From positions 1 to 61,939 of IMG/VR virus record IMGVR_UViG_3300037225_000134: 61,939 nt of DNA. One strand, 5' to 3'. Shown here one piece after another: positions 1 to 61,939 of the stretch; the first letter of the stretch is position 1; the number at the start of each line of letters is the position of its first letter. The stretch is from a virus. The position numbers and the translations under genes were made by a program. The notes beneath the pieces were generated by a model. It worked only from the letters and a program-made list of their open reading frames with translations. It searched no databases and was not told where the DNA came from.

Positions 1-1094
1 GAGACGTTATGCCGGAGGACTTCGACAGCAACAAAGATATTATTAATATGAGGAATGGCTTATACAACTTCAGGACCAAGGAGTTTAAACCTCATGATAC
101 CAGGCTACCGACGGCATCCCATCCCCGATACTTATCTATGGTGCAGATACCAGTTGACTATAAGCCTGGTGCTGAATGTGTCAATTTCAAGAAAAGCATG
201 GCCGCGGTATTCACCACCCCCGGAGACCTTCTTAAGATCCGGGAATTTATAGCGTATTGCCTATATAATGATTATTCAATACAAAAGGCATTTATCTTGT
301 ACGGGCCTGCCGACAAGGGGAAGAGTTTTATTATTGACCACATAGTTCAATTTCTCGGCATTAATAATTGCTCAGTGGTATCGATTAAGAAATTGTGCCA
401 TAATAACTTTGCAGGATCCGAGCTATTAGGTAAGCTCATGAATACCAGCGGCGAACTTGATAAAGGCAGCGTTAAGAACTTGTCCGAGTTTAAGACCGCG
501 ATAGGCGGAACGGATCAAATGCGGGTGGAGGCAAAAGGCAAGGATGCCGTTTACTTCAGGAACCGGGCTAAGTTCATATTTGGGACTAACTCAATATTCT
601 CCTCGGAGGATGAATCTGATGGGTTTATGCGTCGGTTTGAAATTATCAAAACCCGGATTGAGGATTTACCGGCGGGGCTACCAACGGAGGCAATGATTAG
701 CACCGATGAAGAAATGAGTGGGCTATTCAACTATGTTATTGACCTTCTGGAACCATTGATAAACAGGCGGAAATTTAGTAACCAGTTGTCGAAGCTGGAG
801 ATAACGCAAGACTTTACGAGGATGGGCAAAAGCATAGAAAGCTTCGTAGAGGATAATGTAGAACCGGGCCATGATAGGCAGGTTATAACTGTGGATGACT
901 TATGGACTCGCTACGTAGAGTATTGTGACGGGCATGGCATCTATGAACACCCGAGGAAATGGAACTTTCTTAGGGCGGTACAACGGTTTCTGCCTGATTC
1001 TCATTATGAAGACGGCCAAAAGCATAGCAGAAGTAAAAAGGAAAAATGCTTAATAGGGTATAGATTCAAGGATAATGAGTGGTCTGGATTATGA
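1..1094 (+). CDS. D5-like helicase/primase-helicase (5' end outside the window)
   Basis: SF3-type replicative helicase with a D5_N-like start, expected to unwind DNA at the viral fork. From the first in-window ATG (base 9) it is 361 residues: Walker A GPADKGKS at about 99-106, a SGEL Walker B region at 147-150, sensor FGTN at 191-194 and a probable arginine finger MRRF near 209. The frame is open leftwards from base 9 to the window edge, and family members usually carry several hundred more N-terminal residues including a primase domain. The true start therefore probably lies outside. The product stops just before a 450-base gene-free stretch. Function is sure for the helicase part; the presence of a primase domain cannot be seen. 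Confidence 0.85.
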   Translation, partial: DVMPEDFDSNKDIINMRNGLYNFRTKEFKPHDTRLPTASHPRYLSMVQIPVDYKPGAECVNFKKSMAAVFTTPGDLLKIREFIAYCLYNDYSIQKAFILYGPADKGKSFIIDHIVQFLGINNCSVVSIKKLCHNNFAGSELLGKLMNTSGELDKGSVKNLSEFKTAIGGTDQMRVEAKGKDAVYFRNRAKFIFGTNSIFSSEDESDGFMRRFEIIKTRIEDLPAGLPTEAMISTDEEMSGLFNYVIDLLEPLINRRKFSNQLSKLEITQDFTRMGKSIESFVEDNVEPGHDRQVITVDDLWTRYVEYCDGHGIYEHPRKWNFLRAVQRFLPDSHYEDGQKHSRSKKEKCLIGYRFKDNEWSGL

Positions 1095-1544
1095 ACAACC
1101 ACCTGGTAGGGTGTTTGTATAATCTATACGTAGACATGGCTGGAGACCCGGCGGACTCATAAAGTGTAGGAATGGCAAACATGCATCTGTATATATTAAT
1201 ATTTTTTTACGATAGCAGTAGACTATGGTGTTTTTTATGCAGATGTAAGAATGGCATACTGTAGGCTGTGAGTTACTCATTTCAATTTTTAATTAGTCTA
1301 TAGAGAGTTAAATATAGAGAGAAATAACCAGGGGTAAAGTAGAGTCTGGTTTTTTCGGTATCCGTGGCGAACCTAAGAAAAAAGTTTTTAAAGATAAATT
1401 CAAAAATCGATACCAGTGGTGAGCGATGGACATGTAAATGTTACAGGATGAATAAAAATGCGTATCGATTCTAAGACAAAATTTGGAGTAAAGCATACGT
1501 TTATATAGTGGAAGCGTGGTATAAAGAATCTGGAGGATAAGAAT
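1095..1544. other. gene-free AT-rich stretch, possible left end of IS element
   Basis: No convincing gene is seen on either strand. The stretch holds a short direct repeat (GAATGGCA with flanking TGTA at about 1167 and 1248) and an inverted pair CATCTG/CAGATG around 1185 and 1241. The region lies upstream of tnpA, so the left end of the IS200/IS605 element may fall here, but no end could be fixed. A TATA box closes it on the right. Confidence 0.4.
1500..1508 (+). promoter_or_regulatory. archaeal TATA box TTTATATAG
   Basis: TTTATATAG lies about 37 bases before the ATG at 1545 with the ribosome binding site CTGGAGG between them, which is the spacing expected for an archaeal promoter with a short leader. 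It would drive the small gene at 1545 and possibly tnpA. Confidence 0.6.
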
Positions 1545-1694
1545 ATGGTACAATGTTTTAGAGACAAAACTAGAGAATGCGATAAAGGATGTATAGCCTT
1601 CATAGATGATGGATCAAGATTCACTAAGGAAAGATGTTTGATTTTATTATCTATGGCTACTAGTGCGGATATAGAGTATGTTTTAGATGACTAA
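1545..1694 (+). CDS. small Cys-containing protein of unknown function
   Basis: A 49-residue frame with a good GGAGG site and a TATA box upstream. It has four cysteines (C4, C12, C16, C31) and an acidic C-terminus ending VLDD. It overlaps the tnpA start by eight bases. It is not a recognised family. It may be a native viral microprotein interrupted downstream by the IS, or an IS-associated leader. Confidence 0.45.
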   Translation: MVQCFRDKTRECDKGCIAFIDDGSRFTKERCLILLSMATSADIEYVLDD

Positions 1695-2097
1695 ACAAGA
1701 GCATTGGGTGAGTGCAAGAGGATGTGTCTATAACGTGTATTACCATTTCGTATGGTCTACAAAATACCGGAGAAAGGTTCTTGTTGGATCAGTGGCCGAA
1801 GATCTTCACTGGCTGCATGAACTGATTGCAGAACAGAAAGGCATTGAAATGGTAAATCAAGAAATCATGCCCGATCATGTTCACCTTTTTGTAACTGCTC
1901 ATCCAATATTTGCTCCTGCGAATATCGTTAAGATCTTCAAAGGAATCACGGCAAAGAAGCTCTTTGAAAAGCATCCTGAACTGAGAAATCAACTCTGGAA
2001 TGGTCATCTCTGGAATCCTTCGTACTATGTAGGAACCTGTGGTGATGCTACCAAAGATGTAATAGAACGATATGTAGCAATGCAAAAGGTGGAGTAA
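1687..2097 (+). CDS. tnpA: IS200/IS605 transposase TnpA (HUH, Y1)
   Basis: Single-strand DNA transposase of the REP-type Y1 family; it cuts and joins the transposon ends through one tyrosine. 136 residues, the usual family length. The HUH metal site is H64-x-H66 in the MPDHVHLF block and the catalytic tyrosine is Y113 or Y114 in the PSYYVGT block, followed by the helix carrying ERYVAMQ. All key residues are present, so the protein looks functional. tnpB follows four bases after the stop, the normal IS605 order. Confidence 0.93.
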   Translation: MTKQEHWVSARGCVYNVYYHFVWSTKYRRKVLVGSVAEDLHWLHELIAEQKGIEMVNQEIMPDHVHLFVTAHPIFAPANIVKIFKGITAKKLFEKHPELRNQLWNGHLWNPSYYVGTCGDATKDVIERYVAMQKVE

Positions 2098-2101
2098 GCC
2101 A

Positions 2102-3202
2102 ATGAGAGTGTTTCGATATAGACTCAAACCAACCAAGGCTCAGGTAACCAAGCTGAATGAGCAGCTAGAGCTTTGCCGATGGGTTTATAACGAAACTCTT
2201 GCACTGCGAAAGAACTCCTTTGAACAAGAAGGCAAATCGATAAGCTACTTCGCATCTAAGAAGATGCTGCCTATCTGGAAAGAGTCCAAACCTGAACTAA
2301 GATCGGTCCATTCTCAGGTATTGCAGGATGTTGTTCTCAGGGTCAATCTTGCATTCAGTGCATTCTTCCGAAGAGTCCAATCTGGTGAAGAAGATCCTGG
2401 TTATCCTCGCTTCAAAGGGAGGAACAGATATGACAGCCTCAGTTATCCTCAGACAGGTTTTTCCATAGACGGTAACATGATTTGGTTATCCAAGATAGGT
2501 GATATCAAATTCAAGTTGCATCGACCTATCGAGGGTGATGTTAAGAGACTAACTATCCGAAGATCTTCAACCAAGAAATGGTATGTGTCGTTCCTAATTG
2601 AAGATGCACCAAATCACATTCTTGAACCCTCTAATGAAATAGTAGGCGTAGATATGGGTATCAAGAATTTCGCTGTGCTTTCCAACGGTGAGTCTATCGA
2701 GAATCCTAGATTTCTTCTAGCCGATGAAGAACGACTTAAGAAGGCTCAAAGCAAACGTGATAAGCTTCCTAAAGGATCACCTCGGAGAAGGAAGGCAAGC
2801 AAAGCGGTAAGTCATCTATACGAGAGAGTAACCAATCGAAGAGAAGACTTTGCCCAACAACTAAGTAGGCAGTGGATCAACAAATACGGAATAATTGTAT
2901 TTGAAGATCTGAATATATCAAATATGGTTCATAATCACAACCTAGCGAAGAGCATCCTGGATGCAAGTTGGAATAAACTGGTGCAATATACTTCATACAA
3001 AGCGGAAGACGCTGGTAGAAAAGTAGTGCTAGTTAATCCTGCTTATACATCTCAGATGTGCTCAAGCTGTGGTCAAATAGTCAAAAAGGACCTGTCTATC
3101 AGAGTACACGATTGTCCTTATTGTGGATTATCGATAGACAGAGACCTTAATGCATCTCTGAACATTGCAAGACTGGGGCTACAGTCTTTGGCATCCGCCT
3201 AG
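2102..3202 (+). CDS. tnpB: TnpB RNA-guided nuclease (IS605 family), copy 1
   Basis: TnpB proteins are RuvC-type, omegaRNA-guided DNA endonucleases that help retain IS200/IS605 elements. This one is 366 residues. RuvC acidic residues are D184 (VGVDMGIKN), E268 (VFEDLN) and D346/D348 (SIDRDLNASLN); the inserted zinc finger is C320-x2-C323 and C338-x2-C341. All catalytic positions are intact. The omegaRNA would come from the gene's 3' end up to the right-end hairpin just after the stop. It partners with the intact TnpA upstream. Confidence 0.93.
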   Translation: MRVFRYRLKPTKAQVTKLNEQLELCRWVYNETLALRKNSFEQEGKSISYFASKKMLPIWKESKPELRSVHSQVLQDVVLRVNLAFSAFFRRVQSGEEDPGYPRFKGRNRYDSLSYPQTGFSIDGNMIWLSKIGDIKFKLHRPIEGDVKRLTIRRSSTKKWYVSFLIEDAPNHILEPSNEIVGVDMGIKNFAVLSNGESIENPRFLLADEERLKKAQSKRDKLPKGSPRRRKASKAVSHLYERVTNRREDFAQQLSRQWINKYGIIVFEDLNISNMVHNHNLAKSILDASWNKLVQYTSYKAEDAGRKVVLVNPAYTSQMCSSCGQIVKKDLSIRVHDCPYCGLSIDRDLNASLNIARLGLQSLASA

Positions 3203-3205
3203 ATG

Positions 3206-3234
3206 CCCGCCAATTCATTGGCGGGAGTAGTCAC
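3206..3234 (+). repeat. IS605 right-end hairpin and element end
   Basis: A perfect 9-bp stem (CCCGCCAAT at 3206-3214 with ATTGGCGGG at 3217-3225) follows the tnpB stop, then GAGTAGTCAC. Such subterminal hairpins are recognised by TnpA at the right end and bound the omegaRNA. The second element ends in the same AGTCAC after its own hairpin, which supports the boundary at about 3234. Confidence 0.75.
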
Positions 3235-3253
3235 ATGATTAGGAGGCTAAAAT

Positions 3254-3658
3254 ATGATTCAGTGTAATAGATGTAAGAACTTTAAGCCCGACGTTAAGCT
3301 CTTCCGAATTAAGAATGAGCATGTAGACATGTTCCAAACACTTTGCTCGAATTGCGAAGACGATTATGAAGAGCGGAGATTTATTGTAGAAAGAGAATAC
3401 AAAATATCGGATAGTGATGTCCCTTCAAAATGGGTAAGTGTTGAAACAGATCTGCCGGTCGATAGTCGAGTAGTGTGGGCCTACGATAAACGACGAGGTA
3501 TCGTTATCATAGCCTGGAGACGGTGGATATCCCCGGAGAAAGGATCAAATATAGGCTTGTCAATATGGGAATCTTGTTTATTTGGAGATGACATTCTCAT
3601 AAAAGCATGGTACGATGCTGATTACCCTGGATACCCGCCAAAAGAAATGATGAGGTGA
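3254..3658 (+). CDS. zinc-ribbon protein with DUF551-like domain
   Basis: 134 residues. The N-terminus has CNRC (C4, C7) and CSNC cysteine pairs typical of a small zinc ribbon. The C-terminal half, from WVSVETDLP onward with the closing AWYDADYPGYPP, resembles DUF551, a domain common in phage accessory proteins of unknown role. It has a GGAGG site before the ATG. It begins a run of small overlapping genes, and the stop region contains the ribosome binding site of the next gene. Confidence 0.6.
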   Translation: MIQCNRCKNFKPDVKLFRIKNEHVDMFQTLCSNCEDDYEERRFIVEREYKISDSDVPSKWVSVETDLPVDSRVVWAYDKRRGIVIIAWRRWISPEKGSNIGLSIWESCLFGDDILIKAWYDADYPGYPPKEMMR

Positions 3659-3663
3659 AAACG

Positions 3664-3912
3664 ATGGAAGGTAGGGATAGTTACCTAGATTCCAGGCTGG
3701 AGTGTGGAGGAGCTTACGGTGAAATCATGGATAACGGAGGATTTCTAATGAGGGTATTTGAATGTGAAAAGTGCCATAGATTTAAGCAAGACGTTGCCAA
3801 GTGTACCGTCTATGAAATCGGATACATGAAAAGCAAAAAAGTGCACTATCTCTGCAATGATTGCATGAATGCAGCAATAGCAAAAGGCCACCTGGTATTG
3901 AAGCCCATCTAA
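3664..3912 (+). CDS. small zinc-ribbon protein
   Basis: Chosen start at 3664, six bases after an AGGTGA site that overlaps the preceding stop; the frame also has an ATG at 3748 behind GGAGG that would give a shorter protein. The conserved-looking part is that shorter one: FECEKCHRF and LCNDCMN cysteine pairs, similar in arrangement to the N-terminus of the protein at 3254. It is probably a metal-binding microprotein; function unknown. Confidence 0.55.
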   Translation: MEGRDSYLDSRLECGGAYGEIMDNGGFLMRVFECEKCHRFKQDVAKCTVYEIGYMKSKKVHYLCNDCMNAAIAKGHLVLKPI

Positions 3913-4016
3913 GGCCATTTATAGGACCATAGCGAGACTTTGAAGAAGGTGATATATTGATTCATGAACAACTAAGAAAGCAGAACCTTGGGCAAACTGT
4001 GAAGGAGGAAAGCCAT

Positions 4017-4454
4017 ATGATTGATGAAGTAACAACTAAACCTAGCTTCCCGGAAACACTTGAAGAAAAGATGTATCCAAAGCGGTTTATAATGGTACCC
4101 TTCGACTGCAAAGCACTGCCGGAGGTAGTAGTACCCGCTTATGCTGACTTTGAAAAACGCTGCCATGAGACACTAACGAAAACCCCGTCTAATAGGATAA
4201 CGTCGGTTATCAGATCTAAAACTGAGCAGAGTAAATTAATGGCTAAATGGAATAGGGATCAACTAATAGCTTATGATGCTTTCCTATGGTCCGAAAAAGT
4301 GAGACACCGAGAGGATATTGATGCAATTGACAAGAAGCGTGAGGTACTCCACCGGGCCGGATTCCAGGCTGATGAACCGGCTCCTTGGATTCATGAGGCC
4401 GAAATAGAGGAAGCTGGAAAAGGTACCGGGTACTTAAAGGTAAATGGAGTGTGA
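4017..4454 (+). CDS. hypothetical protein
   Basis: 145 residues from the ATG at 4017, which has a strong AAGGAGGAA site; an in-frame TTG at 3957 would add 20 residues. It is charged and largely helical in appearance, with no motif I recognise. It sits in the early-region operon between a zinc-ribbon gene and a small acidic gene five bases downstream. Confidence 0.6.
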   Translation: MIDEVTTKPSFPETLEEKMYPKRFIMVPFDCKALPEVVVPAYADFEKRCHETLTKTPSNRITSVIRSKTEQSKLMAKWNRDQLIAYDAFLWSEKVRHREDIDAIDKKREVLHRAGFQADEPAPWIHEAEIEEAGKGTGYLKVNGV

Positions 4455-4459
4455 AATAA

Positions 4460-4675
4460 ATGTCATTGAATAATGTTCTGGTAGTTGCAGAACTAATAAA
4501 AGATGAGATATTTGGGATCTATGATCTATGTGCGGATTGTGAGTATGATGACAGCTACTTTAACTATGGTAACGCTGCATTCCTAGCTACCTCCCTTAAA
4601 GCCGCAATCATTATCGCTATGGATATTGAACATGAATATGGGCCAACCTTCATATTTAAAGGCGATAAAAAATGA
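4460..4675 (+). CDS. small hypothetical protein
   Basis: 71 residues, mostly helical and acidic, with one CADC pair. It overlaps the next gene by four bases (ATGA), pointing to translational coupling with the PQ-loop membrane protein. Not recognised. Confidence 0.55.
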   Translation: MSLNNVLVVAELIKDEIFGIYDLCADCEYDDSYFNYGNAAFLATSLKAAIIIAMDIEHEYGPTFIFKGDKK

Positions 4676-5028
4676 CCCCCTTAGCCAATTTTTTAGGCTT
4701 ACTGGTAGCGATAGTTAGTAATTTGCTTATGCTACCTCAGATATACCGGATCTACAAAGATAAAGCCGCCAAGGATGTATCCAGGGGAATGATCCTAATC
4801 TATATTATTACACAGAGTCTTTGGATAATGTACTCGTTAGCCGCTAGTGATTATTACCTTTATGTGTCGTCAATAGTGGCGATCATTATAGCAATATCTC
4901 TTGGGGTATTCTATTGGTGGTACGAAATCCACCAGGGCGGGCTTTTTCACTGCAAAAGATGTGGATATACGGGTACACTTGCACCTGGTATGACAACGTG
5001 CGGATGTGATGACCAAAGAGGTAAATGA
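4672..5028 (+). CDS. PQ-loop (SemiSWEET-like) membrane protein with zinc-ribbon tail
   Basis: 118 residues. Three hydrophobic segments (about residues 5-22, 42-58 and 66-84) with LPQIYRIYKDKAAKDVS after the first, the hallmark PQ loop of SemiSWEET/MtN3-type transporters. SemiSWEETs dimerise to make one small-solute channel. Unusually, a CKRCG...CGCD zinc-ribbon tail follows the third helix. A second three-helix protein of similar plan lies at 5958. The transported substrate cannot be told. Confidence 0.7.
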   Translation: MTPLANFLGLLVAIVSNLLMLPQIYRIYKDKAAKDVSRGMILIYIITQSLWIMYSLAASDYYLYVSSIVAIIIAISLGVFYWWYEIHQGGLFHCKRCGYTGTLAPGMTTCGCDDQRGK

Positions 5029-5079
5029 AGTTATGACACCGATACCATATATAACGTTATATAAAAATGAGGTGTAACG

Positions 5080-5964
5080 ATGAAAGGAGTACGCTATGAC
5101 AAAGATAGTGGTAAGTATCAAGCACAAATTACAGTCCAAGGTAAGAAGTATGCACTTGGAAGATTTGATACTCTCCTAGAAGCACAGTATGCACGATTAA
5201 GTGCGGAGGAAGAAAAAGAAAAAGGAACATTTATAAAAAATAGTATATTTGCAGGAAGATATAATATTGTCAGCCTCGGAGATTGGCACGTTCCGTATGA
5301 GAATCGAGAAGCCATTAAAGCAGCCCTAAAGTTTGTCGAAAAACTGCAACCAAACATAATAGTACTCCATGAGGTGCATGACTTTTACAAATTGTCTAGG
5401 TTCGACAAAGACCCGGATCGACGCGACAACCTGCAGACGGAGCTAGACATAGCAACTGGATACTTTAACCAAGTCAGGGCGGAAAACCCCGACGCGAGGA
5501 TTATCCTGACAAAATCAAATCACTTGGATAGACTTCGCCGGTATCTATGGGCTAATGCCCAGGGCTTAAGCTCATTAAAGAGCCTGGAGATAGAAAATTT
5601 GCTTAACTTAAGAGCCAATAATATAGAATATATGGAATCATTACTATATAATAATGTCTTATTTAAGCATGGCAACTTGGTTAGTAAAGAAGCTGGAATG
5701 ACAGCCCGCCGCGAACTGCAGGCAGAAGGTCTTAGTGGAGTCTCAGGCCATACTCACCGATTAGCCCAGATCTACAGAAGGGACCGATCAGGTAACTATA
5801 TGTGGATAGAGGGAGGTTGCCTGTGCCAGTTGCAGCCTGAGTATATAGAAGGGGTCTCGAATTGGCAGCATGGCTTTAGTATAGTATCCTTCGACAATGA
5901 GGACTCTAACAAGTATTTCGCTATGCCGGTGCCAATAATTGATGGTGAGGTATTCATATGTTAG
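5080..5964 (+). CDS. AP2 DNA-binding domain fused to a calcineurin-like metallophosphoesterase
   Basis: 294 residues. Residues 1-50 (KGVRYDKDSGKYQAQI ... LGRFDTLLEAQYARL) match the AP2 fold found at the C-termini of HNH homing endonucleases. From about residue 62 a metallophosphoesterase follows: motif I GDWH, motif II as HEVHD where GDxxD is usual, motif III SNH where GNH is usual, then HG and GHTH. The changed motif II and III residues leave activity uncertain. The AP2 piece may come from a homing-gene insertion that fused in frame. The gene overlaps the next one by seven bases. Confidence 0.8.
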   Translation: MKGVRYDKDSGKYQAQITVQGKKYALGRFDTLLEAQYARLSAEEEKEKGTFIKNSIFAGRYNIVSLGDWHVPYENREAIKAALKFVEKLQPNIIVLHEVHDFYKLSRFDKDPDRRDNLQTELDIATGYFNQVRAENPDARIILTKSNHLDRLRRYLWANAQGLSSLKSLEIENLLNLRANNIEYMESLLYNNVLFKHGNLVSKEAGMTARRELQAEGLSGVSGHTHRLAQIYRRDRSGNYMWIEGGCLCQLQPEYIEGVSNWQHGFSIVSFDNEDSNKYFAMPVPIIDGEVFIC

Positions 5965-6227
5965 AGATAATTAAAGCCTACTCGGACATACTCATAATGC
6001 TATGCTCGCTCGTGTTTAGTGTATCGCTAATACCGACTACACTAAATAATTTTAGGAAAAAAATATGTGAGATACCATATAAAACCTCAATACCGACAGC
6101 ATCCGGTCTATACCTGTTGGTATTTGTCTATATGGCTAATGGCTGGCAGTATTCCGAGTTAGTAGGGCTATTATCCGCTATAATGTGGACTATCATAGCA
6201 CTACAGAGGAGACAATATTATAGATAA
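5958..6227 (+). CDS. small three-helix membrane protein, PQ-loop-like
   Basis: 89 residues with three hydrophobic segments and a basic loop SLIPTTLNNFRKK where the PQ loop would lie. Phage genomes carry similar short proteins related to SemiSWEET. It overlaps the phosphoesterase gene, indicating coupled translation. It may pair with the protein at 4672 or act alone. Confidence 0.6.
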   Translation: MLEIIKAYSDILIMLCSLVFSVSLIPTTLNNFRKKICEIPYKTSIPTASGLYLLVFVYMANGWQYSELVGLLSAIMWTIIALQRRQYYR

Positions 6228-6242
6228 ATATAGATAGGAGAC

Positions 6243-6617
6243 ATGATATATTTGCCACATAAAAAGTATACTCTGAAAAGTGATACCAAACGATATAAGA
6301 AGTACAGAAAACAAGTACTATCTGATAGACAGCAGTGGCATGATAATCATAGAGAAGATTTTAAAAAATACGAAGTATTTAGGAATGGCGAATTAAGGGA
6401 TATGGTGTTTGATCTATTAGGTGATCAATGTGCAAGATGTGGAATCGCAGATTATAGGGTTCTGCAAATTGACCATATAAATGGAGGTGGAAGTATAGAA
6501 AGACGAAAAATAGGTAGCCGAGGAATCTATATCAAGATCCTAGAAGATGGAGGCGCTGGATATCAAATCTTATGCGCAAATTGCAATACTTTAAAGAGAG
6601 CTATAAATAAGGAGTGA
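6243..6617 (+). CDS. free-standing HNH endonuclease
   Basis: 124 residues. A basic N-terminal half is followed by a zinc-binding HNH motif: CARCG, then QIDHINGGG, then LCANCNTLKR. This is the layout of phage free-standing homing endonucleases; the HNH gene inside nrdD at 54052 has the same plan (HHINGGG, LCANCH). It probably mediates its own spread into related viruses. A GGAG site precedes the ATG. Confidence 0.88.
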   Translation: MIYLPHKKYTLKSDTKRYKKYRKQVLSDRQQWHDNHREDFKKYEVFRNGELRDMVFDLLGDQCARCGIADYRVLQIDHINGGGSIERRKIGSRGIYIKILEDGGAGYQILCANCNTLKRAINKE

Positions 6618-6622
6618 TATCA

Positions 6623-6862
6623 ATGCCTGAAATGTATGAAAACGTTATAGAAGATTGTGACCACGATTGTGATGGGTGTGAAGAAATTTGCCCCGGTGAG
6701 GAAGGCAGCGACGAGGAAGAGATAGTACTTTGCCCAGGTTGCAGAGCTGAGAATACCTTTTTTGCGCATCCAACGATGGTAGGCGGCTCTTTGAAGGTAG
6801 TTGCCAAGTGTTTGAGTTGTGGATATCTATCGCCACTGAACGAGTTAATAATAGCAGGCTAA
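6623..6862 (+). CDS. acidic Cys-rich small protein
   Basis: 79 residues from the ATG at 6623, eight bases after AAGGAG. Two metal-site-like regions are seen: CDHDCDGCEEIC near the N-terminus and LCPGC...CLSCG in the second half, separated by an acidic EEGSDEEE stretch. It is likely a zinc-binding adaptor; function unknown. Confidence 0.6.
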   Translation: MPEMYENVIEDCDHDCDGCEEICPGEEGSDEEEIVLCPGCRAENTFFAHPTMVGGSLKVVAKCLSCGYLSPLNELIIAG

Positions 6863-6900
6863 CCGAAACCCTGATATAGTATCAATGAGGTAATATCATT

Positions 6901-7065
6901 ATGGCCTATATCGTGAGTCAATTAAATAGAGGCTACCTAGATAGTCACTTGGAGTATACCACGGAGCTAGTTAAAGCTCTTCGGTTTACTTCTTATGAAT
7001 CAATGAGGATGATATTAGAGGGACATCCAGACTTTGAAAAACTGATATATGCGGAGGTGAAATAA
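6901..7065 (+). CDS. small hypothetical protein
   Basis: 54 residues, ATG preceded by a GAGGTAA site. Helical and charged, no cysteines, no known motif. Its last codons contain the GGAGGTGA site of the next gene, so the two are translationally linked. Confidence 0.5.
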   Translation: MAYIVSQLNRGYLDSHLEYTTELVKALRFTSYESMRMILEGHPDFEKLIYAEVK

Positions 7066-7356
7066 ATGATTGATACAAGAGGAGGATACATGTTAGAACT
7101 TGAAGATATAGAGATTAATGAGTTTGAACCAATAATTGCGCCGTTGACAGGTCTACTTTGGAGAATACCTCCAAAATTAGACATTGCTAAAGAATTATCT
7201 ATTGCAACTACGCCAATGGATCAACCAGTTTGGAATTTAGCTAGTTCGACCTGGCAATTTTATGCGCCAAGGCCACTAACCAACACCAAGATACCACCTA
7301 AGGATATTGATGCACCACCTGCAGCAAAGCCCCAGGATGAGGATGACGAGGAATAG
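7066..7356 (+). CDS. hypothetical protein with acidic tail
   Basis: 96 residues. An ATG at 7090 with its own GAGGAGG site is an equally good start. A proline-rich segment leads to the acidic tail DEDDEE. Not recognised. Two bases separate it from the next gene. Confidence 0.55.
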   Translation: MIDTRGGYMLELEDIEINEFEPIIAPLTGLLWRIPPKLDIAKELSIATTPMDQPVWNLASSTWQFYAPRPLTNTKIPPKDIDAPPAAKPQDEDDEE

Positions 7357-7358
7357 CT

Positions 7359-7592
7359 ATGAGTGATGATCCTGATTACATAACTCCGTTTACGGAGAAT
7401 TTAAATAAATTTTTGGATGAAGTATTCTATGCTCAGTGCCCGCATTGCCTGCATAAGATTTGGACTCTCGCGGAAGCCTACATAAGTATGACAGAGGATT
7501 GTCCCTCGTGTTCTCGATATATGGGAATAAGCAACTATACCCAAGACTTCAAGAACGCGATGACGGCCAAACTCTATGCAGCATATCCTTAA
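7359..7592 (+). CDS. small zinc-ribbon protein
   Basis: 77 residues with a four-cysteine ribbon: CPHC (about residues 28-31) and CPSC (about 48-51). The flanks are helical. It is one of more than a dozen such proteins in this genome. Confidence 0.6.
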   Translation: MSDDPDYITPFTENLNKFLDEVFYAQCPHCLHKIWTLAEAYISMTEDCPSCSRYMGISNYTQDFKNAMTAKLYAAYP

Positions 7593-7596
7593 ATAG
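7587..7596 (+). promoter_or_regulatory. archaeal TATA box CCTTAAATAG
   Basis: CCTTAAATAGTATGA overlaps the stop of the preceding gene and lies about 55 bases before the ATG at 7652. The same TTAAATAGTATGAG string recurs at 60701, and TTTTTATAGTATGA at 49874, so this looks like a shared viral promoter type. Confidence 0.65.
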
Positions 7597-7651
7597 TATG
7601 AGATTCATTACTATATTGGAGCTTGTTTAAATAAGGTAGCGGAGGTATGAT

Positions 7652-7996
7652 ATGTTAAAAGCTATGGAGTTTGAATTTAAGAGAATCGTGGTCAAAGGCG
7701 TTAAAATGGTGCAATATTTGGGACAAAAAAACGTTCTATTATACGATGATTTGCCTATCGAATATGTGCAAGGCGGGACATATGTTAGACTTAATGCCGC
7801 CGGGCGCGGCGTGGTATATGCCGAGGGCCAGGGACCAACACGGTATCTTTATTCTGGTGACTTAATGAATATCGAGGAACTGCAGAAGTTCAACGATTTA
7901 ATGATCGATGCAGGAACCAGATTAGGCAAAATCAGGAAAGAAGGCAACGCCAAATTAGAAGAAGCGTGGCATGGTGAGTTTGTAGTGGAGGTATAA
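7652..7996 (+). CDS. hypothetical protein
   Basis: 114 residues behind a GGAGG site and its own TATA box. Beta-rich first half, helical charged second half. Not recognised. It is followed four bases later by a small membrane protein gene. Confidence 0.55.
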   Translation: MLKAMEFEFKRIVVKGVKMVQYLGQKNVLLYDDLPIEYVQGGTYVRLNAAGRGVVYAEGQGPTRYLYSGDLMNIEELQKFNDLMIDAGTRLGKIRKEGNAKLEEAWHGEFVVEV

Positions 7997-8000
7997 AACA

Positions 8001-8216
8001 ATGATGGAAGCATTTTGGTATGGGTTTAATGGTACCTATAATTTAGTATGGGACTTAATAGGACTCCTCATGGCCTTGATAAGCATGGGTGTAATAGTAT
8101 TCGTGGCTGTAATGATTGTCAGCTTAATCGAATACTGGATAAAGTGGATTGCTAGCGCATTAGCAACAAGCGCGACCTGCAGCACCAGGGCCGGATACGG
8201 GGGAGTCGGTCGATGA
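8001..8216 (+). CDS. small membrane protein
   Basis: 71 residues with one long hydrophobic stretch from about residue 15 to 45 that could form one or two transmembrane helices, then a Ser/Thr/Gly tail. It could be membrane-anchored or holin-like, but nothing in the context proves it. Confidence 0.5.
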   Translation: MMEAFWYGFNGTYNLVWDLIGLLMALISMGVIVFVAVMIVSLIEYWIKWIASALATSATCSTRAGYGGVGR

Positions 8217-8262
8217 CTGACTTTTCCATTTTCCTGACGTTGGTATTAGGTAAGGAGGAAGC

Positions 8263-9654
8263 ATGAGCCTTTCTGTTGATACGATCATCTGCGGGGATTG
8301 CAAGGAGATTCTGCCGTCCCTGGAAGAGGATTCGATTGATGCCATTGTCTGCGATCCCCCTTATGAACTTGGCTTCATGGGAAAGAAATGGGACAACCAG
8401 GGCATTGCCTACGATAAAGATATGTGGTTTGGCTGCTTGCGGGTGCTGAAACCTGGCGGCCATCTGTTGGCATTCGGAGGAGATCGCACCCATCATAGGA
8501 TGTTTTGTGCAATAGAAGACGCGAGCTTTGAGGTTCGTCGCACTCTGGTTTGGACATTTGGCTCAGGATTTCCAAAATCTTTGAATGTTTCAAAAAAGAT
8601 TAATGAGACGATTCCTTCCAGCCTTCGGTGCGTTTGTGATGCCCATTTGAGGGATAAAGCATCAAGTTCTCAATCCGATTGTCGTCCCTCTGGTGATTCA
8701 TATGATGAACAACTTCCAACGGGTCAAGATGGTATATCTCGGATATTACATAAATGTAACCGATGTGGTAAATACTTTGCGGGCGATGGTGTTGGGTCTG
8801 ATTTGAAACCCGCCGCTGAGTTCATCTGTTTAGCAAGAAAGCCGCTAGACGCTGGATTTACAATCGCGGCCAATGTCTTGAGATGGGGCGTTGGCGGGCT
8901 GAATATCGATGCTTGCAGGATAGGCACGGAAGGCGGAAGCACTCAACCGTCTGGAATGGATCGATATAATGCGAAATTGGCTACGCAAGGATATAGGCCC
9001 AATGAATACCAACAAGGCGAACCTATGGCACCATTGCCAGCCGGAAGATTTCCCGCCAACCTGATTCATGATGGTTCGCCCGAAGTCCTGGCGGAATTTG
9101 CGAAGGCGGGTCAGTTAAAGAGCGGTGTTTATTCAGGCAAACGAAACTTTCCCAAAACGAAAAATGCTTATGGTAAGTTTGACCTGCAGGATGAAAACCC
9201 CATATCATATGGGGATTCCGGTTCTGCTGCCCGTTTCTTCGCCTCCTGCCCATTCCAGGAGGAGGATCTTCCAGCATTTGTATATTTTGCGAAGGCGAGC
9301 AGGGCGGAAAGAGATGCCGGGCTGTCTGGAATGCCCACATATCACAATGCCGATCTAACCGGAGGAGATCGCAACAAGGAAAATGATAGGGCCGGAACTA
9401 ACCGAAATGGGCCAATCAAGTGTAGTAATAATCATCCTTGTGTAAAACCTTTGTCTCTCATGCGTTATCTTTGCCGCCTGATCACTCCTCCCGGTGGCCT
9501 AATCTTGGACCCCTTCGGCGGAAGTGGTACAACAGGGCTGGCAGCTATCCAAGAAGGATTTCATTATGTGCTGATTGAGCAACAGGCGGAATATTGCGAC
9601 ATCGCCCGCAAGCGCATAGCCGCGATACCGCGACGCCTGGAGGAATGGGCATGA
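8263..9654 (+). CDS. DNA methyltransferase (N6-adenine or N4-cytosine type)
   Basis: 463 residues. Catalytic motif DPPY is at 31-34 and the SAM-binding DPFGGSGTTG lies near 415, i.e. the beta-type order. HPCVKPLSLMRYLCRLITPPGG is the usual lead-in to that motif. The middle carries an inserted region (about 120-190) with CVC and CNRCG cysteines not typical of the core. The gene looks clearly richer in GC and differs in codon use from its AT-rich neighbours, suggesting recent acquisition. It probably protects viral DNA from host restriction. The target base and site cannot be read from sequence. Confidence 0.9.
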   Translation: MSLSVDTIICGDCKEILPSLEEDSIDAIVCDPPYELGFMGKKWDNQGIAYDKDMWFGCLRVLKPGGHLLAFGGDRTHHRMFCAIEDASFEVRRTLVWTFGSGFPKSLNVSKKINETIPSSLRCVCDAHLRDKASSSQSDCRPSGDSYDEQLPTGQDGISRILHKCNRCGKYFAGDGVGSDLKPAAEFICLARKPLDAGFTIAANVLRWGVGGLNIDACRIGTEGGSTQPSGMDRYNAKLATQGYRPNEYQQGEPMAPLPAGRFPANLIHDGSPEVLAEFAKAGQLKSGVYSGKRNFPKTKNAYGKFDLQDENPISYGDSGSAARFFASCPFQEEDLPAFVYFAKASRAERDAGLSGMPTYHNADLTGGDRNKENDRAGTNRNGPIKCSNNHPCVKPLSLMRYLCRLITPPGGLILDPFGGSGTTGLAAIQEGFHYVLIEQQAEYCDIARKRIAAIPRRLEEWA

Positions 9655-9728
9655 TAAATGTGTGGTGCGGACTGTGGTATGCTTGGATATGCCCTAAGTT
9701 GACAGGTGAATATTATTAAGGTGGTACT

Positions 9729-9959
9729 ATGACAAGAGAAAGAAAATTGGAATATGCGCTAAGATGCGCTATTGAGGCATTGCAACTGGTTAACGCGACC
9801 ATATTAATATCAAACGCAATAGAGGATACTATCTGGTGCAAAGGCGACAATATGACCACACTCTATGACTTTGTAGAATGTGAGATAATCCGGGCCAAAG
9901 ACGCTATCAAGAAGCCCGACGACTATCTTAGAAGAAACACATTTCCACCAATGAGTTAA
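9729..9959 (+). CDS. small hypothetical protein
   Basis: 76 residues, helical, starting MTRERKLEYALRCAIEALQL, a pattern seen in short phage accessory proteins but without assigned role. GGTGG site upstream. Lies between the methyltransferase and a zinc-finger microprotein. Confidence 0.55.
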   Translation: MTRERKLEYALRCAIEALQLVNATILISNAIEDTIWCKGDNMTTLYDFVECEIIRAKDAIKKPDDYLRRNTFPPMS

Positions 9960-9972
9960 GAGGTGCTATCAT

Positions 9973-10140
9973 ATGGGAAGATCGATATGCGTAATATGTA
10001 AAGATGAAAAGGACGACTCCGAGTTTACGGATACTTTCGGAGAGCTTCAGCCCGATTGTAATCAATGCCGGGAATCATGGTATCAAACCGTAAAAAACCG
10101 ATACATGGCCCGGTTAGCTGGTGAGGTATTTCTATGGTAA
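9973..10140 (+). CDS. zinc-finger microprotein upstream of polB
   Basis: 55 residues with CVIC (residues 6-9) and CNQC (about 34-37). AGGTG site before the ATG. It overlaps the polB start by seven bases and the polB ribosome binding site lies inside it, so the two are co-translated. Confidence 0.6.
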   Translation: MGRSICVICKDEKDDSEFTDTFGELQPDCNQCRESWYQTVKNRYMARLAGEVFLW

Positions 10141-12719
10141 AAATCCAGATTTTAGACGTAAGTTACTACACCAATTTTAGGACCAAAGAGCCAATTATTC
10201 AAATTTTTGGGAAAGACTCTGAAGGTAAGTCTCAGGTAATAAATGTTAGTGGCTTTAGGCCATACTTCTATGCGCTACCTATGCATATTGGTCGCGAGGA
10301 TGAGGAAGGCATAATTATCGAGGACGAATATCCTCAGTTAAGTATAAATATAGTAAGTCGATATCTTCCGATGGGATACCAAGAAGGGCCTAGAAAAGTA
10401 TATGTGATAAATTATACTAATCCACAAGATACCAGGGACTTCAGGGAGCGACTAGTTACTGATGGATATGTCAAAGAAGTCTATGAGGCTGATATCCTAT
10501 TTAAGAATAGGTTCATGGTGGATCTAGGGATTAAAGGCTTTGATTGGATTGAAGTACCTGGAGAAAGATGCACTTACCAAGAGATTAAGGTACTAAAAGA
10601 TGAAAGCATTTTGCCATTTCGGGTAATGGGCCTGGATATTGAAACAGAAATACCTGAAACAGGTGGATTCCCGACAGCAGATAAATGTAGTATTATAATT
10701 GCTACGTTGGCATTTGAGCCACTCTTTGAGGGCCGGGCCTCTATGGTACTGGCAGTACATAAAATGAGCGCCACGGACGTATTAGACGGTATGCCAGGCC
10801 AAGTACCACCGTATCTTAGACTCTTCGAGAGGGAGGATCAACTACTAGACTACCTGGAGCAAATAGTTCACGACTACGACCCGGATATTATAGTAGACTA
10901 CAACGGCAATGAGTTTGATATGGGCTATATCACTGATAGGTTAAATATAGTATCACTAAAGAATGATATGGGTCGAAATGGCCGAAGCTGGTTCTGCAGG
11001 GAAAGCCCAGATAAAACCACCTGGCAAATACCGGGCCGGATTCACTTAGATCTATTACCCCTCATCAAGAAGCATGTAAATCCTACTGAGTTTAAAAGCC
11101 TCAAACACCCCCTCAAGGAGTATTCCCTTAAGTATGTAGCGTCACAGCTATTAGAGGTACAAAAGCTGGATATGAAGCCATCAGAGATGCGTAGGGTATG
11201 GGAAAGCGATGAATGGCCCAGGATGATAGAATACGCCAGGCGCGACGCCGAGTTAATGCCACTACTCCTAAACAAGGTGCAACTGCTAGACAAATACATA
11301 GCGTTGGCTCAGGCGGCAGGGTGTCTACTGCAGGATGTCCTTAACGGCGGCCAAAGCACTATGATCGATATGCTCATGATAAGGGAATTCAAGAAGTATG
11401 ATAGACTTATCCCTATGAGGCCGTCTTTCGGGCAACAAAAGGAGCATGAAAACCAGTTAAAGGAGATTCAGAAAACTTTAGATGGTTTAGACCTGGAGGA
11501 ATACTCTGATAGTGACGGCGTGCAATACCAGGGAGGTCTAGTATTACCGCCAGAAGTAGGGCTATGGGAATGGATAGTTATAATGGATTTTGCCAGCCTA
11601 TATCCCTCGATTATGCGTGCGTTTAACTTAAGCCCCGATACCATATACTACGAGAACGGGAAAGCTAAGTTTAGGATGGACTTCCAGGGGATAGTACCTA
11701 AGATCTTAGAAAGGCTATATGAATCCAGAGTTGCCTATAAAAAGGAGATGAAGACCACCACCGATATGCAGCTTAAGGCTCAGTTAAATCTCAAGCAGTA
11801 TGGATGTAAGATACTCCTAAACTCAATTTACGGGTACTTCGGCTTTGATAAAAGTCGACTGTTTGAGATGAGCATTGCCGCCAAGGTGACGGAGGAAGGC
11901 CGGAATGCACTAATTTTAACCAAGAAAACAGTAGAGTCCCATAAAGGGCTTAAAGTAATAGCCGGGGATACCGATAGCGTTTTCATCCATGTAGGCAACG
12001 GTGAAATGAATCACCGGATGTTTGATATCAACAGATTTGTCTATGCCACCAGAATAGGTAAAATAATTCATGATGAAATGGCTGAACTACTTCCAAAACC
12101 TATGAGCCTGGCATTCGAGGCATACGGGAAACGTGGTATACTTCTTGCAAAAAAGAGGTACGCTATTGCAATAACTGAAGACGGTGATAAATATACCATT
12201 AAGCAGCGAGGCATAGAGACTCGCCGGAGAGACTGGTGCAATTATGTGGAAGAGACACTTTCAACAGTTTTTGATACTCTCTTAAATGAGGGTGACATAA
12301 CCAAGGCGGGAATCTATGCAAAAACCCAGATCGAACGGATCGCGAAGCTTCAATATGTCACTGACGACCCGGATCTACTAGCCAAATTGGTGCTAAGTAA
12401 GAAGTACTCTAAACCAGTGGACCAATATAAAGTTAAAACTATGCATATGGAGGCATTGAAGAGAGCACAAGCTAGAGGAGACGAAAGCATTCACCTTGGA
12501 GACCGGATTATGTTCTATGTGGTCGATAAGCATGTTAAGCAATCCACTGCAAAAACGGAAGTAGTAGACTATGTTATAGAACAAAATTTGCCTATCGATA
12601 AGGACTATTACATAAATAAGCAACTAGCTCCACCTTTGGAAAGAATTTTCAAAGTGTTAAACTTCAATATCGCCACGGGTCGATTCAATGGTAAGCAGGT
12701 AACATTTGAAGGGTTCTGA
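10134..12719 (+). CDS. polB: family B DNA polymerase with proofreading exonuclease
   Basis: 861 residues. Exonuclease motifs: ExoI GLDIETE (D168, E170), ExoII NGNEFDMGYI near 258, ExoIII YARRDAEL near 368. Polymerase motifs: A DFASLYPSIM near 484, B KILLNSIYGYFG near 560, C GDTDS near 611. Size and motif order match archaeal/viral replicative PolB enzymes using a nucleic-acid primer; no TPR insertions of protein-primed enzymes were obvious. It is the main replicative polymerase candidate. The first base pairs of the 26-bp palindrome overlap its stop codon. Confidence 0.96.
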   Translation: MVKIQILDVSYYTNFRTKEPIIQIFGKDSEGKSQVINVSGFRPYFYALPMHIGREDEEGIIIEDEYPQLSINIVSRYLPMGYQEGPRKVYVINYTNPQDTRDFRERLVTDGYVKEVYEADILFKNRFMVDLGIKGFDWIEVPGERCTYQEIKVLKDESILPFRVMGLDIETEIPETGGFPTADKCSIIIATLAFEPLFEGRASMVLAVHKMSATDVLDGMPGQVPPYLRLFEREDQLLDYLEQIVHDYDPDIIVDYNGNEFDMGYITDRLNIVSLKNDMGRNGRSWFCRESPDKTTWQIPGRIHLDLLPLIKKHVNPTEFKSLKHPLKEYSLKYVASQLLEVQKLDMKPSEMRRVWESDEWPRMIEYARRDAELMPLLLNKVQLLDKYIALAQAAGCLLQDVLNGGQSTMIDMLMIREFKKYDRLIPMRPSFGQQKEHENQLKEIQKTLDGLDLEEYSDSDGVQYQGGLVLPPEVGLWEWIVIMDFASLYPSIMRAFNLSPDTIYYENGKAKFRMDFQGIVPKILERLYESRVAYKKEMKTTTDMQLKAQLNLKQYGCKILLNSIYGYFGFDKSRLFEMSIAAKVTEEGRNALILTKKTVESHKGLKVIAGDTDSVFIHVGNGEMNHRMFDINRFVYATRIGKIIHDEMAELLPKPMSLAFEAYGKRGILLAKKRYAIAITEDGDKYTIKQRGIETRRRDWCNYVEETLSTVFDTLLNEGDITKAGIYAKTQIERIAKLQYVTDDPDLLAKLVLSKKYSKPVDQYKVKTMHMEALKRAQARGDESIHLGDRIMFYVVDKHVKQSTAKTEVVDYVIEQNLPIDKDYYINKQLAPPLERIFKVLNFNIATGRFNGKQVTFEGF

Positions 12720-12744
12720 CCTTGAGCTACATCTAGCTCAGGGT
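12719..12744. repeat. 26-bp palindrome, copy 1 (candidate protein-binding site)
   Basis: Arms ACCTTGAGCTA and TAGCTCAGGGT around CATC; ten of eleven positions pair. The same palindrome occurs at 49500 and 61135. This copy begins on the last base of the polB stop codon and is otherwise non-coding. Confidence 0.75.
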
Positions 12745-12758
12745 ACCCCTTCCGCAAC

Positions 12759-12768
12759 CTTTAAATAC
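12759..12768 (+). promoter_or_regulatory. archaeal promoter CTTTAAATAC for the non-coding region
   Basis: AACCTTTAAATAC combines a BRE-like and a TATA-like sequence. No gene starts for about 275 bases, so a transcript from here would begin near 12790 and carry a long structured leader or be a non-coding RNA. Confidence 0.6.
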
Positions 12769-12789
12769 TAGTAGCGTATGTAGTACCTT

Positions 12790-13020
12790 GGAAGAGATAA
12801 GCCTACTTCCTGAGGGGCCATAATACTAGCTATGAGTCATCGAATAAGCAACGTAGCTCATACCAGATATTAGAGAGACCGTTAAACCGTGTCCTTTGAT
12901 ATTGTTGGTTCAATGCTTCAAAAGTCCGGCTACTGCCGTAGACGATTGGCTAGGAGAATACCGAATAGGCACCAGGAAGGATTAATATAAGGTGTCCGGT
13001 ATCTCCGATCCTTCCAAATT
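12790..13020 (+). ncRNA. candidate structured non-coding RNA or long leader
   Basis: About 230 bases without an open frame between polB and a zinc-ribbon gene, with its own promoter. Visible helices: GGAAG/CTTCC (about 12790), ATGAG/CTCAT (12831 and 12856), and GGAAGGAT/ATCCTTCC (12976 and 13009), the last a perfect 8-bp pair just ahead of the next ribosome binding site. CACC/GGTG can pair inside or across it. It does not match a family I can name. Confidence 0.45.
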
Positions 13021-13042
13021 ATAAATTTCTGGAGATGAAAAT

Positions 13043-13204
13043 ATGGGCGCAACACATATGAATAGATGGGGATATTGCAAAGACTGCAAGAAAAGCTTCT
13101 TTCTTTACTCTTCTTTAATAAGGGCCTTTGCTAATGGTTGTCCGGCGTGCGGATCAAAGAACATAAAAAGAACGCTATTAACTGATGGATATATGGAGGA
13201 ATGA
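13043..13204 (+). CDS. zinc-ribbon microprotein
   Basis: 53 residues; CKDC (about 12-15) and CPAC (about 36-39) form a classic small zinc ribbon. A TGGAGATGA site precedes the ATG. Stop and next start are adjacent (TGA then ATG). Confidence 0.6.
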   Translation: MGATHMNRWGYCKDCKKSFFLYSSLIRAFANGCPACGSKNIKRTLLTDGYMEE

Positions 13205-13447
13205 ATGACTAAACATTATGATAAATACGAGTTTGCAGTAGCTCGTGGTACTGTGGAAATAGCAAAATACCAAGGTATGCTCGTGGTCGATTTGCTAAAA
13301 TTAGCAATGCCAGCGGAATATGATGCTATGGAAAGATTCTTTGCGGCAACAGGCCATAAGTACACTACTTTTGATGTAGCATATAACTTGGATCGTGCCA
13401 TTAATATGTTTAAATTCAGATTCGTAAGACAATATGAGGAGGAATGA
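13205..13447 (+). CDS. hypothetical protein
   Basis: 80 residues, helical, no cysteines. Preceded by GGAGGA in the end of the upstream gene. Not recognised. Its 3' end encodes the GAGGAGG site of the following gene. Confidence 0.55.
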   Translation: MTKHYDKYEFAVARGTVEIAKYQGMLVVDLLKLAMPAEYDAMERFFAATGHKYTTFDVAYNLDRAINMFKFRFVRQYEEE

Positions 13448-13452
13448 ATAAA

Positions 13453-13686
13453 ATGGGAAATAAAATGATGGCTATATCGTTGCATGAAAGAATCAAGAGA
13501 ACGCTATGCTCGGGATGTGATCTATTCAAGGCTAGCAGATGCAGATGCAAGAATGATAATCTTCTTAACTGCATAGTATCTTTGGCAAATGAGCATATCC
13601 TGCATGAGCAGGCCCAGGCCGCAAAGCTATCTGCAGCCGATGCAATCCATCACAGCATACCGGATACTGATAACTGTGGTGAGTAG
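13453..13686 (+). CDS. small Cys-rich protein
   Basis: 77 residues from the ATG at 13453, well spaced from GAGGAGG (an ATG at 13444 is too close to that site). Motif CSGCDLFKASRCRC around residues 19-32 suggests metal binding, followed by an alanine-rich helix. Confidence 0.5.
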   Translation: MGNKMMAISLHERIKRTLCSGCDLFKASRCRCKNDNLLNCIVSLANEHILHEQAQAAKLSAADAIHHSIPDTDNCGE

Positions 13687-13687
13687 G

Positions 13688-13861
13688 ATGAGCGTAGAAT
13701 TTCTAGGTAGAATCAGAGCGGTGGAGACTCAGGACTCTCTCTACTTTGATGTAGTTGACATGGTAACTGGAGCGAGCCTTAATAAGTTCCTGAATACCTT
13801 AATAAAGCGCAATCCCCTTGATATCGTTGGAGTTGTAGTATCTGTTGAAGAGGCTAGATAA
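13688..13861 (+). CDS. small hypothetical protein
   Basis: 57 residues starting at 13688, one base after the upstream stop. A compact beta-type sequence ending VVVSVEEAR. Two bases separate it from thyA, with which it is probably co-translated. Not recognised. Confidence 0.5.
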   Translation: MSVEFLGRIRAVETQDSLYFDVVDMVTGASLNKFLNTLIKRNPLDIVGVVVSVEEAR

Positions 13862-13863
13862 GC

Positions 13864-14568
13864 ATGGAGATAATAGGGAGGACCATTGGCGACGTTTGGA
13901 CTCCAGCTTTAAGAAGGATTATTAGTATGGGGGATATAAAATACATCCCTCATCATAACCAGTACGTTGTAGAGCTGGATGAGCCTTTGATGCTGTCGGT
14001 ATCTCACCCGTTGGAGGATATTATACCTGAAGGCTCAGGGTGGAATAAATATCAATTAGAGCTTTATGCAGATCAATACCTAGAGCCGTTTAATGATCGT
14101 GGTTTTGTTTATACTTATGGCTCAAGGTTGCAGGCCTTTGGTCAAATACATAGCGTTATAAATAAGCTACGTAACGATCCTGCAAGCAGGCAGGCAGTAG
14201 CTATAACCTGGCGACCAGTTCAAGATAACATGAGTGAGTATCCCCCCTGTATGATGCTAATGGACTTCAAGATATACGGGGATAAAATAAGCACGGCGGT
14301 ATACTTCAGGTCGAATGATATGTTTCAAGCGTGGCCTCAGAATTTTTACGGAATAGCCGCGATGGCAAAGTATATATCAACGGAAGTACTAGGACATATT
14401 GATATTGGAAGAATAACAACAATCAGTAGTGCACCTCATATCTATGTATCACTAATAACTGATGCGTGCATACTGGCATACGGTCTTAAAGATGGAATGC
14501 TTGAAGCCAACAAGTTATTTGAACGGGTTAATGGAGTTCATTTAGTAGATGAAGGTGCAATATCATGA
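13864..14568 (+). CDS. thyA: thymidylate synthase, archaeal ThyA type
   Basis: Converts dUMP to dTMP. 234 residues, short like archaeal ThyA-family enzymes. The nucleophile is C129 in YPPCMM; phosphate-binding RSND is at 149-152 and N160 in WPQNFYGIA corresponds to the dUMP-recognising asparagine; H192/Y194 in SAPHIY contact the nucleotide sugar. The cofactor may be a methanopterin derivative as in methanogen enzymes (inference). A related dCMP-modifying enzyme cannot be excluded. Together with NrdD/NrdG it supplies dNTPs. Confidence 0.88.
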   Translation: MEIIGRTIGDVWTPALRRIISMGDIKYIPHHNQYVVELDEPLMLSVSHPLEDIIPEGSGWNKYQLELYADQYLEPFNDRGFVYTYGSRLQAFGQIHSVINKLRNDPASRQAVAITWRPVQDNMSEYPPCMMLMDFKIYGDKISTAVYFRSNDMFQAWPQNFYGIAAMAKYISTEVLGHIDIGRITTISSAPHIYVSLITDACILAYGLKDGMLEANKLFERVNGVHLVDEGAIS

Positions 14569-14705
14569 ATACATATTCGAGGGATTATTATATTAAAAAT
14601 TCAGATAGAATAAAAGCAAACCAAAAAACGTATAGAGAATTACATACTGGATCAAGGTGCCATAGAGAACATCATAATGGGGGAATGCTTTATGATAATG
14701 GGTGA
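14565..14705 (+). CDS. short basic protein, possible N-terminal HNH-endonuclease remnant
   Basis: 46 residues overlapping the thyA stop (ATGA). The start RDYYIKNSDRIKANQKTYRE resembles the basic N-termini of free-standing HNH endonucleases in this genome (6243, 54052), but the HNH motif itself is absent. Either a scar of a lost homing gene or a real microprotein. Confidence 0.4.
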   Translation: MNTYSRDYYIKNSDRIKANQKTYRELHTGSRCHREHHNGGMLYDNG

Positions 14706-14892
14706 GCATAGCATAGAGACCCGGCGAAATGTTCTAAAGGCCCGCCAAGAGGCGGCCATAACCTTTTGTCCGAGGTGCAATATGCAGATAACGCACTTCA
14801 TAAGTTATGGTAAAGTAGCTGATGGAAAACAAGAGAAGTTTTACCGGTGCATGAGATGCAAGAACGTTCAAGAAAGTTATATACTAATATAA
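14692..14892 (+). CDS. small zinc-ribbon protein
   Basis: 66 residues from the ATG at 14692 behind GGGGGA; an ATG at 14677 would add five residues. CPRC and CMRC pairs with an intervening beta hairpin form a zinc ribbon. Confidence 0.55.
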   Translation: MIMGEHSIETRRNVLKARQEAAITFCPRCNMQITHFISYGKVADGKQEKFYRCMRCKNVQESYILI

Positions 14893-14933
14893 AGGGAGAT
14901 GTAAAGCAATACCAGTAAGCCGGAGAGATGTTG

Positions 14934-15578
14934 ATGAGTGATAAAAATAAAAATTTCTGTAGTAAATATGAACTGGAACATAATGCATGGTTACAAAATA
15001 AGTATGTCACAGATAAGCATTTAAATAAAATAATAAGTAATGATATAGTTATAAATATATGTCCATATTGTGATTATATATGTAAAGCAAAATCTAATAC
15101 GGATACTGAAAAAGTATGTATCTTAAAGTCTACTGAGAGTTATAGAGTATGGATAAGGATAACAAATACCCGGCCAAAGGTGGAAGCTGGAAAGACTTAC
15201 GGAAAAGTCAAAGCAGTATACCTGAAATATAAGGATAATTATGGAAATCATTATTGGGAATGCATTAGAAACGGAAAAATAGTAATAATCAGATCGCAGG
15301 AAATATTGCGCGGAGACAACGTTGGTATAGTGAGCAAGAGGAATCAGAGATATATTGGCTCCTCTACAAACCCGGACAAATCGCGGCATGTATTCGCGAC
15401 AGAGCACTCGTCTAGGGTTGGATGTGCGGTTGAACAAATAGTAATGGAAGATATTGAAGGTGAGCCTAAACCAAAAAAGAGTCAACAGAGAGCCATTTGC
15501 AAATGTGGCGGTACTATGCGTTATGAAGTAGATGGGATATGGTGTGATAGATGCAGGTGGGATAATGGAGGAGAATAA
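14934..15578 (+). CDS. zinc-binding protein with homing-endonuclease-like DNA-binding domain
   Basis: 214 residues from the ATG at 14934, eight bases after GGAGAG. An N-terminal CPYC region is followed by GKTYGKVKAVYLKY ... YWECIRNGKIVIIRSQEILRG, which resembles the domain preceding AP2/HNH modules in phage proteins (pattern FGrLtV ... W.C.C ... L..G), though its usual CDCG cysteines are lost. The C-terminus has ICKCG and CDRC, a second ribbon. Probably DNA-binding; function unknown. Confidence 0.5.
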   Translation: MSDKNKNFCSKYELEHNAWLQNKYVTDKHLNKIISNDIVINICPYCDYICKAKSNTDTEKVCILKSTESYRVWIRITNTRPKVEAGKTYGKVKAVYLKYKDNYGNHYWECIRNGKIVIIRSQEILRGDNVGIVSKRNQRYIGSSTNPDKSRHVFATEHSSRVGCAVEQIVMEDIEGEPKPKKSQQRAICKCGGTMRYEVDGIWCDRCRWDNGGE

Positions 15579-15595
15579 GATACTGAAGCAAAACA

Positions 15596-15604
15596 TTTAT
15601 ATAG
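15596..15604 (+). promoter_or_regulatory. archaeal TATA box TTTATATAG
   Basis: AACATTTATATAG lies 25-30 bases before the TTG that opens the truncated tnpA frame and could drive the second IS element's genes. Confidence 0.5.
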
Positions 15605-15624
15605 AATAATTGCATTTATAGGGG

Positions 15625-15753
15625 TTGAGGAATAAGTATCCCAATCTGAAAAGAATGCCTTCAATGTGGACAAAGACGTACTATGTTGGAACTGCTGGTA
15701 ATGTCTCCGCAGAGGTAATCAAGCGATATATCGAGGAATGTCAAGGAACATGA
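15625..15753 (+). pseudogene. truncated TnpA (C-terminal fragment) of a second IS605 element
   Basis: The 42 codons before tnpB read as the end of a Y1 transposase: RMPSMWTKTYYVGTAGNVS then a helix with EVIKRYIEE, including the catalytic tyrosine but lacking the HUH histidines. It cannot transpose by itself. It overlaps the tnpB start (ATGA), the usual arrangement in intact elements. Confidence 0.85.
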
Positions 15754-16862
15754 AGACCGCCTACAAGTTCAGGATGTACCCTAATAAGCAGCAAGAAGCC
15801 ATGTTAGATGTAACTCTTGAAACTTGCAGGCACCTCTACAACACTGCTCTGGCGGATCGTAAGAATTGCTATGAACTTGAAGGTATCAGCAGGTCCTATG
15901 AAGATCAGGCAGCTACTTTGACCCTTGAAAAGAAGGAAGGGAAATGGCAAATCTTCTCTCAGGTTTCTCAGGATGTTTTGAAGAGGGTAGACAAAGCCTT
16001 CAAGGCATTCTTCAGGAGAGTCAATGCAGGAGAGAAACCTGGATATCCTCGATTCAAGGGAGACGGCTGGTATAAGTCTTTTACATACCCACAAGTAGGA
16101 TTCAAGGTTGAAGGATCTAAGTTGGTTCTGTCCAAGATCGGCTCCATCAGGATCTTCAAGCATCGAGAAGTCGAAGGCAAAATCAAGACATGCACTATCA
16201 AGAAGGATCTCTTGGGGCACTGGTATGCGATATTAGTATCTGAGATGGAAGATGTTTTTCAGGTCGAACCTAAGGTTGCTATTGGCGTAGATGTTGGCTT
16301 GAAGAATATGGTTGCACTCTCTGACGGCACTGCTATTCAGTATCCCAGGTACTACGTCCAAGCCGAAAAGAAACTTGCAGTAGCCCAAAGAGAGCTTTCC
16401 CGAAAGAAGAAGGGATCAATTAACCGTCAAGTAGCCAAAACCAGAGTCGCTAAGCTCCATCAAAAGATCCAGAACCATCGAGATGAGTTCCTACATCAAG
16501 TATCCAGAAAGCTCGTAGATTCAGCCGATCTAATTGTATTTGAGAACTTGAATATTTCGGGTATGCTCAAGAATCATCACCTCGCAAAGCATATTCAAGA
16601 TCATGCATGGGGCAAACTAATCCAGTTCACTCAAAGCAAAGCTGCAAAGGCTGGCAAAGTGGTAGAACTGGTAGATGCAAGGTACACTTCTCAGAAGTGC
16701 TCCACATGTGGTATAATAGTTCCTAAGACCCTGGCAGATAGAGTTCATTCATGCCCCAACTGTGGGCTGGAGATGGACCGGGATATCAATGCCAGCTTGA
16801 ACATACTCACCCTCGGACTGAGGGGAAGAGCCTATCGAGATACTGCAAAAGCAGGTCAGTGA
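15750..16862 (+). CDS. tnpB: TnpB RNA-guided nuclease (IS605 family), copy 2
   Basis: 370 residues. RuvC residues D181 (IGVDVGLKN), E265 (VFENLN) and D343/D345 (EMDRDINASLN); zinc finger C317-x2-C320 and C335-x2-C338. All are intact although its tnpA is truncated, so this copy is a TnpB that may persist through its nuclease activity or by using TnpA from the other element. It differs from copy 1 throughout, so it is an independent arrival rather than a recent duplication. Confidence 0.92.
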   Translation: MKTAYKFRMYPNKQQEAMLDVTLETCRHLYNTALADRKNCYELEGISRSYEDQAATLTLEKKEGKWQIFSQVSQDVLKRVDKAFKAFFRRVNAGEKPGYPRFKGDGWYKSFTYPQVGFKVEGSKLVLSKIGSIRIFKHREVEGKIKTCTIKKDLLGHWYAILVSEMEDVFQVEPKVAIGVDVGLKNMVALSDGTAIQYPRYYVQAEKKLAVAQRELSRKKKGSINRQVAKTRVAKLHQKIQNHRDEFLHQVSRKLVDSADLIVFENLNISGMLKNHHLAKHIQDHAWGKLIQFTQSKAAKAGKVVELVDARYTSQKCSTCGIIVPKTLADRVHSCPNCGLEMDRDINASLNILTLGLRGRAYRDTAKAGQ

Positions 16863-16871
16863 AGTAGGAAG

Positions 16872-16903
16872 CCTTACCCCTTCAGGGGTAGGGAGGAAGT
16901 CAC
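16872..16903 (+). repeat. right-end hairpin of the second IS605 element
   Basis: CCTTACCCC (16872-16880) pairs with GGGGTAGGG (16885-16893) over nine base pairs with one wobble and a TTCA loop; the element ends AGTCAC like copy 1. Confidence 0.72.
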
Positions 16904-16921
16904 TAAGGTAAGGTGAAAAGG

Positions 16922-17314
16922 ATGGAAAAAATTGATATGTCTGAAATACTGCCTCATAAGAACTGCCTGGTAGAAGCTCCTAACGGAAAAGGGTATGAGT
17001 GCGATATATGCACAGTGTTAATAGGTGGTGGAATGCTTCTTGGGAATGTAATTCTAGGCCAAGAAGAGTTAGAGCTGGAAAACAGAAGATTAATGTTAAC
17101 CAGGATAGATGGACTACTTGTAATGCATGATTTCGCGCCAGTACCAGATATTACCTTCGGCCAATTCCTGCAGCTAAAGGCAAATATCACTGCAGCTATT
17201 ATGAAAGCAAACATGGCTCCTCCACAAGAAGTACCTGCAGTAGTATCACCACCTGGCGAAGTACCATATGACACTACTAAGGTACCGGTACACGATGGAA
17301 TCTTATATGGATAA
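16922..17314 (+). CDS. hypothetical protein
   Basis: 130 residues from the ATG at 16922, behind AAGGTGA (a GTG at 16913 is in frame). It has a CDIC pair, a beta-rich middle with GGGMLLGNVILG, and a proline-rich tail. Not recognised. It lies directly after the IS right end. Confidence 0.5.
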   Translation: MEKIDMSEILPHKNCLVEAPNGKGYECDICTVLIGGGMLLGNVILGQEELELENRRLMLTRIDGLLVMHDFAPVPDITFGQFLQLKANITAAIMKANMAPPQEVPAVVSPPGEVPYDTTKVPVHDGILYG

Positions 17315-17324
17315 GGTGATAGTG

Positions 17325-17753
17325 ATGCATGAAGTACAAATTGGAAACCTGAAAATTGTAGTAGGGGATTGCGATGTCATCATAGACGACCTAGACGCCA
17401 GAACCCGTATCTTTAACGATACGGTCGTAGGTGAGAACGCAATCAGGAAGCAGAGAACCAGCGAAGACTACTTAGCAAAGCTGGCGACAGGGCTTATCTT
17501 CAGGCTTAAGAAATCTGATAGGGATGATCTAGTAGACAAAATAATAGAGGGATTATTCAAGTATGAATATTTCCTGGCTGGATACAAAGCCAAGTTTTAC
17601 CTCTATTACTATGATAGGCTTATAGAGTGCGGATATGAGCCACGAGATCCATATGCTGACACTGTAGCCGAGTATGAGCATACCCGGCAGGTAAAAGCCA
17701 AGAGAGATGAGCTGAAGTATCAAGGCTGGAAGTTTGCCCAGACTCATTACTAA
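17325..17753 (+). CDS. hypothetical protein
   Basis: 142 residues from the ATG at 17325, five bases after AAGGTGAT. Helical, with many aromatic residues (YEYFLAGYKAKFYLYYYDRL). Not recognised. The last gene before the tRNA. Confidence 0.55.
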   Translation: MHEVQIGNLKIVVGDCDVIIDDLDARTRIFNDTVVGENAIRKQRTSEDYLAKLATGLIFRLKKSDRDDLVDKIIEGLFKYEYFLAGYKAKFYLYYYDRLIECGYEPRDPYADTVAEYEHTRQVKAKRDELKYQGWKFAQTHY

Positions 17754-17761
17754 ATTTTTTC

Positions 17762-17843
17762 ACCAGGTTGCCGGATTGGATAACGGAGCTGACTTAAAAT
17801 CTGCTGTCGAAGGACTTAGAGAGTTCAATTCTCTCACCTGGTA
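17762..17843 (+). tRNA. tRNA-Leu (anticodon UAA)
   Basis: 82 bases, class II. Acceptor ACCAGGT/ACCTGGT pairs perfectly; D stem CCG/CGG with GG in the loop; anticodon loop CTTAAAA with U33 and anticodon TAA (17795-17797); long variable arm GTC/GAC; T stem GAGAG/CTCTC with TTCAATT loop; discriminator A. One T-T mismatch in the anticodon stem. CCA is not encoded. It separates the replication region from the packaging region and would read UUA codons, which are common here. Confidence 0.9.
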
Positions 17844-17866
17844 TTTCTCTTTAATGGAGATCAATT

Positions 17867-18010
17867 ATGAATAATAAAGCATTGATGGATAAAGAGTTGA
17901 CTGACTTAGAGTATAAGTTAGTGACCTTGATAGTACGGTATGCTGGCATAGAATACTTTGACGCCATTAAGGTACTACCAAAACTTGCAGCAATGTCTAA
18001 GAGAAAATAA
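17867..18010 (+). CDS. small hypothetical protein
   Basis: 47 residues behind a TGGAGAT site; two helices with a basic end KRK. Not recognised. Confidence 0.45.
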   Translation: MNNKALMDKELTDLEYKLVTLIVRYAGIEYFDAIKVLPKLAAMSKRK

Positions 18011-18043
18011 ATTTATTTCTATTCTTTACATTTTTAGGACTAA

Positions 18044-18052
18044 TTATATATA
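18044..18052 (+). promoter_or_regulatory. archaeal TATA box for the packaging operon
   Basis: TTATATATA about 26 bases before the terS ATG, preceded by T-rich DNA. With archaeal spacing the transcript would start within a few bases of the ATG, i.e. a nearly leaderless mRNA. Confidence 0.6.
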
Positions 18053-18074
18053 TATTACAGCATGGTGTTATGTT

Positions 18075-18470
18075 ATGTCTAGGCAGACTTCGTATAATGA
18101 GGCGATAAAAAATCGCTTAGTGGAGCATTTAAAGAATGGACATAGCATAGATGATGCGTGTAAGTTGTCTGGATGCAGCGATACGTCATTTTATAAGTGG
18201 TATAATTTATCGATCGATGGGGATGCTAGATACACTGGCTTTGCTGACTCAATAGACGAGGCAAAGGCGGAAGCTATTGATGTAATTCTTGAGAAGATCA
18301 AAGAACTTGGAGCAGTCAAAGAGGATTGGCACGCTTATGCTTGGATTTTGGAAAGGATGAGCAAACACTGGAATAAGCAGGAAAAAATTGAAGTATCCGG
18401 CGATGATTTACCTATCGTGTTAGTTTGGGCTGACCAGCTTTCTAAAGACAAGAATGATGAGGTGGAATGA
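18075..18470 (+). CDS. terS: terminase small subunit-like HTH protein
   Basis: 131 residues from the ATG at 18075. An N-terminal helix-turn-helix (KNGHSIDDACKLSGCSDTSF, about 20-40) resembles DNA-recognition domains of phage TerS; the rest is helical, suited to ring oligomerisation. It would recognise the packaging start on viral DNA and hand it to TerL. Position two small genes before terL supports the call. No clear RBS fits, consistent with leaderless translation. Confidence 0.7.
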   Translation: MSRQTSYNEAIKNRLVEHLKNGHSIDDACKLSGCSDTSFYKWYNLSIDGDARYTGFADSIDEAKAEAIDVILEKIKELGAVKEDWHAYAWILERMSKHWNKQEKIEVSGDDLPIVLVWADQLSKDKNDEVE

Positions 18471-18625
18471 TGATGAAAATTGAGACGTTTAAACCCTTAT
18501 ATAATGAAAGTTCCATACAATTGCTTATCAAACTCAATGAGGCTATTGATAAGCTCAATGAGGTTATAGACCACGTTAACATATTAGAGGAAGAATTCCC
18601 GGAGGATAATAATGATACTTACTAA
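18470..18625 (+). CDS. small coiled-coil protein
   Basis: 51 residues. A heptad-like stretch LLIKLNEAIDKLNEVIDHVNIL suggests a short coiled coil. It starts in the terS stop region (ATGATGATG) and overlaps the next gene by 14 bases. Confidence 0.5.
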   Translation: MMKIETFKPLYNESSIQLLIKLNEAIDKLNEVIDHVNILEEEFPEDNNDTY

Positions 18626-18863
18626 AGAGCAAATGAAAACAAATACCATAGTTGCAGATATGCTTATGAACACGGCACAGAGGCTACTAAATGGCACTAT
18701 GCGAGTGCTACAAGCATCAGAACGTCTTGAGTTAGACGATATAACCACCGACTTTGATAGCGTTATGCGTAGACCTAATGGAATATATCACTTTGATATG
18801 ACTCTATTCGAGGACATTAGAAGCCTGGGCCTTTATATTGAGCGGGAGCCATTAAATGAGTGA
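18612..18863 (+). CDS. hypothetical protein
   Basis: 83 residues, helical, with a CCGGAGG site inside the preceding gene. Overlaps both neighbours, so part of a tightly coupled set between terS and terL. Not recognised. Confidence 0.5.
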   Translation: MILTKEQMKTNTIVADMLMNTAQRLLNGTMRVLQASERLELDDITTDFDSVMRRPNGIYHFDMTLFEDIRSLGLYIEREPLNE

Positions 18864-19014
18864 TATGCTTATGAATATGATAGACCTATTAATCGATATG
18901 GATCAATTCTATGATAACGATTTAATACACTTGACGTATGCTGCATATGGAGCAAAATTTGGAGCAAACTGGCAGGATACTTACACATTTGGAGCAGACG
19001 AAGCACTTATTTAA
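18856..19014 (+). CDS. small acidic protein
   Basis: 52 residues, Met- and Asp-rich start, then GAKFGANWQDTYTFGADEALI. At DNA level GGAGCA recurs three times. Its 3' end forms one arm of a long hairpin. Not recognised. Confidence 0.45.
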   Translation: MSDMLMNMIDLLIDMDQFYDNDLIHLTYAAYGAKFGANWQDTYTFGADEALI

Positions 19015-19027
19015 GTGCTACTCCAAA
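18988..19027 (+). terminator. hairpin terminator before terL
   Basis: Outer arms TTTGGAG/CTCCAAA and inner arms AGCACTT/AAGTGCT around an ATTT loop, overlapping the preceding stop codon. A pyrimidine- and T-rich stretch follows (about 19048-19085), as for archaeal terminators. It may set the terL level relative to terS. Confidence 0.65.
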
Positions 19028-19142
19028 CACAAAACCGGAACCCAAACTACTCTTTTATTTTTCCTTATTATTATTATTCTCATTATATTCGTTTTATGAG
19101 TTTAGGAAGTTACCTAACAATATATAACATTAGGAGAATATA

Positions 19143-20447
19143 ATGCAACCAATTACAGCACCTTACCTTTACCCGGAACAGGCTGATATCGTAGCTGACA
19201 AAACCCGATTTAAGGCAGTATGTGCAGGGCGGCGTTTTGGTAAGACTAAAATGTGTAGCGTTATCGCTTTCGATAAAGCTATGCGTGGCAAAAAGGTTTG
19301 GTGGGTTGCACCGTCCTATACTGCGTGTGACCTGGGCTTTGGAGAGATCGAGGCTTTATTTAGGCAGATCCCCGCACTCTATTCTAAGTTAATCATTAGC
19401 AGAACCAAACCCAAGAAGATTGAACTTCCTAACGGGGGATTCATTGCCTTCAAGTCAGCAAACCGGGCCGATTTTTCGAGAGGTGAGGGCCTGGATTATA
19501 TGATTATAGACGAAGCAGACTTTCTTGAAGAAGTAGCCGAGAACAACGGTAAGACCTGGAACGAAGTTCTACGTCCTACTTTAGTTGACCACAAAGGCGG
19601 CGCTATTTTAATTTCCACTCCTAATATAGAAAACGGGTGGTTTCATAAATTTTGGCTAAAAGGCCAAAAAGGTGATAATCCACAGTATAAGAGCTGGAGT
19701 TATTCGTCTTATACTAATCCTTTTATAGATGCTTCTGAGATCGATGATGTTAAGGTAGACACTCCAAGCATTACATTCCGCCGCGAGTATATGGCAGAGT
19801 TCGTATCATCTGCAGGCGCGAGGATACAACGTGCGTGGCTCGAAGATCGTTACCTGGATATGCCTCAGAAATCCGTTCTGGATCAGATGTCAATATCAAT
19901 GGGTGTTGACCTGGCAATATCCGAGAAGAAAACAGCGGATTATACTGCTTGTGCTATTCTGGGCCGGGATGTCAAAGGCAGCGTCTATGTTTTGGATGTC
20001 CGAAGAATGCGCGGATCATTTCAGAGTCAAATTGCTTTTATCAAACAACAGGCAGATAAATGGAATCCCTCGTATATAGGTATTGAGAAAGTCGGGTACC
20101 AAGACGTTATGGTTCAAACTATATCCAGGGCCACAAACTACGCTGTCGTAGGCGTGCCAGCAAATAAGGATAAGATCTTTAGATTTGCTCCCTTAGAGGC
20201 CCGGTACGAGCGCAAAGAAGTCTATCATGTTAGAGGACTTCCTCCAGAGTTTGAGACTGAGCTTTTTGGATTTCCTGTTGCAGAACATGACGATCAGATA
20301 GACGCGATGTCAATAGCCTGGGCCGTGTTAGGAATACCCCAGGGAGCGGGCGCTATAACTGGAGTATTTTCTGGTAATAGTGGAAGCTTAGGCGATTTCG
20401 GTAATGATAGTAGCATGGACATTGAAGATGTTCCGTGGCCGGAATAA
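19143..20447 (+). CDS. terL: terminase large subunit
   Basis: Packaging motor ATPase and headful or site-specific nuclease. 434 residues. Walker A AGRRFGKT (28-35), Walker B YMIIDEAD (119-126), coupling motif ILISTPN near 157. The RNase H-like nuclease has D in GVDLAISE near 254 and the closing HDDQIDA near 382. Size and motifs are normal. TTAGGAG precedes the ATG. Confidence 0.95.
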   Translation: MQPITAPYLYPEQADIVADKTRFKAVCAGRRFGKTKMCSVIAFDKAMRGKKVWWVAPSYTACDLGFGEIEALFRQIPALYSKLIISRTKPKKIELPNGGFIAFKSANRADFSRGEGLDYMIIDEADFLEEVAENNGKTWNEVLRPTLVDHKGGAILISTPNIENGWFHKFWLKGQKGDNPQYKSWSYSSYTNPFIDASEIDDVKVDTPSITFRREYMAEFVSSAGARIQRAWLEDRYLDMPQKSVLDQMSISMGVDLAISEKKTADYTACAILGRDVKGSVYVLDVRRMRGSFQSQIAFIKQQADKWNPSYIGIEKVGYQDVMVQTISRATNYAVVGVPANKDKIFRFAPLEARYERKEVYHVRGLPPEFETELFGFPVAEHDDQIDAMSIAWAVLGIPQGAGAITGVFSGNSGSLGDFGNDSSMDIEDVPWPE

Positions 20448-20465
20448 AAATTGAGGTGAAAATAA

Positions 20466-20585
20466 TTGCCAAACAATAAAATGAAATCAAGAGATAATGC
20501 CTACTTCGTTAACCCTATTATAACGATTACAGAACACGACGATCAGGTCGACACTATATCAATAGCCTGGACCGAACTAAATTAA
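20466..20585 (+). pseudogene. mini-gene resembling a terL 3' end joined to a portal 5' end
   Basis: 39 residues starting at TTG with GAGGTGAAAATAA before it, almost the same leader as the portal gene. The first part (YFVNPIITI) mimics portal YFINPLITV; the second (TEHDDQVDTISIAW) mimics the TerL end AEHDDQIDAMSIAW. It looks like a diverged relic of a duplication spanning the terL-portal junction with an internal deletion. It could be translated, but no function is evident. Confidence 0.6.
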
Positions 20586-20602
20586 TAAGGGGGTGAGAAT
20601 AA

Positions 20603-22399
20603 TTGCCAAGGAATATAGCTAAACAGAAATCGCACGACCCGGCTATTAATCAGCCAAATCTTGCAGATGATTATGTTTTAGTGCTACCAAATGGTACACG
20701 TTATGAACCAATAAAAAATGACCCAAACGCACTGATGAATGCGAATAAAAATAGTTCTTTGGGTATGGAATTCCCTAATACTGATATTTACTTTATCAAT
20801 CCACTGATAACGGTGGACACTGTGCGACACGCAGGGAAGCACTATCTACTTTCAAGAATACTAAGACAGATTGATGACTTTGCATTTAACGGCGCAAAGA
20901 TCAAACCAATTCCTCCAGAGGATAAAGCAAAAGACATTCCCGAGGATGACATTGATGAAGTCCAAAGCAAAATAGATAGGATAGATAGTAAAGTAGTAAA
21001 GACTATTCTCAGAATGAGGCAGGCTACTTACGACGAATTTATCTATGGCAGCGCGGTTTTCGAGCGGATCGAGGGCATAATTGAAGATTGGATAGCCCCG
21101 GTGATATTCAAGAGACTTCCAGCTTATTCTTTTTGTGAAAGACCTATAGGAAGAATGGATATCCAGAGATATGTAACGGGTGATATTCTTTATGGTATTG
21201 TCTTCGACAAAAGGACCAATACCTTTGAGTATTGGCAGAAGCAAAACCAGATATCCGTACCTATCCAGATTCCGACAAAAAATGTGATTCATCTTAAGGA
21301 TGAAATCTCAGAACAAGTAGACGGCGACTCATTTGTTCAAAAAGTCATGCCTCTAATCAGGAAGCTTGATTATGCAGATATGGCACTAATGGAAACAGTA
21401 CACCGGGCCGGTGCGCCGTTACTCTGGATCAAAATTGAAGAATACAGAGACAACCCGGCAGCCCAGGGTCAAGGCTTATGGAGTCCCGCTACAGCTTTTG
21501 AAATGGGAAAGAAGATCGCAGTTAACCACGGCAAAAATAACGCTATGGTAGCGCCATCATGCATAACGCCGGTGCCACTAGATTATAAACTCTGTATAGA
21601 CCCTATGCAGGTAATAACGAGTTATGAAGAGAGAGTTTTAAAGGCTTTAGTGCCGAGGGACTTCTTAGAGTCTCAAAACGGTGGAAGTGGTGGACTCGGA
21701 AAGTCTAACGCTGCAGGTCTAGAGCTACTCATGATGATTGCCGAGGGCTGGAGAGAGCGAGTAGCCAAGACGTTTATTGAGATGTGGAATACCATATTAG
21801 AAGAGAACGGCTACGAGGGCTGGAAAGTTGAAGTTGAATGGAAAGAGTTAGACCCGACAGATGAGTCCGAGCTATTCAAGCGGGCTGCAATAGCCTTTGG
21901 TATGACTAATCTATTCACTGAGGATGAGATTAGGGAGATTGCAGGCAAACCGCCAATGTCCGAGGAAGACAAAACAGCCAAAGAAGAAAAGGATGCATCC
22001 GACGCACAAGCTAAGCAGGATCAGTTTAACGCGACCTTAGCATCTAAGGCAGGCGTACCGCCAGGGCAACCCGGCCAAGTACCGCCAGGACTAGCGCAAA
22101 AGAAAGGCGCGGTACCTCCAGGAAAGAACCCGGTTGGTACTCAGGTCAAACCTGTTGATGTCACTATAACTAAAGACGTTAAAGGCAAAGGCGGAAAGAA
22201 CGTTAAGACCGACAAGGGAGAAGTGGTAAAAGACAAACAAGAGAAGCCACTCAAAAACTCTCTTGTCGAAAACTTTATAACTAATGCATCTGATAAAAAG
22301 ACCCCTGCCGAGCTGGAGAAGCTAATGGCAGAAAAAGCTCACCTTTTTGCAACGTGGGCCAAGGAAGCCGGGTTTATGCCGTGGGATGAAAACGAATAA
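20603..22399 (+). CDS. portal protein
   Basis: 598 residues, TTG start with GGGGGTGA. It should form the dodecameric portal at the capsid vertex. The body has the typical anchor ADMALMETVHRAGAPLLWIKIE, the EERVLKALVPRDFLE helix and a Gly-rich GGSGGLGKSNA loop seen in phage portals of this class. The C-terminal 110 residues are Pro/Gly/Lys-rich low complexity. Location between terL and the minor head protein fits. Confidence 0.88.
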   Translation: MPRNIAKQKSHDPAINQPNLADDYVLVLPNGTRYEPIKNDPNALMNANKNSSLGMEFPNTDIYFINPLITVDTVRHAGKHYLLSRILRQIDDFAFNGAKIKPIPPEDKAKDIPEDDIDEVQSKIDRIDSKVVKTILRMRQATYDEFIYGSAVFERIEGIIEDWIAPVIFKRLPAYSFCERPIGRMDIQRYVTGDILYGIVFDKRTNTFEYWQKQNQISVPIQIPTKNVIHLKDEISEQVDGDSFVQKVMPLIRKLDYADMALMETVHRAGAPLLWIKIEEYRDNPAAQGQGLWSPATAFEMGKKIAVNHGKNNAMVAPSCITPVPLDYKLCIDPMQVITSYEERVLKALVPRDFLESQNGGSGGLGKSNAAGLELLMMIAEGWRERVAKTFIEMWNTILEENGYEGWKVEVEWKELDPTDESELFKRAAIAFGMTNLFTEDEIREIAGKPPMSEEDKTAKEEKDASDAQAKQDQFNATLASKAGVPPGQPGQVPPGLAQKKGAVPPGKNPVGTQVKPVDVTITKDVKGKGGKNVKTDKGEVVKDKQEKPLKNSLVENFITNASDKKTPAELEKLMAEKAHLFATWAKEAGFMPWDENE

Positions 22400-22417
22400 G
22401 AGTGATTTAAATGGGTT

Positions 22418-23014
22418 TTGGTGTTGGTGATATTGGACTTCAATAATTTATGGAAAGGTATTAAGGATAATGTTAGTGAACTTAACGAAAAGGTATGGAA
22501 TTATGTTTGGGAAAAATCAGTAGCCCAGGATTACATGGACGGCCAAAAGGTTGGGGCCGCAAGCCTTAACCTCGATTACTCTCTAAACTCCAGCTCTGTA
22601 ATGAAATACTATCAAGAGCACGGTTTAGAGTTAGTTAAAACCCTCGATGACACGGATAAGGCCAACTTCAAGCTTTTGCTGGAGCAGGGCAAAGATATGT
22701 CATTCCCGGAATTTCAAACCCTTCTCGATAACTCTTTTATAGGCAGCCCGGAACGTGCTAAACTGATTTGGGATAACGAGCAGCATACCGCTAGTGTTAA
22801 TGGCACAAATGATTATGTCCAAAACTATGCTAAGGAAACCGACGCCAAAATTATTACTAAAGTCTGGCACCGGGGAAACAGTATAGTTCCGAGGGAGGCT
22901 CACCTAATTGAGGGCGAATCCCGGCCACTAAATGAGGCCTTTAGTAATGGGTTGATGATTCCTGAAGGAATAGGATGCAAATGCTGGCTGGAGTACATCG
23001 ATGAAAGTACCTAA
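22418..23014 (+). CDS. minor head protein (Mu gpF / SPP1 gp7-like)
   Basis: 198 residues. The C-terminus has the family signature RGNSIVPREAH ... PLNEAFSNGLMIPEGIGCKCWLEY. Such proteins bind the portal and enter the head. The GTG start is uncertain: an ATG seven bases upstream with a better site reads MGFGVGDIGLQ then stops, and that peptide would fit well in front of FNNLWKGIKDN, so a frameshift close to the start (biological or sequencing) is possible. Confidence 0.82.
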   Translation: MVLVILDFNNLWKGIKDNVSELNEKVWNYVWEKSVAQDYMDGQKVGAASLNLDYSLNSSSVMKYYQEHGLELVKTLDDTDKANFKLLLEQGKDMSFPEFQTLLDNSFIGSPERAKLIWDNEQHTASVNGTNDYVQNYAKETDAKIITKVWHRGNSIVPREAHLIEGESRPLNEAFSNGLMIPEGIGCKCWLEYIDEST

Positions 23015-23138
23015 GAACCTATGGGGAACTTGTGCACTATGCTACTGGAAAATAAATCTACCAGGGAGATGTCCAAAGATTAATAATAATCCGGTATTTC
23101 CCTGCAACGGATTCAGGATAAGGAAATTAAAGAAGTGA
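23001..23138 (+). CDS. small Cys-containing protein
   Basis: 45 residues, overlapping the minor head gene. Four cysteines in CALC ... RC ... C arrangement with a basic tail RIRKLKK. Possibly a zinc-binding microprotein. Confidence 0.45.
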   Translation: MKVPKNLWGTCALCYWKINLPGRCPKINNNPVFPCNGFRIRKLKK

Positions 23139-23143
23139 TAATT

Positions 23144-23251
23144 ATGTATGAAGAGGAAGCAATGGTACACTACGTAGCACTAAGTCATTTCCAGGATAAC
23201 AAAGCAGAAATGATTATGACTATGTTTAAGGAAGTTAATGAGGTGAAATGA
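23144..23251 (+). CDS. tiny acidic protein
   Basis: 35 residues, Met/Glu-rich, whose end carries the GAGGTGA site of the next gene and overlaps it by four bases. May serve mainly as a coupling frame. Confidence 0.35.
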   Translation: MYEEEAMVHYVALSHFQDNKAEMIMTMFKEVNEVK

Positions 23252-24012
23252 TGAAGTATATAATTTTAATTGCGATTATGTTTATGTTCTGTATGCCAGC
23301 AACGGCGCATAATGATTATATCTATACCAGTGGAATAGCTGGATTTCTATCGGGAATGTCACCAGTAGTTGATAATGTACCTCCAGTAGTTGATAACGTT
23401 ACTCCAGTAGTGGCAACACCTGGCGTAGATACATCAATGACAACACCACTAGGAATATATGACCCCGGAGCAGAGCAAACAGTATACGAAATACCAACAA
23501 ATACTGCAACTACAGCGACTCCGGCCACAGTCGCAGTTAATAACACCCCGGCCAAAACAGTAGCACCAGCAACACAAGATAAACCCGCAACAGTGGATAC
23601 CTCAATGGTCACTCCAACCGGCTACGATACGACATCACCTAAGGTAGTCATAACAGGAATGCTAAACCAGGATCTAAAAGCCCCGGTGTTTACAAATGTG
23701 TTTAATGAAGCGCAATTTAAGGCGGCTCTTATTCCACTGAGAACGGTAGAGACTGATATTAATACCGGTACATGGGCCAATGATCCCACGACCATAATAA
23801 CAGTGACTTGTATGCCAGGGCATGATGCTTACGGTGCACTGATCCCCGGACAGTATGAGTATTCTATGAGTATGGGATTAACAGCGGTCGGAATGAGATT
23901 CTCCACCGATGAAGCTAACATAATGTCTCACAAAATAGGTCCATCCAGTACCACAGATATTAATGTGGCTTGGACTTGGTACGTGAATCAACTTCATGCA
24001 GTAGGTTACTAA
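23248..24012 (+). CDS. secreted Pro/Thr-rich protein
   Basis: 254 residues. A signal peptide occupies residues 1-20 (KYIILIAIMFMFCMPATA). Residues 30-130 are a Pro/Val/Thr-rich repeat region (PVVDNV three times; DTSM.TP twice). A beta-type C-terminal domain follows. An exported protein inside a head operon is unusual; it could be surface-displayed or a cell-envelope modifier. Not recognised. Confidence 0.65.
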   Translation: MMKYIILIAIMFMFCMPATAHNDYIYTSGIAGFLSGMSPVVDNVPPVVDNVTPVVATPGVDTSMTTPLGIYDPGAEQTVYEIPTNTATTATPATVAVNNTPAKTVAPATQDKPATVDTSMVTPTGYDTTSPKVVITGMLNQDLKAPVFTNVFNEAQFKAALIPLRTVETDINTGTWANDPTTIITVTCMPGHDAYGALIPGQYEYSMSMGLTAVGMRFSTDEANIMSHKIGPSSTTDINVAWTWYVNQLHAVGY

Positions 24013-24013
24013 G

Positions 24014-24160
24014 ATGTATGTAGACCACGTTATATTAAAATGTCCTCAGTGCGGTAGTGCTAACGTGGTACTACTGCCACAAAGGGAATATGAAGGAAAA
24101 ACAGGATTACCGAAGCACTACGAATGCAAAGATTGCTTTGGAATGTTTACAGGGAGGTGA
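24014..24160 (+). CDS. zinc-ribbon microprotein
   Basis: 48 residues: CPQCG near the start, CKDC near the end, the standard four-Cys ribbon. It starts one base after the upstream stop. Confidence 0.6.
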   Translation: MYVDHVILKCPQCGSANVVLLPQREYEGKTGLPKHYECKDCFGMFTGR

Positions 24161-24164
24161 GTGA

Positions 24165-25034
24165 GTGACGAAAATAGAAATAGTTATGTGTCCACCGAAG
24201 TATATGTCTAGTGAAATAAAAAATAATGATTGGATGAAGGCATACCCGGAGGATGAGATAGAAGTTAATATCGATATTGCAATGAAACAATATTGGGATT
24301 TATATACTGCTATTTCTCAGCAAGCTTTTGTGTGGCAACTTCCACCTAAGAAGGGCCTGCAGGATCAAGTCTATGTGGCTAACGTGGCTTGTGTCTTACC
24401 TCACCTCGATAAGACGGCAGTTTTAGCTAACTGGAAGGCAGAAGGCAGGGCCGGGGAAGAAAAGGTCGTAGATGATCTATTAGAGGCCTTAGACTATGAC
24501 TATATTCAGTGTCCCTACGATTTTGAGGGCGAAGCTGAATTGAAGTGGCTCCGAGATAACATTTACGTTGGAGGCTTTGGACAAAGAACATCTAAGGCGG
24601 CTCTTAACTGGATGGAAGATAAATATGATATGAAAATTATTCCTCTCAAAGAATCTGATCCTTATCTCTACCACGTTGATTGTAGCATATTCATGTTAGA
24701 TACTGAGACCGTTCTCTTAAGCACTGAGACTATTGATAAGAAGACAATTGATACAATTGAAAAAGTTGCTACTGTCATACCAGTCTCTAAGAGATTTGCC
24801 TATGATTCTATGTGTAATAGTTTAAGGATCGGCGGAGTGTTTTTCACTAGCGCGGCAGTCAACTTTAACACCGACGCAATAGATCCACAGAACAACGAAG
24901 TAGTTAATATTTGCAGAAAGTATGGCCTGCAGCCGGTTTTCATCGATTTGTCAGAATATGCTAAGTCTGGCGCGGCTCTTAGTTGCATGTGTATGCATCT
25001 TACCTACGACAAAGTAAAACTGAGGTATCCATAA
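24165..25034 (+). CDS. dimethylargininase/arginine-deiminase-like enzyme
   Basis: 289 residues, GTG start behind GGGAGGTGAGT. Matches the guanidine-group-modifying superfamily (DDAH, arginine deiminase, amidinotransferase): DQVYVANVACVLP, FEGEAELKWL with YVGGFGQRT, the His-Asp pair H170-x-D172 in YHVDCSIFML, and the nucleophile region SGAALSCMCMHL with C274 (or C276). It would hydrolyse or transfer arginine-type guanidines; the substrate is unknown. Placement between minor head protein and scaffold is unexpected, and the end overlaps the next gene by one base, so the two are made together. Confidence 0.8.
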   Translation: MTKIEIVMCPPKYMSSEIKNNDWMKAYPEDEIEVNIDIAMKQYWDLYTAISQQAFVWQLPPKKGLQDQVYVANVACVLPHLDKTAVLANWKAEGRAGEEKVVDDLLEALDYDYIQCPYDFEGEAELKWLRDNIYVGGFGQRTSKAALNWMEDKYDMKIIPLKESDPYLYHVDCSIFMLDTETVLLSTETIDKKTIDTIEKVATVIPVSKRFAYDSMCNSLRIGGVFFTSAAVNFNTDAIDPQNNEVVNICRKYGLQPVFIDLSEYAKSGAALSCMCMHLTYDKVKLRYP

Positions 25035-25804
25035 TGCAACTTCTGAAGGACTGGCTTGTATCCCCGGAGATAGCGGAAATCCGAAAGATGTCTATGGCAG
25101 ATATCTTAAAGAAAGGATTTCACCGGGAAAGCCTAGTTCCAATTTTCATCAACAAAGAGGTATTATTTAGCCCAGCCAACGGTGTTATCCTCTACGTTAA
25201 GCATATCAAAAACCGGGAAGAAATCATAAATGTTCATGGAACCCCTTTGAAAATCAAAGACTTGATTAGAACCGATCTATATGATGATGAATTTATAGTA
25301 ATCGGTATATTCATGACAATGTATGATGAGCATATTAATTTTATGCCAAGTTCCGGCTACCTGTCGTTTAAGGATCTTCCAAAGCTGAAGATTGATAATA
25401 TGACTATGACATCTGTAGAGCTGGCACTCATAGAGGCAAATGATCACCCCGATACCGAAGGCATGGAGTACCTCTTTTATAACGAGCGAATGCTTAACAC
25501 GGTTTTTGATAACGAAATAGGACAAGAATATTATATTGTCCAAATAGCCGATGCAGACGTAGGCGCTATAATTCCCTTCAAAGAAAATGATAAATTTATA
25601 GCTCAAGGTTATCCGTTCTCTGCCGTGCGCTTTGGTAGCCAGGTAGATCTAATCATACCCTTGAAGCCCAGGCGGAACTATGAGGTGCTAGTAGGAGATA
25701 AGATAGGCTGGCATGTATCTGCCGTTGCCGATCCATTAGTAAAGATCACTAAATCGGATGCTTCAAGTATACCAGTCGTAAATATGGGATTACCAAAGAG
25801 TTGA
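25034..25804 (+). CDS. phosphatidylserine-decarboxylase-like protein
   Basis: 256 residues. The Psd family pattern is followed end to end: FSPANG (46-50; SPxDG is usual, so Asp is Asn here), IGIFMTMYDEHINFMPSSG with H100, NERMLN ... YYIVQIADADVGAI, and the self-cleavage region AVRFGSQVDLIIPL with G201-S202. Family enzymes self-cleave at Gly-Ser to make a pyruvoyl cofactor and decarboxylate (archaeal or bacterial) phosphatidylserine lipids. The GS pair and His remain; the Asn substitution questions activity. Coupled to the deiminase-like gene. Confidence 0.78.
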   Translation: MQLLKDWLVSPEIAEIRKMSMADILKKGFHRESLVPIFINKEVLFSPANGVILYVKHIKNREEIINVHGTPLKIKDLIRTDLYDDEFIVIGIFMTMYDEHINFMPSSGYLSFKDLPKLKIDNMTMTSVELALIEANDHPDTEGMEYLFYNERMLNTVFDNEIGQEYYIVQIADADVGAIIPFKENDKFIAQGYPFSAVRFGSQVDLIIPLKPRRNYEVLVGDKIGWHVSAVADPLVKITKSDASSIPVVNMGLPKS

Positions 25805-25809
25805 TTTTT

Positions 25810-26454
25810 ATGAGTGATACAGGTATGGGCGCAATGACAACGGCTCAGATTGGCAGATATTCTAAAGGCTGGATGAGGCGGAAAGCTAAGAAGAATAACA
25901 GGCCTGATTTTGAAGCAGTTAAGAATAGCCATATTGAGCAGGCTAAACACGATATGAACCTCATGTTAGTACAAGAGCAAGCAGTACAAAACTTCAACCC
26001 CAACCACGATAGCAAAGGACTCTTTGCCTCAGGTAGTGGCGGCGGAAAAGACGTTACTAGCGAGAGATTAGATGAAGCCTTACATGCTACAGGTTTTCAT
26101 TCTGAAGTGGGCAAACTCGGATCTACCAAAGGAGTAGTTGCCAAGAAGGTACTCGATAAAGTAGGCGACGGGCAAAGACTTCATGGTATGATGCAAAAAT
26201 CGGCAGGAGCGGGCATATCCGAAGCGGTTAGAATATCTAAGCCTTTATTATATTCAGAATTTTCTTCGAGTCTTTCCAAGGCTGAAAAAGGTGTTATGCT
26301 AGCTTTAGTTAAGGAAGGCACTCTACAGATAGCAGAAGATAATGATGGGTTTGTTCATATCGGGCCTAAGGCAGTAACTAATAGCCTGGAGACCCAAAGA
26401 CTTGAAGCACTCCAAAACTTCAACCCTAACCACATAATGGAGCTGAGAAAATGA
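25810..26454 (+). CDS. head-associated protein sharing the capsid N-terminal arm
   Basis: 214 residues from ATG 25810. The first 20 residues (MGAMTTAQIGRYSKGW) are close to the major capsid protein start (MGAMTTAQLDKYIRGW). Residues 64-77 read NFNPNHDSKGLFASG, a motif common in phage head-morphogenesis proteins, and NFNPNH recurs near the end. The C-terminal half is helical. Probably a minor capsid component; catalytic function not evident. Confidence 0.6.
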   Translation: MSDTGMGAMTTAQIGRYSKGWMRRKAKKNNRPDFEAVKNSHIEQAKHDMNLMLVQEQAVQNFNPNHDSKGLFASGSGGGKDVTSERLDEALHATGFHSEVGKLGSTKGVVAKKVLDKVGDGQRLHGMMQKSAGAGISEAVRISKPLLYSEFSSSLSKAEKGVMLALVKEGTLQIAEDNDGFVHIGPKAVTNSLETQRLEALQNFNPNHIMELRK

Positions 26455-26561
26455 GCCAGACCCCGGAGCAGAAAAAGAATACAGATGATTATGCAGATTG
26501 GTTTTTTGGTAATGGCAAATATGCCATAGATCCCAAAAAAGAAGATGGTAAAGATGTTTAA
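26451..26561 (+). CDS. small hypothetical protein
   Basis: 36 residues, hydrophilic, overlapping the preceding stop (ATGA) and the next start. Not recognised. Confidence 0.4.
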   Translation: MSQTPEQKKNTDDYADWFFGNGKYAIDPKKEDGKDV

Positions 26562-26694
26562 ATGCGATGTCCACCCAGACTTAATATGTCATAAATTATG
26601 CTGCGAAAATTGCAATGCGCGTCACTGGTGCATAGGATGCAGCATGAAACCGCACTATTGCGGCCACTCAATTTTAGTGGAGGTGAAAAGATGA
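26554..26694 (+). CDS. Cys/His-rich microprotein (treble-clef or B-box-like)
   Basis: 46 residues with C4, H7, C12, H13, C16, C17, C20, H24, C26, C29, H33, C36, H38: enough ligands for two zinc sites in cross-brace spacing. It overlaps both neighbours by a few bases. An unusually dense metal-binding microprotein inside the head operon; function unknown. Confidence 0.55.
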   Translation: MFKCDVHPDLICHKLCCENCNARHWCIGCSMKPHYCGHSILVEVKR

Positions 26695-27845
26695 TCATAA
26701 CAAAAGTGGAATCTAGTGAAAGTATTTGTCTTAACTCAAACAAAATGGAAAAGAAAAATGGAGAAATTATTAAGCCTATTGTCATCATGAAGGCAGGCGT
26801 GTTTAATGATTATCTAAAAACACCAAAAGCATTAGAAAAATCCGCTAGGTGGTGGAATATTCCAATTGTAATTAAAGATGCAACCAGCATACAAGACCAC
26901 CCTGATAGTGTTATAGTTACTAATAAAACTTTCAGAGTTGGAGCCGTTACTAATGCGCATTGGGATATGAAGGGCGAAAAGATAGTAGGAGATGCTCACA
27001 TTTATGAGGATCTTTGCCCGGATTGGTTATTAACTGCGATAGAAAACGGAGAAGTAAAAGGAGTATCTGGTACTTACTTTTGCGATTTAATAGATACCAA
27101 AGGCGAACTAGACGGAGTAAAATATATTAAAGAAGAGCAGAACTATGCGCCAAATAACATTGCCATAGTAGCTAACCCGGCATGTACGCCAGATCAGGGA
27201 TGTGGTTTATCGATGAATTCTAAGAAAGATAAAGTATGCAATTGCGCCGACGATGAAGAGCTAGTCTTAAATGAAGACGGAAGTCCGAAGCTAGACGACG
27301 AAGGCAACCAGATGAAAAAGAAAAAAGCAATAAAAGCGGCAGATAAAAAAGATTCTGACGTTGTAGTTTCACAAAATTCACAAACGGAGGCAAATAATAT
27401 GGCAGAGATTGAAGATATGAAGAAGCAGTTAGAAGCAATGGGTATCCAGGTAAATAGCATGACTGCAAAGATGACTGAGCAGGCACAGATTATTGAGACC
27501 GTTAACCAGGAACTTATTACCGCGAAGGCGGCAGTAGCTAAGTATGAACTTGCAGCTAAGGAAACAGGATTCCTGGCTCAATTCCCGGAGTCTACTAGGG
27601 AGCTGGCGAAAACTGAGCTTATGCCAGTCTTCATGAAAGACCCGATGGAACTGGTAATGAACCACGCCAAGAGACTCGGAGAACTTTTAGTACCCGCACC
27701 AGTAACTAACGGAGCGGTATCCTTAGGCGCGGAGCACGTAGACCTTCCTCTTAAGGACGTTGTAGAGAATGCTGATGAAGTTCTCGCGGCTCTCCCTAAG
27801 ACAGAGGACGCACTAGCTCTTATGAGGGCGCATAGAGCAGCTTAA
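26691..27845 (+). CDS. prohead protease (DUF2213-like) fused to scaffold
   Basis: 384 residues from ATG 26691 (GGAGGTGAAAAG before it). The first ~170 residues resemble the DUF2213 prohead protease: AGVFNDYLKTPKALEKSA, IQDHPDS, VGAVTNAHWD, IVGDAHI, VKGVSGTYF. The last ~150 are a Glu/Lys/Gln-rich coiled coil typical of scaffolds. The hinge is Lys/Asp-rich with CNC. It shapes the procapsid and then removes the scaffold. An internal start gives the scaffold alone. Confidence 0.8.
   Translation: MIITKVESSESICLNSNKMEKKNGEIIKPIVIMKAGVFNDYLKTPKALEKSARWWNIPIVIKDATSIQDHPDSVIVTNKTFRVGAVTNAHWDMKGEKIVGDAHIYEDLCPDWLLTAIENGEVKGVSGTYFCDLIDTKGELDGVKYIKEEQNYAPNNIAIVANPACTPDQGCGLSMNSKKDKVCNCADDEELVLNEDGSPKLDDEGNQMKKKKAIKAADKKDSDVVVSQNSQTEANNMAEIEDMKKQLEAMGIQVNSMTAKMTEQAQIIETVNQELITAKAAVAKYELAAKETGFLAQFPESTRELAKTELMPVFMKDPMELVMNHAKRLGELLVPAPVTNGAVSLGAEHVDLPLKDVVENADEVLAALPKTEDALALMRAHRAA
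27399..27845 (+). CDS. scaffold protein from internal start
   Basis: In the same frame as the protease, ATG 27399 stands eight bases after ACGGAGG, exactly where the coiled coil starts (MAEIEDMKKQLEAMGIQ). It would make a 148-residue free scaffold, like lambda Nu3 within gene C. The strong internal site in a coding region is the evidence; expression is inferred. Confidence 0.68.
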   Translation: MAEIEDMKKQLEAMGIQVNSMTAKMTEQAQIIETVNQELITAKAAVAKYELAAKETGFLAQFPESTRELAKTELMPVFMKDPMELVMNHAKRLGELLVPAPVTNGAVSLGAEHVDLPLKDVVENADEVLAALPKTEDALALMRAHRAA

Positions 27846-27868
27846 ACAAAACCCGGAGGAATAGTACT

Positions 27869-28321
27869 ATGAGCGTTATTAAAGATATGGGCCGGGTTGG
27901 TAGGTCTTTACCGTGCGCTGCAGAAGCTATTGTAGAAGGATATGTCTACAAGTACACTGCAGACGGATATATGACTATCATAACGGCAAAGGGCGACTCT
28001 GCTTTTGCGGTCGCACTCGCTAGCTCTTTAGATCCACAGCTAGCTACAGCAAAGACTTTGACAGCGGGCGATAACTGGAGCTTCGCAGAACTTGGTTGCA
28101 AGATGATTGTAACTGTAGCCAGCATAGCATCCAGAACTTGGACCGGACACCCGATGGTTTACCTGGCAGATTTGGTTGACGGCATGGTAGATACAGCTCA
28201 CGCTACGAGCAGGCCAATAGGCCATTATGCAGGCCCAAGCGGATTAGTAACTAGTTCTAGCGACGGCGATCTCATTGAGGTTTACCTTGATGTTCAGCCA
28301 GGCGCGGATAACGTAGCTTAA
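27869..28321 (+). CDS. capsid decoration protein 1 (DUF2190-like)
   Basis: 150 residues, beta-rich, starting ... RVGRSLPCAAEAIVEGYVYKY and ending with LIEVYLDVQPGA. Position before the major capsid gene, and the paralogue right after it, fit head stabilising or decoration proteins. CCGGAGGAA precedes the ATG. Confidence 0.65.
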   Translation: MSVIKDMGRVGRSLPCAAEAIVEGYVYKYTADGYMTIITAKGDSAFAVALASSLDPQLATAKTLTAGDNWSFAELGCKMIVTVASIASRTWTGHPMVYLADLVDGMVDTAHATSRPIGHYAGPSGLVTSSSDGDLIEVYLDVQPGADNVA

Positions 28322-28348
28322 ACAAAATAAAACAAGGAGACTAAACAT

Positions 28349-28789
28349 ATGGCAGATGTAAGATTTACAGGCGTTAAAATGATGAGCCTGCCGTGCGCTG
28401 CAGAAATTATCTACGAGGGTAAGCTCTACAAAGACGATGGCAGCGGAAGAATGACAGTATGCAACGGTGTAACCGATACAGTCTTCGTAGTGGCAGCTTA
28501 TTCTAGTATAGATGTTCAACTAGGATCTGCAGTAGCAAAGGTAGTCGGGGATAATCATCCGTTCTTCCTAATTGGGTCTGGAGCTATCGTTCTGGTACCC
28601 TGCGATGGATCTATAACTATGCAGTTTGGAGACAAGGTTTACGTAGGCCAAACCAATAACGGATACGCGAATACATCCACAACCTCCACCCCTAAGGCAG
28701 TAGGTCACTATGTCGGAAAAGATAACAAAGCCTATACCGATGGGGTAATGATGGAAGTCGTTCTCGATTGTCCAATAGGCAGCACTTAA
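28349..28789 (+). CDS. capsid decoration protein 2 (DUF2190-like)
   Basis: 146 residues, paralogue of the preceding gene: MSLPCAAEIIYEGKLYK against RSLPCAAEAIVEGYVYK, then shared GDN.pF, kAVGHY and MEVVLD. Tandem duplication may give two-component decoration. AAGGAG site upstream. Confidence 0.65.
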   Translation: MADVRFTGVKMMSLPCAAEIIYEGKLYKDDGSGRMTVCNGVTDTVFVVAAYSSIDVQLGSAVAKVVGDNHPFFLIGSGAIVLVPCDGSITMQFGDKVYVGQTNNGYANTSTTSTPKAVGHYVGKDNKAYTDGVMMEVVLDCPIGST

Positions 28790-28831
28790 ACATAAATACA
28801 TAATAACAAAATTATTAAGGAGAGATGAATT

Positions 28832-29764
28832 ATGGCTATGCAAATGGGCGCAATGACAACCGCGCAGCTCGATAAGTACATCAGAGGATGGGGTCCGAAG
28901 GCTCTTGAACTGATTAACCTGGATATGCAGGTAGAATCTGTTCTTGATAAGGCTTTTCCCTCCAAGACTGTAGACATTCAGAGAATAGAGTTCTTTACCA
29001 CGCACGGGAACCCCGGCCAGATGGATGTAGCTCTTGAGACCCCGCCAGTTACCACCAGGTGGAACAAAACCAGAGTCACCAAGGATATCAAGATTCAGAA
29101 GTTTAGCTACAAGATTCTTGATTCCACAAGGGCAAACATCTACGTAGATGACATGGCCTCTGAAGGCGCGGCTATGGCTCTGAAATATTTCGGAGCAGTC
29201 CACACCTATAAGCTGATAACTGAGCTTGTCGCTAGATATCAAAACACCTCCGCCGCTACCGGATATTGGAACGTAGCAGCCGGAGACGTAGAGAAGGATA
29301 TTATGACAGGTATTGAAACCATAATGTCCAAAACAGGCACAAACCCGGAATCCAGTGCTTACGGCATGGTATTCCCAAGCAAGATTATGTCTGGAATCAA
29401 TCAACTTGATCTCATTCATAACGTGCAGCAAAACCTGAAGGATTACCTCAAGGATACCTGGAACATCAATTGGTACCCGTATACTCCATACATGAATGCA
29501 GACGGAGCGCAGTACATCGATATTGAGCAGTTAACCGCTAGCGATGCTCTGAGCACTAACGCTGTCATGTTCTTGGAAGGTGCACAGACAGTTAGAGCGG
29601 CTCAGTATATACCACCCGCCACAGTCCCTATGTCTGAGACAACCAGACTACACGATGAGGGCTGGATCACCACCTTAAGACACGGCTATGATTGCATAGC
29701 AGTACCAAAGTGGCACGCTACCAGCACTCCAAATATTTACCTCATCAGTGGAGCCAGCGCATAA
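28832..29764 (+). CDS. major capsid protein (HK97-fold)
   Basis: 310 residues, the expected length. Follows protease/scaffold and decoration genes, has a strong AAGGAGAG site, and its composition and ending TTRLHDEGWITTLRHGYDCIAVPKW match C-terminal P- and A-domain segments of phage major capsid proteins. The N-arm MAMQMGAMTTAQLDKYIRGW is not preceded by a scaffold-like delta domain. A hairpin follows the stop. Confidence 0.85.
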   Translation: MAMQMGAMTTAQLDKYIRGWGPKALELINLDMQVESVLDKAFPSKTVDIQRIEFFTTHGNPGQMDVALETPPVTTRWNKTRVTKDIKIQKFSYKILDSTRANIYVDDMASEGAAMALKYFGAVHTYKLITELVARYQNTSAATGYWNVAAGDVEKDIMTGIETIMSKTGTNPESSAYGMVFPSKIMSGINQLDLIHNVQQNLKDYLKDTWNINWYPYTPYMNADGAQYIDIEQLTASDALSTNAVMFLEGAQTVRAAQYIPPATVPMSETTRLHDEGWITTLRHGYDCIAVPKWHATSTPNIYLISGASA

Positions 29765-29778
29765 ACTTACATATCGTG

Positions 29779-29800
29779 AAGGGGTGAACCTAAACCCCTT
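29779..29800 (+). terminator. hairpin after the major capsid gene
   Basis: AAGGGGT (29779-29785) pairs perfectly with ACCCCTT (29794-29800). No U-run follows, so it may be a partial terminator or mRNA 3' stabiliser for the highly expressed capsid message. The 12-bp palindrome CCTTTATAAAGG lies at 29808-29819 ahead of the next RBS. Confidence 0.5.
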
Positions 29801-29831
29801 TGCCTACCCTTTATAAAGGAGGAATTATAAA

Positions 29832-30674
29832 ATGTATGACAGAGATATCAAGAATAGGTTTTCCTGCAAGGTATTAATCGCTACCACAGGAACCATAACA
29901 ACCTTAACAGCAACCACGATTAACGGCAACACCCTTTACAATAGCGGTCTTGCTTTCGCTAATGATGTAACTGTTTCAGCCGGTAAAAACTTTACTATGG
30001 ATGTCGGTGGAGCTGGAACTTTCACTACAGCAGCCGGTACCAATACCCTGAGCGGTAACGTAGTCATAGCAGCCGCAAAGAATCTTACTATGTCTGGTGC
30101 ATCAACTTTCACCACAGGCACAGGCGCGGTATCCCTTAATGGTGATGTCACAATCGCAGCCGCAAAGAATCTTGCAATGTCTGGAGCTGCAACCTTTACC
30201 ACCGGCACGGGCGCGGTAGCTATTAATGGAACTATGACAATAGCAACGGCAAAAACCCTAATCGTAACTGATGCAGATAAGTTAACCGTTGGAGCAGTAA
30301 TTGTACCTCAGGCTATTGAAGTGGCCGTACCAATTAACGCGGCTACCGTTGATGAATGGGTTTTCATGACACCGTTAGTAGGATATACCTTAACGGCAGT
30401 TAGAGAAATCCATACAGTAGCATCCGCAGGCGGTACGACTGTTGATATCAAGAAGACGGCGGCAGCCTCTACAACGGCACCAACGTCCGGTACTACTATG
30501 CTTAATGCAGTAATACCTATGGACTCAACCGCAAACATCGCACAAAGCCCGGCACTTACTGGAACCGGCGCAAACCTGGTTTTAGCAGTCGGAGATAAGG
30601 TAGGCATTCATATTAGTGCAACACTTACCGGCTTGGTAGGCGGTATTATAATGCTGACCTTCAAGAGGTCTTAA
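29832..30674 (+). CDS. repeat-containing head fibre/decoration protein
   Basis: 280 residues. Residues 45-150 are about four repeats of roughly 27 residues with the pattern AAKNLTMSGAxTFTTGTGAVxxNGxVTIA, a beta-solenoid or fibre shaft. A different beta domain (about 165-280) ends LTGLVGGIIMLTFKRS. It lies between the capsid and connector genes, typical for head fibres. GGAGG site present. Confidence 0.6.
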   Translation: MYDRDIKNRFSCKVLIATTGTITTLTATTINGNTLYNSGLAFANDVTVSAGKNFTMDVGGAGTFTTAAGTNTLSGNVVIAAAKNLTMSGASTFTTGTGAVSLNGDVTIAAAKNLAMSGAATFTTGTGAVAINGTMTIATAKTLIVTDADKLTVGAVIVPQAIEVAVPINAATVDEWVFMTPLVGYTLTAVREIHTVASAGGTTVDIKKTAAASTTAPTSGTTMLNAVIPMDSTANIAQSPALTGTGANLVLAVGDKVGIHISATLTGLVGGIIMLTFKRS

Positions 30675-30693
30675 GCAGGCCTATCATTTGACC

Positions 30694-30762
30694 AAGGCTA
30701 AACTTTAACACCTTCCGAGGTACTATTTTATCTCGGATTATTTTTCTCAGCCTTGATTTTTA
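30694..30762 (+). terminator. two-part hairpin terminator
   Basis: Outer stem AAGGCT/AGCCTT (30694 and 30749) encloses CCGAG/CTCGG (30715 and 30732); the outer stem is followed directly by GATTTTT. It should end the head transcript after the fibre gene. Confidence 0.65.
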
Positions 30763-30797
30763 AGTGAATAATTAATAATTATGGAGAGATTAATTTC

Positions 30798-31229
30798 ATG
30801 AAGAGACGGAATAGGATTGATCTGGATGTACTATTAGATCAGGAACTACCTGATAGTGGGTTATATATGGCAGAGACAAACCCGGAGGCTTACAAGGTTC
30901 ATATAGGAATCAGTGTTTTTGTAAACATGCCGGAATACTCCAGGAAACTAAAATTTCTGAAGCTGGAACAACGTGAAAATGGCATGGTATCTGAAGAAGA
31001 ATTCCAGGCTGGAGTTCTAGTATTAGATAACGATATGAAACTATACCCCGGAAAAACATATGAACTAAAGATGACACCCCAAATCAAGGACTTCCTGAGG
31101 CGGGGAATCTTAAGAGGCGGCGGTCGGATGCATGGCTCAATTAATACGCCACGGCCAATAGTAAGATCAATTTTCGAGATAGAAAAAGAGCAAGCACAAA
31201 AGGCAATGGAGGAAGCCGAAAATGTCTAA
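30798..31229 (+). CDS. hypothetical structural-region protein
   Basis: 143 residues. Beta-rich core, then a basic RGGGRMHGS loop and a C-terminal Glu-rich helix. It overlaps the next gene by eight bases. Likely head or connector associated from position only. Confidence 0.5.
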   Translation: MKRRNRIDLDVLLDQELPDSGLYMAETNPEAYKVHIGISVFVNMPEYSRKLKFLKLEQRENGMVSEEEFQAGVLVLDNDMKLYPGKTYELKMTPQIKDFLRRGILRGGGRMHGSINTPRPIVRSIFEIEKEQAQKAMEEAENV

Positions 31230-31599
31230 ACAAATTATAGACCCAATAAAAGTAGAAGCGATAACAGTAACGACTGACGGCTCCGGTAACTCGGCAGTAA
31301 AATCAGCAAATATTGTTAATGGTGAGATATTAAAAATCGCTTATGATAAGGGCACTGTAGGCGCGGCTACGACAGTCGCATTAACATCATATACGCCGCT
31401 AGTAGGCACAGTAAGAGAAGCAATTGACTCTTACAACGTGAATACAGCTAGCGTTAACAGGTATCCTTATGCAGCAATAACAGGCGCGGTAGCCGGAGAT
31501 AACAAGTGGGCAAAGTTCGCTGTTAACGATTATCTGTTAGCAACGGTAACGAGTGGAGATACATCTAAGACGTTTACAGTGTACGTGTTCTATAGGTAG
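31222..31599 (+). CDS. hypothetical structural-region protein
   Basis: 125 residues, Thr/Ala/Val-rich beta sandwich-like, ending TSGDTSKTFTVYVFYR. Possibly a decoration or neck protein. The function is inferred only from neighbours. Confidence 0.5.
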   Translation: MSKQIIDPIKVEAITVTTDGSGNSAVKSANIVNGEILKIAYDKGTVGAATTVALTSYTPLVGTVREAIDSYNVNTASVNRYPYAAITGAVAGDNKWAKFAVNDYLLATVTSGDTSKTFTVYVFYR

Positions 31600-31608
31600 G
31601 CGGTAATC

Positions 31609-32088
31609 ATGGTTGACTTAGACGATGTAATAGAAGCAATCGAGGATTACACTTATTTGAGTGCGCAATCAAGCGCGGAAGCTGGAGCAACACCCCCGAC
31701 AAACACCAGCGCAAATATCCTCTACGCTACAAGCAGCCGGAGACAAGGTAATGCAACACGATTTTATGCTATGGCTACTTTACAAATAGCTAAGGACTCG
31801 GCAAAAGCTGGCGTAACTCTTGATGATGAGTACACCCTGCAGGCATACGCATACCTGATTCAATACCTATATGAACGAAAGTTTAAAGACTTCAATGCAA
31901 CTTCGGTATCCAGTAGCGGCGACTCGGTAACGAGACCCGGAAGCGGTGCACTGCAGAACTATAAAGCACTCTTCGAGGATAATAAAGTAATTGACACGAC
32001 GATAGTGAGGCATACTGATTATCAGAACTATCCTGCAGATTGGAGAAATACTCAGTTACCTATTGACGATATTAAAATACAAAATTAG
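31609..32088 (+). CDS. head-tail connector (adaptor)
   Basis: 159 residues, mainly helical (VDLDDVIEAIEDYTYL..., LQIAKDSAKAGVTLDDEYTLQAYAYLIQYLYERK). Length, fold type and position after the capsid genes fit the HK97 gp6 / SPP1 gp15 adaptor that sits under the portal. Confidence 0.6.
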   Translation: MVDLDDVIEAIEDYTYLSAQSSAEAGATPPTNTSANILYATSSRRQGNATRFYAMATLQIAKDSAKAGVTLDDEYTLQAYAYLIQYLYERKFKDFNATSVSSSGDSVTRPGSGALQNYKALFEDNKVIDTTIVRHTDYQNYPADWRNTQLPIDDIKIQN

Positions 32089-32098
32089 GAGGATTATA

Positions 32099-32236
32099 GT
32101 GAATATTTTCGTATGTCCGAGTTGTGGCTGCATGTATAAGCCACGGGAATATATCAAGCGGTGGAAGCAAACAGGGCCGAAATGTCCTAATTGTGACTCA
32201 TCGATAACTAGAATAACTTTTGGAGGAAAGAAATAA
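32099..32236 (+). CDS. zinc-ribbon microprotein
   Basis: 45 residues, GTG start after AGGAGG. CPSCGC and CPNC pairs with a basic linker (RWKQTGPK). Stop and next start overlap (TAATG). Confidence 0.55.
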   Translation: MNIFVCPSCGCMYKPREYIKRWKQTGPKCPNCDSSITRITFGGKK

Positions 32237-32319
32237 TGACTCTAAGTAGGTTAACGGGTATTACTTTTACTATTCTGTTTTTCATTATAGTAGGAATAGC
32301 CCAGACACAAACATGGTAA
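32236..32319 (+). CDS. single-helix membrane microprotein
   Basis: 27 residues, almost all one transmembrane helix (TFTILFFIIVGIA). Coupled to the zinc ribbon upstream. Could be a small holin-like or regulatory peptide; not recognised. Confidence 0.4.
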   Translation: MTLSRLTGITFTILFFIIVGIAQTQTW

Positions 32320-32331
32320 GAGGTGAAAACG

Positions 32332-33135
32332 ATGGAAGTTTGTTTAAACGATGCTAAGACACTCTTTTCATTATGTGTGATGATTTTTGTATTCTTAGCA
32401 ATAGGAGCATTACTAGGCCACAGCAACACGTTTAGTAATACCATAGTAGGCGTAGGCGCATTTGAACAACGAAGCAACTTTAACGGTATGACAGATATAG
32501 CCTCAGTAGCAGACGGCACAGTAAACTATAAGGCGGATGCTCAATGGGGTTTTGATGATAACAGTAAGGCATTACCATTAACATTCAATTCGTCATTCAT
32601 GGTGACGGATGCTAAGACCGTAAAGGGTATGCCATATAGCAACACCTACAAGGTGGGAGTATATTCTGCTTTGGATGGGTATAAGTATAAATTGGAAGCA
32701 ACTAACATTAAAGGAAATTTCTCAGGTAGCGCAAACTTTGCTCTGGTATTAGGAGTAACGACCGATGCAGTAGTAATGATGGATTCCCGAAATGGAAATG
32801 CAGAATTTAAGGGAAGTGTTATCACTACAGGAACCGCAAAGCATCCGATAACGCAATCTGAAACACTGGCACTCGGAAAGTTCATTATCAATCAGGAACT
32901 ACATTTAACTGCAGATCCAAGTACGCCAGCGGTAGCAACAGCCGAGGATTATCTGCAATTCTGTATAGAATTGGATCATGATCTAATATTAGATAAAACC
33001 GTTCCATCTGCAGTTTATATAGCACCGCCTGGTTATACAGTTAACGCAGACGGAAACGTGGTAAAGATTCCAGATGGATATACAGCAAAGAAAGACGGAA
33101 CCTTAGTAAAAAATAGCACTGTGGCGAAAGCATGA
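32332..33135 (+). CDS. exported or membrane-anchored protein
   Basis: 267 residues from ATG 32332 behind AGGTGA. A hydrophobic segment at about 11-32 (LFSLCVMIFVFLAIGALLG) is a signal peptide or anchor. The body is beta-rich, and near the C-terminus two imperfect repeats GYT(V/A)(N/K).DG(N/T).VK occur. It overlaps the next gene by four bases. Unusual among connector genes; function unknown. Confidence 0.6.
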   Translation: MEVCLNDAKTLFSLCVMIFVFLAIGALLGHSNTFSNTIVGVGAFEQRSNFNGMTDIASVADGTVNYKADAQWGFDDNSKALPLTFNSSFMVTDAKTVKGMPYSNTYKVGVYSALDGYKYKLEATNIKGNFSGSANFALVLGVTTDAVVMMDSRNGNAEFKGSVITTGTAKHPITQSETLALGKFIINQELHLTADPSTPAVATAEDYLQFCIELDHDLILDKTVPSAVYIAPPGYTVNADGNVVKIPDGYTAKKDGTLVKNSTVAKA

Positions 33136-33509
33136 TAGGCGGCACATATAATAAGCTAGTATTCCCGGTTAAATCAGTAGCAACGGTAAACCGTATCGGT
33201 GAGCCGCTAACCTGGACTACTTCTTATATTTATTATGACGGCATGGTGCATAGAGTAGGCCAACGGACAGCGTTTTCACAACTGACTAAAGGTCTGGATG
33301 CAACAAATATATTCAAAGTTAGGATCGACGAGGATATTAACGTTAATCTTAACGATGTATTCTATATCGGTGGACAAAATGGAGCCTGGAAAGTTAACAG
33401 CGAAGTAGATAAGCACTTCCAGCTTGGTACCGACTTAGTAGAGTATACGGAATTTACCGCTACGAAAACAAGTGGACTTCCAACAAAGGAAACAATCGAT
33501 GGATATTAG
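33132..33509 (+). CDS. head closure / head-tail joining protein
   Basis: 125 residues. The segment GLDATNIFKVRIDEDINVNLNDVFYI has the beta-barrel pattern of SPP1 gp16 / HK97 gp9-type stoppers ('...Rid.d.~i~~~D~i...'). Order adaptor, stopper, tail completion, terminator agrees with siphovirus synteny. Confidence 0.6.
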   Translation: MIGGTYNKLVFPVKSVATVNRIGEPLTWTTSYIYYDGMVHRVGQRTAFSQLTKGLDATNIFKVRIDEDINVNLNDVFYIGGQNGAWKVNSEVDKHFQLGTDLVEYTEFTATKTSGLPTKETIDGY

Positions 33510-33522
33510 GAGATGAATAATA

Positions 33523-34053
33523 ATGGCAGATGATAATAGTAAAATGGGAAAATTATTAGCTTTAATCGAGTCTCTTAAGGGATTTATTGGAGCTATTCTT
33601 TGCATAGTAGCAACTATAGCACTGGCAGTTATGCCAAATGTAGACGTAACCATTAAGACTACAATTGGTGGAGCTTTAACAGCTTGTGCACTGCAGTACT
33701 TTACATCTCATAGAAATAGCGCACTCAATGATCAGTTAATGGAACTGGTTAAAAATTCTCAGGCAGCTTACTTAAGCACTCAGGGACAGGCTATTGTAAG
33801 CGAATTTAAAGCAGGCAAACTCCCTTCAGCTTCAGAGATCTTAAACCTGGAGCCAATAGTAGCACCTATCGTAGAGGAAGCTAAAGTAGTCGTACCCGCA
33901 CTGGTGGAAGTAGCCAAACAGGATATACCACCTATGGCAAACCCAACACCTGACGTACCAGCACCAGCAACACCTTACCCTGGAGAAGTAAAAGTAGTAA
34001 CTCAGATAACTCCACAGCTTCCATTTGTGACGAACCCGGCGGTCCCACAGTAG
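33523..34053 (+). CDS. two-helix membrane protein, holin-like
   Basis: 176 residues. Hydrophobic segments at about 18-38 (GFIGAILCIVATIALAVMP) and 45-60 could span the membrane; the rest is Ala/Pro/Val-rich and hydrophilic. Topology resembles class II holins but the location inside the connector genes is not typical for lysis. Could also be a virion-associated membrane protein. Confidence 0.45.
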   Translation: MADDNSKMGKLLALIESLKGFIGAILCIVATIALAVMPNVDVTIKTTIGGALTACALQYFTSHRNSALNDQLMELVKNSQAAYLSTQGQAIVSEFKAGKLPSASEILNLEPIVAPIVEEAKVVVPALVEVAKQDIPPMANPTPDVPAPATPYPGEVKVVTQITPQLPFVTNPAVPQ

Positions 34054-34062
34054 GGGATCTTC

Positions 34063-34398
34063 ATGGCTGAAATTAAATGGAACGATCACTTAGAAGAGGA
34101 TATAAAAGCATTACTAAAAGCTAAAATGCATGAAGGAGCGCAAATAGTCCTAGAAGAAGCCCAAGGAGAAAGCCCGGTAAAGTCTGGCATGATGAGGGCA
34201 ACGGGCCGGATCGAGGATGAAGGCGACGATGTGCTAATTAAATTCGGCGGCGGCATGGTGGATTATGCTCTCATGCAGCATGAAGTAATGTACTTCTATC
34301 ACCCGGTCGGAAAAGCCAAGTACCTTGAAGACCCATTTAATAGAAATAAACAAAATATTATAGATATCATAAAAGAAGGCGTAGAGGCGATGCAATGA
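34063..34398 (+). CDS. tail completion protein (HK97 gp10-like)
   Basis: 111 residues. It has the typical layout: helical start with MHEGAQIVLEEAQGESPVKSGMMRAT (family pattern a..~aP~~tG.Lr.s) then Y.L.qHE.MYFYHPVGKAKYLEDPF. It helps cap the tail end that joins the head. Overlaps the next gene by four bases. Confidence 0.8.
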   Translation: MAEIKWNDHLEEDIKALLKAKMHEGAQIVLEEAQGESPVKSGMMRATGRIEDEGDDVLIKFGGGMVDYALMQHEVMYFYHPVGKAKYLEDPFNRNKQNIIDIIKEGVEAMQ

Positions 34399-34769
34399 TA
34401 GACATAGCAGAGGATATGATGGCCGCGATTATTTCGGCTGGATATGCCACAGGCGGCGTTGATATTTTTAGGAATGCGCCGTTAGACACGCCGGATAATG
34501 TGATAGTGGTAACTGGAACATCAGGCCAAATACCTATTAGTATACTAGGTGGAACTAATATTAATAAGCCTGGATTCCAAGTACTCGTAAGAAATACGAA
34601 CGCTACTGACGCGATAGATCTATGCGAAAATATCAGAGTATTATTCACCAAAAATACAGTAATTACAGGATATACTTTGATAGATTGCGCACAATCGCAT
34701 TGCACCTTAATGGGTTCTGATGCAAAACTAAGATATCTCGCGGTATGCAATTTCACAACATTTAAATAA
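34395..34769 (+). CDS. tail terminator protein
   Basis: 124 residues with alternating helices and strands (NVIVVTGTSGQIPISIL, KPGFQVLVRNTNATDAIDLCENI), the pattern of lambda gpU / minor capsid tail-terminator proteins that stop tube growth. Synteny with gp10-like and tail tube supports it. Confidence 0.68.
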   Translation: MIDIAEDMMAAIISAGYATGGVDIFRNAPLDTPDNVIVVTGTSGQIPISILGGTNINKPGFQVLVRNTNATDAIDLCENIRVLFTKNTVITGYTLIDCAQSHCTLMGSDAKLRYLAVCNFTTFK

Positions 34770-34793
34770 ATAAAAATATAAGGAGAGATAATT

Positions 34794-35189
34794 ATGGTAG
34801 TTGCAGCAACACCGGTCTATAATACGAAATGGCAGGTAAACGGGTCTACAGTCGGTCTATGTACTTCTCTGAAGGTGCCCAATAAATATACTCTGGTAGA
34901 TATCACAAGCCAGGGTGATGCATTTACCCGAAGATTCCCGACTATTGAAGATTGGTCCATATCTGCAGATGTGGTTATGGATATCGTTAACGATGTGGCT
35001 CAGGCCGCTATTCATACAGCATGGAAGGCTAAGACCACGATAGTATGCGTTATTAACATGGATGCAACAGGCACGCATTACTACACTGGCACAGGCTATG
35101 TGGAAAGCTTCGACAAGACCTTTGATCCGAGTGGAGTAACTAAGGCATCAATAGTAATACAGTGCAACAGCGCATTAGTTTACACTTAA
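34794..35189 (+). CDS. major tail (tube) protein 1
   Basis: 131 residues. Beta-rich, with the segment SQGDAFTRRFPTIEDWSISADVVMD and C-terminal KTFDPSGVTKASIVIQCNSALVYT typical of tail tube subunits. A larger paralogue lies at 37237. AAGGAGAG site before the ATG. Confidence 0.75.
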   Translation: MVVAATPVYNTKWQVNGSTVGLCTSLKVPNKYTLVDITSQGDAFTRRFPTIEDWSISADVVMDIVNDVAQAAIHTAWKAKTTIVCVINMDATGTHYYTGTGYVESFDKTFDPSGVTKASIVIQCNSALVYT

Positions 35190-35196
35190 AAATAAA

Positions 35197-35487
35197 TTAG
35201 TCTTTAAACAAGATGTTTAATAAGGCATAATCTCCGAAATATCCTATGGCTGCACAATCATATGCAATGGCAGCATCTTCTTCAATATCATATAATCCTA
35301 AAGAAACATGCTTACCATTTATTTTAATACGTGCGTGCCATTTATTTCTAGTATTGTGCCAATAGGCAACCGGCAAATACCCATAGCAGAATTTTATAAT
35401 ATGGAGCTTCTTTATACCTGCAAAATTTGTAAGGAAGGAATTAAGCGAAGCGGTGTTTGTGGCCTTGATAACTTGGAGCATACCCAA
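35197..35487 (-). pseudogene. AP2-domain fragment of an HNH homing endonuclease
   Basis: On the - strand the stretch 35200-35370 encodes an AP2 fold: AYWHNTRNKWHARIKINGK then LGLYDIEEDAAIAYDCAAIGYFGDYALLN, normally the C-terminus of HNH-AP2 endonucleases. The HNH part is missing and the preceding residues do not fit. It is the only gene-like item against the direction of the tail operon here, beside the glycoside-hydrolase cassette. Confidence 0.78.
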
Positions 35488-35534
35488 ATTTGCCCTATGT
35501 TTGATATTAAAGAATGAATAAAAACACCAAAACG

Positions 35535-35543
35535 CTTAAATAT
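35535..35543 (+). promoter_or_regulatory. promoter of the glycoside-hydrolase gene
   Basis: CTTAAATAT with AAACG before it is TATA-like, about 64 bases from the start codon. The leader contains the hairpin TTTGTGG/CCACAAA (35562-35581). An own promoter marks the gene as an independently expressed cassette in the tail operon. Confidence 0.58.
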
Positions 35544-35606
35544 TTTACAAGCATATAATAGTTTGTGGTGTTTACCACAAATAAAGAATAAAAGGAGAAT
35601 GAATAA

Positions 35607-37079
35607 ATGCCATCTAGTTACGATTGGGGAATGTATAATTATCATCATCCTTCGGGTGATGAAATAGACGATATGACAGATACCGCTGCATTAGCAAATG
35701 ATGATTATTGGACGGCTAATGTAGGTAAACAAATGTCAATTTATCCTAAGTTGGTTTGGTGGCCCGCTGAATCATGGACTTCTATAAAGGCTTGGTTAGA
35801 TGCTGCATTTTCTAGGGGTGGAGAACCTCTTCTTATGCTCTGCAATTCATCAGTTGTAGGAAGGTGGGATAATCCACGAAACTGGATTAATAGTACTTGG
35901 ACAAGTGGAAGTCATGATACAGCCCTAAATACTCTAATAGATAACATAAAGAACTACAGTTTAGACCATATAGTTCATATTAGATTCTTTTGGGAGGGCA
36001 ACAGAAATGTACAACTAAGGCCATTACCATATGATCCAGTTAATTTTCCTGAAGCGGGTTGGTATGCAGACCTAAAAAATGAGAATGGAGTACAACTTAA
36101 TACACCGACTACATTTAAGGATGCATGGAGGTATATAGTAAATAAGTTTAAGACAAGAGGAGCTTCAAACGCTAGGTTTTGGTTTACAGTTGGATCTTAT
36201 GGAAATATTTTGTATAATGGATCTTCCATATTATCACAGATGTATCCTGAAGATGTATCTCACCAATGCGTAGATAATTTGGGTTATGAGATATATGCTA
36301 ATAGAATTACAACTAACTCATATTTGAATGATCCAAATATTACTTACACCTATCCAGCATTAGCGGCTTTAAATGCTACTAAACCCATATTTGTTGTAGA
36401 ATCAGGTTGTCAAAGCAAACCCGGCGATGCAGCATATAAACCGGCATGGTTAGGAAATACATTAAACCCGGCATTGATAAAAGCGGCTTATCCTAGAACT
36501 TGCGGTATATTGTATTGGGATGATTTATCAATACTAGGTGATGGTACTAAGTTCGATCTTAAGGATACTGTAGCGGCTCAAAACATGGCATTAGCTAGGT
36601 TTGGAATAGCTGACTATAGGAATGGATATACAGGACCGTTCTTAAGTGCTGTTAATGGTGGTGGTGCAAATGCAATTCCTAATAGGATGTACCCGTATGG
36701 ATGGGAACAGTTTAAGTTAACTAAAGTTAGCGGAAGCTGGTACTATATCCAGTCATACGATAATCATTACCTGTTTGAGCAAAATGCCGGAGGTGCCGGA
36801 ATCACCTTTGAAGGTACATATGGAGACATTTGGAATAGGGTATTACTTACAAGACAAACAGATGGATACTACACTATGAAATGCTATGATAACGTACATT
36901 TTATTTGTGCTGAAAACGGAGGCGAAACACCAATCAATGCGACAAGAACATCCGCCGGAATATTTGAAAATTGGGGGTTCCATAATATAAGCGGTAACGT
37001 TTATAATATATGGACTAAAAATTATCCGGCATATGGACCTAGATTTCAAGCGATGCCAACGTTAAGTATTATACCGTAA
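35607..37079 (+). CDS. GH26-like glycoside hydrolase with fascin-like beta-trefoil domain
   Basis: 490 residues. Residues ~1-330 resemble a GH26/clan-A (beta/alpha)8 hydrolase: acid/base candidate E130 in HIRFFWEGNR (HE replaced by WE) and nucleophile candidate E265 in KPIFVVESG. Residues ~355-490 contain repeated WEQFKL/NRVLL/ENWGF units of a fascin-like or ricin-like beta-trefoil that may bind glycans. There is no signal peptide, so it is likely a virion tail component that cuts host surface polysaccharide. The substrate is unknown. AAAGGAGAATG site; AT-rich codon use. Confidence 0.72.
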   Translation: MPSSYDWGMYNYHHPSGDEIDDMTDTAALANDDYWTANVGKQMSIYPKLVWWPAESWTSIKAWLDAAFSRGGEPLLMLCNSSVVGRWDNPRNWINSTWTSGSHDTALNTLIDNIKNYSLDHIVHIRFFWEGNRNVQLRPLPYDPVNFPEAGWYADLKNENGVQLNTPTTFKDAWRYIVNKFKTRGASNARFWFTVGSYGNILYNGSSILSQMYPEDVSHQCVDNLGYEIYANRITTNSYLNDPNITYTYPALAALNATKPIFVVESGCQSKPGDAAYKPAWLGNTLNPALIKAAYPRTCGILYWDDLSILGDGTKFDLKDTVAAQNMALARFGIADYRNGYTGPFLSAVNGGGANAIPNRMYPYGWEQFKLTKVSGSWYYIQSYDNHYLFEQNAGGAGITFEGTYGDIWNRVLLTRQTDGYYTMKCYDNVHFICAENGGETPINATRTSAGIFENWGFHNISGNVYNIWTKNYPAYGPRFQAMPTLSIIP

Positions 37080-37236
37080 ATTTAATATTTCCTTTTCTTT
37101 TGTTAAATCCTTGTTAACAATGTTACTCTATAAAATTTATTTTTTGAAGAAGTAAATGGTGTTTTCAATTTGGGTATTATATAAATGTTTTGGAGATGAA
37201 TCAAATGATTAAATACATTAAATATGAGGAATTCAT

Positions 37237-38193
37237 ATGGTAGCCACGCCGAGGACCGGCGCGACAAGTGCCGTTTATTCCGTTAAAGGTGCAACAGGGT
37301 CTTTAACAAACGAGCCTATGAATGAGATAGGAGCAGATCCATACTACGCGGTGCATACTTGTTATGAGATTACCGATCCCACTAAGCGGTATTTGGTAAG
37401 AACTGCAGCCGCGACTTTCTGGTATAAGGCTGGCGGTACAGGATCATGGTTAGCACTAACACCTTCTGAAGTTCAATATGCAGGCGGAAGAATAGTAATT
37501 CCAGCGTTATCAGTAGACGACACCGTATCATGCACAGCAACCTATTACACGACTATCACAAAAGCGATAGGCGGCTCAGTGGCAAAAATAGCAGACAAAG
37601 TTAATCTAGTAGCAATACCACTATTAGGAGACTTATTCACTCGGAGATATCCGACATTAAGATCATGGAGTCTTACCCTGGATGAGTTTATTATGCTCAC
37701 CAATGCAGCATATAGCACAGCTCAGGCCTCTAACAAGGATTTAACTTGGTGGCATATGCCTGGTGGAGTAGCTGGAAATTCCTGCACGATAACGTATGCA
37801 GCCGGAACTTTCGGAGTGGCAGTAGTCGGAACCAATATCACTGTATCTATAGGAACATCTAGGACAGCTAACGAAATCATGGCACTAGCAAACTTATCAC
37901 CTGCAGTTAGAGCTATCGGAGTACACGTTGACTTAGCATCCGGCAGTGATGGTACTGGAGTACCGGTAGCTTTCACAGTGCAAAACTTCGTCGGTGGTCT
38001 TGATATCGAAGATAATCATGCAAAATTTGGAGTACCACTCATAGCGATAATTTATGATGTAGAATCCGCTCATATGAGGTACGAAGGCTACTGCTATTTA
38101 GAATCGGCAGATAATAGTTTTCCACCTGCAGAAGTTATCAAAGGTACACTCACTTTCCAAAGTGATGATGCTCTATGGTATAGATTAAGCTAA
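37237..38193 (+). CDS. major tail (tube) protein 2, larger paralogue
   Basis: 318 residues. LLGDLFTRRYPTLRSWSLTLDEF aligns with SQGDAFTRRFPTIEDWSISADVV of tube protein 1, and the end AEVIKGTLTFQSDDALWY matches its C-terminus. Extra N-terminal ~110 residues and an Ala/Gly/Thr-rich insert (about 175-250) are new. It may be a second tube subunit or a decorated tube variant. A TATTATATAAATG promoter-like sequence lies at about 37176. Confidence 0.7.
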   Translation: MVATPRTGATSAVYSVKGATGSLTNEPMNEIGADPYYAVHTCYEITDPTKRYLVRTAAATFWYKAGGTGSWLALTPSEVQYAGGRIVIPALSVDDTVSCTATYYTTITKAIGGSVAKIADKVNLVAIPLLGDLFTRRYPTLRSWSLTLDEFIMLTNAAYSTAQASNKDLTWWHMPGGVAGNSCTITYAAGTFGVAVVGTNITVSIGTSRTANEIMALANLSPAVRAIGVHVDLASGSDGTGVPVAFTVQNFVGGLDIEDNHAKFGVPLIAIIYDVESAHMRYEGYCYLESADNSFPPAEVIKGTLTFQSDDALWYRLS

Positions 38194-38224
38194 AGGACGT
38201 TATGAAATGATATTCAAAAACCGT

Positions 38225-38244
38225 AGCCGAGCGGGTTCTCGGCT
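38225..38244 (+). promoter_or_regulatory. GC-rich hairpin ahead of the tail chaperone
   Basis: AGCCGAG (38225-38231) pairs perfectly with CTCGGCT (38238-38244) across a CGGGTT loop, between the tube protein stop and the chaperone RBS. It may lower read-through so that the chaperone is made in small amounts. Confidence 0.5.
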
Positions 38245-38269
38245 TAAAACTAAGAGGAGATTGTTAGAA

Positions 38270-38677
38270 ATGGTACATGTAATAAACTTTTCCAATGATG
38301 GAAAGATGGTTAAAGCCTTTAAATTCCCTACTAAGATAATTAAGAAAATGGAAGCATCTGGCGGAAAGGTAATCTATGGAGAGCATTACCTCGGCAGGAT
38401 CGCGTTAAACGACATTACTAGGGCCATAGGCCTTAGAACTGTATTATCCTGGGTTATCTTCTGGGGTCTTGCATGGTCTAAGGATGAGGCTATGGATGAG
38501 GACTCTATTGATGATATGATAGACAATTATCTTGCAATGGAACTTGACAACGGAACAAGATCCGGCAAATTAGCCGATGAATTAATGATTCCACTCTTTG
38601 CAGGATATGGTATCGACTCAGAAAAGCTTAAGGAAATGGCAAAGGAATCTGAGAAGAAAACCGACAGCCCAAACTGA
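38270..38677 (+). CDS. tail assembly chaperone (G-type)
   Basis: 135 residues from ATG 38270 (AGAGGAGA nine bases upstream); an ATG at 38207 would add 21 residues that overlap a hairpin. It follows the tube gene and precedes the tape measure, the invariant place for G/GT chaperones. The last codons AGC CCA AAC TGA contain a -1 slippery heptamer, allowing extension into the following frame. It should bind and guide the tape measure protein. Confidence 0.75.
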   Translation: MVHVINFSNDGKMVKAFKFPTKIIKKMEASGGKVIYGEHYLGRIALNDITRAIGLRTVLSWVIFWGLAWSKDEAMDEDSIDDMIDNYLAMELDNGTRSGKLADELMIPLFAGYGIDSEKLKEMAKESEKKTDSPN

Positions 38678-38714
38678 ATTGTCATACTCCTATAAATTGG
38701 GGATTTTATGACAA
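38668..38714 (+). other. -1 programmed ribosomal frameshift signal
   Basis: Slippery C CCA AAC at 38668-38674 in the chaperone frame, directly before the TGA. After a 4-base gap TTGTCAT (38679-38685) can pair perfectly with ATGACAA (38708-38714). The -1 frame is open from here to 39000. Heptamer, stop, and stem-loop all in the right order match lambda-like G/GT signals. Confidence 0.75.
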
Positions 38715-39000
38715 ATTAGCAATGGAATTAGGTTTAATGCCTTGGGAATTTGACGATTTAACTATGCTTGAGGTAGCTTGGTATTCTCAAAGATTATCAA
38801 AAACTATGGAAAATCAACGCTGGTCAAATTGGGAAGTTCCAAAACTAATAAATATAGCTTTAATGAATCCAAAATCGTATCCTACATGGAACGAATATAA
38901 TAAAACATCCGAAGAACCAGAAAAACAAGACTTTAAAGAGAGTCTAAAAGAGCATGGTGTAGATCTACCGGTATATATAAAAGACAAAAAATCGTCTTAG
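38668..39000 (+). CDS. T part of the G-T tail chaperone (made by -1 frameshift)
   Basis: Read from the slip site, the -1 frame continues PKLNCHTPINWGFYDKLAMELGLMPWEFDDLTMLEV and so on to KDKKSS. The pattern of a short 'lgl.P.e.~~lt..e' helix region fits T-domains. The first ATG in this frame (38722) has no good ribosome site, so translation by frameshift is more likely than separate initiation. The G-T fusion would recruit tube subunits to the tape measure. Confidence 0.7.
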   Translation, partial: PKLNCHTPINWGFYDKLAMELGLMPWEFDDLTMLEVAWYSQRLSKTMENQRWSNWEVPKLINIALMNPKSYPTWNEYNKTSEEPEKQDFKESLKEHGVDLPVYIKDKKSS

Positions 39001-39017
39001 TATATGCCGGTTTTTTT
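38967..39017 (+). terminator. terminator after the tail chaperone
   Basis: ACCGGTATATA (38967-38977) pairs with TATATGCCGGT (39001-39011) with one G-T pair, enclosing AAGAC/GTCTT, and is followed by seven Ts. The stop codon lies inside the hairpin. Confidence 0.75.
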
Positions 39018-39191
39018 GTTTATAATTTGATGCATTCTAATTGTTATCCTTTTTCCATTTGTCATCTGAGTATTTCTTTTAGCATAAAATACATTCCAAT
39101 TTTTATGCGCAAACCACTTTTTTTCAGTAATATCTTTATCAATGTCATCTATCAGGGCTACTTTTCCCTGAGTCAAAACAACTTCAATCAT
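38997..39191 (-). pseudogene. N-terminal fragment of an HNH homing endonuclease
   Basis: 64 residues beginning MIEVVLTQGKVALIDDIDKD then KKWFAHKNWNVFYAKRN and ITIRMHQIINKKTG. This is the standard start of HNH-AP2 endonucleases (ipLTqGk.AlvDd.D), with a GAGGTG site on the - strand. It breaks off at MHxII, before the HNH histidines. The AP2 end of such a protein lies 3.5 kb to the left in the same orientation. Confidence 0.8.
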
Positions 39192-39287
39192 AGTATTGCA
39201 CCTCGATATATACTATGCATTCAACCTATATAAAAGTTACTATTAAATATATATAAAAAAGGAGGAATCATTATCGAGGTAGGTGAG

Positions 39288-42200
39288 GTGTCAGTTAGAA
39301 TCTCCGGGGATACATCAGCTTTAACTTCGTCTCTAGCAGACGCCAAAAGTCAGGCACAATCGGCAGCAAGTGAAATCGAAAAACCGATGACGATGCAAGT
39401 CGATTCCGCTGGTGCGTCAGCCGGAATCGGAGATATAGTAGCAGGTATACTTTCTGCCCAGATCATTACAAAGGCCTTTAATGCGGCAGTACAGGCCGTA
39501 ACGGAATCACTCGCGGCATGGTCATCATTTACATCACAAAACACGGAACTAGCGCAAATGCTCCAGATGAACGCGGACGGAGTAGGCAAAGTAAATGATC
39601 AGTTAAGAACACAATCCGATCTCTCAGGCACGGGTACCGCGACACTGCAATCTTATGCAGAAGCAGCCGGTGCGTTAGGTGCGCATTCAGTAGATGCAGT
39701 TTCCAAAGCTACTGATAGCATGAACACGTATGCAATAGCAACAGGTAGTACCCAAGCGCAAACTATAGCACTGTATACATCATTAGGCAGAGTATACGGA
39801 TACAATTCTGATCAATCAGCGGAATATGGAAATGCCTTAGTAGCACTCACGAATAAGTATGGAATTCAATCTACAGCTATTGCAGATGTAGTAACACAAA
39901 CTGCAAATATGAATAAGATGATGGGTGAAAGCCCGGAGAAATCAGCAGCATTCGCTACCGCAATCATGGCGGCAGGCGGAGATGCGTCCCAAGCAATGAG
40001 TAGTGCATATGCAGATACTCAGGCTATGGCCGTTAAAATGGGTACCTTAGAAGATGCAGCGGATAAAACTAAAACCATAAAAGGCAAAACCTCCAAGGGA
40101 GTTTTAATAACACCAGATCAAATAATTCCTACTGATGCAGCCGAAATAGCAAAAGGAAAATTAGACCAAATACAGCAAGTCTTTGGGGAATCCGGCGCAC
40201 AATTAGCTCAGGATATGGGTAACGATTATCAAGGAACTATGCAAAAAATGGCCGTTGCACTGCATGCTAATACAACGTTATCCACAGCCGATAAATCAGA
40301 ACTTCTAAAAGATCTCGGATTAAGACAGCAAAATGCATCAACCATATTAAAAATGGCTGATAACACGGATACCTATAGCGCAGCCTTAGCAACAGTAAAC
40401 GAAAATAGTAAGGATACTACAGCAACCCAAACACTCTTTAACACGCAAATGGAGGAACTAGGCAACCAAGAAGCCATAGCATCAGCAAGAACAACTGATA
40501 TGGGAAATGGCTTAGGCCAAATACTAGAACCTGCATTAAGAGCCGGAATATCAGCATTTAATGACTTTGCTTGGCAGGTTAAAGCGGTTGAAAGTGCTAT
40601 TGCCGGTGGAGATTGGGGATCAGTAGGAGACATTATAACCAAGGCCCTAGAAGGCGCATTTGATAGTATATCTAAGTTTGATTTTGGCGGTTTAATATCC
40701 GGCATTGAAACCGGTATTAAAGGAGCACTTGAAGCATTAAGCCAGGTTGGAGACTGGATAAGCCAAAAGTTATCTGGTATCGATTGGGGTAAAGTTTGGG
40801 GTGATTTATCTGGTATTGGAGCAGGATTATTATCTGCAATACAGAATGCACTTAACCAAATACCTAACGCAATCAATGCGGCAACCAATCTAAACTTAGG
40901 AGAAAAACTAGGTAATGCACTCTTCGGAGCTATTGACTTTGGAGTTACAACAGCAACAAATGTAGTAAATGCAGTAATAAAAATGCTGCAAGGCGTAGAT
41001 TGGTCTAGTATAGGATCAAGTTATGTTGGATATGCTGTAAAAATGTGGGATGGATTATATACTGCTACGCAAAATTGGATTACAGGTGGAGGACCAACAA
41101 AAATAGGAGATGAAATAGGAACATCTTTAAGCGGTGTACTAAGCGGTCTTGGATGGGTCGCCGGGAAACTCTATGATGCTATTTCTAATTATATATCAGC
41201 TCATGGTGGATTCTGGCAAGTTGTGGAAAACGCATTTGGCACGTTGGCAGATTGGGGTAAGTTAGCAATGGAAATTGCTGAAGGAATAGGCCAAGGCATA
41301 TATGATAAAATACAAATGCCTATCGCGCAAGTACATGACTTTTTCGCTACTACTATGGCATCGGTAGTATCTGGATTCGTCGGTGCGGGCATTGATATGG
41401 GTAATGCAATCGTAAGTGGACTAAACGCAGCCGAGGCAACGATTAAAGGCATTCTTACAGGGTGGTATGATGCAGCCGTAAACGTATATAACTATATCAC
41501 AGGAAATGCAAGTAGCACTGCATCAAATCAAGCAAGCGTAGACGCGGAAACAGAACGAGAATTAAACGCAGCACATACGCAAACTGTAGGAAGTTCTAGC
41601 TCTAATATAGGAACTGCAATAAATAATGCTCAGATAAACGATGCATTATCACAAATGTTAGCCAAAGGTGCACTTGGATCAGTAGGTAAATCATCTAATA
41701 CCGGAATTACTACGCAAACCATAGGATCAGGTAGTACCGGAACATGGAACGAAAATACCCAACAATTTGAATATCCTTCCGGTCAACCGGTGGTATTTGC
41801 TAACGAAAACGCTAATACTAAAGATACAAGTACCTCAGGCAGCACCTGGAACGATAATACCCAACAATTTGAAACACCCTCAGGGAAAGCAGCAACATTC
41901 CCTAATGAAGGAACTAATACACCAGTAGACTCATCAGATAACTTAAGCAAGATTTTAGGAACCTTTTTTGCAGGCACACTTGTGGACACTAAAACCAAAA
42001 ACGACGCAATGACAGCGGCATATACTTCAACTTTAAATGCAGCCGGTGGACTTTGGGCCGACAAACTCAAAGCACAGCAAACTGCAGATACGACTAGCGC
42101 GACTAGTGTAACCACGGCAGCAGAAGCATTTAAAGGCGGCGTCACTGATGCAACTTTAACCTTTAAGCAAGGCGTAGACGGTGCATCAACTGGATTCTTT

Positions 42201-43334
42201 AACACAAGCCAAGCAATAAATGCAGCTAGCGCGGCAGCGGCAGCACAAACCGGGCAAACCCAAGTACAATATAGCGGGTATGCAGCCACAGCTTTACAAC
42301 TAGGCGCACAGATAGGCGGCAATTTCATTAGCAATGGTGGACAAGCCGTGGCTATTGGCTTAACTTCAACAGGCCAAAACATAGCAGTCATAGGACAGGT
42401 AGCCCAAGCTAACGCTATTGCTGGAGGCCAAGTCTTAACAACTGGAATAGGCACAGCGGCAACCGGTTTTGGAACTTCGATGGGCTTAACATCAGCTCAG
42501 TTTAAGGCTCAGATGGTTGCAGGCGGCGACTCATGGATGCAAAGTGGCAAATCAGCCGGAGCTTATAACCTAAGCGGAGCATCACAAGGCGCGACAGCTA
42601 CAGTAGCAGGCGGAACATCAGCCGGCGGTAGCATGACATCAGGCGGCACGGCAGCATTAAACGGTATGACAACAGGAACAAATACCTTCACTACTGGAGC
42701 AGGCCAAGTTTATAACTCATTCAGTAGTTTAGCTGGCACGATAAACCAAGTATCACTAAATTTTAAGCAGGGAGTTGATGGTGCATTTACTGGATTTTTC
42801 GATAGCGGGGGATCAAGTAGCAACGGAGGCGGAACTACTTCAGTTAATGCCAACGGCGCTATTATAAACCCGGATGGGTCAGCAAACTATACGACTGTGA
42901 CCTGTTTAGGTGATACCGTATTAGTAAACGCTTTAAAGTATACGTCGCCGTCCGGCGTAGTATCTTATGCGAACCCATTGAACGGAGATCAAACAGCATC
43001 CTTATATTCAGGCTCATCCTCTTCTTCGGATTCATATGGTTGGGCTGGAGAAAACGATGCGAGTTCGTGGGGTGCAAAAGGCGCACTCATTGATCAGCCT
43101 AGCAATATCATCGCAGGCGAAAAAGGAAGAGAACTACTACTCCCTAACAATATAACTGAAACAATAATGGGACTAGTGGCAGAACATAATAGTGGCAACC
43201 TTAACATGAATCCAGAAGGTAAATTATCAGTAGAAGTAATTAACAAGATTTACCTGGATGGAAATGAAGTAACTAACATGTTAATGGAAAATGCCACTCA
43301 AGAATTAAGACGCGGTGGACTGCATACGCATTAG
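39288..43334 (+). CDS. tape measure protein
   Basis: 1348 residues, the longest gene, GTG start after GGTGAG; it sets tail length. It has a helical N-terminus (about 1-450), hydrophobic Gly/Trp-rich middle repeats of the type GxxxSxxLSGxDWGKVWGDL (about 450-700), and a Gly/Ala/Thr/Ser-rich C-terminal half with repeats (STGTWNENTQQFE twice; TFKQGVDGA.TGFF twice) ending with a small conserved-looking domain IINPDGSANYTTVTC and NIIAGEKGRELLLPNN. Tail of about 200 nm by the usual residue-to-length rule (inference). A TATATATAAAA sequence and GGAGG lie upstream. Confidence 0.92.
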   Translation: MSVRISGDTSALTSSLADAKSQAQSAASEIEKPMTMQVDSAGASAGIGDIVAGILSAQIITKAFNAAVQAVTESLAAWSSFTSQNTELAQMLQMNADGVGKVNDQLRTQSDLSGTGTATLQSYAEAAGALGAHSVDAVSKATDSMNTYAIATGSTQAQTIALYTSLGRVYGYNSDQSAEYGNALVALTNKYGIQSTAIADVVTQTANMNKMMGESPEKSAAFATAIMAAGGDASQAMSSAYADTQAMAVKMGTLEDAADKTKTIKGKTSKGVLITPDQIIPTDAAEIAKGKLDQIQQVFGESGAQLAQDMGNDYQGTMQKMAVALHANTTLSTADKSELLKDLGLRQQNASTILKMADNTDTYSAALATVNENSKDTTATQTLFNTQMEELGNQEAIASARTTDMGNGLGQILEPALRAGISAFNDFAWQVKAVESAIAGGDWGSVGDIITKALEGAFDSISKFDFGGLISGIETGIKGALEALSQVGDWISQKLSGIDWGKVWGDLSGIGAGLLSAIQNALNQIPNAINAATNLNLGEKLGNALFGAIDFGVTTATNVVNAVIKMLQGVDWSSIGSSYVGYAVKMWDGLYTATQNWITGGGPTKIGDEIGTSLSGVLSGLGWVAGKLYDAISNYISAHGGFWQVVENAFGTLADWGKLAMEIAEGIGQGIYDKIQMPIAQVHDFFATTMASVVSGFVGAGIDMGNAIVSGLNAAEATIKGILTGWYDAAVNVYNYITGNASSTASNQASVDAETERELNAAHTQTVGSSSSNIGTAINNAQINDALSQMLAKGALGSVGKSSNTGITTQTIGSGSTGTWNENTQQFEYPSGQPVVFANENANTKDTSTSGSTWNDNTQQFETPSGKAATFPNEGTNTPVDSSDNLSKILGTFFAGTLVDTKTKNDAMTAAYTSTLNAAGGLWADKLKAQQTADTTSATSVTTAAEAFKGGVTDATLTFKQGVDGASTGFFNTSQAINAASAAAAAQTGQTQVQYSGYAATALQLGAQIGGNFISNGGQAVAIGLTSTGQNIAVIGQVAQANAIAGGQVLTTGIGTAATGFGTSMGLTSAQFKAQMVAGGDSWMQSGKSAGAYNLSGASQGATATVAGGTSAGGSMTSGGTAALNGMTTGTNTFTTGAGQVYNSFSSLAGTINQVSLNFKQGVDGAFTGFFDSGGSSSNGGGTTSVNANGAIINPDGSANYTTVTCLGDTVLVNALKYTSPSGVVSYANPLNGDQTASLYSGSSSSSDSYGWAGENDASSWGAKGALIDQPSNIIAGEKGRELLLPNNITETIMGLVAEHNSGNLNMNPEGKLSVEVINKIYLDGNEVTNMLMENATQELRRGGLHTH

Positions 43335-43369
43335 GCAGTCCATAAATATTTTTTAAAGGAGAGATAAAA

Positions 43370-44530
43370 ATGGTGACAAATAGGAATGGTTTTCACATAC
43401 CATCAGGGCTTGAACTAGGATTAACATTTTACACTGACTTAGGAACTGATTTAAATACTTTAGATGCAGCTTTGGCTAAATGTAACTGGGCTGCAACCAT
43501 AGACCCAACGGTAAGCAATGACTCCAGTCAAGGCTATGTAGTAGGGGCTCACTGGTATAACACTACAGGAAATACTATCTTTATTGCTAAAAGCGTCGGG
43601 GTAGGCGCGGCAGTTTGGACTCAGATATACCCTACAGTTAATGCAAATCTAAGCATTACCAACGCTATGCTAGCGGGAAGTATAACATTTGCAAAATTGC
43701 TAGGTAGTGATATTTCAATAACTAATACTCAATTAGCAGGATCTATTACAAATGATAAATTAGCTGGATCAATTTCTCAGGATAAATTATCAGGTGGTAT
43801 ATTAAATTCACAGCTTGCAGCCTCGGATGGATGGATAGCCTCAGGTGAGACATGGACGTACGCCAGCGCGGCCGCGCCAAACTACACTTTCACGATCGCC
43901 ACGGATAAGACCACAAAATACAGTCCGGGAATGAGGATCAAGCTAACCGACAACGGCGCGGTTAAATATTTCATAGTTGTTAAGGTCGCATACTCGAACC
44001 CGAACACTACCATAACCGTATACGGCGGGACCGATTATATTCTAGCCGGAGGCGCGATCAGTGCGACGTTTTACAGTATGGTAAACATCCCCACGGGCTT
44101 CCCGATGGATAAGACCAAATGGCAGATAGTCGTATCGAACGCGACCGTCGCGACTCAAGCGTCTCCGACCTCGGACGTCTGGTATAACCTCGGGACTATC
44201 AATATCCCTATACCTATTGGGGCCTGGAGGGTCTCATGGAAAGATCAGATCCAAGCGACCAGGGCGGCCTCCGGCGCACTGTGGATATTTGCGACGCTGT
44301 CAACCGCGAATAACTCAGAGTCAAATACCAGCTTTACGCAAACCGTTTACGTATTGGCGGAAACAAATGTATTCCTCGGAGCTTATATGTCACTTAATAT
44401 ATTAGTGGCCGCGGACACTACGTATTATTTGAATACCAAAGTCTCCGGCGCGAGTTGTACCGCTATATATGCGAACGGCGCGGCTCCGTCTCCTCCGACC
44501 TTGCTAATAGCGGAATGCGCATACATCTAG
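43370..44530 (+). CDS. tail fibre / receptor-binding candidate
   Basis: 386 residues. The N-terminal ~150 residues have fibre-shaft repeats (ITNAMLAGSITF, ITNTQLAGSITN, DKLAGSISQDKLSGG). From about residue 160 (base ~43850) the coding sequence turns GC-rich with many CG pairs until the end, unlike its flanks, and encodes a distinct beta-rich head domain. This suggests a swapped receptor-binding tip. Follows the tape measure, as distal tail genes do. Confidence 0.65.
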   Translation: MVTNRNGFHIPSGLELGLTFYTDLGTDLNTLDAALAKCNWAATIDPTVSNDSSQGYVVGAHWYNTTGNTIFIAKSVGVGAAVWTQIYPTVNANLSITNAMLAGSITFAKLLGSDISITNTQLAGSITNDKLAGSISQDKLSGGILNSQLAASDGWIASGETWTYASAAAPNYTFTIATDKTTKYSPGMRIKLTDNGAVKYFIVVKVAYSNPNTTITVYGGTDYILAGGAISATFYSMVNIPTGFPMDKTKWQIVVSNATVATQASPTSDVWYNLGTINIPIPIGAWRVSWKDQIQATRAASGALWIFATLSTANNSESNTSFTQTVYVLAETNVFLGAYMSLNILVAADTTYYLNTKVSGASCTAIYANGAAPSPPTLLIAECAYI

Positions 44531-44539
44531 GTGAGCATA

Positions 44540-46387
44540 ATGACGAAATTATTAGTACAAATAGGAAGTGATATTTTATACTCCTCACCTCTATTAAACA
44601 GTATAGCAGCGGTAACTTTAAGCTCACTCGCGGCATTGCCTCTTAGTCAAATTTTTCCGGCGTTTAGCCTATTGAATCTTATGGAAAAAACCGTCATAGT
44701 AGACAAGGTGGAGGATAGGTCCACTCTCGATGTCACAGTATGGGATGAGTTAGGAGCTTATCACTGGAGCAAAGGGCAACCCGTTACTATCATAGACAGC
44801 GACGATAATGCTCTTATGTTTTCTGGCTATGTGGATTCTTCGACGGAGACCATGCTAGAAGGTGGTGGAGGCGCGATGTATCATAAAGTAGCTTGCGTCG
44901 ATAACCATTACAAAGCAGATAAGAGAGCCATTATCAAGGGCTGGATTAATACCGAAGTCTCTGAAATGGTGTCATATGTTTTCACTAATATATTAATGGC
45001 AGAAGGAATATCACTAGGTGCTATTATCGTAACTAGTCCGGCAGTGATGATTACTCAAGCTTTTACCTGCATGGTTAATTCTTTCCTGGATCAATGCGCC
45101 ACATATGCAGGTTATACATGGTTCATATCTGCAGATAAGAAGTTTTACTTCATACCCCGGACTACATACCCGGCACCGTTCGATATTGAAAAGGTAGGGG
45201 ATAACTATCCTTATGTTAAAAATAATTCGTTAACAGTAGTCAGTGGAAACCCGGAATTTCGAGATTACCAATATATGAAGGGCGGAAAAAATACTACTGA
45301 TGCTCAAACAGAATGCGCAGCCGGTGACGGTAATACTACAACTTTTCCCGTTGGATATCCGATAGCAGAGGCACCCTTGGTATATGTTAGCTTAAACGGC
45401 GGAGCTTATGTAGCTAAAACAGTAGGCATAAAATCGGTTGATACTAGTAAAGATTGGTATTGGTCCGAGGGAGATAATACCATATCACAAGATTACTCTG
45501 GAACAAAATTGCTACCTACGAGTACCGGCTATGTAGGAGATATAATAAAAATGGTATATAAAGGTAATTATGATATCATGGCTGTATCTCTTGATTTTGA
45601 TGCAATTTTAGCTAGGCAGGCAATAGAAGGCGGCGGCACTGGATATGTAGAGAATATTCAAGAGGAAACCGCACTTAAGACATCCGACAGTTTAATCCTG
45701 CAGGCTAACAAGCTACTAGCTCAGTATGCAGTAGTAGGCGACAAGATAACATATACTACCAGTGAGCCAGGGCTTGCAGCGGGCCAATTACAATATGTAA
45801 CGTCTCCAGAGCACGATTTAGTTCACGTAGGATGTTTAGTGACACAAATAAAGACGCGAGATGAGAAAGGCTATACATGGTTTGATGTAACACTAGCGAG
45901 CGGCCCGGTGGAAGATTATTGGGTTAAGGTATTCCTATCGTTATCACAATCCCAAGCACCGGCAGCAAGCACGGCATCGAGTACTGTGATTATTATTCCA
46001 GTACCATTATCAAAGAATTGGTTGGTTGGAGATTCCCCTAACATATTCTCAGGTGTAACCATGCTAGGATTGACTACAACCCCCTCTACATCAGGGTGGC
46101 CGTGTTTTGCATCAGGTGATGAGATAAAGTACTTGGAAGTTAATATTTCGGGCGGTTTTAGGCGCTACAGAACTTCGCAAACTATTTTATCCAATAAGAT
46201 AACGACTATTTGCATCATACCTTCAGGATCGGCAAATGGCTCATGGACGACTGTTAAGATGTACGGCGGATCTGCAGCAACAGATGTTATAGGATCTGGA
46301 ATTTTGCTAGATACATTCTCTTATAGCCATACTAAAAATGCACTAGAAATTATCCAATTTATCGTGACTGACAACAAATGGGCATAA
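44540..46387 (+). CDS. tail hub / baseplate protein
   Basis: 615 residues from ATG 44540 (AGGTGAG before it). The start DKVEDRSTLDVTVWDELGAYHWSKGQPVTIID...MFSGYVDS is the typical hub (gp27/Tal-like) first barrel; further segments VACVDNHYKADKR and VGDKITYTTSEPGL ... LVHVGCLVTQIKTRDEKGYTWFDVTLA complete the ring fold. A C-terminal beta domain (from ~490) may carry fibres. Confidence 0.75.
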   Translation: MTKLLVQIGSDILYSSPLLNSIAAVTLSSLAALPLSQIFPAFSLLNLMEKTVIVDKVEDRSTLDVTVWDELGAYHWSKGQPVTIIDSDDNALMFSGYVDSSTETMLEGGGGAMYHKVACVDNHYKADKRAIIKGWINTEVSEMVSYVFTNILMAEGISLGAIIVTSPAVMITQAFTCMVNSFLDQCATYAGYTWFISADKKFYFIPRTTYPAPFDIEKVGDNYPYVKNNSLTVVSGNPEFRDYQYMKGGKNTTDAQTECAAGDGNTTTFPVGYPIAEAPLVYVSLNGGAYVAKTVGIKSVDTSKDWYWSEGDNTISQDYSGTKLLPTSTGYVGDIIKMVYKGNYDIMAVSLDFDAILARQAIEGGGTGYVENIQEETALKTSDSLILQANKLLAQYAVVGDKITYTTSEPGLAAGQLQYVTSPEHDLVHVGCLVTQIKTRDEKGYTWFDVTLASGPVEDYWVKVFLSLSQSQAPAASTASSTVIIIPVPLSKNWLVGDSPNIFSGVTMLGLTTTPSTSGWPCFASGDEIKYLEVNISGGFRRYRTSQTILSNKITTICIIPSGSANGSWTTVKMYGGSAATDVIGSGILLDTFSYSHTKNALEIIQFIVTDNKWA

Positions 46388-46390
46388 AAA

Positions 46391-46450
46391 TTAAGGTATT
46401 ATAACATCTACCAGGGCTACTTTACCCTGAGTTAAGGAGATTTCTTTCAT
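46391..46450 (-). pseudogene. second N-terminal scar of an HNH homing endonuclease
   Basis: On the - strand ATG 46450 reads MKEISLTQGKVALVDV then stops; the DNA is closely similar to the start of the fragment at 39191 (CAGGGnAAAGTAGCCCTG). It is a remnant of the same gene family between hub and collar-fibre genes. Confidence 0.72.
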
Positions 46451-46492
46451 GATTAATATACTCATGTTAAACTATAAAAAGGTGGTGGTAAT

Positions 46493-47197
46493 GTGGTTTA
46501 TGTGATAACCCAATGGAACGAGAATAATATGAGTACTACTGCTAAGGTAAATGGACTCAATAACTTAGAGACTATTTATTCTTCAACTACTACTTATATT
46601 GATGCTATGACACATTCCGATAGATATTATACAAAATCTCATTGCGATAGCACTTACTTTACAGCGGCTGATGATGGTTCTGGAACGGAACTTGTAGCCG
46701 CGACCCTCGATGGATTCACGACTCAGCAAATATTAGATGCAGGCACTCCAGCGGGATGTATCGGTATCTGGTATAGCTCCAAAGGCTCTATTCCGGTAGG
46801 GTGGTATCTTTGTGATGGCAATAACTCAACGCCTAACATGCAGGATCGGTTTATTGTAGGATCAGGCGGAAATTATTCGTATGGTGCTATAGGTGGATCA
46901 GATACAGTAACTATAACAGGGTCAATAACTGTTGCAGGACATGCATTAACGGCGGCGGAAATCGCAAAACATCAGCATGGTACAATAACAGATTATTATC
47001 CGACAACTTTTGTTAGCCAGCCGGTTGATCAAAGTAGTGGCGGCTATATAGTAAACAGTACAACTACGCCAGGCTCAGTAACCACAAGTACCGGAAGCGG
47101 TATAAGCCACGGGCATACCGCGAGTTTGGCAGGTACTTCAAACCAAGATAAGAGGCCGCCGTTTTATGCACTCTGTTATATAATGAAGGGATTCTAA
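46493..47197 (+). CDS. phage tail collar-domain fibre 1
   Basis: 234 residues, GTG start behind AAAGGTGGTGG. Collar domain: GCIGIWYSSKGSIPVGWYLCDG, then MQDRFIVGSGG, then HQHG ... HGHTAS and the ending RPPFYALCYIMKGF. These trimeric fibre tips bind host surfaces. First of three tandem paralogues. Confidence 0.8.
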   Translation: MVYVITQWNENNMSTTAKVNGLNNLETIYSSTTTYIDAMTHSDRYYTKSHCDSTYFTAADDGSGTELVAATLDGFTTQQILDAGTPAGCIGIWYSSKGSIPVGWYLCDGNNSTPNMQDRFIVGSGGNYSYGAIGGSDTVTITGSITVAGHALTAAEIAKHQHGTITDYYPTTFVSQPVDQSSGGYIVNSTTTPGSVTTSTGSGISHGHTASLAGTSNQDKRPPFYALCYIMKGF

Positions 47198-47899
47198 ATG
47201 TACGACAAACATAATTGGACAACTTCGGATCTATTATCTGGAGCTTTATTCAATCATCTTGAAACACAGTGGACGGAAATGAAAACTATCATAGATGTGC
47301 ACGTTCACGACGACCGATATTTTACTGAAACTATATCAGACACTACATTCTTTTCCCTGAATTTTTATACCGGATTTGATGCTGATAAGATCGATGGACT
47401 GCATTTAAGTGATATTTTAACCACTATGCTACCTATTGGTGCGATAATGATCTGGTATAACGATCCTGATGTATATCCATTACCGACAGGGTGGTTTATC
47501 TGCGATGGTTCGGCGCACGCCGGATACACGACCCCTCCATTACAAGAAAAGTTCATAATTGGAGCTGGAGGAAGCTACAATCCTGGAGACACTGGAGGGC
47601 CTGGAACCTGGAATGGAACCATAACAGCGACAGGAAGCGTAACTATTGGAGCGCATCAGCTTCTAACGGCGGAATTACCAGCACATACGCACGGTTACAC
47701 TGAATACGGCACTACAGTACAACAGTGGCATGGTTATGCTTACTCATGCTATACTGGAGTAAGTACACAAAGTGCTACTATTAACTTTCAAACATCAGGT
47801 GATGGTACGCATACGCACGCAGGATCTACAGCAAGTCTTAGTAGCTTTGATCCAAGACCTTTATATGGAAGTTTATATTATATAATGAAGTGTCGGTGA
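47198..47899 (+). CDS. phage tail collar-domain fibre 2
   Basis: 233 residues, starting one base after fibre 1. Same plan: LPIGAIMIWYNDPDVYPLPTGWFICDG, LQEKFIIGAGG, HTHGYTE, HTHAGS and RPLYGSLYYIMK. The HxH clusters may bind metal in the trimer as in other collar tips. Confidence 0.8.
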   Translation: MYDKHNWTTSDLLSGALFNHLETQWTEMKTIIDVHVHDDRYFTETISDTTFFSLNFYTGFDADKIDGLHLSDILTTMLPIGAIMIWYNDPDVYPLPTGWFICDGSAHAGYTTPPLQEKFIIGAGGSYNPGDTGGPGTWNGTITATGSVTIGAHQLLTAELPAHTHGYTEYGTTVQQWHGYAYSCYTGVSTQSATINFQTSGDGTHTHAGSTASLSSFDPRPLYGSLYYIMKCR

Positions 47900-47910
47900 G
47901 AGGTTATTAT

Positions 47911-48624
47911 ATGGCATATATACAAAATCCTACATGGACTAGCAGCACCGTATTAACTCCGACGCTACTTAATAATCTTGAAACACAATATGATGATGCT
48001 GATATTTATTTTTTAGCTCATAATCATGATACACTTTATTATACCCAAACCCAAATGCAGGCTACTTTCTGGTATTCAGGCAACGATGGGCCAGGATCTG
48101 GCTCTGATGCAGATTTGCTTTACTATGCAAGTGGAAACAAGCATGGTAATAGCTTCGCGGGGCTTGGAATTGCCACGGGTTTAATAATTTGGTGGTATGG
48201 ATCAGTGGCCTCCATTCCTGCAGGTTGGCATTTGTGCGACGGAACATCTGGAACTATGGACCTTCGCGGGAAAATGGTACCTGGCGCGGGGAATACCTAT
48301 AATGTAGGGACGGCAGGCGGATCTACAACGTTTACTGCAACTGGAACGATAACGGTAGACGCGCACGTTTTAACTATAAATGAAATGGCCGCGCATACAC
48401 ATCCATTCATCGATGTAATACCAGTGACAAGCGCGATGAGATTATGGGATCATGCTTCCAATTATCCGGTAGACGTAGATATAACTACGAACACCGGAAC
48501 GACAGCAAGCGCAGGCAGTAACTCAGGGCATACGCATAGTGGAGCAGAAGGCACAGCATTAAACGGAAATGCAATAGCATCAATGCCAAATTATTATGCA
48601 CTTTGCTTTATTCAAAAAATCTAA
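47911..48624 (+). CDS. phage tail collar-domain fibre 3
   Basis: 237 residues from ATG 47911 behind GAGG; overlaps fibre 2 only if a GTG at 47890 is used. Pattern: GLIIWWYGSVASIPAGWHLCDG, DLRGKMVPGAGN, HTHPF, HTHSG, ending MPNYYALCFIQKI. Third divergent copy, suggesting a heteromeric or variable adhesin set. Confidence 0.8.
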   Translation: MAYIQNPTWTSSTVLTPTLLNNLETQYDDADIYFLAHNHDTLYYTQTQMQATFWYSGNDGPGSGSDADLLYYASGNKHGNSFAGLGIATGLIIWWYGSVASIPAGWHLCDGTSGTMDLRGKMVPGAGNTYNVGTAGGSTTFTATGTITVDAHVLTINEMAAHTHPFIDVIPVTSAMRLWDHASNYPVDVDITTNTGTTASAGSNSGHTHSGAEGTALNGNAIASMPNYYALCFIQKI

Positions 48625-48632
48625 GCAAAAGG

Positions 48633-48641
48633 TATAAATAG
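48633..48641 (+). promoter_or_regulatory. archaeal TATA box TATAAATAG
   Basis: AAAGGTATAAATAG follows the last collar fibre and lies 32-40 bases before the ATG at 48673. Confidence 0.65.
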
Positions 48642-48672
48642 CATAGTGATGTATAGGGAGTCGGTGAGGAAA

Positions 48673-49077
48673 ATGAAGACAAGCAGATTTATCTTGGCCT
48701 TAATCGCAATCGCGATTTTGGTAGTACCAAGCATGGCATATGATCAAAGATCTGGAAGCCACGGAGTACCATACATACCTCCAGACCCGAGCCTGAAGAC
48801 CACCGATCCCTTCTACGTGGCTATTATGGATCGGCAATACGGATCAAATAGTGCATCAACTAATAGCATGGATAATGAAGATCCGTGGGCCGGTATCCTT
48901 AACTCGACAGATCCCACAAAACCATTAAACTCATCAAATAGTAGCCTTAATAGTACACCAAAACCTATCGTTGATGCATTGCCTAGTCATATCATACAAG
49001 CAGCATCAATTAACGATTTAACCGATGCTCAGATACAAGCAGCCGGATTAAAGCCAGGACAAGGATCTTGGCTCTAA
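48673..49077 (+). CDS. secreted Asn/Ser-rich protein
   Basis: 134 residues from ATG 48673 (GTGAGGAAA). Signal peptide at 1-23 (RFILALIAIAILVVPSMAY). The middle has several N-x-S/T sequons (NST, NSS, NSSL, NST), which archaea glycosylate on exported proteins. Own promoter. Perhaps a cell-surface or superinfection-related protein; not recognised. Confidence 0.6.
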   Translation: MKTSRFILALIAIAILVVPSMAYDQRSGSHGVPYIPPDPSLKTTDPFYVAIMDRQYGSNSASTNSMDNEDPWAGILNSTDPTKPLNSSNSSLNSTPKPIVDALPSHIIQAASINDLTDAQIQAAGLKPGQGSWL

Positions 49078-49099
49078 ACAATTTTATGATGGAGGATGA

Positions 49100-49372
49100 A
49101 TGATAGACGTTTCACAAGAAGAAATAGATACGAGATATGATATTCTTATCGAAGCATATAAGATGTTAGCTGAGAAAGAAAATGAGTTCGTAGCACTTCG
49201 CAATGAGCTAGCAGAGTTTGGAGAATCTAAGTCGAAAAAAGCATCAAAACTCAGAGACCAAATAGCAGATATAACCCCTATTGTAACTGAATTACAACAG
49301 GCTTACAAGGTTGCAGACATGGAAGTAGGCCGGATAATGAGACATATCGACCTTATGTTAGCAACCAAATAA
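49100..49372 (+). CDS. small coiled-coil protein
   Basis: 90 residues, nearly all helical with heptad-like spacing (LAEKENEFVALRNELAEF). GGAGG site precedes. It is followed by AACCTTTTTTATTATTTTTA, either a T-rich terminator or a promoter for the next gene. Confidence 0.55.
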   Translation: MIDVSQEEIDTRYDILIEAYKMLAEKENEFVALRNELAEFGESKSKKASKLRDQIADITPIVTELQQAYKVADMEVGRIMRHIDLMLATK

Positions 49373-49441
49373 AACCTTTTTTATTATTTTTACAACCTAG
49401 TGGCGGAAGACTTATATCCTCATGGTGCGTATAGGTGGAGT

Positions 49442-49696
49442 ATGGTAACGACGATAGGCGACCTGGCAAAAGAATTTGCGGAACAAATGAACAAAGAGAA
49501 CCATGAGCTACATCTAGCTCAAGGTAAGCATAAAGTACCGGCAAAGGACCGCTACAAGCATCATGCAAAGGGTTTAAATAGAGGAAGCAACGTAGGTAGT
49601 AAGGCCGGAGTATGCGAAGAGTGCCAAGGTGAGGTACGAAGCGACGGCAAAGATAAAGTATGTATTGAATGTGGACTAATCAGAAAAAGGAGATAA
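49442..49696 (+). CDS. zinc-ribbon protein carrying palindrome copy 2
   Basis: 84 residues from ATG 49442 behind AGGTGGAG (a GTG at 49400 is in frame). Helical start, basic middle, C-terminal ribbon CEEC ... CIEC and a KRR end; a DNA-binding regulator is plausible. Codons for HELHLAQG contain the 26-bp palindrome, and the ParB-like protein encodes HELDVAQG at its copy. Confidence 0.55.
   Translation: MVTTIGDLAKEFAEQMNKENHELHLAQGKHKVPAKDRYKHHAKGLNRGSNVGSKAGVCEECQGEVRSDGKDKVCIECGLIRKRR
49500..49525. repeat. 26-bp palindrome, copy 2
   Basis: Arms ACCATGAGCTA and TAGCTCAAGGT around CATC, inside the coding sequence of the zinc-ribbon gene. Core TGAGCTA-CATC-TAGCTCA is identical to copy 1. Confidence 0.75.
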
Positions 49697-49700
49697 AATC

Positions 49701-49865
49701 ATGGTTAAAGAAGAAGCACAAGCGAGAACTACGAAGGTAGCATCGTACATCTGCAAGAGCGAGTACATGGATAAAACGTATGGAGAAGGAATGAGGGTCT
49801 TCAATAAGATGAAGAATGAGGGCTTTTGGAGATGCTGCAATTGTAAGGCAGAAAAGCATCTCTGA
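49701..49865 (+). CDS. small basic Cys-containing protein
   Basis: 54 residues; CK and RCCNCK cysteines, strongly basic. GGAGAT site. Not recognised. Directly followed by a strong promoter. Confidence 0.5.
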   Translation: MVKEEAQARTTKVASYICKSEYMDKTYGEGMRVFNKMKNEGFWRCCNCKAEKHL

Positions 49866-49873
49866 GCAATACC

Positions 49874-49882
49874 TTTTTATAG
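49874..49882 (+). promoter_or_regulatory. strong archaeal promoter TTTTTATAG
   Basis: ATACCTTTTTATAGTATGA is a very good BRE-TATA match, with initiation expected near 49900. It drives the recombination operon through a structured leader. Confidence 0.7.
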
Positions 49883-49903
49883 TATGACTGTGGTATAGGT
49901 AAT

Positions 49904-49949
49904 GCTGGCAGTGAGGTGCGGGCGTAGTCCGCAATTAACAACCGCCAGC
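49904..49949 (+). promoter_or_regulatory. structured 5' leader (nested hairpins)
   Basis: Outer stem GCTGGC (49904-49909) / GCCAGC (49944-49949) encloses TGCGG (49917-49921) / CCGCA (49929-49933) with a GCGTAGT loop. It starts almost at the predicted transcription start and precedes the ATG at 49985 by 35 bases. It could be a control element or mRNA-stabilising leader. Confidence 0.55.
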
Positions 49950-49984
49950 TTGATAATTAGCAAATGTGGAATGTGGTGAATTAC

Positions 49985-50536
49985 ATGGTGAATGGATTAG
50001 AGAGAGTTATGGGATTTAAGGGACCGGAAGAATCGACTGAAGTAGATGAGACATTTTTGCACCAGGGCAAAGACATTATAGTAACGCTGGTAGCAGTAAA
50101 TGTAGTGGAGAAGCTGGTAATGAGGTTCTCTGAGGAAGTAGGCGAACTAGCATGGAAAGAGTACGCTACTCTCACAGAAGAGGAAAAGGAAGCTGTAGAC
50201 GCTATGGAGCCTGACACCAGGAAGGGCGGAAAACCTAAGGCAAAGTTCGCAAACAAGTACATGCTTTACCTTACGCATACCCCCTCCGGCAGGAACTTCT
50301 ACTATGAAGGTGAAGGCTGGAGCAGGTCGGATATTGCCTTCTTTACAGAAGAGAATGATACCCCGTGGGCGGCATTCAAAAAGTTCCTGGAGACACTCGG
50401 CCCGGAGATAACAGGCCCGTTTCAGCTTGGAGAATACTTGCACGAGGGTGATGAGTTTATGGCTAGGCTTATCCTGAAAGATGGGTACCTACACCTAGAC
50501 CCGGCTACTTTCGTATCGGTGAATATTCCCGATTGA
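49985..50536 (+). CDS. hypothetical protein leading the recombination operon
   Basis: 183 residues from ATG 49985 behind GTGGTGA; an ATG at 49964 is in frame. Acidic, mixed alpha/beta, no recognised motif. Strong promoter, structured leader and terminator around it suggest abundant expression, so a single-stranded-DNA-binding or structural role in replication is possible (inference only). Confidence 0.55.
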   Translation: MVNGLERVMGFKGPEESTEVDETFLHQGKDIIVTLVAVNVVEKLVMRFSEEVGELAWKEYATLTEEEKEAVDAMEPDTRKGGKPKAKFANKYMLYLTHTPSGRNFYYEGEGWSRSDIAFFTEENDTPWAAFKKFLETLGPEITGPFQLGEYLHEGDEFMARLILKDGYLHLDPATFVSVNIPD

Positions 50537-50553
50537 ATTGAAATAGAGACCAA

Positions 50554-50581
50554 GGCGGGGGGTTTTCCCGCCAATTTTTTT
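50554..50581 (+). terminator. intrinsic-type terminator
   Basis: GGCGGG (50554-50559) pairs with CCCGCC (50567-50572), followed after AA by seven Ts. A textbook hairpin and T-run. Confidence 0.85.
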
Positions 50582-50608
50582 ATCAATAATTATAAGGAGA
50601 ATAATATT

Positions 50609-50791
50609 ATGCAAGAAAAATGCCTAAAATGCTATTTTGTTATGGATTGCGGCGGTCTCATGGAGACCTACTGTGACTATGAGGAAAACCACATAATAGA
50701 GGTGGAAGTAGTATCATTAGCAATAATCGGAGTAAACGAATTTGTTGATGCAATAACAAAAATATTTGATCAAGTTGGAGAGCTGATGTAA
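50609..50791 (+). CDS. small acidic Cys-containing protein
   Basis: 60 residues. CLKC, C14 and C22 near the start, then a helical acidic half. AAGGAGA site. The stop touches the next ATG (TAAATG). Confidence 0.5.
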   Translation: MQEKCLKCYFVMDCGGLMETYCDYEENHIIEVEVVSLAIIGVNEFVDAITKIFDQVGELM

Positions 50792-51265
50792 ATGGAATTT
50801 TCACCTACAGTAACGGCCATAACCAAGGCCTTGGTAAAGGTACAAGAGAAGATACAAAACCCAACAACCACCGCAAAGAATCCATTTTTCAAGAGCAAAT
50901 ATGCTCCACTAGATGAAATTCTTGCTATGGTTAGACCTATATTAGCTGAGAATGGACTTGTAGTACTACAAGAAGCATCCGGGGATGGATCTTTCGCTAC
51001 CATATCGACTATCCTCATGCATGATTCCGGGGAATACCTGAAAACGGCGGCATTAACTCTTAAACCCGTCAAAACTGATCCACAAGGGATAGGCAGTGCT
51101 ATCACCTATGGCCGAAGATATGCACTCTTAAGCATACTTGGATTAGCTGGAGAGCCTGACGATGATGCTAACGTGGCTACTCATGGAGCAGCAACACCAG
51201 AAAAAGCAGAGCCTAAATCAGGGTTTATAAGAAGACCCGGACCCGCACAAGAGGCAACTAAATGA
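50792..51265 (+). CDS. erf: ERF-family single-strand annealing protein
   Basis: 157 residues. Diagnostic ERF pattern: KNPFFKSKYAPLDEILAMVRPILAENGL, then LMHDSGEYL, then GIGSAITYGRRYALLSILGLAGEPDDDAN. It anneals complementary strands in phage recombination, with an exonuclease encoded just downstream. A basic/proline tail ends it. Confidence 0.92.
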   Translation: MEFSPTVTAITKALVKVQEKIQNPTTTAKNPFFKSKYAPLDEILAMVRPILAENGLVVLQEASGDGSFATISTILMHDSGEYLKTAALTLKPVKTDPQGIGSAITYGRRYALLSILGLAGEPDDDANVATHGAATPEKAEPKSGFIRRPGPAQEATK

Positions 51266-51360
51266 AAACAGGACCAAAACCACAACCCCTCTTACCTCGT
51301 TTTTTGAAATTTGTAGATCATATAAATAGAATATGTAACCATAAAAGAAGGGAGATATGA
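51262..51360 (+). CDS. tiny basic protein coupled between annealing protein and exonuclease
   Basis: 32 residues overlapping the erf stop (ATGA) and the next gene's start (ATATGATG). Basic and hydrophobic (LLPRFLKFVDHINRI). It could be a genuine microprotein or simply keep ribosomes moving across the gap. Confidence 0.35.
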   Translation: MKTGPKPQPLLPRFLKFVDHINRICNHKRREI

Positions 51361-52004
51361 TGATAACGAAAAAATATACTGTATTTGGAACACCTATTGG
51401 AAGATTGTACCGTATAAAAGGTATCTATCTTCCTTCCGTTACTAGTATTATATCAGGATTTAAAACAGATAGAAAAAATTTCACCAACGATTACCTATCA
51501 ATAGGCACCTTGGGGCACTTTGAATGCCTCCGGGAATATGAACCAAACATGGTAGTACCCGATGTATCATTTACGTGGGATGATGATATAATAAATGCAA
51601 AATTAAATGCAATTAATACAATGTGGGATATATGCAAGCCTTTGTCTGCAACTAATATCAAGGTGGAATTTGTAGTATACGACCCGGTTAATAGATATGC
51701 AGGCCAAGTTGATATGCTCGAAGGTTCGAGAATATCTGATATTAAAACCGGCGCATTCTACAAGCATTATACCCTGCAGTTAGGAGCCTATTTCCATGCT
51801 TATAATCTAGGGCGGAAGAAAAAACTAACCGGCACCAGGCTTTATATCCTGGATTCAAATAATAGGGCTGACAGAAATCCCGATGGACTACCTGAAATAC
51901 TAAATTATTCTCAGGCAGAAAGCGAGGAGTTCGCAGCTAAATTCCTGGAAAAGGCAGCGGCGTACAACGTATTGATGGATGAATACCTGAGTGGGAGGTG
52001 GTAA
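51357..52004 (+). CDS. PD-(D/E)XK exonuclease (Cas4/RecB-like)
   Basis: 215 residues; start at 51357 or the adjacent ATG 51360, behind AAGGGAG. Nuclease core: GTLGHFE, then RYAGQVDML (Asp), SRISDIKTG (D-x-K) and the downstream LQLGAYFHAYN with conserved Gln and Tyr. Makes single strands for the annealing protein. No Cas4 cysteine cluster is seen. Confidence 0.82.
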   Translation: MMITKKYTVFGTPIGRLYRIKGIYLPSVTSIISGFKTDRKNFTNDYLSIGTLGHFECLREYEPNMVVPDVSFTWDDDIINAKLNAINTMWDICKPLSATNIKVEFVVYDPVNRYAGQVDMLEGSRISDIKTGAFYKHYTLQLGAYFHAYNLGRKKKLTGTRLYILDSNNRADRNPDGLPEILNYSQAESEEFAAKFLEKAAAYNVLMDEYLSGRW

Positions 52005-52047
52005 ATGCCTAAATTTTTAGCTAGAGAAGTTTATGGAGACTTTGCAA

Positions 52048-52698
52048 ATGGCAATTTCACTTATTATTGATTCTAGAGAAAAACTAGATAAAGTACAACC
52101 TTTAATGGATAAAATCATGGCTGGAGGTAGATTTGATAACATTAAAATAGAGTATAAAGCATTAAAATATGGGGATTACCGTATTGACTCCAACGGCAAA
52201 AGCATGTTAATAGAAAGAAAGGCGGTAGCTGACTTTTGCTCGAACTATGGCAAAGGAGACCTGAAAGAAAAGCTTTGGCATATGAGGCAGGAAGCAGACA
52301 GAGCTATGCTTATGATCGAAGGCCGGTTTAAAACCTTCGAGGGAAAACCCGACTTATATCTATATCGTGGTAGTGATTTAACTCCAGAAATAAAAATTCA
52401 AACTTACGTTAGGTTCTTAACAAATGAAATGGAGCGTGAAACTTGGATTTACTTTACACATAGCCGATTCGAGAGCCTGCTAAGCATCATGTACTTGGCT
52501 GAAAACATGGAATTTATGCAAAATCCTAAACCAAGTATAAAATGTGGTAATCCCCGTGAACTATTGATACAAATACCAGGTGTTGGAGAAGATACGATAA
52601 AGAAGCTTCAAATGAAATACAAGACACCTATGGACGCCTTGATTGATTTGGATTCGTGGGCAAATAAGACTGTTAAAGAGGGTTTAAATTCATGGTAA
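52048..52698 (+). CDS. ERCC4-type nuclease with C-terminal HhH
   Basis: 216 residues from ATG 52048. The XPF/Mus81-like core has IIDSRE, GDYRI (42-46), and IERKAVADF (ERK 56-58, D62). The C-terminus has a helix-hairpin-helix (LLIQIPGVGEDTIKKLQMKY). It should cut branched DNA (flaps, forks, Holliday-like junctions). The end overlaps the next gene by seven bases. Confidence 0.88.
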   Translation: MAISLIIDSREKLDKVQPLMDKIMAGGRFDNIKIEYKALKYGDYRIDSNGKSMLIERKAVADFCSNYGKGDLKEKLWHMRQEADRAMLMIEGRFKTFEGKPDLYLYRGSDLTPEIKIQTYVRFLTNEMERETWIYFTHSRFESLLSIMYLAENMEFMQNPKPSIKCGNPRELLIQIPGVGEDTIKKLQMKYKTPMDALIDLDSWANKTVKEGLNSW

Positions 52699-53189
52699 AT
52701 AATATTTATGTCGATATTGATGGTGTCCTTAGGCTCTTAGATGTGAAATGCTTTGGGAAACCTGCGAAGTATTGGCACCAGAAAAACGATAAGATGCAAA
52801 GCCTAATAGAGATAGTTAATGAAAACCTTAATGTTCTGTTAGAAGCGGAACCAACGGAGTACCTGCCGTATTTCAATACATGGCCTAAGTTAACTCTGTT
52901 AACATCGCAGCTTGAGGCCTGGAAGCCTTATACTGAAGCATGGCTAAAAGCCCATCTTACAGTACCTTACACTATCACCTATACCCTAGATGCTAACGAT
53001 AAGTTAGACCACCTGGAGAAGGGAGATTATGTCATCGATGATAGCCCAATGTTCTCGAATTTTAAACAAGTTATATTAGTTCACAAGAAGTATAATAAGA
53101 AGGCGGAAGCACCCCTAAGGATACATAATTCATTTGAGTTATCAATATTATTAGGGATGTTAAAGAGGAAGAAAAAGGAGATACGATGA
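52692..53189 (+). CDS. HAD-superfamily phosphatase (5'(3')-nucleotidase-like)
   Basis: 165 residues. Nucleophile and acid D8/D10 in YVDIDGVL, a Thr/Ser motif LLTSQ near 70, and VIDDSP near 115 as the metal-binding Asp pair. Viral HAD proteins of this size often dephosphorylate nucleotides; sited just before NrdD, which supports a role in nucleotide pools, though DNA-end repair is also possible. Confidence 0.72.
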   Translation: MVNNIYVDIDGVLRLLDVKCFGKPAKYWHQKNDKMQSLIEIVNENLNVLLEAEPTEYLPYFNTWPKLTLLTSQLEAWKPYTEAWLKAHLTVPYTITYTLDANDKLDHLEKGDYVIDDSPMFSNFKQVILVHKKYNKKAEAPLRIHNSFELSILLGMLKRKKKEIR

Positions 53190-53221
53190 CAACAAAAATT
53201 AGATAAATTTGGTGATATAAA

Positions 53222-54049
53222 ATGAGAATTATAGATAACGACGCAATGGTAGGACTCTCTATTAGAGATCTACGAAACATAATGGCGGGAAGAGCTGCAA
53301 CAGAAAACGCAAATTTAGCCAATAACCCGGAAACCAAGCACAAGCAAATAGCGGACCTGGTATCTAAGGACTTCTATCTTAAGATGCTTCCTGAAGAGCT
53401 GGCACAGCTTCATATCGATGGTAGCCTACACATTCACGACCTGGAGTACTTCGGTACCCGGCCATTTTGCCGAAGCCTAGATATTAGGCCTACTCTGATG
53501 TATGGGTTTATGCCCGACGGAGGGCATGGAGCGATTGATGCAGGCCCGGCAATGCACCCTGACGTAGCAATACTTCAGGCGGCTAAAGCTCTTGCTATGA
53601 GCCAAACACAACACGCCGGAGGGCAAGGCCTACTGTATGGGCTTGTATTCCTGAGCCCCTTCATGGCAGAGCTGGATTATAAAGGAATTAAACAGATGAT
53701 GCAGCTTTTGATGTATGAATTGAATCAAATGTATATATCAAGAGGCGGGCAAACCATATTCAGCTCAATTAATATATCTCCTGGAGTACCTAAGATACTT
53801 GAGGATGTACCGGTAGTCTGGAAGGGGATTCTATGGGACGGTGAGACTCAACCCTATGGAAAGATGGATAAGGGGATCTACTCGGATTACATCAGGTATC
53901 CTAAGAAGACCTACGGCGACTTTGAAAAAGAAGTAAGGCTTATGTTTAAGGCCTTGATGGAAATATCACTACAGGGCGATATTCGAAACAAACCTTACCC
54001 CTTTCCCAAGTTGGAAGTAAGTATCGAGAAAAAGTTCTTGGAGGAATAA
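53222..54049 (+). CDS. nrdD: anaerobic ribonucleotide reductase NrdD, N-terminal part (split gene)
   Basis: 275 residues covering the first half of the class III barrel: NPETKHKQIADLVSKDFYLKML, GSLHIHDLEYFGTRPFC, ALAMSQTQHAGGQG and RGGQTIFSSIN, ending FPKLEVSIEKKFLEE. There is no ATP-cone before it, so allosteric activity control is probably absent. The stop is followed at once by an HNH gene and then the second half in the same frame as this one. The two parts are expected to assemble into one enzyme reducing NTPs to dNTPs without oxygen. Confidence 0.93.
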   Translation: MRIIDNDAMVGLSIRDLRNIMAGRAATENANLANNPETKHKQIADLVSKDFYLKMLPEELAQLHIDGSLHIHDLEYFGTRPFCRSLDIRPTLMYGFMPDGGHGAIDAGPAMHPDVAILQAAKALAMSQTQHAGGQGLLYGLVFLSPFMAELDYKGIKQMMQLLMYELNQMYISRGGQTIFSSINISPGVPKILEDVPVVWKGILWDGETQPYGKMDKGIYSDYIRYPKKTYGDFEKEVRLMFKALMEISLQGDIRNKPYPFPKLEVSIEKKFLEE

Positions 54050-54051
54050 TC

Positions 54052-54453
54052 ATGGATAAAACAGAATACAATAAGAAGTATAGATTAGATCATATAACTT
54101 ATTTTCATGAATACGATAAAGAACGATATCTTACAAACAAAGATGATATATTAGTTAATAAGAAAGAAGATAGAGAAAAATATCCAGATAAATATAAAAA
54201 ACGAGATAAACTAAATTATAGAAAACTTCGTATTCAAGTTATTATGGCATTAGGCGAAAAATGTGTAGATTGTAGAACTATGGATATTAGAGTATTAGAC
54301 GCACACCATATCAATGGCGGAGGAAGCCAACAATTCAAAACATTTGGAAATTATAAAAAGTATTACAAATATATTATAGATAACCCAACAGAATTTTTAT
54401 TATTATGTGCAAATTGTCATAGAATAAGGCATTATGGTGATTTAGATGGATGA
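54052..54453 (+). CDS. HNH homing endonuclease inserted in nrdD
   Basis: 133 residues. Very Lys/Tyr-rich basic N-terminus (about 1-60) then CVDC, DAHHINGGG and LLCANCHRIRHYG, a zinc-stabilised HNH. AT-rich compared with flanks. Starts two bases after the nrdD N-part stop and overlaps the C-part start by eight bases, so it supplies the ribosome traffic for the second half. Confidence 0.92.
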   Translation: MDKTEYNKKYRLDHITYFHEYDKERYLTNKDDILVNKKEDREKYPDKYKKRDKLNYRKLRIQVIMALGEKCVDCRTMDIRVLDAHHINGGGSQQFKTFGNYKKYYKYIIDNPTEFLLLCANCHRIRHYGDLDG

Positions 54454-55633
54454 AGACGTACCTACATATGAAGAATTATATAAAATGGCATTTGAAGTTG
54501 CTGCGAAATTTGGAACAATTTACTTCGATAATTTACTTATTGATGGTAAAAACAAAGAAAATTCTGTTTCGTGTACCCAATGCTGCGCATATAGCTTCAA
54601 ATCTGATGATAAAACAGATAACAAATTTAACAAAAAACTAAACTTTGTAGGTGGTGAGCATTTTAAGCTCGGAGGTATGCAGGTAGTAAGTATCAACCTT
54701 CCAAGGTGCGCATACCAGGCTAACGGCGATAAAAAGATACTCATAGCACGGATCTATGACATGATGGATAAGGCGGTGGAGATCTTTAAGATAAAGCAAA
54801 AATTGATCATGGATCAGGCGGCAAATGGAAGCTTATCTTACATCAATCAGATTACTCCAAAAGGGGTAAGATTCACAGATTTCAAGTCTCTAGTATTTGA
54901 AATGGGTATTGTAGGCCTAAATGAGATGGTGGAGCATTTCACTTGTGAGCAGCTACATGAAAGTGAAAACTCGCGAGACCTGGCAAAAAGCATCCTGGCA
55001 CAAATGAGTGAATATTGCAAAATGGCCTCGGATACCTATAATATGAAAATTGTATTGGCCCGGACTCCGGCAGAGACAACGGCTCAGAGGTTCGCAGTTT
55101 GTGACATGATGGATGATAGGTACAAAGGATTCGCGGAGCTTACGGTAAAGGGAGACAAGTACACGGCCAAGGGCCTAATAGCCAAGGGAAAAACAAGAGA
55201 CCTGCCGGTATTTTACAGTAATGGTATATCACCAAGCATAGACGCACCTATAAATCTATCCAAAAAAATAAAAATAGAAAGCGAGCTTTGGCCTTATTTA
55301 GATGGCGGATGCATCTCACATATTTGGCTTGGAGAGTCAAACCCTTCAGCCGAAAGTCTTATGAATTTCGCTCTAAGAATCGCACAGAAAACCAATATCG
55401 GGTACTTTGCTTTCAGTAAGAATTATTCACAATGTGAAATATGCCATCATATCACCGATGGAATAGCCAAAAAATGCGAAAAATGCGGAGGCGAAAAGCT
55501 TATCATCTTTGCACGTATAACAGGATACTTGAGTGCAGCGGGCATGATGGAGCACGGAATATTTAAACCACGATGGAACGCTGCAAAAGCTACAGAACTG
55601 TTTATGAGGCACGATGATGGAAAAGATATGTAA
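54446..55633 (+). CDS. nrdD: anaerobic ribonucleotide reductase NrdD, C-terminal part with glycyl radical
   Basis: 395 residues, ATG 54446 behind GGTGAT within the HNH gene. It starts DEDVPTYEELYKMAFEVAAKFGTIYFDNL, exactly continuing NrdD. VSCTQCCAYS (C43-C47) carries active-site cysteine candidates; CEIC ... CEKCG binds zinc; the glycyl radical is G360 in ARITGYLS. With the N-part the total is 670 residues, normal for NrdD. Activated by NrdG downstream. Confidence 0.93.
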   Translation: MDEDVPTYEELYKMAFEVAAKFGTIYFDNLLIDGKNKENSVSCTQCCAYSFKSDDKTDNKFNKKLNFVGGEHFKLGGMQVVSINLPRCAYQANGDKKILIARIYDMMDKAVEIFKIKQKLIMDQAANGSLSYINQITPKGVRFTDFKSLVFEMGIVGLNEMVEHFTCEQLHESENSRDLAKSILAQMSEYCKMASDTYNMKIVLARTPAETTAQRFAVCDMMDDRYKGFAELTVKGDKYTAKGLIAKGKTRDLPVFYSNGISPSIDAPINLSKKIKIESELWPYLDGGCISHIWLGESNPSAESLMNFALRIAQKTNIGYFAFSKNYSQCEICHHITDGIAKKCEKCGGEKLIIFARITGYLSAAGMMEHGIFKPRWNAAKATELFMRHDDGKDM

Positions 55634-55736
55634 GAAATGTAAGAAGAGTAAGGATGTTAAATTTTTTACTAAGAATAACGACAACAAAGACCACCTTGAT
55701 GACTTATGCGATATTTGTATAGGAGAACTAAAATGA
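55617..55736 (+). CDS. small zinc-binding protein between nrdD and nrdG
   Basis: 39 residues, overlapping both genes (ATGATGG and ATGA). CKKCKKSKDVKFFTKNN ... LCDIC makes a short four-Cys ribbon of the type seen beside HNH proteins. Could be a remnant or a real microprotein. Confidence 0.5.
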   Translation: MEKICKKCKKSKDVKFFTKNNDNKDHLDDLCDICIGELK

Positions 55737-56428
55737 AAATGTACTATGGAGGCATGGAGAACGTATCTTTAACTGATTGGCCGGGGGAAGTGGCAACCGT
55801 TATCTTTTTCCAAGGTTGTCCTATGAAGTGCCCGCACTGTTTCAATGAGGCTATGCTACAACCCCTTGGAGCCAATTTGAGGGACCTAAAGGTAATAAAG
55901 GATGACCTGGTATCAAACCCTCTTATATCGGCTCTAGTACTATCTGGAGGGGAACCCCTTATGCAACCCGACGCGGCGAGGGAGTTATTGGTATATGCTA
56001 AATCGATAGGCTTGAAAACCGCTATAGAGACCTGCGGCTATTACCCAAACGAATTAGTCAAATTACTAATTAATGATTTACTTGATATGGTTTTCATTGA
56101 TGTAAAGTCGGAGCTAACTGATGGTTCGCAGAGTATCGCGACGGGGATAAACGACGCTACAAACAAGGTGATAGACAGCTTAAACATATGCTTCACGACG
56201 ACGATACCATTTGAGATTAGAACCACGGTATTTCCAAACTTTCCAAATACAATAGAGCTGGCGAATCTCGCGATGGATATTAAGAAACTGAAAAAGGAGT
56301 ACCCAAATAACGAGCTACAGGGCCACGTTCTGCAACAGGGCATAGCAAAAGAGAGCGAGACGTACTTTGAGCCAGTACTTAAGGCAACCTTAGCAAATAT
56401 GCAGAAAGTATTAGATGAGTTTATTTAA
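55733..56428 (+). CDS. nrdG: anaerobic RNR-activating radical SAM enzyme NrdG
   Basis: 231 residues from ATG 55733 (GGAGAA). The 4Fe-4S/SAM motif is CPMKCPHC near residue 30 (CxxxCxxC), preceded by VSLTDWPGEVATVIFFQG and followed by LVLSGGEPL. It generates the glycyl radical on NrdD. Length is on the long side for NrdG and closer to archaeal activases. Confidence 0.92.
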   Translation: MKMYYGGMENVSLTDWPGEVATVIFFQGCPMKCPHCFNEAMLQPLGANLRDLKVIKDDLVSNPLISALVLSGGEPLMQPDAARELLVYAKSIGLKTAIETCGYYPNELVKLLINDLLDMVFIDVKSELTDGSQSIATGINDATNKVIDSLNICFTTTIPFEIRTTVFPNFPNTIELANLAMDIKKLKKEYPNNELQGHVLQQGIAKESETYFEPVLKATLANMQKVLDEFI

Positions 56429-56429
56429 A

Positions 56430-56651
56430 ATGAAAACAAATTATCAATTCATCGGGCCTATTAGGGATATTCGCGAGTTTGCGTGTGATAATTTATACTT
56501 TACTTATCATATTAAAACGGGCGAAGGTGGATACGATTGTCAGAGGCTATCGGGTCACTATTGTTATGGTACCGGGTGGTGTCCACTACGTTATACCTCG
56601 GGGGAATTTACCCCTAAAGTAGGGTCAAGTGGATCATGGCGATTCTATTGA
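56430..56651 (+). CDS. small hypothetical protein with conserved-looking Cys/Gly motif
   Basis: 73 residues from ATG 56430, one base after the nrdG stop; in-frame ATG at 56415 overlaps nrdG. It has YDCQRLSGHYCYGTGWCPLRY and C20, a possible metal-binding loop. No clear RBS. Not recognised. Confidence 0.5.
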   Translation: MKTNYQFIGPIRDIREFACDNLYFTYHIKTGEGGYDCQRLSGHYCYGTGWCPLRYTSGEFTPKVGSSGSWRFY

Positions 56652-56942
56652 CCAAAACCTTTTTATTCTAATCTTGTCTTTATGGTATCTGGAGATAACT
56701 ACTCCGACTAACAACCGGAGCAAGTGACCAATATCAAAGCCAACGGAAACCACCGCAAAGAAAGCCGGGTATCCGCCGCCAGCACCTTCTATAATAATCC
56801 TGACATTATTAGTATTAGAGATAGTCCTAGCAGTCTCAGGATAAGGAGGCGGCTAATATTGCAAAACTGTTTAATGAACCAAAGACATCAAACCATTTTT
56901 TGATGGTGTATAATAGGCTTAACTTATAAGAGGTAGGCGGAA
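56652..56942 (+). ncRNA. gene-free region with promoter and several hairpins
   Basis: AAAACCTTTTTATTC at 56654 is promoter-like. Then come CTCCG/CGGAG (56702 and 56716) with a loop containing TAACAAC, ATCCTGA/TCAGGAT (56797 and 56836) and CATCAAA/TTTGATG (56886 and 56899). TAACAACCG also occurs in the leader at 49936. No coding frame fits. Either a long leader of the secreted protein at 56943 or a separate RNA. Confidence 0.45.
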
Positions 56943-57413
56943 ATGAAAATACTGCTTGGGATACTGGTTCTACTGCTAACCGTACCAACGGCTCAGGCAG
57001 TAGGAATAAATGGACTGCTAACCTTTGAGAATTTTCTCAGGGTAGACAACACAAGCCACGGGAAATACATACCAGGCGTGTATGAATGCATACAATTTAG
57101 TGAGGACCTGGTAAAAGAAGCAAAACTACACGGCTATGATTTGATATTAGTGCTCGCGGGAAAGTGCAAAACCTTTCCTAAAGGTCACTGCATGGTAGCT
57201 ATACATTTAGATACCGGAGTAGACACTAAACAATATTGTATATTTGATTCCCAAACTGGCGTATACATGAACACGGTACTACTAAAATGCAGCCAAACCG
57301 AGAACATGAGTCTAATATTCTTACCATTACAGGCAGTAAAAGCACAATCAGTAGAATCAGTATTTTATGATACCGATATGGTAATATCTGTAAAAATCTT
57401 TAAGGGTGAATAA
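56943..57413 (+). CDS. secreted transglutaminase/cysteine-peptidase-like protein
   Basis: 156 residues with a signal peptide (1-19, ILLGILVLLLTVPTAQA). A Cys-His-Asp order fitting the transglutaminase-like fold: C49 in YECIQFSEDLV, H82 in KGHCMVAIHL, D102 in CIFDSQTG. It could hydrolyse peptide links in the host envelope for exit, similar in principle to viral pseudomurein endoisopeptidases, but substrate binding parts are not visible. Confidence 0.55.
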   Translation: MKILLGILVLLLTVPTAQAVGINGLLTFENFLRVDNTSHGKYIPGVYECIQFSEDLVKEAKLHGYDLILVLAGKCKTFPKGHCMVAIHLDTGVDTKQYCIFDSQTGVYMNTVLLKCSQTENMSLIFLPLQAVKAQSVESVFYDTDMVISVKIFKGE

Positions 57414-57415
57414 AA

Positions 57416-57694
57416 ATGTTAACTGTTGAAATGTTAAAAGCAATGCCGAGGAAAACAATCTTTGCCTCGGGTGAGTCAGTGGATGGACCGATGGGAATAA
57501 ATCTTATGAATAGCGGCGCTATGCTAAGATGGGTTGCCGTTCGCGGTGGATACCACGATTGGGCCGTTTATGCCGGGCCGGTGGACTGCAGCATAGATGA
57601 GGTTAAAAACAACGGTGATAAGGTATATGATGCTAGAACTATTAGGAATCTAGTGCCATGCAACCAAGAAGCTTTCAAGCTGTATAGGCAATGA
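57416..57694 (+). CDS. hypothetical protein
   Basis: 92 residues, compact alpha/beta with two cysteines and several Trp/Tyr (WVAVRGGYHDWAVYAG). Two bases after the secreted protein, so likely co-translated. The sequence pattern resembles small phage proteins without assigned role. Confidence 0.5.
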   Translation: MLTVEMLKAMPRKTIFASGESVDGPMGINLMNSGAMLRWVAVRGGYHDWAVYAGPVDCSIDEVKNNGDKVYDARTIRNLVPCNQEAFKLYRQ

Positions 57695-57750
57695 GGGTAT
57701 TAGCAGTCACTTAGAGAAGCTGGTAAGAGATTGGACAGGAGACGAACCAT

Positions 57751-57906
57751 ATGAGGATTAAAGCATTATTTTTTGATGATGAAAATATGGATTGGGTAGC
57801 AAATGTTCTTGCAGGTGAATTAAGAGCATTTAGTGATCCTGAAGAGCTGGCAAAAGAAGAGCACTTATTGAACTATTTACTAGTTAAAAAATCAAGAGGT
57901 AGATAA
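57751..57906 (+). CDS. small helical protein
   Basis: 51 residues, acidic middle and basic end (KKSRGR). CAGGAGACG precedes. Not recognised. Confidence 0.45.
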   Translation: MRIKALFFDDENMDWVANVLAGELRAFSDPEELAKEEHLLNYLLVKKSRGR

Positions 57907-57927
57907 GTATGAAAAGGAGCTGGAAAT

Positions 57928-58341
57928 ATGATGATGTATGAATTCATGGAATACAAACAAAAGGTATGGCTGGAGAAAATAACACCCTTGATACCAGTGG
58001 AGCTAAGATTTCACTTCGCGATGCTGGTAGCTGGATACTTTGACAGAACCCAAATGAACCCTGATGATGATGAGGATATAACAGGGTATGCGTGCATCCA
58101 GATATTCGATAATCTAATAGAAAATGGATACTTTAGGATAATGGCGTCTACATGCCCATTCTGTGAGAATACCGCGAACTACGAAAGAGACAACCCCGAG
58201 GATATTGAGGATGGCTGTGTGGAAGTATGCAAGTATGGAGAAGTATTTGGCTGCCATATAAATTCCGGGTTTTCTAAACTAAATAACTTCATAGAACGAT
58301 ACCTTTATGCAGGCATGGACGATATGAGGTTAGGGATATGA
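57928..58341 (+). CDS. hypothetical protein with Cys-rich middle
   Basis: 137 residues, AAGGAG site. Helical start followed by CPFC ... C ... C ... C between about 72 and 108, a possible zinc or Fe-S site. It overlaps the next gene by four bases. Confidence 0.5.
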   Translation: MMMYEFMEYKQKVWLEKITPLIPVELRFHFAMLVAGYFDRTQMNPDDDEDITGYACIQIFDNLIENGYFRIMASTCPFCENTANYERDNPEDIEDGCVEVCKYGEVFGCHINSGFSKLNNFIERYLYAGMDDMRLGI

Positions 58342-58583
58342 GGAAGCCGGAGACAGATAAAATGCCTGGAATGCATGGACCGATGTATAACCCGCGACGC
58401 GACACGCGACTAAATTCATATTGCCAAAGTTGCAAGTATGGAGGAGTATGCGCACTATGCGCACCTATTTGCAACGAAAATGCAAAATCTAACCCGATGA
58501 AAACACCGTCCTTGGCTTGGATGATTACTACGACTCTGGTAATCGCAGTTTTAGTTGTGATTATCGGAGGGAAAGTTATTTAA
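58338..58583 (+). CDS. tail-anchored membrane protein with Cys-rich head
   Basis: 81 residues. CQSCKYGGVCALCAPIC around 29-45, then a single C-terminal helix (AWMITTTLVIAVLVVIIGG). The Cys cluster would face the cytoplasm. Partner of the preceding Cys-rich protein by coupling. Function unknown. Confidence 0.55.
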   Translation: MRKPETDKMPGMHGPMYNPRRDTRLNSYCQSCKYGGVCALCAPICNENAKSNPMKTPSLAWMITTTLVIAVLVVIIGGKVI

Positions 58584-58877
58584 ACTCATCGAGCCTATAT
58601 GGGTATTGTGAGGAAACAGAAACCCCCTCATCAGAGAGATAAGGCGCAAGAAACAGCCTAACGACCTGGCGACCTGACTCTGACACCAGACACCGGAAAA
58701 GTCTACAAAGAAAGCTAGACTCCGACTCCAGTCCCTTCATAATCCGTCGCCCAAAAAGATGCTTACGGCTACGAGGAAACAATCTCCTTAAGCTAGGTAA
58801 ATCAGACGGCGGCGGAAATAATAATGGTTTGTGCGCCAACACAAGCCGCATAGACCAAATACGCAAGCGCAAGCATC
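58584..58877 (+). other. gene-free, hairpin-rich region
   Basis: No credible gene. Short hairpins are visible: TGAGG/CCTCA (about 58609), AGGC/GCCT (58645), CTGG/CCAG (58663). Composition is richer in C and G than the genes around it. It leads directly into the tRNA-like segment. Confidence 0.4.
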
Positions 58878-58985
58878 GCACTCACTTATAACTCAATTGG
58901 TAGATCTCAGTAAGGCGGCGGTTCGACTCCGTGAGTCCGGTAGAGCCTGAGGAGCGTGTAGGTTCGAGTCCTACTAAGTGAGTGC
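58878..58985 (+). ncRNA. tRNA-like element with one 5' half and two 3' halves
   Basis: GCACTCACTTA (58878-58888) pairs perfectly over 11 bp with TAAGTGAGTGC (58975-58985), which follows a perfect T arm GTAGG-TTCGAGT-CCTAC (58958-58974). A D-arm-like ACTCAATTGGTAGA follows the 5' strand. Inside lies a second T arm CGG-TTCGACT-CCG (58919-58931) followed by GTGAGT, which can pair with the same ACTCAC. No normal anticodon arm is found. A decayed, recombined or mimic tRNA. Confidence 0.5.
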
Positions 58986-58998
58986 TAATTATAAACCC

Positions 58999-59100
58999 GG
59001 CCCGTGCCATTAGAGCATGAATCCTTAGTATTCAGAGTCTCGCTGTGGCCCTTCTGGCTCTACACTCTATGCAGACTGATATCCTTTGAAGTGAGGCCGG
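58999..59100 (+). ncRNA. second tRNA-like or structured RNA candidate
   Basis: CCGGCC near 58997 and GGCCGG at 59095-59100 can pair and enclose TGC/GCA and a perfect TGAAT/ATTCA arm with a 7-base loop CCTTAGT (about 59028-59044). The loop lacks U33 and no T arm is seen, so it is not a standard tRNA. Precedes a small gene with an AAGGTGA site. Confidence 0.35.
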
Positions 59101-59121
59101 TAATAATAGAAGGTGATTATC

Positions 59122-59298
59122 ATGGTATTAGCTCTACGCTACAAACTATCATCAGAGGAATTCCATGCTGAAATATTAGCTAAAATGGCAGAAAAGTATC
59201 CAAAGCTTAATATTCAAACTAAAAAGCCTTCGGGCATTTCTCTTTTAAAAGGCGGCGGAATGATAATAATACCAGTAGCTTCCGAGTTCGTTCAATAA
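59122..59298 (+). CDS. small hypothetical protein
   Basis: 58 residues from ATG 59122 behind AAGGTGATT. Mixed alpha/beta with KGGGMIIIPVASEF end. Not recognised. Confidence 0.5.
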   Translation: MVLALRYKLSSEEFHAEILAKMAEKYPKLNIQTKKPSGISLLKGGGMIIIPVASEFVQ

Positions 59299-59334
59299 GG
59301 GCGGCGGCTATTGGTAATAATAATGAGCCATCTA

Positions 59335-59397
59335 CATAGAAAGTCAAAGTGCCCACTTTCACTTTCTTAGAACCTGGCTCTAATAATTCTTTTTTAA
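59335..59397 (+). terminator. long hairpin terminator
   Basis: GAGCC (59335-59339) pairs with GGCTC (59376-59380) around a nearly perfect 13-bp stem GAAAGTCAAAGTG/CACTTTCACTTTC with one mismatch; TTCTTTTTT follows. Strong terminator. Confidence 0.78.
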
Positions 59398-59416
59398 TAA
59401 TAGGGTGAATTATATT

Positions 59417-59563
59417 ATGCCGGAATCTGAATTAATCAAGAAGGCGATCATTACAAATATTGATCCATTAACCAAAGGCCCACTTGATAGGCATGGTGTA
59501 TCTGAGATGATGGTAAACCAGATCGCAAACACAATAAGACACGCACCACAAAAAACGTGGTAA
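59417..59563 (+). CDS. small hypothetical protein
   Basis: 48 residues behind AGGGTGAAT. Helical (SEMMVNQIANTIRHA). Not recognised. Confidence 0.45.
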   Translation: MPESELIKKAIITNIDPLTKGPLDRHGVSEMMVNQIANTIRHAPQKTW

Positions 59564-59595
59564 TATTATATTTATTTAGTAATAGGTGGTATATC

Positions 59596-60186
59596 ATGGT
59601 ATCTAAGATATGTGGAACCTGCAAGAGGTTCATAGATCCTCCAGAGACATCTAAAGGGAGGGCTGACGTTGGAGCATGTCCCGATTTTGGATTAGTAAAT
59701 GAAAAAGATTGGTGCCAAGATTGGGAGCCTAAAGAGGTAGAATCAAATGCGATGGACCTGGCGAACACTGCTACTCATGAAGCAGGACATGCTGCGATGG
59801 TGTTAGAAGCCGAGGAATCAGGCTTAATTCCTGATATAGAACTAACAGAAGTTTTCATAACTGGAGTACCTGGAGTTACTTATGGTAGCACGCACTGGAC
59901 ATTTGCACGAAATCAAGCCGATGCTATTCAAATGGCAAAAATATCGTTCGCCGGAATGCTAGCCGTAAAGGTATTACTTCCTGAAGCAGATTGGAAAAGA
60001 GGTATCCGGTTGGATGTAGACCAAATTAGAGAGTTCATTGATATCGAGGATGAAGAGAAAGTTATTGCTGAAGTGGAAGAATACTTTAGGCAGGAAGATA
60101 ATGCTAACAGAGTTAGACGTATCGCTAAACTCCTCATAGATCGACGGAGTTTGAATGCCAAAGAAGTTAGAAAAATGGTGAGGTGA
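59596..60186 (+). CDS. zinc metalloprotease, M41 (FtsH peptidase)-like, with N-terminal zinc motif
   Basis: 196 residues from ATG 59596 behind AGGTGG. The N-terminus has CGTC ... C ... C (C6, C9, C28, C40), a possible zinc site. The catalytic helix ATHEAGHAAMVLE has HEAGH at 61-65; a later helix FAGMLAVKVLLPEA and an acidic-rich end follow the M41 layout. No AAA ATPase part. It may degrade host proteins or mature viral ones. Confidence 0.65.
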   Translation: MVSKICGTCKRFIDPPETSKGRADVGACPDFGLVNEKDWCQDWEPKEVESNAMDLANTATHEAGHAAMVLEAEESGLIPDIELTEVFITGVPGVTYGSTHWTFARNQADAIQMAKISFAGMLAVKVLLPEADWKRGIRLDVDQIREFIDIEDEEKVIAEVEEYFRQEDNANRVRRIAKLLIDRRSLNAKEVRKMVR

Positions 60187-60192
60187 AAAACG

Positions 60193-60363
60193 GTGATCAG
60201 CATCTCGATTTTAGGTGGACACCCGAAAGACACTAAAAACAACCATCATAAGGTCAGAGAGTGGGCACCTGTTATCGATTTAAGAGGCAGAAGCCCAAGA
60301 GTATCGATAGAAGACAAGCAAGCAATTAAAAAATTACTGAAGGTGATAGTAAAATGTGCATAG
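60193..60363 (+). CDS. small basic protein
   Basis: 56 residues, GTG start 6-10 bases after AGGTGAAAAA. His/Lys/Arg-rich (GGHPKDTKNNHHKVREW). Overlaps the next gene by ten bases. Not recognised. Confidence 0.45.
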   Translation: MISISILGGHPKDTKNNHHKVREWAPVIDLRGRSPRVSIEDKQAIKKLLKVIVKCA

Positions 60364-60497
60364 GTATAGCGATTTTAAGAGTCATTCAACACGTTAACGA
60401 AATCGATGAGCAGAGAGCCACAATAACCAAAGAGCATCCTACATTTGATGCTACCTTTGATGACGGCTCAGTAGTGCCGGTTACTATCCAGCATTAA
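60354..60497 (+). CDS. small hypothetical protein
   Basis: 47 residues behind AAGGTGATAGT. Helix then beta hairpin (TFDATFDDGSVVPVTIQH). Not recognised. Followed by a hairpin-rich control region. Confidence 0.45.
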   Translation: MCIGIAILRVIQHVNEIDEQRATITKEHPTFDATFDDGSVVPVTIQH

Positions 60498-60533
60498 TTA
60501 TATTTTTCTAATAATGATTGGTAATAAGTTTAG

Positions 60534-60617
60534 GTGGATGCTCTTAAGGATGCACTGAAGAGCCGACGACAAGCGAAAACCGCGAAGAGGCTCGCTAATC
60601 CACAGATTATTTTTTCT
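60534..60617 (+). promoter_or_regulatory. candidate attenuator/riboswitch with alternative hairpins
   Basis: GCTCTT (60540-60545) pairs with AAGAGC (60558-60563); GAGCC (60560-60564) instead pairs with GGCTC (60589-60593). The two share bases so they exclude each other. An outer stem GTGGAT/ATCCAC (60534-60539, 60598-60603) is followed by a T-run. This is the logic of a switchable terminator. Confidence 0.55.
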
Positions 60618-60635
60618 TAATTATAGGTGATTTAT

Positions 60636-60698
60636 ATGAGTGATTATGCAGGCGGATACCTGGCAAAGCTGGTATCGAAATATGTGAAATTGGAATAG
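60636..60698 (+). CDS. 20-residue peptide, possible leader
   Basis: ATG behind TAGGTGATTT, reading MSDYAGGYLAKLVSKYVKLE. It follows the candidate attenuator and ends just before a promoter. Amphipathic; may be a leader peptide or chance frame. Confidence 0.35.
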   Translation: MSDYAGGYLAKLVSKYVKLE

Positions 60699-60700
60699 GC

Positions 60701-60708
60701 TTAAATAG
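60701..60708 (+). promoter_or_regulatory. TATA box TTAAATAG of parB
   Basis: GGCTTAAATAGTATGAGG, same type as at 7587. The parB ATG lies about 36 bases downstream with GGTGAGG between. Confidence 0.65.
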
Positions 60709-60743
60709 TATGAGGGCTGTAGTAAAAGGTGAGGTACAAAGAC

Positions 60744-61727
60744 ATGGCAGATTTTGGAAAAGCTGAAAATATTAAACCTGAGTTCGAGGCTTTAATTTCT
60801 CCATTAGCCCCGGAGGAGTATAGACTATTAACGGAAAGCATGTTAAAATACGGCCAAAGAGAACCTATTCTTACATGGCATGGATTCATAATCGATGGAC
60901 ACCACAGAAAAAAAATAGCTTCGGAGCATACTGATAAAATCACTCAACTTAAATACGAAGAATATGCACCTCTTATAAATGCATCAGATACCGAAGTTAA
61001 GATCTGGATGATTAAAAACCAGCTAGGAAGGCGGAATCTAACGCTAGACCAAAAGGTAATGAGGTATGCAGGAGAGTTAATAAAACTGGAATCGGAAGCA
61101 GCGGATGAAAGAAAGAAAGCTGGAGTAAAGATTGACCATGAGCTAGATGTAGCTCAGGGTCACAGAGCACCGGAAACCAGAGATATAGTAGCAAGCGTAT
61201 TTGGAGTAGGGCATAGTAAGATTGATGAGTGCAAACACGTTACAGAGGATGCACCTGCCTTAATACCAGATGTATTATCAGGCAAAACACCTCTCCATAC
61301 AGCGGCAAATATCGCCAAGAGGGTAAAGGATATAAAAGACCCTGAAGAAAAAGCTCTTAAAGTTCAAGAATATTCAACACCTGCAGGTAAGGCGCAGTTG
61401 AGAAAAGACAACAAAGAAGCAAAGGAAGCGAGAGATGCAGACAGCGCACGGAGAAGGCAAGCAGGAATAGACAACGCGGAAGTATCTGAGGTTAAAGATA
61501 AAAAGCAGGTAAGACTTGAGGCCCCGGAAGTAGAGAAAACGGAAGCAGAGCAGGAAAAAGACGACGCATTAGATGATCAAATCAACGCATTTATCACAAT
61601 CATGATACAAGACGGCTATGATATTAGAGACCTAGAATTTAGGTTTAATAAGATAATCAGAGCCGAGATAATTGACCAACAGAAGGCGGAAGCCATACCA
61701 AAGCTAAACGATGATGGCAGTAGTTAG
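60744..61727 (+). CDS. parB: ParB-like nuclease-domain protein
   Basis: 327 residues from ATG 60744 (a GTG at 60729 is in frame). N-terminal ParB/Srx-fold: SPLAPEEYRLLTESM, GQREPILTW and GFIIDGHHRKKIAS (the CTP/DNA-associated box), then MIKNQLGRRNLTLDQKVM. A helix-turn-helix-like middle (ASVFGVGHSKIDECKHV) and a long charged coiled C-terminus follow. It may act in partition of an episomal form, or in transcription or packaging. Its own gene carries palindrome copy 3. No parA was found here. Confidence 0.8.
   Translation: MADFGKAENIKPEFEALISPLAPEEYRLLTESMLKYGQREPILTWHGFIIDGHHRKKIASEHTDKITQLKYEEYAPLINASDTEVKIWMIKNQLGRRNLTLDQKVMRYAGELIKLESEAADERKKAGVKIDHELDVAQGHRAPETRDIVASVFGVGHSKIDECKHVTEDAPALIPDVLSGKTPLHTAANIAKRVKDIKDPEEKALKVQEYSTPAGKAQLRKDNKEAKEARDADSARRRQAGIDNAEVSEVKDKKQVRLEAPEVEKTEAEQEKDDALDDQINAFITIMIQDGYDIRDLEFRFNKIIRAEIIDQQKAEAIPKLNDDGSS
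61135..61160. repeat. 26-bp palindrome, copy 3
   Basis: Arms ACCATGAGCTA and TAGCTCAGGGT around GATG (the loop is the reverse complement of CATC, i.e. the site is inverted relative to the others). It lies in parB codons for HELDVAQG. Confidence 0.75.
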
Positions 61728-61738
61728 AGGTGAGCACA

Positions 61739-61924
61739 ATGGGAAAAGGCAAAGGTTTCAAAATACCAGTAAGACACCCGGTAACTAAACAAGAAATTGC
61801 AGAAGCATATGAGGCAGGCAATCAGTTAATTAGTGAATACAAAGCTGATACCCAGAATATAGCGCCACATTACCCTTTACTTCAAAAAATGTATGATACA
61901 CAATTGGAGGAACGGCTCACATAA
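61739..61924 (+). CDS. small hypothetical protein
   Basis: 61 residues from ATG 61739 behind GAGGTGAG. Basic start GKGKGFKIPVRHP, helical rest. Follows parB by 11 bases. Not recognised. Confidence 0.5.
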   Translation: MGKGKGFKIPVRHPVTKQEIAEAYEAGNQLISEYKADTQNIAPHYPLLQKMYDTQLEERLT

Positions 61925-61927
61925 ACA

Positions 61928-61939
61928 GAGTCGCGACTC
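61928..61939. repeat. 12-bp perfect palindrome at the right edge
   Basis: GAGTCGCGACTC is fully self-complementary and is the last sequence of the window. It may be a chance site, an assembly end or part of a larger repeat cut by the edge. Confidence 0.35.

Follow-up and report, generated by a model that had tools for sequence, protein, structure and literature searches.

What might a 26-bp palindrome that recurs in unrelated genes be doing in a virus genome? The window considered here (the whole stretch of DNA analysed, 61,939 nucleotides, from IMG/VR record IMGVR_UViG_3300037225_000134) contains three copies of it (12719-12744, 49500-49525 and 61135-61160), located at the end of a family B DNA polymerase gene (polB), within a small zinc-ribbon ORF and inside the gene of a ParB-like protein. 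The original prediction favoured a binding site for the ParB-like or the zinc-ribbon protein, with a mobile palindromic insert as the alternative. We infer, with a probability of about 0.88, that the virus's own ParB-like protein binds the palindrome specifically and that the third copy is a self-site within its gene.

The 18-mer core, TGAGCTACATCTAGCTCA, is identical in all three copies, although reverse-complemented in copy 3, which agrees with the opposite loop orientation that had been described for it. Exact matches to TGAGCTANNNNTAGCTCA fall at 12723-12740, 49504-49521 and 61139-61156, and the palindrome can be extended to ~30 bp (TGACCn-TGAGCTACATCTAGCTCA-nGGTCA). Apart from the turned centre, the copies differ at one symmetric pair of positions only (4 and 23), as expected for a dyad-symmetric site. 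With up to one mismatch the whole record yielded solely the three copies (backward control pattern, 0); allowing up to three mismatches to TGAGCTANNNNTAGCTCA added three places, all with 3 mismatches; with six matches in total against 3.2 expected from shuffles, the three exact copies alone are meaningful. The 17-mers of the shared 18-mer are the sole 17-mers occurring at three places in the record, and three Markov shuffles contained no repeated 18-mer. Against an extended 28-position consensus copy 3 scored 28/28 and the other two copies 26 and 25, while the runner-up place scored 18, i.e. at shuffle level (the best places in 10 shuffles scored 17-19). When genomes were searched de novo for palindromes that recur in them, the TGAGCTACATCTAGCTCA family was the only one in the window, and nothing comparable turned up in Methanoculleus virus L4768, Dulem virus 33, vir524, PV036453 (50 of 54 kb searched) or vir525 (50 of 60 kb); Bajarodcaudo virus 4 has a repeated palindrome family that is AT-rich and unrelated. 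No avoidance of AGCT was seen (observed/expected 1.05).

Copy 1 (12717-12746 by consensus and pattern match; none of the copies is assigned a strand) overlaps the stop codon of polB (10134-12719, + strand; Pfam DNA_pol_B, E 3.6e-79), its first 26-bp base, 12719, being the last base of that codon, and lies outside any polB reading frame. A sequence that by eye is TATA-like, TTTAAATA, follows 15 bp on at 12760-12767. Copy 2 (49500-49525) is in frame within the zinc-ribbon ORF (49400-49696, + strand), which was named by eye from CEEC...CIEC and has no Pfam match at 0.01; a TATA-like element, also read by eye, lies ~80 bp ahead of this copy. Copy 3 (TGACCATGAGCTAGATGTAGCTCAGGGTCA, 61133-61162, with the 26-bp part at 61135-61160) is likewise in frame, inside the ParB-like gene, where its codons specify DHELDVAQG (residues 136-144), part of the linker that joins the N domain to the helix-turn-helix (HTH). 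The placements at the polB stop and in the two genes bear out the original prediction, which had not recognised copy 3 as encoding an interdomain linker, and so does the HEL-x-x-AQG peptide common to copies 2 and 3, which is forced because the palindrome, read from its sequence, has a single stop-free frame. Synonymous codon shuffles seldom restored the palindrome of copy 3 (p 0.005 and 0.010 in two runs). In near-identical strains, copy 1 is kept in L004 though the DNA past 12763 differs, and copy 2 is kept in L005 with a single A-to-G at position 23. Searches of viral_contigs with the zinc-ribbon and polB proteins returned the same virus only, and no support was obtained for the zinc-ribbon protein as the binder. 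The genome also carries IS200/IS605-type genes.

The ParB-like protein (332 aa; 60729-61727, + strand) comprises a ParB/Srx-type N domain, a linker, an HTH and a long helical C-terminus. It has no Pfam match at 0.01 and no close relatives in viral_contigs, but matched phrog_2159 (E 2.5e-6) and also phrog_620, and it shows the GxxR and NQxxRR-like boxes of a ParB/Srx-type N domain; residues G57, R60, W93 and R102 are invariant among 48 aligned sequences. Structural matches of its model included the pNOB8-like ParB-N 5k5d (the best, with a TM of 0.45 by query and 0.57 by target), Spo0J (1vz0), Noc and KorB. The central HTH is present in the AlphaFold2 model as helices 150-158 and 162-174 and in the matches to Spo0J, Noc and KorB; the recognition helix with its start (61209-61250, + strand) covers residues 161-174, GHSKIDECKHVTED. 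No ParA was found by a Pfam scan among 47 distinct ORFs of the window (not all ORFs, in a record that is possibly incomplete), so that classical partition is unsupported. The ParA-binding motif, defined as [LFI]G[KR]G[LFI] in PMC12704722, is also absent, the N-terminus reading DFGKAEN by eye. From matches of the portal and ParB-like proteins, the hosts are probably methanogenic archaea; the true host is not known. In the Methanoperedens phylum the portal protein has distant matches in 4 of 392 genomes.

Many random copies of the palindrome in host DNA had been named as evidence against a binding site. The 24-position pattern had no match in genome_contigs; in the Methanoperedens phylum the exact core occurred in 0/392 genomes and the pattern was matched in 13, always with 2 mismatches, compared with more than 50 genomes for the backward control (counted by eye). 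In IMG/VR, the TGAGCTACATCTAGCTCA core was found solely in the window virus. Absence from relatives that keep parB had been named as a further ground for refutation, and it was met for the exact letters only: many relatives, though not all, carry a different palindrome at the same place. We examined two gene sets, the best 80 of 398 and the best 80 of 562 matches, and the proportions that follow are therefore valid for these sets only. A linker palindrome of at least 10/12 pairs was present in 61/151 ParB-like genes (167 less 16 that lacked the motif or were too short; L010 was not entered), the remaining 90, L011-L015 included, falling below this level. All 61 lie in the linker ahead of the HTH, 107-167 nt past the NQxxRR codon, and 58 share a single frame; with duplicate linkers removed, 54/136 genes had a palindrome, 52 of them in frame. 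Codon shuffling gave p<=0.01 in 40/151 genes against 1.5 expected. By comparison, control ORF segments (450, drawn at random from a longer list) reached at least 10 pairs in 5 cases and p<=0.011 in 2 (100 shuffles each). Palindromes were most frequent in a crude AK-motif subclass (47/82 vs 7/54 outside it), to which the window protein does not belong. In the same scan window copy 3 stood at offset 119 in frame 2 with 10/12 pairs.

Additional copies appear to be rare in the family. Among 79 loci, most of them fragments of 21 kb or less, copies scoring at least 20/28 away from their own place were found only in the window (2) and in L047 (1). Weaker extra sites, sought by inner core, numbered 11 against 3.2 expected, with 3 in the window and 3 in the doubtful L076. 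A search for repeated palindromes in 80 ParB-like loci (the best 80 of 398) was positive in 5, none within the parB-like gene, although such a search is blind to single-copy self-sites. Canonical parS sites were present in four bacterial genomes.

Covariation indicates which protein may read these palindromes. After removal of duplicates and of L106, which had no HTH match (79 reduced to 69), and of L076, L139 and L160, whose HTH or palindrome was doubtful, 66 sequences were used for the covariation, switch and window-fit analyses. It is the recognition helix with which the bases of the palindromes covary: residue 1 of this helix (Z 18.6; G161 in the window protein) and its residue 3 (Z 17.6; S163) come first among 153 protein columns. 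A tree from which the helix columns had been left out showed about 10 and 12 switches at these residues. Proteins with G at helix residue 1 have a base other than A at -4 in 12/12 cases, while those with S have A in 44/54; D at residue 3 accompanies G at -3 in 44/45 (the remaining one is mixed), and proteins without D have a base other than G in 18/21. There are exceptions: A is missing at -4 in ten S-type proteins, and G persists at -3 in three proteins without D, so the code does not pair each residue with a single base. In the window, helix GHSK and half-site GCTAGA agree with this code (both halves have T at -4 and A at -3), although the site departs from the family's A at -2. The window gene thus qualifies as a ParB-like gene with an intragenic self-site by linker palindrome, common frame and helix code. 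Given the linker palindromes of relatives, the helix covariation and the window fit, copy 3 is very probably a site that the ParB-like protein has within its own gene, with copies 1 and 2 as extra sites, and the original idea of a site for this protein is strongly supported. There are no binding data; binding is our inference from the fixed position and the covariation observed.

Four other explanations were weighed. Rickettsia palindromic elements are repeated mobile palindromes found in frame within coding genes, and an element of this kind, having entered two genes in frame and a third place at the end of a gene, would account for three near-identical copies at unrelated places, the position of copy 3 in a variable protein linker and perhaps the company of IS200/IS605-type genes. 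We nevertheless think it improbable: such elements are marked by numerous copies scattered over host or related genomes, which the database searches above did not show, relatives bear different palindromes at one position and mostly in one frame, the variable positions form a symmetric pair, and covariation with the HTH favours a binding site. There is similarly only a slim chance that the palindrome serves another dimeric regulator, of virus or host, and lies inside parB by coincidence. The TATA-like elements near copies 1 and 2 would suit such a regulator, and the remaining DNA-binding proteins have not been exhaustively excluded, but the palindromes at the same position in relatives and their covariation with the ParB-like helix would be left unexplained. 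Very little speaks for an RNA hairpin acting in transcripts as a terminator or in processing or translation control; all three copies could fold into stems closed by 4-nt loops, and copy 1 stands at a gene end, yet the loop of copy 3 is reverse-complemented despite all three ORFs being on the + strand, the relatives' dyads run nearly to the centre (six with 12/12 pairs) and Rfam gave no match at gathering scores. Protein selection on the peptide HELxxAQG, with the palindrome as by-product, can practically be set aside: similar linker peptides do occur in some relatives (NLPQG, NLAHG), but across the family these peptides are otherwise unalike, codon shuffles rarely reproduce the palindromes and copy 1 is not in the polB reading frame.

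A site of the ParB-like protein resembles bacterial ParB-parS and Noc-NBS in combining a palindromic site with proposed HTH binding by a ParB-fold protein. The ParB-like family differs in that its dyads span 24-30 bp rather than 16, that the site keeps one fixed intragenic place in divergent genes from both viruses and bacterial genomes, that the window yielded no ParA and that some members have methyltransferase domains. The window site did not match the canonical 16-bp parS sequence with which it was compared, its own sequence being different. In the portions of the literature available, base preference in ParB and Noc is set by residues of the HTH region (PMC7383237), and parS-359 of B. subtilis is located inside the parB gene (PMC4442127). 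The pNOB8-like archaeal ParB-N is the best structural match, although the window protein differs in its Spo0J/KorB-like HTH and lack of a detected ParA. The orphan ParB-CTPase-fold proteins of phages and archaea are described as lacking ParA and as being fused in some cases to methyltransferases (PMC12704722); ParB fold, ParA not found and methyltransferase domains in some relatives are features shared with our family, and the main text of that source, as far as available, makes no mention of palindromes, inverted repeats or intragenic or parS-like sites, nor of cognate sites for such a family. KorB of RK2 and VirB are ParB-fold proteins that regulate genes from specific sites, located upstream of promoters for VirB and used for long-range silencing by KorB (PMC11790492, PMC10770331, available in part); unlike these regulators as described there, the window protein's own gene carries the site. 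Our literature searches found no description of a family-wide intragenic self-site.

As a model, each half-site would receive one HTH of a ParB-like dimer, helix residue 1 recognising the base 4 steps from the dyad and residue 3 the base 3 steps from it. The most likely role, by inference, is that of a site for loading and regulation similar to parS or an operator, partition, origin and autoregulatory roles not being separable at present; through it the protein would mark the DNA molecule carrying its gene and act on this molecule. With the two further copies, at the polB end and in the zinc-ribbon gene, it could act at three places in the genome, by autorepression or a roadblock at the ParB-like gene and by regulating or assembling a nucleoprotein complex at polB and the zinc-ribbon gene.

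Even odds seem appropriate for a wider proposal, that a widespread mobile ParB-like family consists of single-gene 'protein plus address' cassettes whose intragenic site coevolves with the helix and directs action in cis on the own replicon. The loading site would be written in the linker code of the gene, so that any DNA receiving the gene also receives the site; the protein, in some cases with a fused DNA methyltransferase, would load, slide and act on its replicon, possibly to mark self DNA, silence it or partition it, and the archaeal window virus would have extended the scheme by two extra sites. For orphan ParB-fold proteins of viruses and mobile elements, little seems to be known about where they bind. 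If the rule of a self-site is true, a member's site could be read from its own gene and its functions tested at once, and the switches counted at the two helix positions (about 10 and 12) would offer a natural data set on protein-DNA co-evolution. The palindrome would also be a clear case of a DNA-level constraint shaping a protein linker. An intragenic site would be hard to separate from its gene by recombination, and the protein and its target seem to move and evolve as a pair.

The original prediction had placed a palindrome at three sites, and all three were recovered, namely copy 1 at 12719-12744 (overlapping the polB stop), copy 2 at 49500-49525 (within the zinc-ribbon ORF 49400-49696) and copy 3 at 61135-61160 (in frame within the ParB-like ORF 60729-61727, + strand). 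Copies 1 and 2 share the same core, TGAGCTACATCTAGCTCA (12723-12740 and 49504-49521), which copy 3 carries as its reverse complement (61139-61156), in agreement with the opposite orientation anticipated for that copy. No further core match within one mismatch was detected in the 61 939-base virus record, and only three extra places appeared in the window when up to three mismatches were allowed (three mismatches each). The palindrome extends to approximately 30 bp (TGACCn-TGAGCTACATCTAGCTCA-nGGTCA), and against this extended consensus copy 3 scored 28/28, copy 1 26 and copy 2 25, with the next-best place in the window scoring 18 and ten shuffles 17-19. Within the 26 bp the copies vary at one symmetric pair of positions (4 and 23); the two central positions also differ, solely through the inverted orientation of copy 3. 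The palindrome has one open reading frame only and hence the recurring peptide HEL-x-x-AQG follows as a by-product, its pattern being imposed by the DNA as had been proposed.

Two near-identical strains retained individual copies. Strain L005 (99.7% identical to the window, i.e. the same virus) retained copy 2 and displayed a single change, likewise at position 23, while strain L004 (97-99.9% by segment) kept copy 1 though the DNA past 12763 differs. This variable block (12763-13194, ~430 bp, encoding a tiny zinc-ribbon ORF) directly follows copy 1 and its TATA-like stretch, and is replaced in L004 by ~135 bp of other DNA.

Outside the window, the core was found in IMG/VR only in this virus, the 24-position pattern had no match in genome_contigs, and the exact core was missing from 392 genomes of the Methanoperedens phylum, 13 of which contained core matches, every one with two mismatches (a backward control was commoner). 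A search of the genomes and loci of relatives for palindromes present more than once revealed nothing comparable to the window family. Bajarodcaudo virus 4 (~10.3-16.8 kb of its locus) carries four copies, one mismatched, of the palindrome AAGCACTTA-n6-TAAGTGCTT in gaps between annotated genes, distant from its parB-like gene, and a Clostridia genome locus (L083) contains inverted palindrome copies at 7760-7779 and 8020-8039, with a 4-bp asymmetric centre, ~2 kb upstream of a ParB-like match.

Comparative support for the ParB idea was absent until palindromes were sought within the relatives' own parB-like genes, which was the turning point. The gene set (n = 167) comprised 80 loci from genome_contigs (the best 80 of 398), 80 from viral_contigs (the best 80 of 562), six genes from phage records and the window; 151 genes were analysable over 85 codons starting at the NQxxRR motif. 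In this best-match set, 61 of the 151 genes had a best 24-mer with at least 10/12 complementary pairs, all 61 lying 107-167 nt past the motif, i.e. in the linker ahead of the HTH, and 58 of them in one frame; the other 90 genes (L011-L015 included) had fewer than 10 pairs. Codon shuffles preserving the protein and its codons gave p<=0.01 in 40/151 of these best-match genes against 1.5 expected. Once identical linkers were removed from the same set, palindromes remained in 54/136, 52 in frame and 36 with p<=0.01. Among control segments of other ORFs from the same loci, at least 10 pairs occurred in 5/450 and p<=0.011 in 2/450. The palindromes vary in sequence by member, e.g. GACCATGTGCCAAATTTGGCACATGGTC (L052), AACCTTTTGGAGAATTCTCCAAAAAGTA (Methanoculleus virus) and GACCATGAGCTAGATGTAGCTCAGGGTC (window), but share a half-site layout counted from the dyad centre: T at -9 (91%), G or T at -6, C at -5 (86%) and A at -2 (96%), the window base at -2 departing from the family A. 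In the best-match set they were most frequent in proteins with an AK motif following the N domain (47/82 vs 7/54), a subclass outside which the window protein falls by this crude rule. Only the window (two) and L047 (one, at 20/28) had extra copies outside their own place among 79 loci, most of them short; the complete 37-kb Methanoculleus virus had no further copy at the 20/28 level.

Half-site bases were compared with the first four recognition-helix residues in 69 non-redundant members having at least 9/12 pairs. Counted over 66 members, G at helix residue 1 went with non-A at -4 in 12/12 and S with A at -4 in 44/54; D at residue 3 went with G at -3 in 44/45 (the remaining one mixed) and non-D with non-G in 18/21. 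The rule breakers (A lacking at -4 in 10 S-type members, G present at -3 in three non-D members) imply that neighbouring residues also matter. To control for common descent, the 66 members were also used to test bases -2 to -5 against each of 153 protein columns. The highest values fell on helix residue 1 paired with base -4 (Z 18.6) and helix residue 3 paired with base -3 (Z 17.6), ahead of helix residue 2 and base -5 (Z 11.4); N domain columns, of low information, peaked at Z 9.1. On a tree made without the helix columns, residue 1 switched ~10 times (11.3 with shuffled labels) and residue 3 ~12 times (18.1). Paired switches were seen in near neighbours, e.g. L213 (GHDT, GCTGA) vs L177 (SHDT, GCAGA) and L052 (SHGS, GCCAA) vs L068 (SHDT, GCAGA). 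With GHSK in its helix, T at -4 and A at -3, the window follows the rule derived from the other members.

In the AlphaFold2 model of the window ParB-like protein (48 sequences, mean pLDDT 84, pTM 0.68), the ParB-like N domain is joined by a less confidently predicted linker (74-79 over residues 131-150) to an HTH (helices 150-158 and 162-174), and the C-terminus is long and helical; Foldseek matched the model to pNOB8-like ParB-N, Spo0J, Noc and KorB. No ParA was detected among the 47 window ORFs searched against Pfam, nor, by eye, a ParA-binding motif in the protein. Methyltransferase-family matches occurred among 21 relatives (N6_N4_Mtase in four, MT-A70 in two).

The virus encodes a family B polymerase and primase-like and terminase-like proteins. 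Its only portal matches among phage records were the methanogen viruses vir525 and vir524, and its ParB-like matches include Methanoculleus virus L4768/Blf4 alongside gut phages; a methanogenic archaeal host is therefore likely, although not demonstrated, on these protein similarities. IS200/IS605-type genes are present, including a Y1 transposase and TnpB-like pair (1687-3202), and a TnpB-type (OrfB_IS605) element at 15620-16903 is missing in L004, where its flanks are adjacent. The anaerobic ribonucleotide reductase NrdD is split into two ORFs (53222-55633) separated by a small ORF (54052-54453) with weak HNH endonuclease likeness, as with intron- or homing-type insertions. Other features included a clear phosphatidylserine decarboxylase match, unexpected for a tailed virus (ORF 24983-25804, among structural genes; Pfam E 2.1e-18), a 46-bp repeat (78%) at 39146-39191 and 46405-46450, upstream of the ORFs at 39288 and 46493, and a perfect 12-bp palindrome, GAGTCGCGACTC, at the record terminus (61928-61939), which could reflect either an assembly end or a true terminus.

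What we observe is thus a palindrome whose position inside the gene is fixed, which is constrained at the DNA level and covaries with the HTH, and which has three copies in the window. A binding site for the ParB-like protein, the leading idea of the original prediction, gains strong support from the fixed linker position and the HTH covariation, the binding itself being inferred from these. HTH-region residues set the specificity of ParB/Noc (PMC7383237), as proposed here for the ParB-like family, and B. subtilis has one parS within its parB gene (PMC4442127), as with the window self-site. Orphan ParB-fold proteins of phages and archaea were surveyed in 2025, and a term search of the main text retrieved no mention of palindromes, of inverted repeats or of sites within genes (PMC12704722). 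Nor did we find a family-wide self-site described elsewhere, judging by titles and abstract openings, with subscription literature mostly outside our scope. The system therefore represents a variation on the ParB-parS theme, in which the family-wide self-site is what appears new. By eye, TATA-like elements lie 15 bp downstream of copy 1 and ~80 bp upstream of copy 2, a spacing that would be compatible with regulation, although TATA-like stretches are frequent in window DNA. We infer that a dimer of the ParB-like protein would bind the palindrome with one HTH on each half-site; less surely, the protein may load both at its own gene and at copies 1 and 2 before repressing, marking or organising its own DNA.

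Follow-up and report, generated by a model that had tools for sequence, protein, structure and literature searches.

A class III ribonucleotide reductase gene divided by a free-standing HNH endonuclease gene in a likely archaeal virus

The class Ia ribonucleotide reductase gene nrdA of Aeromonas phage Aeh1 is split by a free-standing endonuclease gene without an intron, and the enzyme is fully functional as two chains (PMC2988022, PMC3653736). The gene order NrdA-a, MobE, NrdA-b resembles the locus reported here, since an HNH gene is located in the gene for the catalytic subunit of a reductase, an intron is lacking and two chains are expected to assemble. However, Aeh1 is a bacterial phage with a class Ia enzyme of demonstrated activity, whereas the present case concerns a class III glycyl-radical enzyme with another insertion point, in a likely archaeal setting, and its activity as two chains is predicted. 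The locus was identified in the IMG/VR virus record IMGVR_UViG_3300037225_000134, which was analysed as one stretch of 61,939 nucleotides (referred to below as the window).

Interruption of nrdD by homing endonucleases has also been published, in all cases for bacterial phages, namely UAB_Phi87, JH2 and HB-2014 (PMC4837284) and the Jug phages (PMC12363816). In the first three, which are members of Felixounavirus, a small HNH gene divides nrdD so that three consecutive ORFs result, similar to the organization in the window. However, UAB_Phi87 contains a group I intron (Rfam, E 2e-7) and is split at NRDD 250/293, whereas the split in the window is at 213/220 with no intron detected. Because of this group I intron, nrdD of UAB_Phi87 is probably spliced rather than two-chained. 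The UAB_Phi87 intron (positions 1526-1706 of the locus L288) scored 38 bits, compared to an Rfam gathering score of 50. In the Jug phages, nrdD is likewise broken up into several ORFs separated by gaps that contain endonucleases, but the gaps are mostly group I introns for which splicing was seen, and the hosts are bacterial; one gap without splicing evidence may be comparable. The nrdD gene of phage T4 (sunY) is a homing target as well, yet its I-TevII is a GIY-YIG enzyme and resides in a self-splicing group I intron (PMC2988022). For phage phiAS4, nrdD was reported in three pieces with no endonuclease, which was left unexplained (PMC3653736); in the first 50 kb of the phiAS4 record no nrdD is listed.

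In the first-pass annotation of the window it was proposed that a glycyl-radical enzyme split in this way in an archaeal virus would be new. As far as the division of nrdD by an HNH gene is concerned, this did not stand, since UAB_Phi87, JH2, HB-2014 and the Jug phages had been published. The other part agrees with a literature search in which subscription papers were thinly covered: it returned no published class III enzyme split by an endonuclease without an intron, nor any case from an archaeal virus. The apparent novelty is the HNH split of a glycyl-radical reductase without an intron, and its presence in an archaeal virus.

Organization of the divided nrdD locus

At positions 53222-55633 of the window, NrdD is cut into genes for 275 and 395 amino acids by a gene for an HNH protein of 133 amino acids. 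The features of the locus are as follows:

53222..54049, plus strand: NrdD-a, N-terminal half, 275 aa (Pfam NRDD 1-213/562, E 1.5e-51)
54040..54044, plus strand: GGAGG, ribosome-binding site of the HNH gene, within the last codons of the first half (from sequence)
54052..54453, plus strand: free-standing HNH endonuclease gene, 133 aa (phrog_2255 1.8e-13, phrog_3106 5e-11)
54052..54650, plus strand: AT-rich block, candidate mobile unit, comprising the HNH gene and about the first 68 codons of the second half (GC 27.5%)
54436..54441, plus strand: GGTGAT, ribosome-binding site of the second half, within the HNH gene end (identical hexamer upstream of the first half)
54446..55633, plus strand: NrdD-b, C-terminal half, 395 aa (Pfam NRDD 220-560/562, E 9.3e-72)
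55617..55735, plus strand: small cysteine-rich ORF (MEKICKKCKKSKDVKFFTKNNDNKDHLDDLCDICIGELK), 38 aa, overlapping the end of the second half and the nrdG start (from sequence)
55706..56428, plus strand: NrdG2-type radical-SAM activase of NrdD (TIGR02495 NrdG2, 3.2e-41, above cut-off)

The first half ends with KKFLEE and the stop codon TAA at 54047-54049, the HNH ORF begins two bases (TC) after this stop, and the second half starts 8 bases inside the end of the HNH ORF in the same frame as the first. These coordinates agree exactly with the layout that had been read in the first pass. Together, the two halves cover NRDD 1-213 and 220-560 of 562, a complete domain distributed over two chains. Since each piece is significant alone, and the pieces abut in the profile and follow each other in order, the split is far beyond chance. 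The arrangement of nrdD as two separately initiated ORFs divided by a free-standing HNH gene is supported by the sequence.

For both halves, all positions which are invariant in alignments with 47-49 relatives were found to be kept, as had been claimed for the key residues including the glycyl radical site. The first half holds HIHD and Cys83, and the second half holds the CC pair 46/47 in the finger loop, ATPAE, the four zinc cysteines C330, C333, C344 and C347 near the C-terminus, and the glycyl-radical motif RITGY with Gly360. A full NRDD domain, zinc cysteines, the glycyl site, the finger-loop cysteine and an adjacent NrdG activase place the enzyme among the class III reductases. The halves were modelled singly with AF2 at pLDDT 88 and pTM 0.84 (first half) and pLDDT 86 and pTM 0.87 (second half), and all Foldseek matches of either half at E<=0.001 were to NrdD. 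For nrdG, the start codon at 55733, which follows AGGAG, looks likelier than the one at 55706, and the 38-aa cysteine-rich ORF may be part of the operon.

The first half begins right after the position of the ATP-cone in relatives, and the virus enzyme is therefore devoid of this regulatory domain, which is present in the NrdD of the viral contig L282. Loss of the ATP-cone takes away regulation and not catalysis, and the NrdD of T4 has no ATP-cone either. This absence would fit an HNH insertion which broke nrdD, with both halves now decaying and dNTPs supplied by a host reductase, as would the fact that the split form is known from a single genome. However, decay is unlikely, given that neither stops nor frameshifts interrupt the 670 codons of the two halves and every catalytic residue is present, that the second half has a ribosome site of its own and that NrdG2 is intact.

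The hexamer GGTGAT is located 4-5 bases ahead of the start codon of the first and the second half alike; both GGTGAT and GGAGG are complementary to the usual 3' end of archaeal 16S rRNA. Among 15 ATGs in 54052-54640, such a site was identified only for 54446 and for its out-of-frame neighbour four bases on, at 54450; in the whole window, a ribosome-site match of at least 6 bases was present for 43 of the 1646 ATGs. Because the site is restricted to the start of the second half and the adjacent ATG, the second half looks like a separately initiated gene. The host frame contains 11 stops across the insert, and rejoining of the halves by read-through or a simple frameshift is therefore ruled out.

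A search of the 3.5 kb around the insert against Rfam gave no match at E<=1, including any to a group I catalytic core, and the whole window gave nothing at gathering scores. As a positive control, the same search on the split nrdD of UAB_Phi87 (PMC4837284) identified Intron_gpI with an E of 2e-7. RNA folding of the insert is no better than that of shuffled sequence (z +0.84), and group I and group II introns were rejected on the basis of the empty Rfam search and this folding score. The 402-base HNH ORF takes up nearly the entire insert and has its own start and stop codons; with Rfam empty and the control positive, the gene appears to lie outside an intron or intein, in line with the absence of such features noted in the first pass. 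Because Rfam was empty with a working control, the insert consists of little besides the ORF and its fold is no better than shuffles, splicing is unlikely as an explanation. The HNH gene might still reside in a self-splicing intron unknown to Rfam, or in an archaeal bulge-helix-bulge intron, so that splicing restores one NrdD. This idea draws on the many phage nrdD interruptions in which a group I intron carries an HNH gene (PMC3653736, PMC12363816), and on the UAB_Phi87 intron, which falls under the Rfam gathering score and reveals that weak introns exist. It is nonetheless improbable, since a catalytic core has no room outside the ORF and the ribosome site and start codon of the second half are exactly placed, in addition to the Rfam and folding results.

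Insertion site, relatives and origin of the insert

When used as a single-sequence query against viral and genome contigs, neither half gave a match, and alignment queries were needed. The first relatives retrieved, with about 28% identity, were mostly of bacterial type, and those of archaeal type (36-49%) were found via a Methanomethylovorans plasmid and later scans. This plasmid, pMETHO01 of Methanomethylovorans hollandica (NC_019972.1), contains two undivided NrdD genes of the virus type, at 21529-23856 and 210528-212852. The closest relative is L282, with 58% identity to the first half and 49-50% to the second; its NrdD is undivided, and a HAD-like gene upstream of nrdD is common to L282 and the window (2.4e-26). 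At the cut (marked by a slash), FVDEETWSIPLIDSEMTKTAPSYRELY of L282 faces FLEE / MDEDVPTYEELY of the window, and in a longer alignment IEKKFVDEETWSIPLIDSEMTKTAPSYRELYEMAFEV of L282 is opposite to IEKKFLEE / MDEDVPTYEELYKMAFEV.

Among the nearest relatives, the loop at the cut has a length of about 8-16 residues; it is shorter in the contigs L233 and L235 and in M. hollandica, and is nearly missing in Asgard archaea; its length varies widely among relatives. Because of these differences between L282, L233/L235, M. hollandica and Asgard archaea, the insertion is, as judged from the alignments, in a length-variable loop, part of which was replaced with zero core residues missing. In the model of the first half, a strand at 263-266 and a short helix are present at the end, and the model of the second half begins with a helix at 8-22 and a strand at 26-28, followed by the CC finger loop. 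The finger loop has been placed between strands E and F (PMC9669993). With this placement, the cut would precede strand E, and the second chain would supply one strand of the first half-barrel.

A search for undivided NrdD in relatives had been suggested in the first pass, and such proteins were found: at the loop, NrdD is undivided in L282, L233, L235 and M. hollandica (at the protein level; a near-identical empty allele was not found), and in 140 further retrieved loci both halves are in a single frame. The split itself is known from one genome, and the near-identical sister contig (L058/G001) ends short of the nrdD region. It could be imagined that NrdD was split earlier for another cause and that the HNH gene later settled between two existing genes, an order of events discussed for gene 43A/43B of phage 25 (PMC2988022). 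Endonuclease genes do settle between genes, and four other viral contigs have NrdD split elsewhere with no endonuclease at the junction. However, among the retrieved relatives none is split at this site without an HNH gene, and the 8-base overlap with the second half together with the 2-base gap after the first suits a single event, so that a split preceding the HNH gene has little probability.

The HNH protein has intact motifs (CVDC...AHH...CANCHRIRH, with two CxxC). Its best protein families are phage HNH endonucleases, and it matches endonuclease families in general; the match to Pfam HNH_2 was only 0.025, below cut-off. The gene is predicted to encode a homing endonuclease that would cut undivided nrdD. 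At 6243-6617, the window contains another, related free-standing HNH gene, which shares 31% identity with the nrdD insert and around which no split gene was recognised.

The GC content of the HNH gene is 26%, compared to 45% for the first half, and the 600 bp from 54052, at 27.5%, have the lowest GC among 1227 windows (mean 41.7, sd 3.5). Low GC runs past the HNH gene and about 200 bp into the second half, with a change point at 54650 (permutation p about 0.01); the GC3 of the second half is 24% before this point and 44% after it. The AT-rich block is consistent with a mobile unit plus a one-sided co-conversion tract from homing. Amino-acid identities within the AT-rich tract gave no significant donor signal (32/64 versus 36/64) and neither support nor exclude a separate donor. 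The sharp change of composition at the junctions could also be expected from an assembly artefact in which two reads or genomes were joined. However, the AT-rich stretch stops within the second half and not at the junction, the layout of frame, overlap and ribosome sites is exact and the NRDD coverage of the halves is complementary, which makes an artefact hardly conceivable.

With respect to the host, a TnpB of the window is 53% identical to the TnpB of the Methanomethylovorans plasmid pMETHO01, the terminase is nearest to those of haloarchaeal tailed viruses, and the virus NrdD falls among those of methanogens and Asgard archaea. These similarities agree with the archaeal-virus setting assumed in the first-pass annotation, and a methanogen-like archaeon is the likely host. 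An IS200/IS605-type tnpA-tnpB pair at 1687-3202 and a further tnpB at 15738-16862, the one with 53% identity to pMETHO01, are candidate insertions in the window; the sister contig skips 15620-16903 of the window.

Proposed formation and assembly of the two-chain enzyme

We consider it quite probable that an HNH homing endonuclease gene replaced a loop of nrdD, with no intron or intein involved, and that the two chains assemble into a working reductase with NrdG2. A free-standing HNH gene would have entered nrdD at the variable loop between a barrel strand and the helix that precedes the following strand, and the loop would have been replaced by a stop codon, the HNH gene and a new start codon. 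From one transcript, NrdD-a, the HNH protein and NrdD-b would each be translated via their own ribosome site. NrdD-a and NrdD-b would then join non-covalently as one ten-stranded barrel, to which NrdD-a would give the first strands and one active-site cysteine. NrdD-b would bring another strand along with the finger loop and the glycyl radical domain, which the NrdG2 encoded next to it would activate. In competing genomes, nrdD that is still undivided would presumably be cleaved close to this site by the HNH protein, which would spread by repair. For endonuclease activity, homing, assembly of the NrdD chains and enzyme activity alike, we infer the function from the genes and their predicted products.

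Detached glycyl-radical domains and other NrdD variants

In four viral contigs (L234, L236, L237 and L259), the NrdD core has about 671-690 amino acids and stops at NRDD 512-513/562. The missing end of NRDD (about 507-562, with RVTGY or RITGY) was identified in a separate zinc-ribbon protein of 127-143 amino acids encoded upstream. The operon order, radical domain, glutaredoxin, NrdD core, is the same in 4/4 contigs. The loci are of archaeal type:

L234, 4277-7026: detached-domain locus
L236, 4344-7002: detached-domain locus
L237, 4381-7023: detached-domain locus
L259, 2127-4769: detached-domain locus

Between L237 and L259, the small radical-domain protein is 69% identical, with a pN of 0.20 versus a near-saturated pS of 0.73, and on these values it is maintained under purifying selection. 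A small radical-domain protein is also encoded at 6001-6348 of the 57,216 bp contig L261, in which no NrdD core was detected; either part of the genome is missing or the protein may serve a host enzyme as a spare part. The detached-domain contigs, and only these, resemble the spare parts YfiD and Y06I of pyruvate formate-lyase (PFL) in that a chain of its own carries the glycyl radical domain. However, YfiD and Y06I repair PFL, and a validated counterpart for other glycyl radical enzymes has not been described (PMC8683613). The contigs with detached radical domains may be more novel than the HNH split.

Further variants of NrdD were encountered among the retrieved loci. In an archaeal genome (G177, locus L247), an NrdD frame of 1115 aa has about 330 extra residues beside the active-site CC, a probable intein. 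A phage NrdD of 925 aa (L245, 3682-6459) carries, at the ATPAE region, an insertion that resembles an intein (start CFSSSTKFIIKNK, end ANGIISHNC). In L281 (5221-6455), the glycyl motif (RRVTGR) is where the NrdD ORF stops; the protein end is in another ORF after a gap, possibly caused by an intron at the radical-site codon. The NrdD of L084 (4149-6250) has three in-frame TAG codons, which correspond to Gln in relatives where checked, and L084 is likely a phage with TAG read as Gln.

We regard it as an even chance that archaeal viruses have modular class III reductases, with a barrel formed from two chains in the window and the glycyl radical provided in trans on a separate protein in L234, L236, L237 and L259. 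Glycyl radical enzymes must bury the radical and form an intact barrel. A two-chain enzyme of this type, if true, tests to what extent covalent continuity is needed for radical chemistry and activase docking. With the detached radical domains, it can be tested directly whether a glycyl radical acts in trans in a reductase, and a constitutively separate radical-domain subunit, if true, would be a new architecture for a glycyl radical enzyme. For the virus of the window, the split would show that an intron-free homing endonuclease can divide an enzyme which is essential, here in an archaeal virus.
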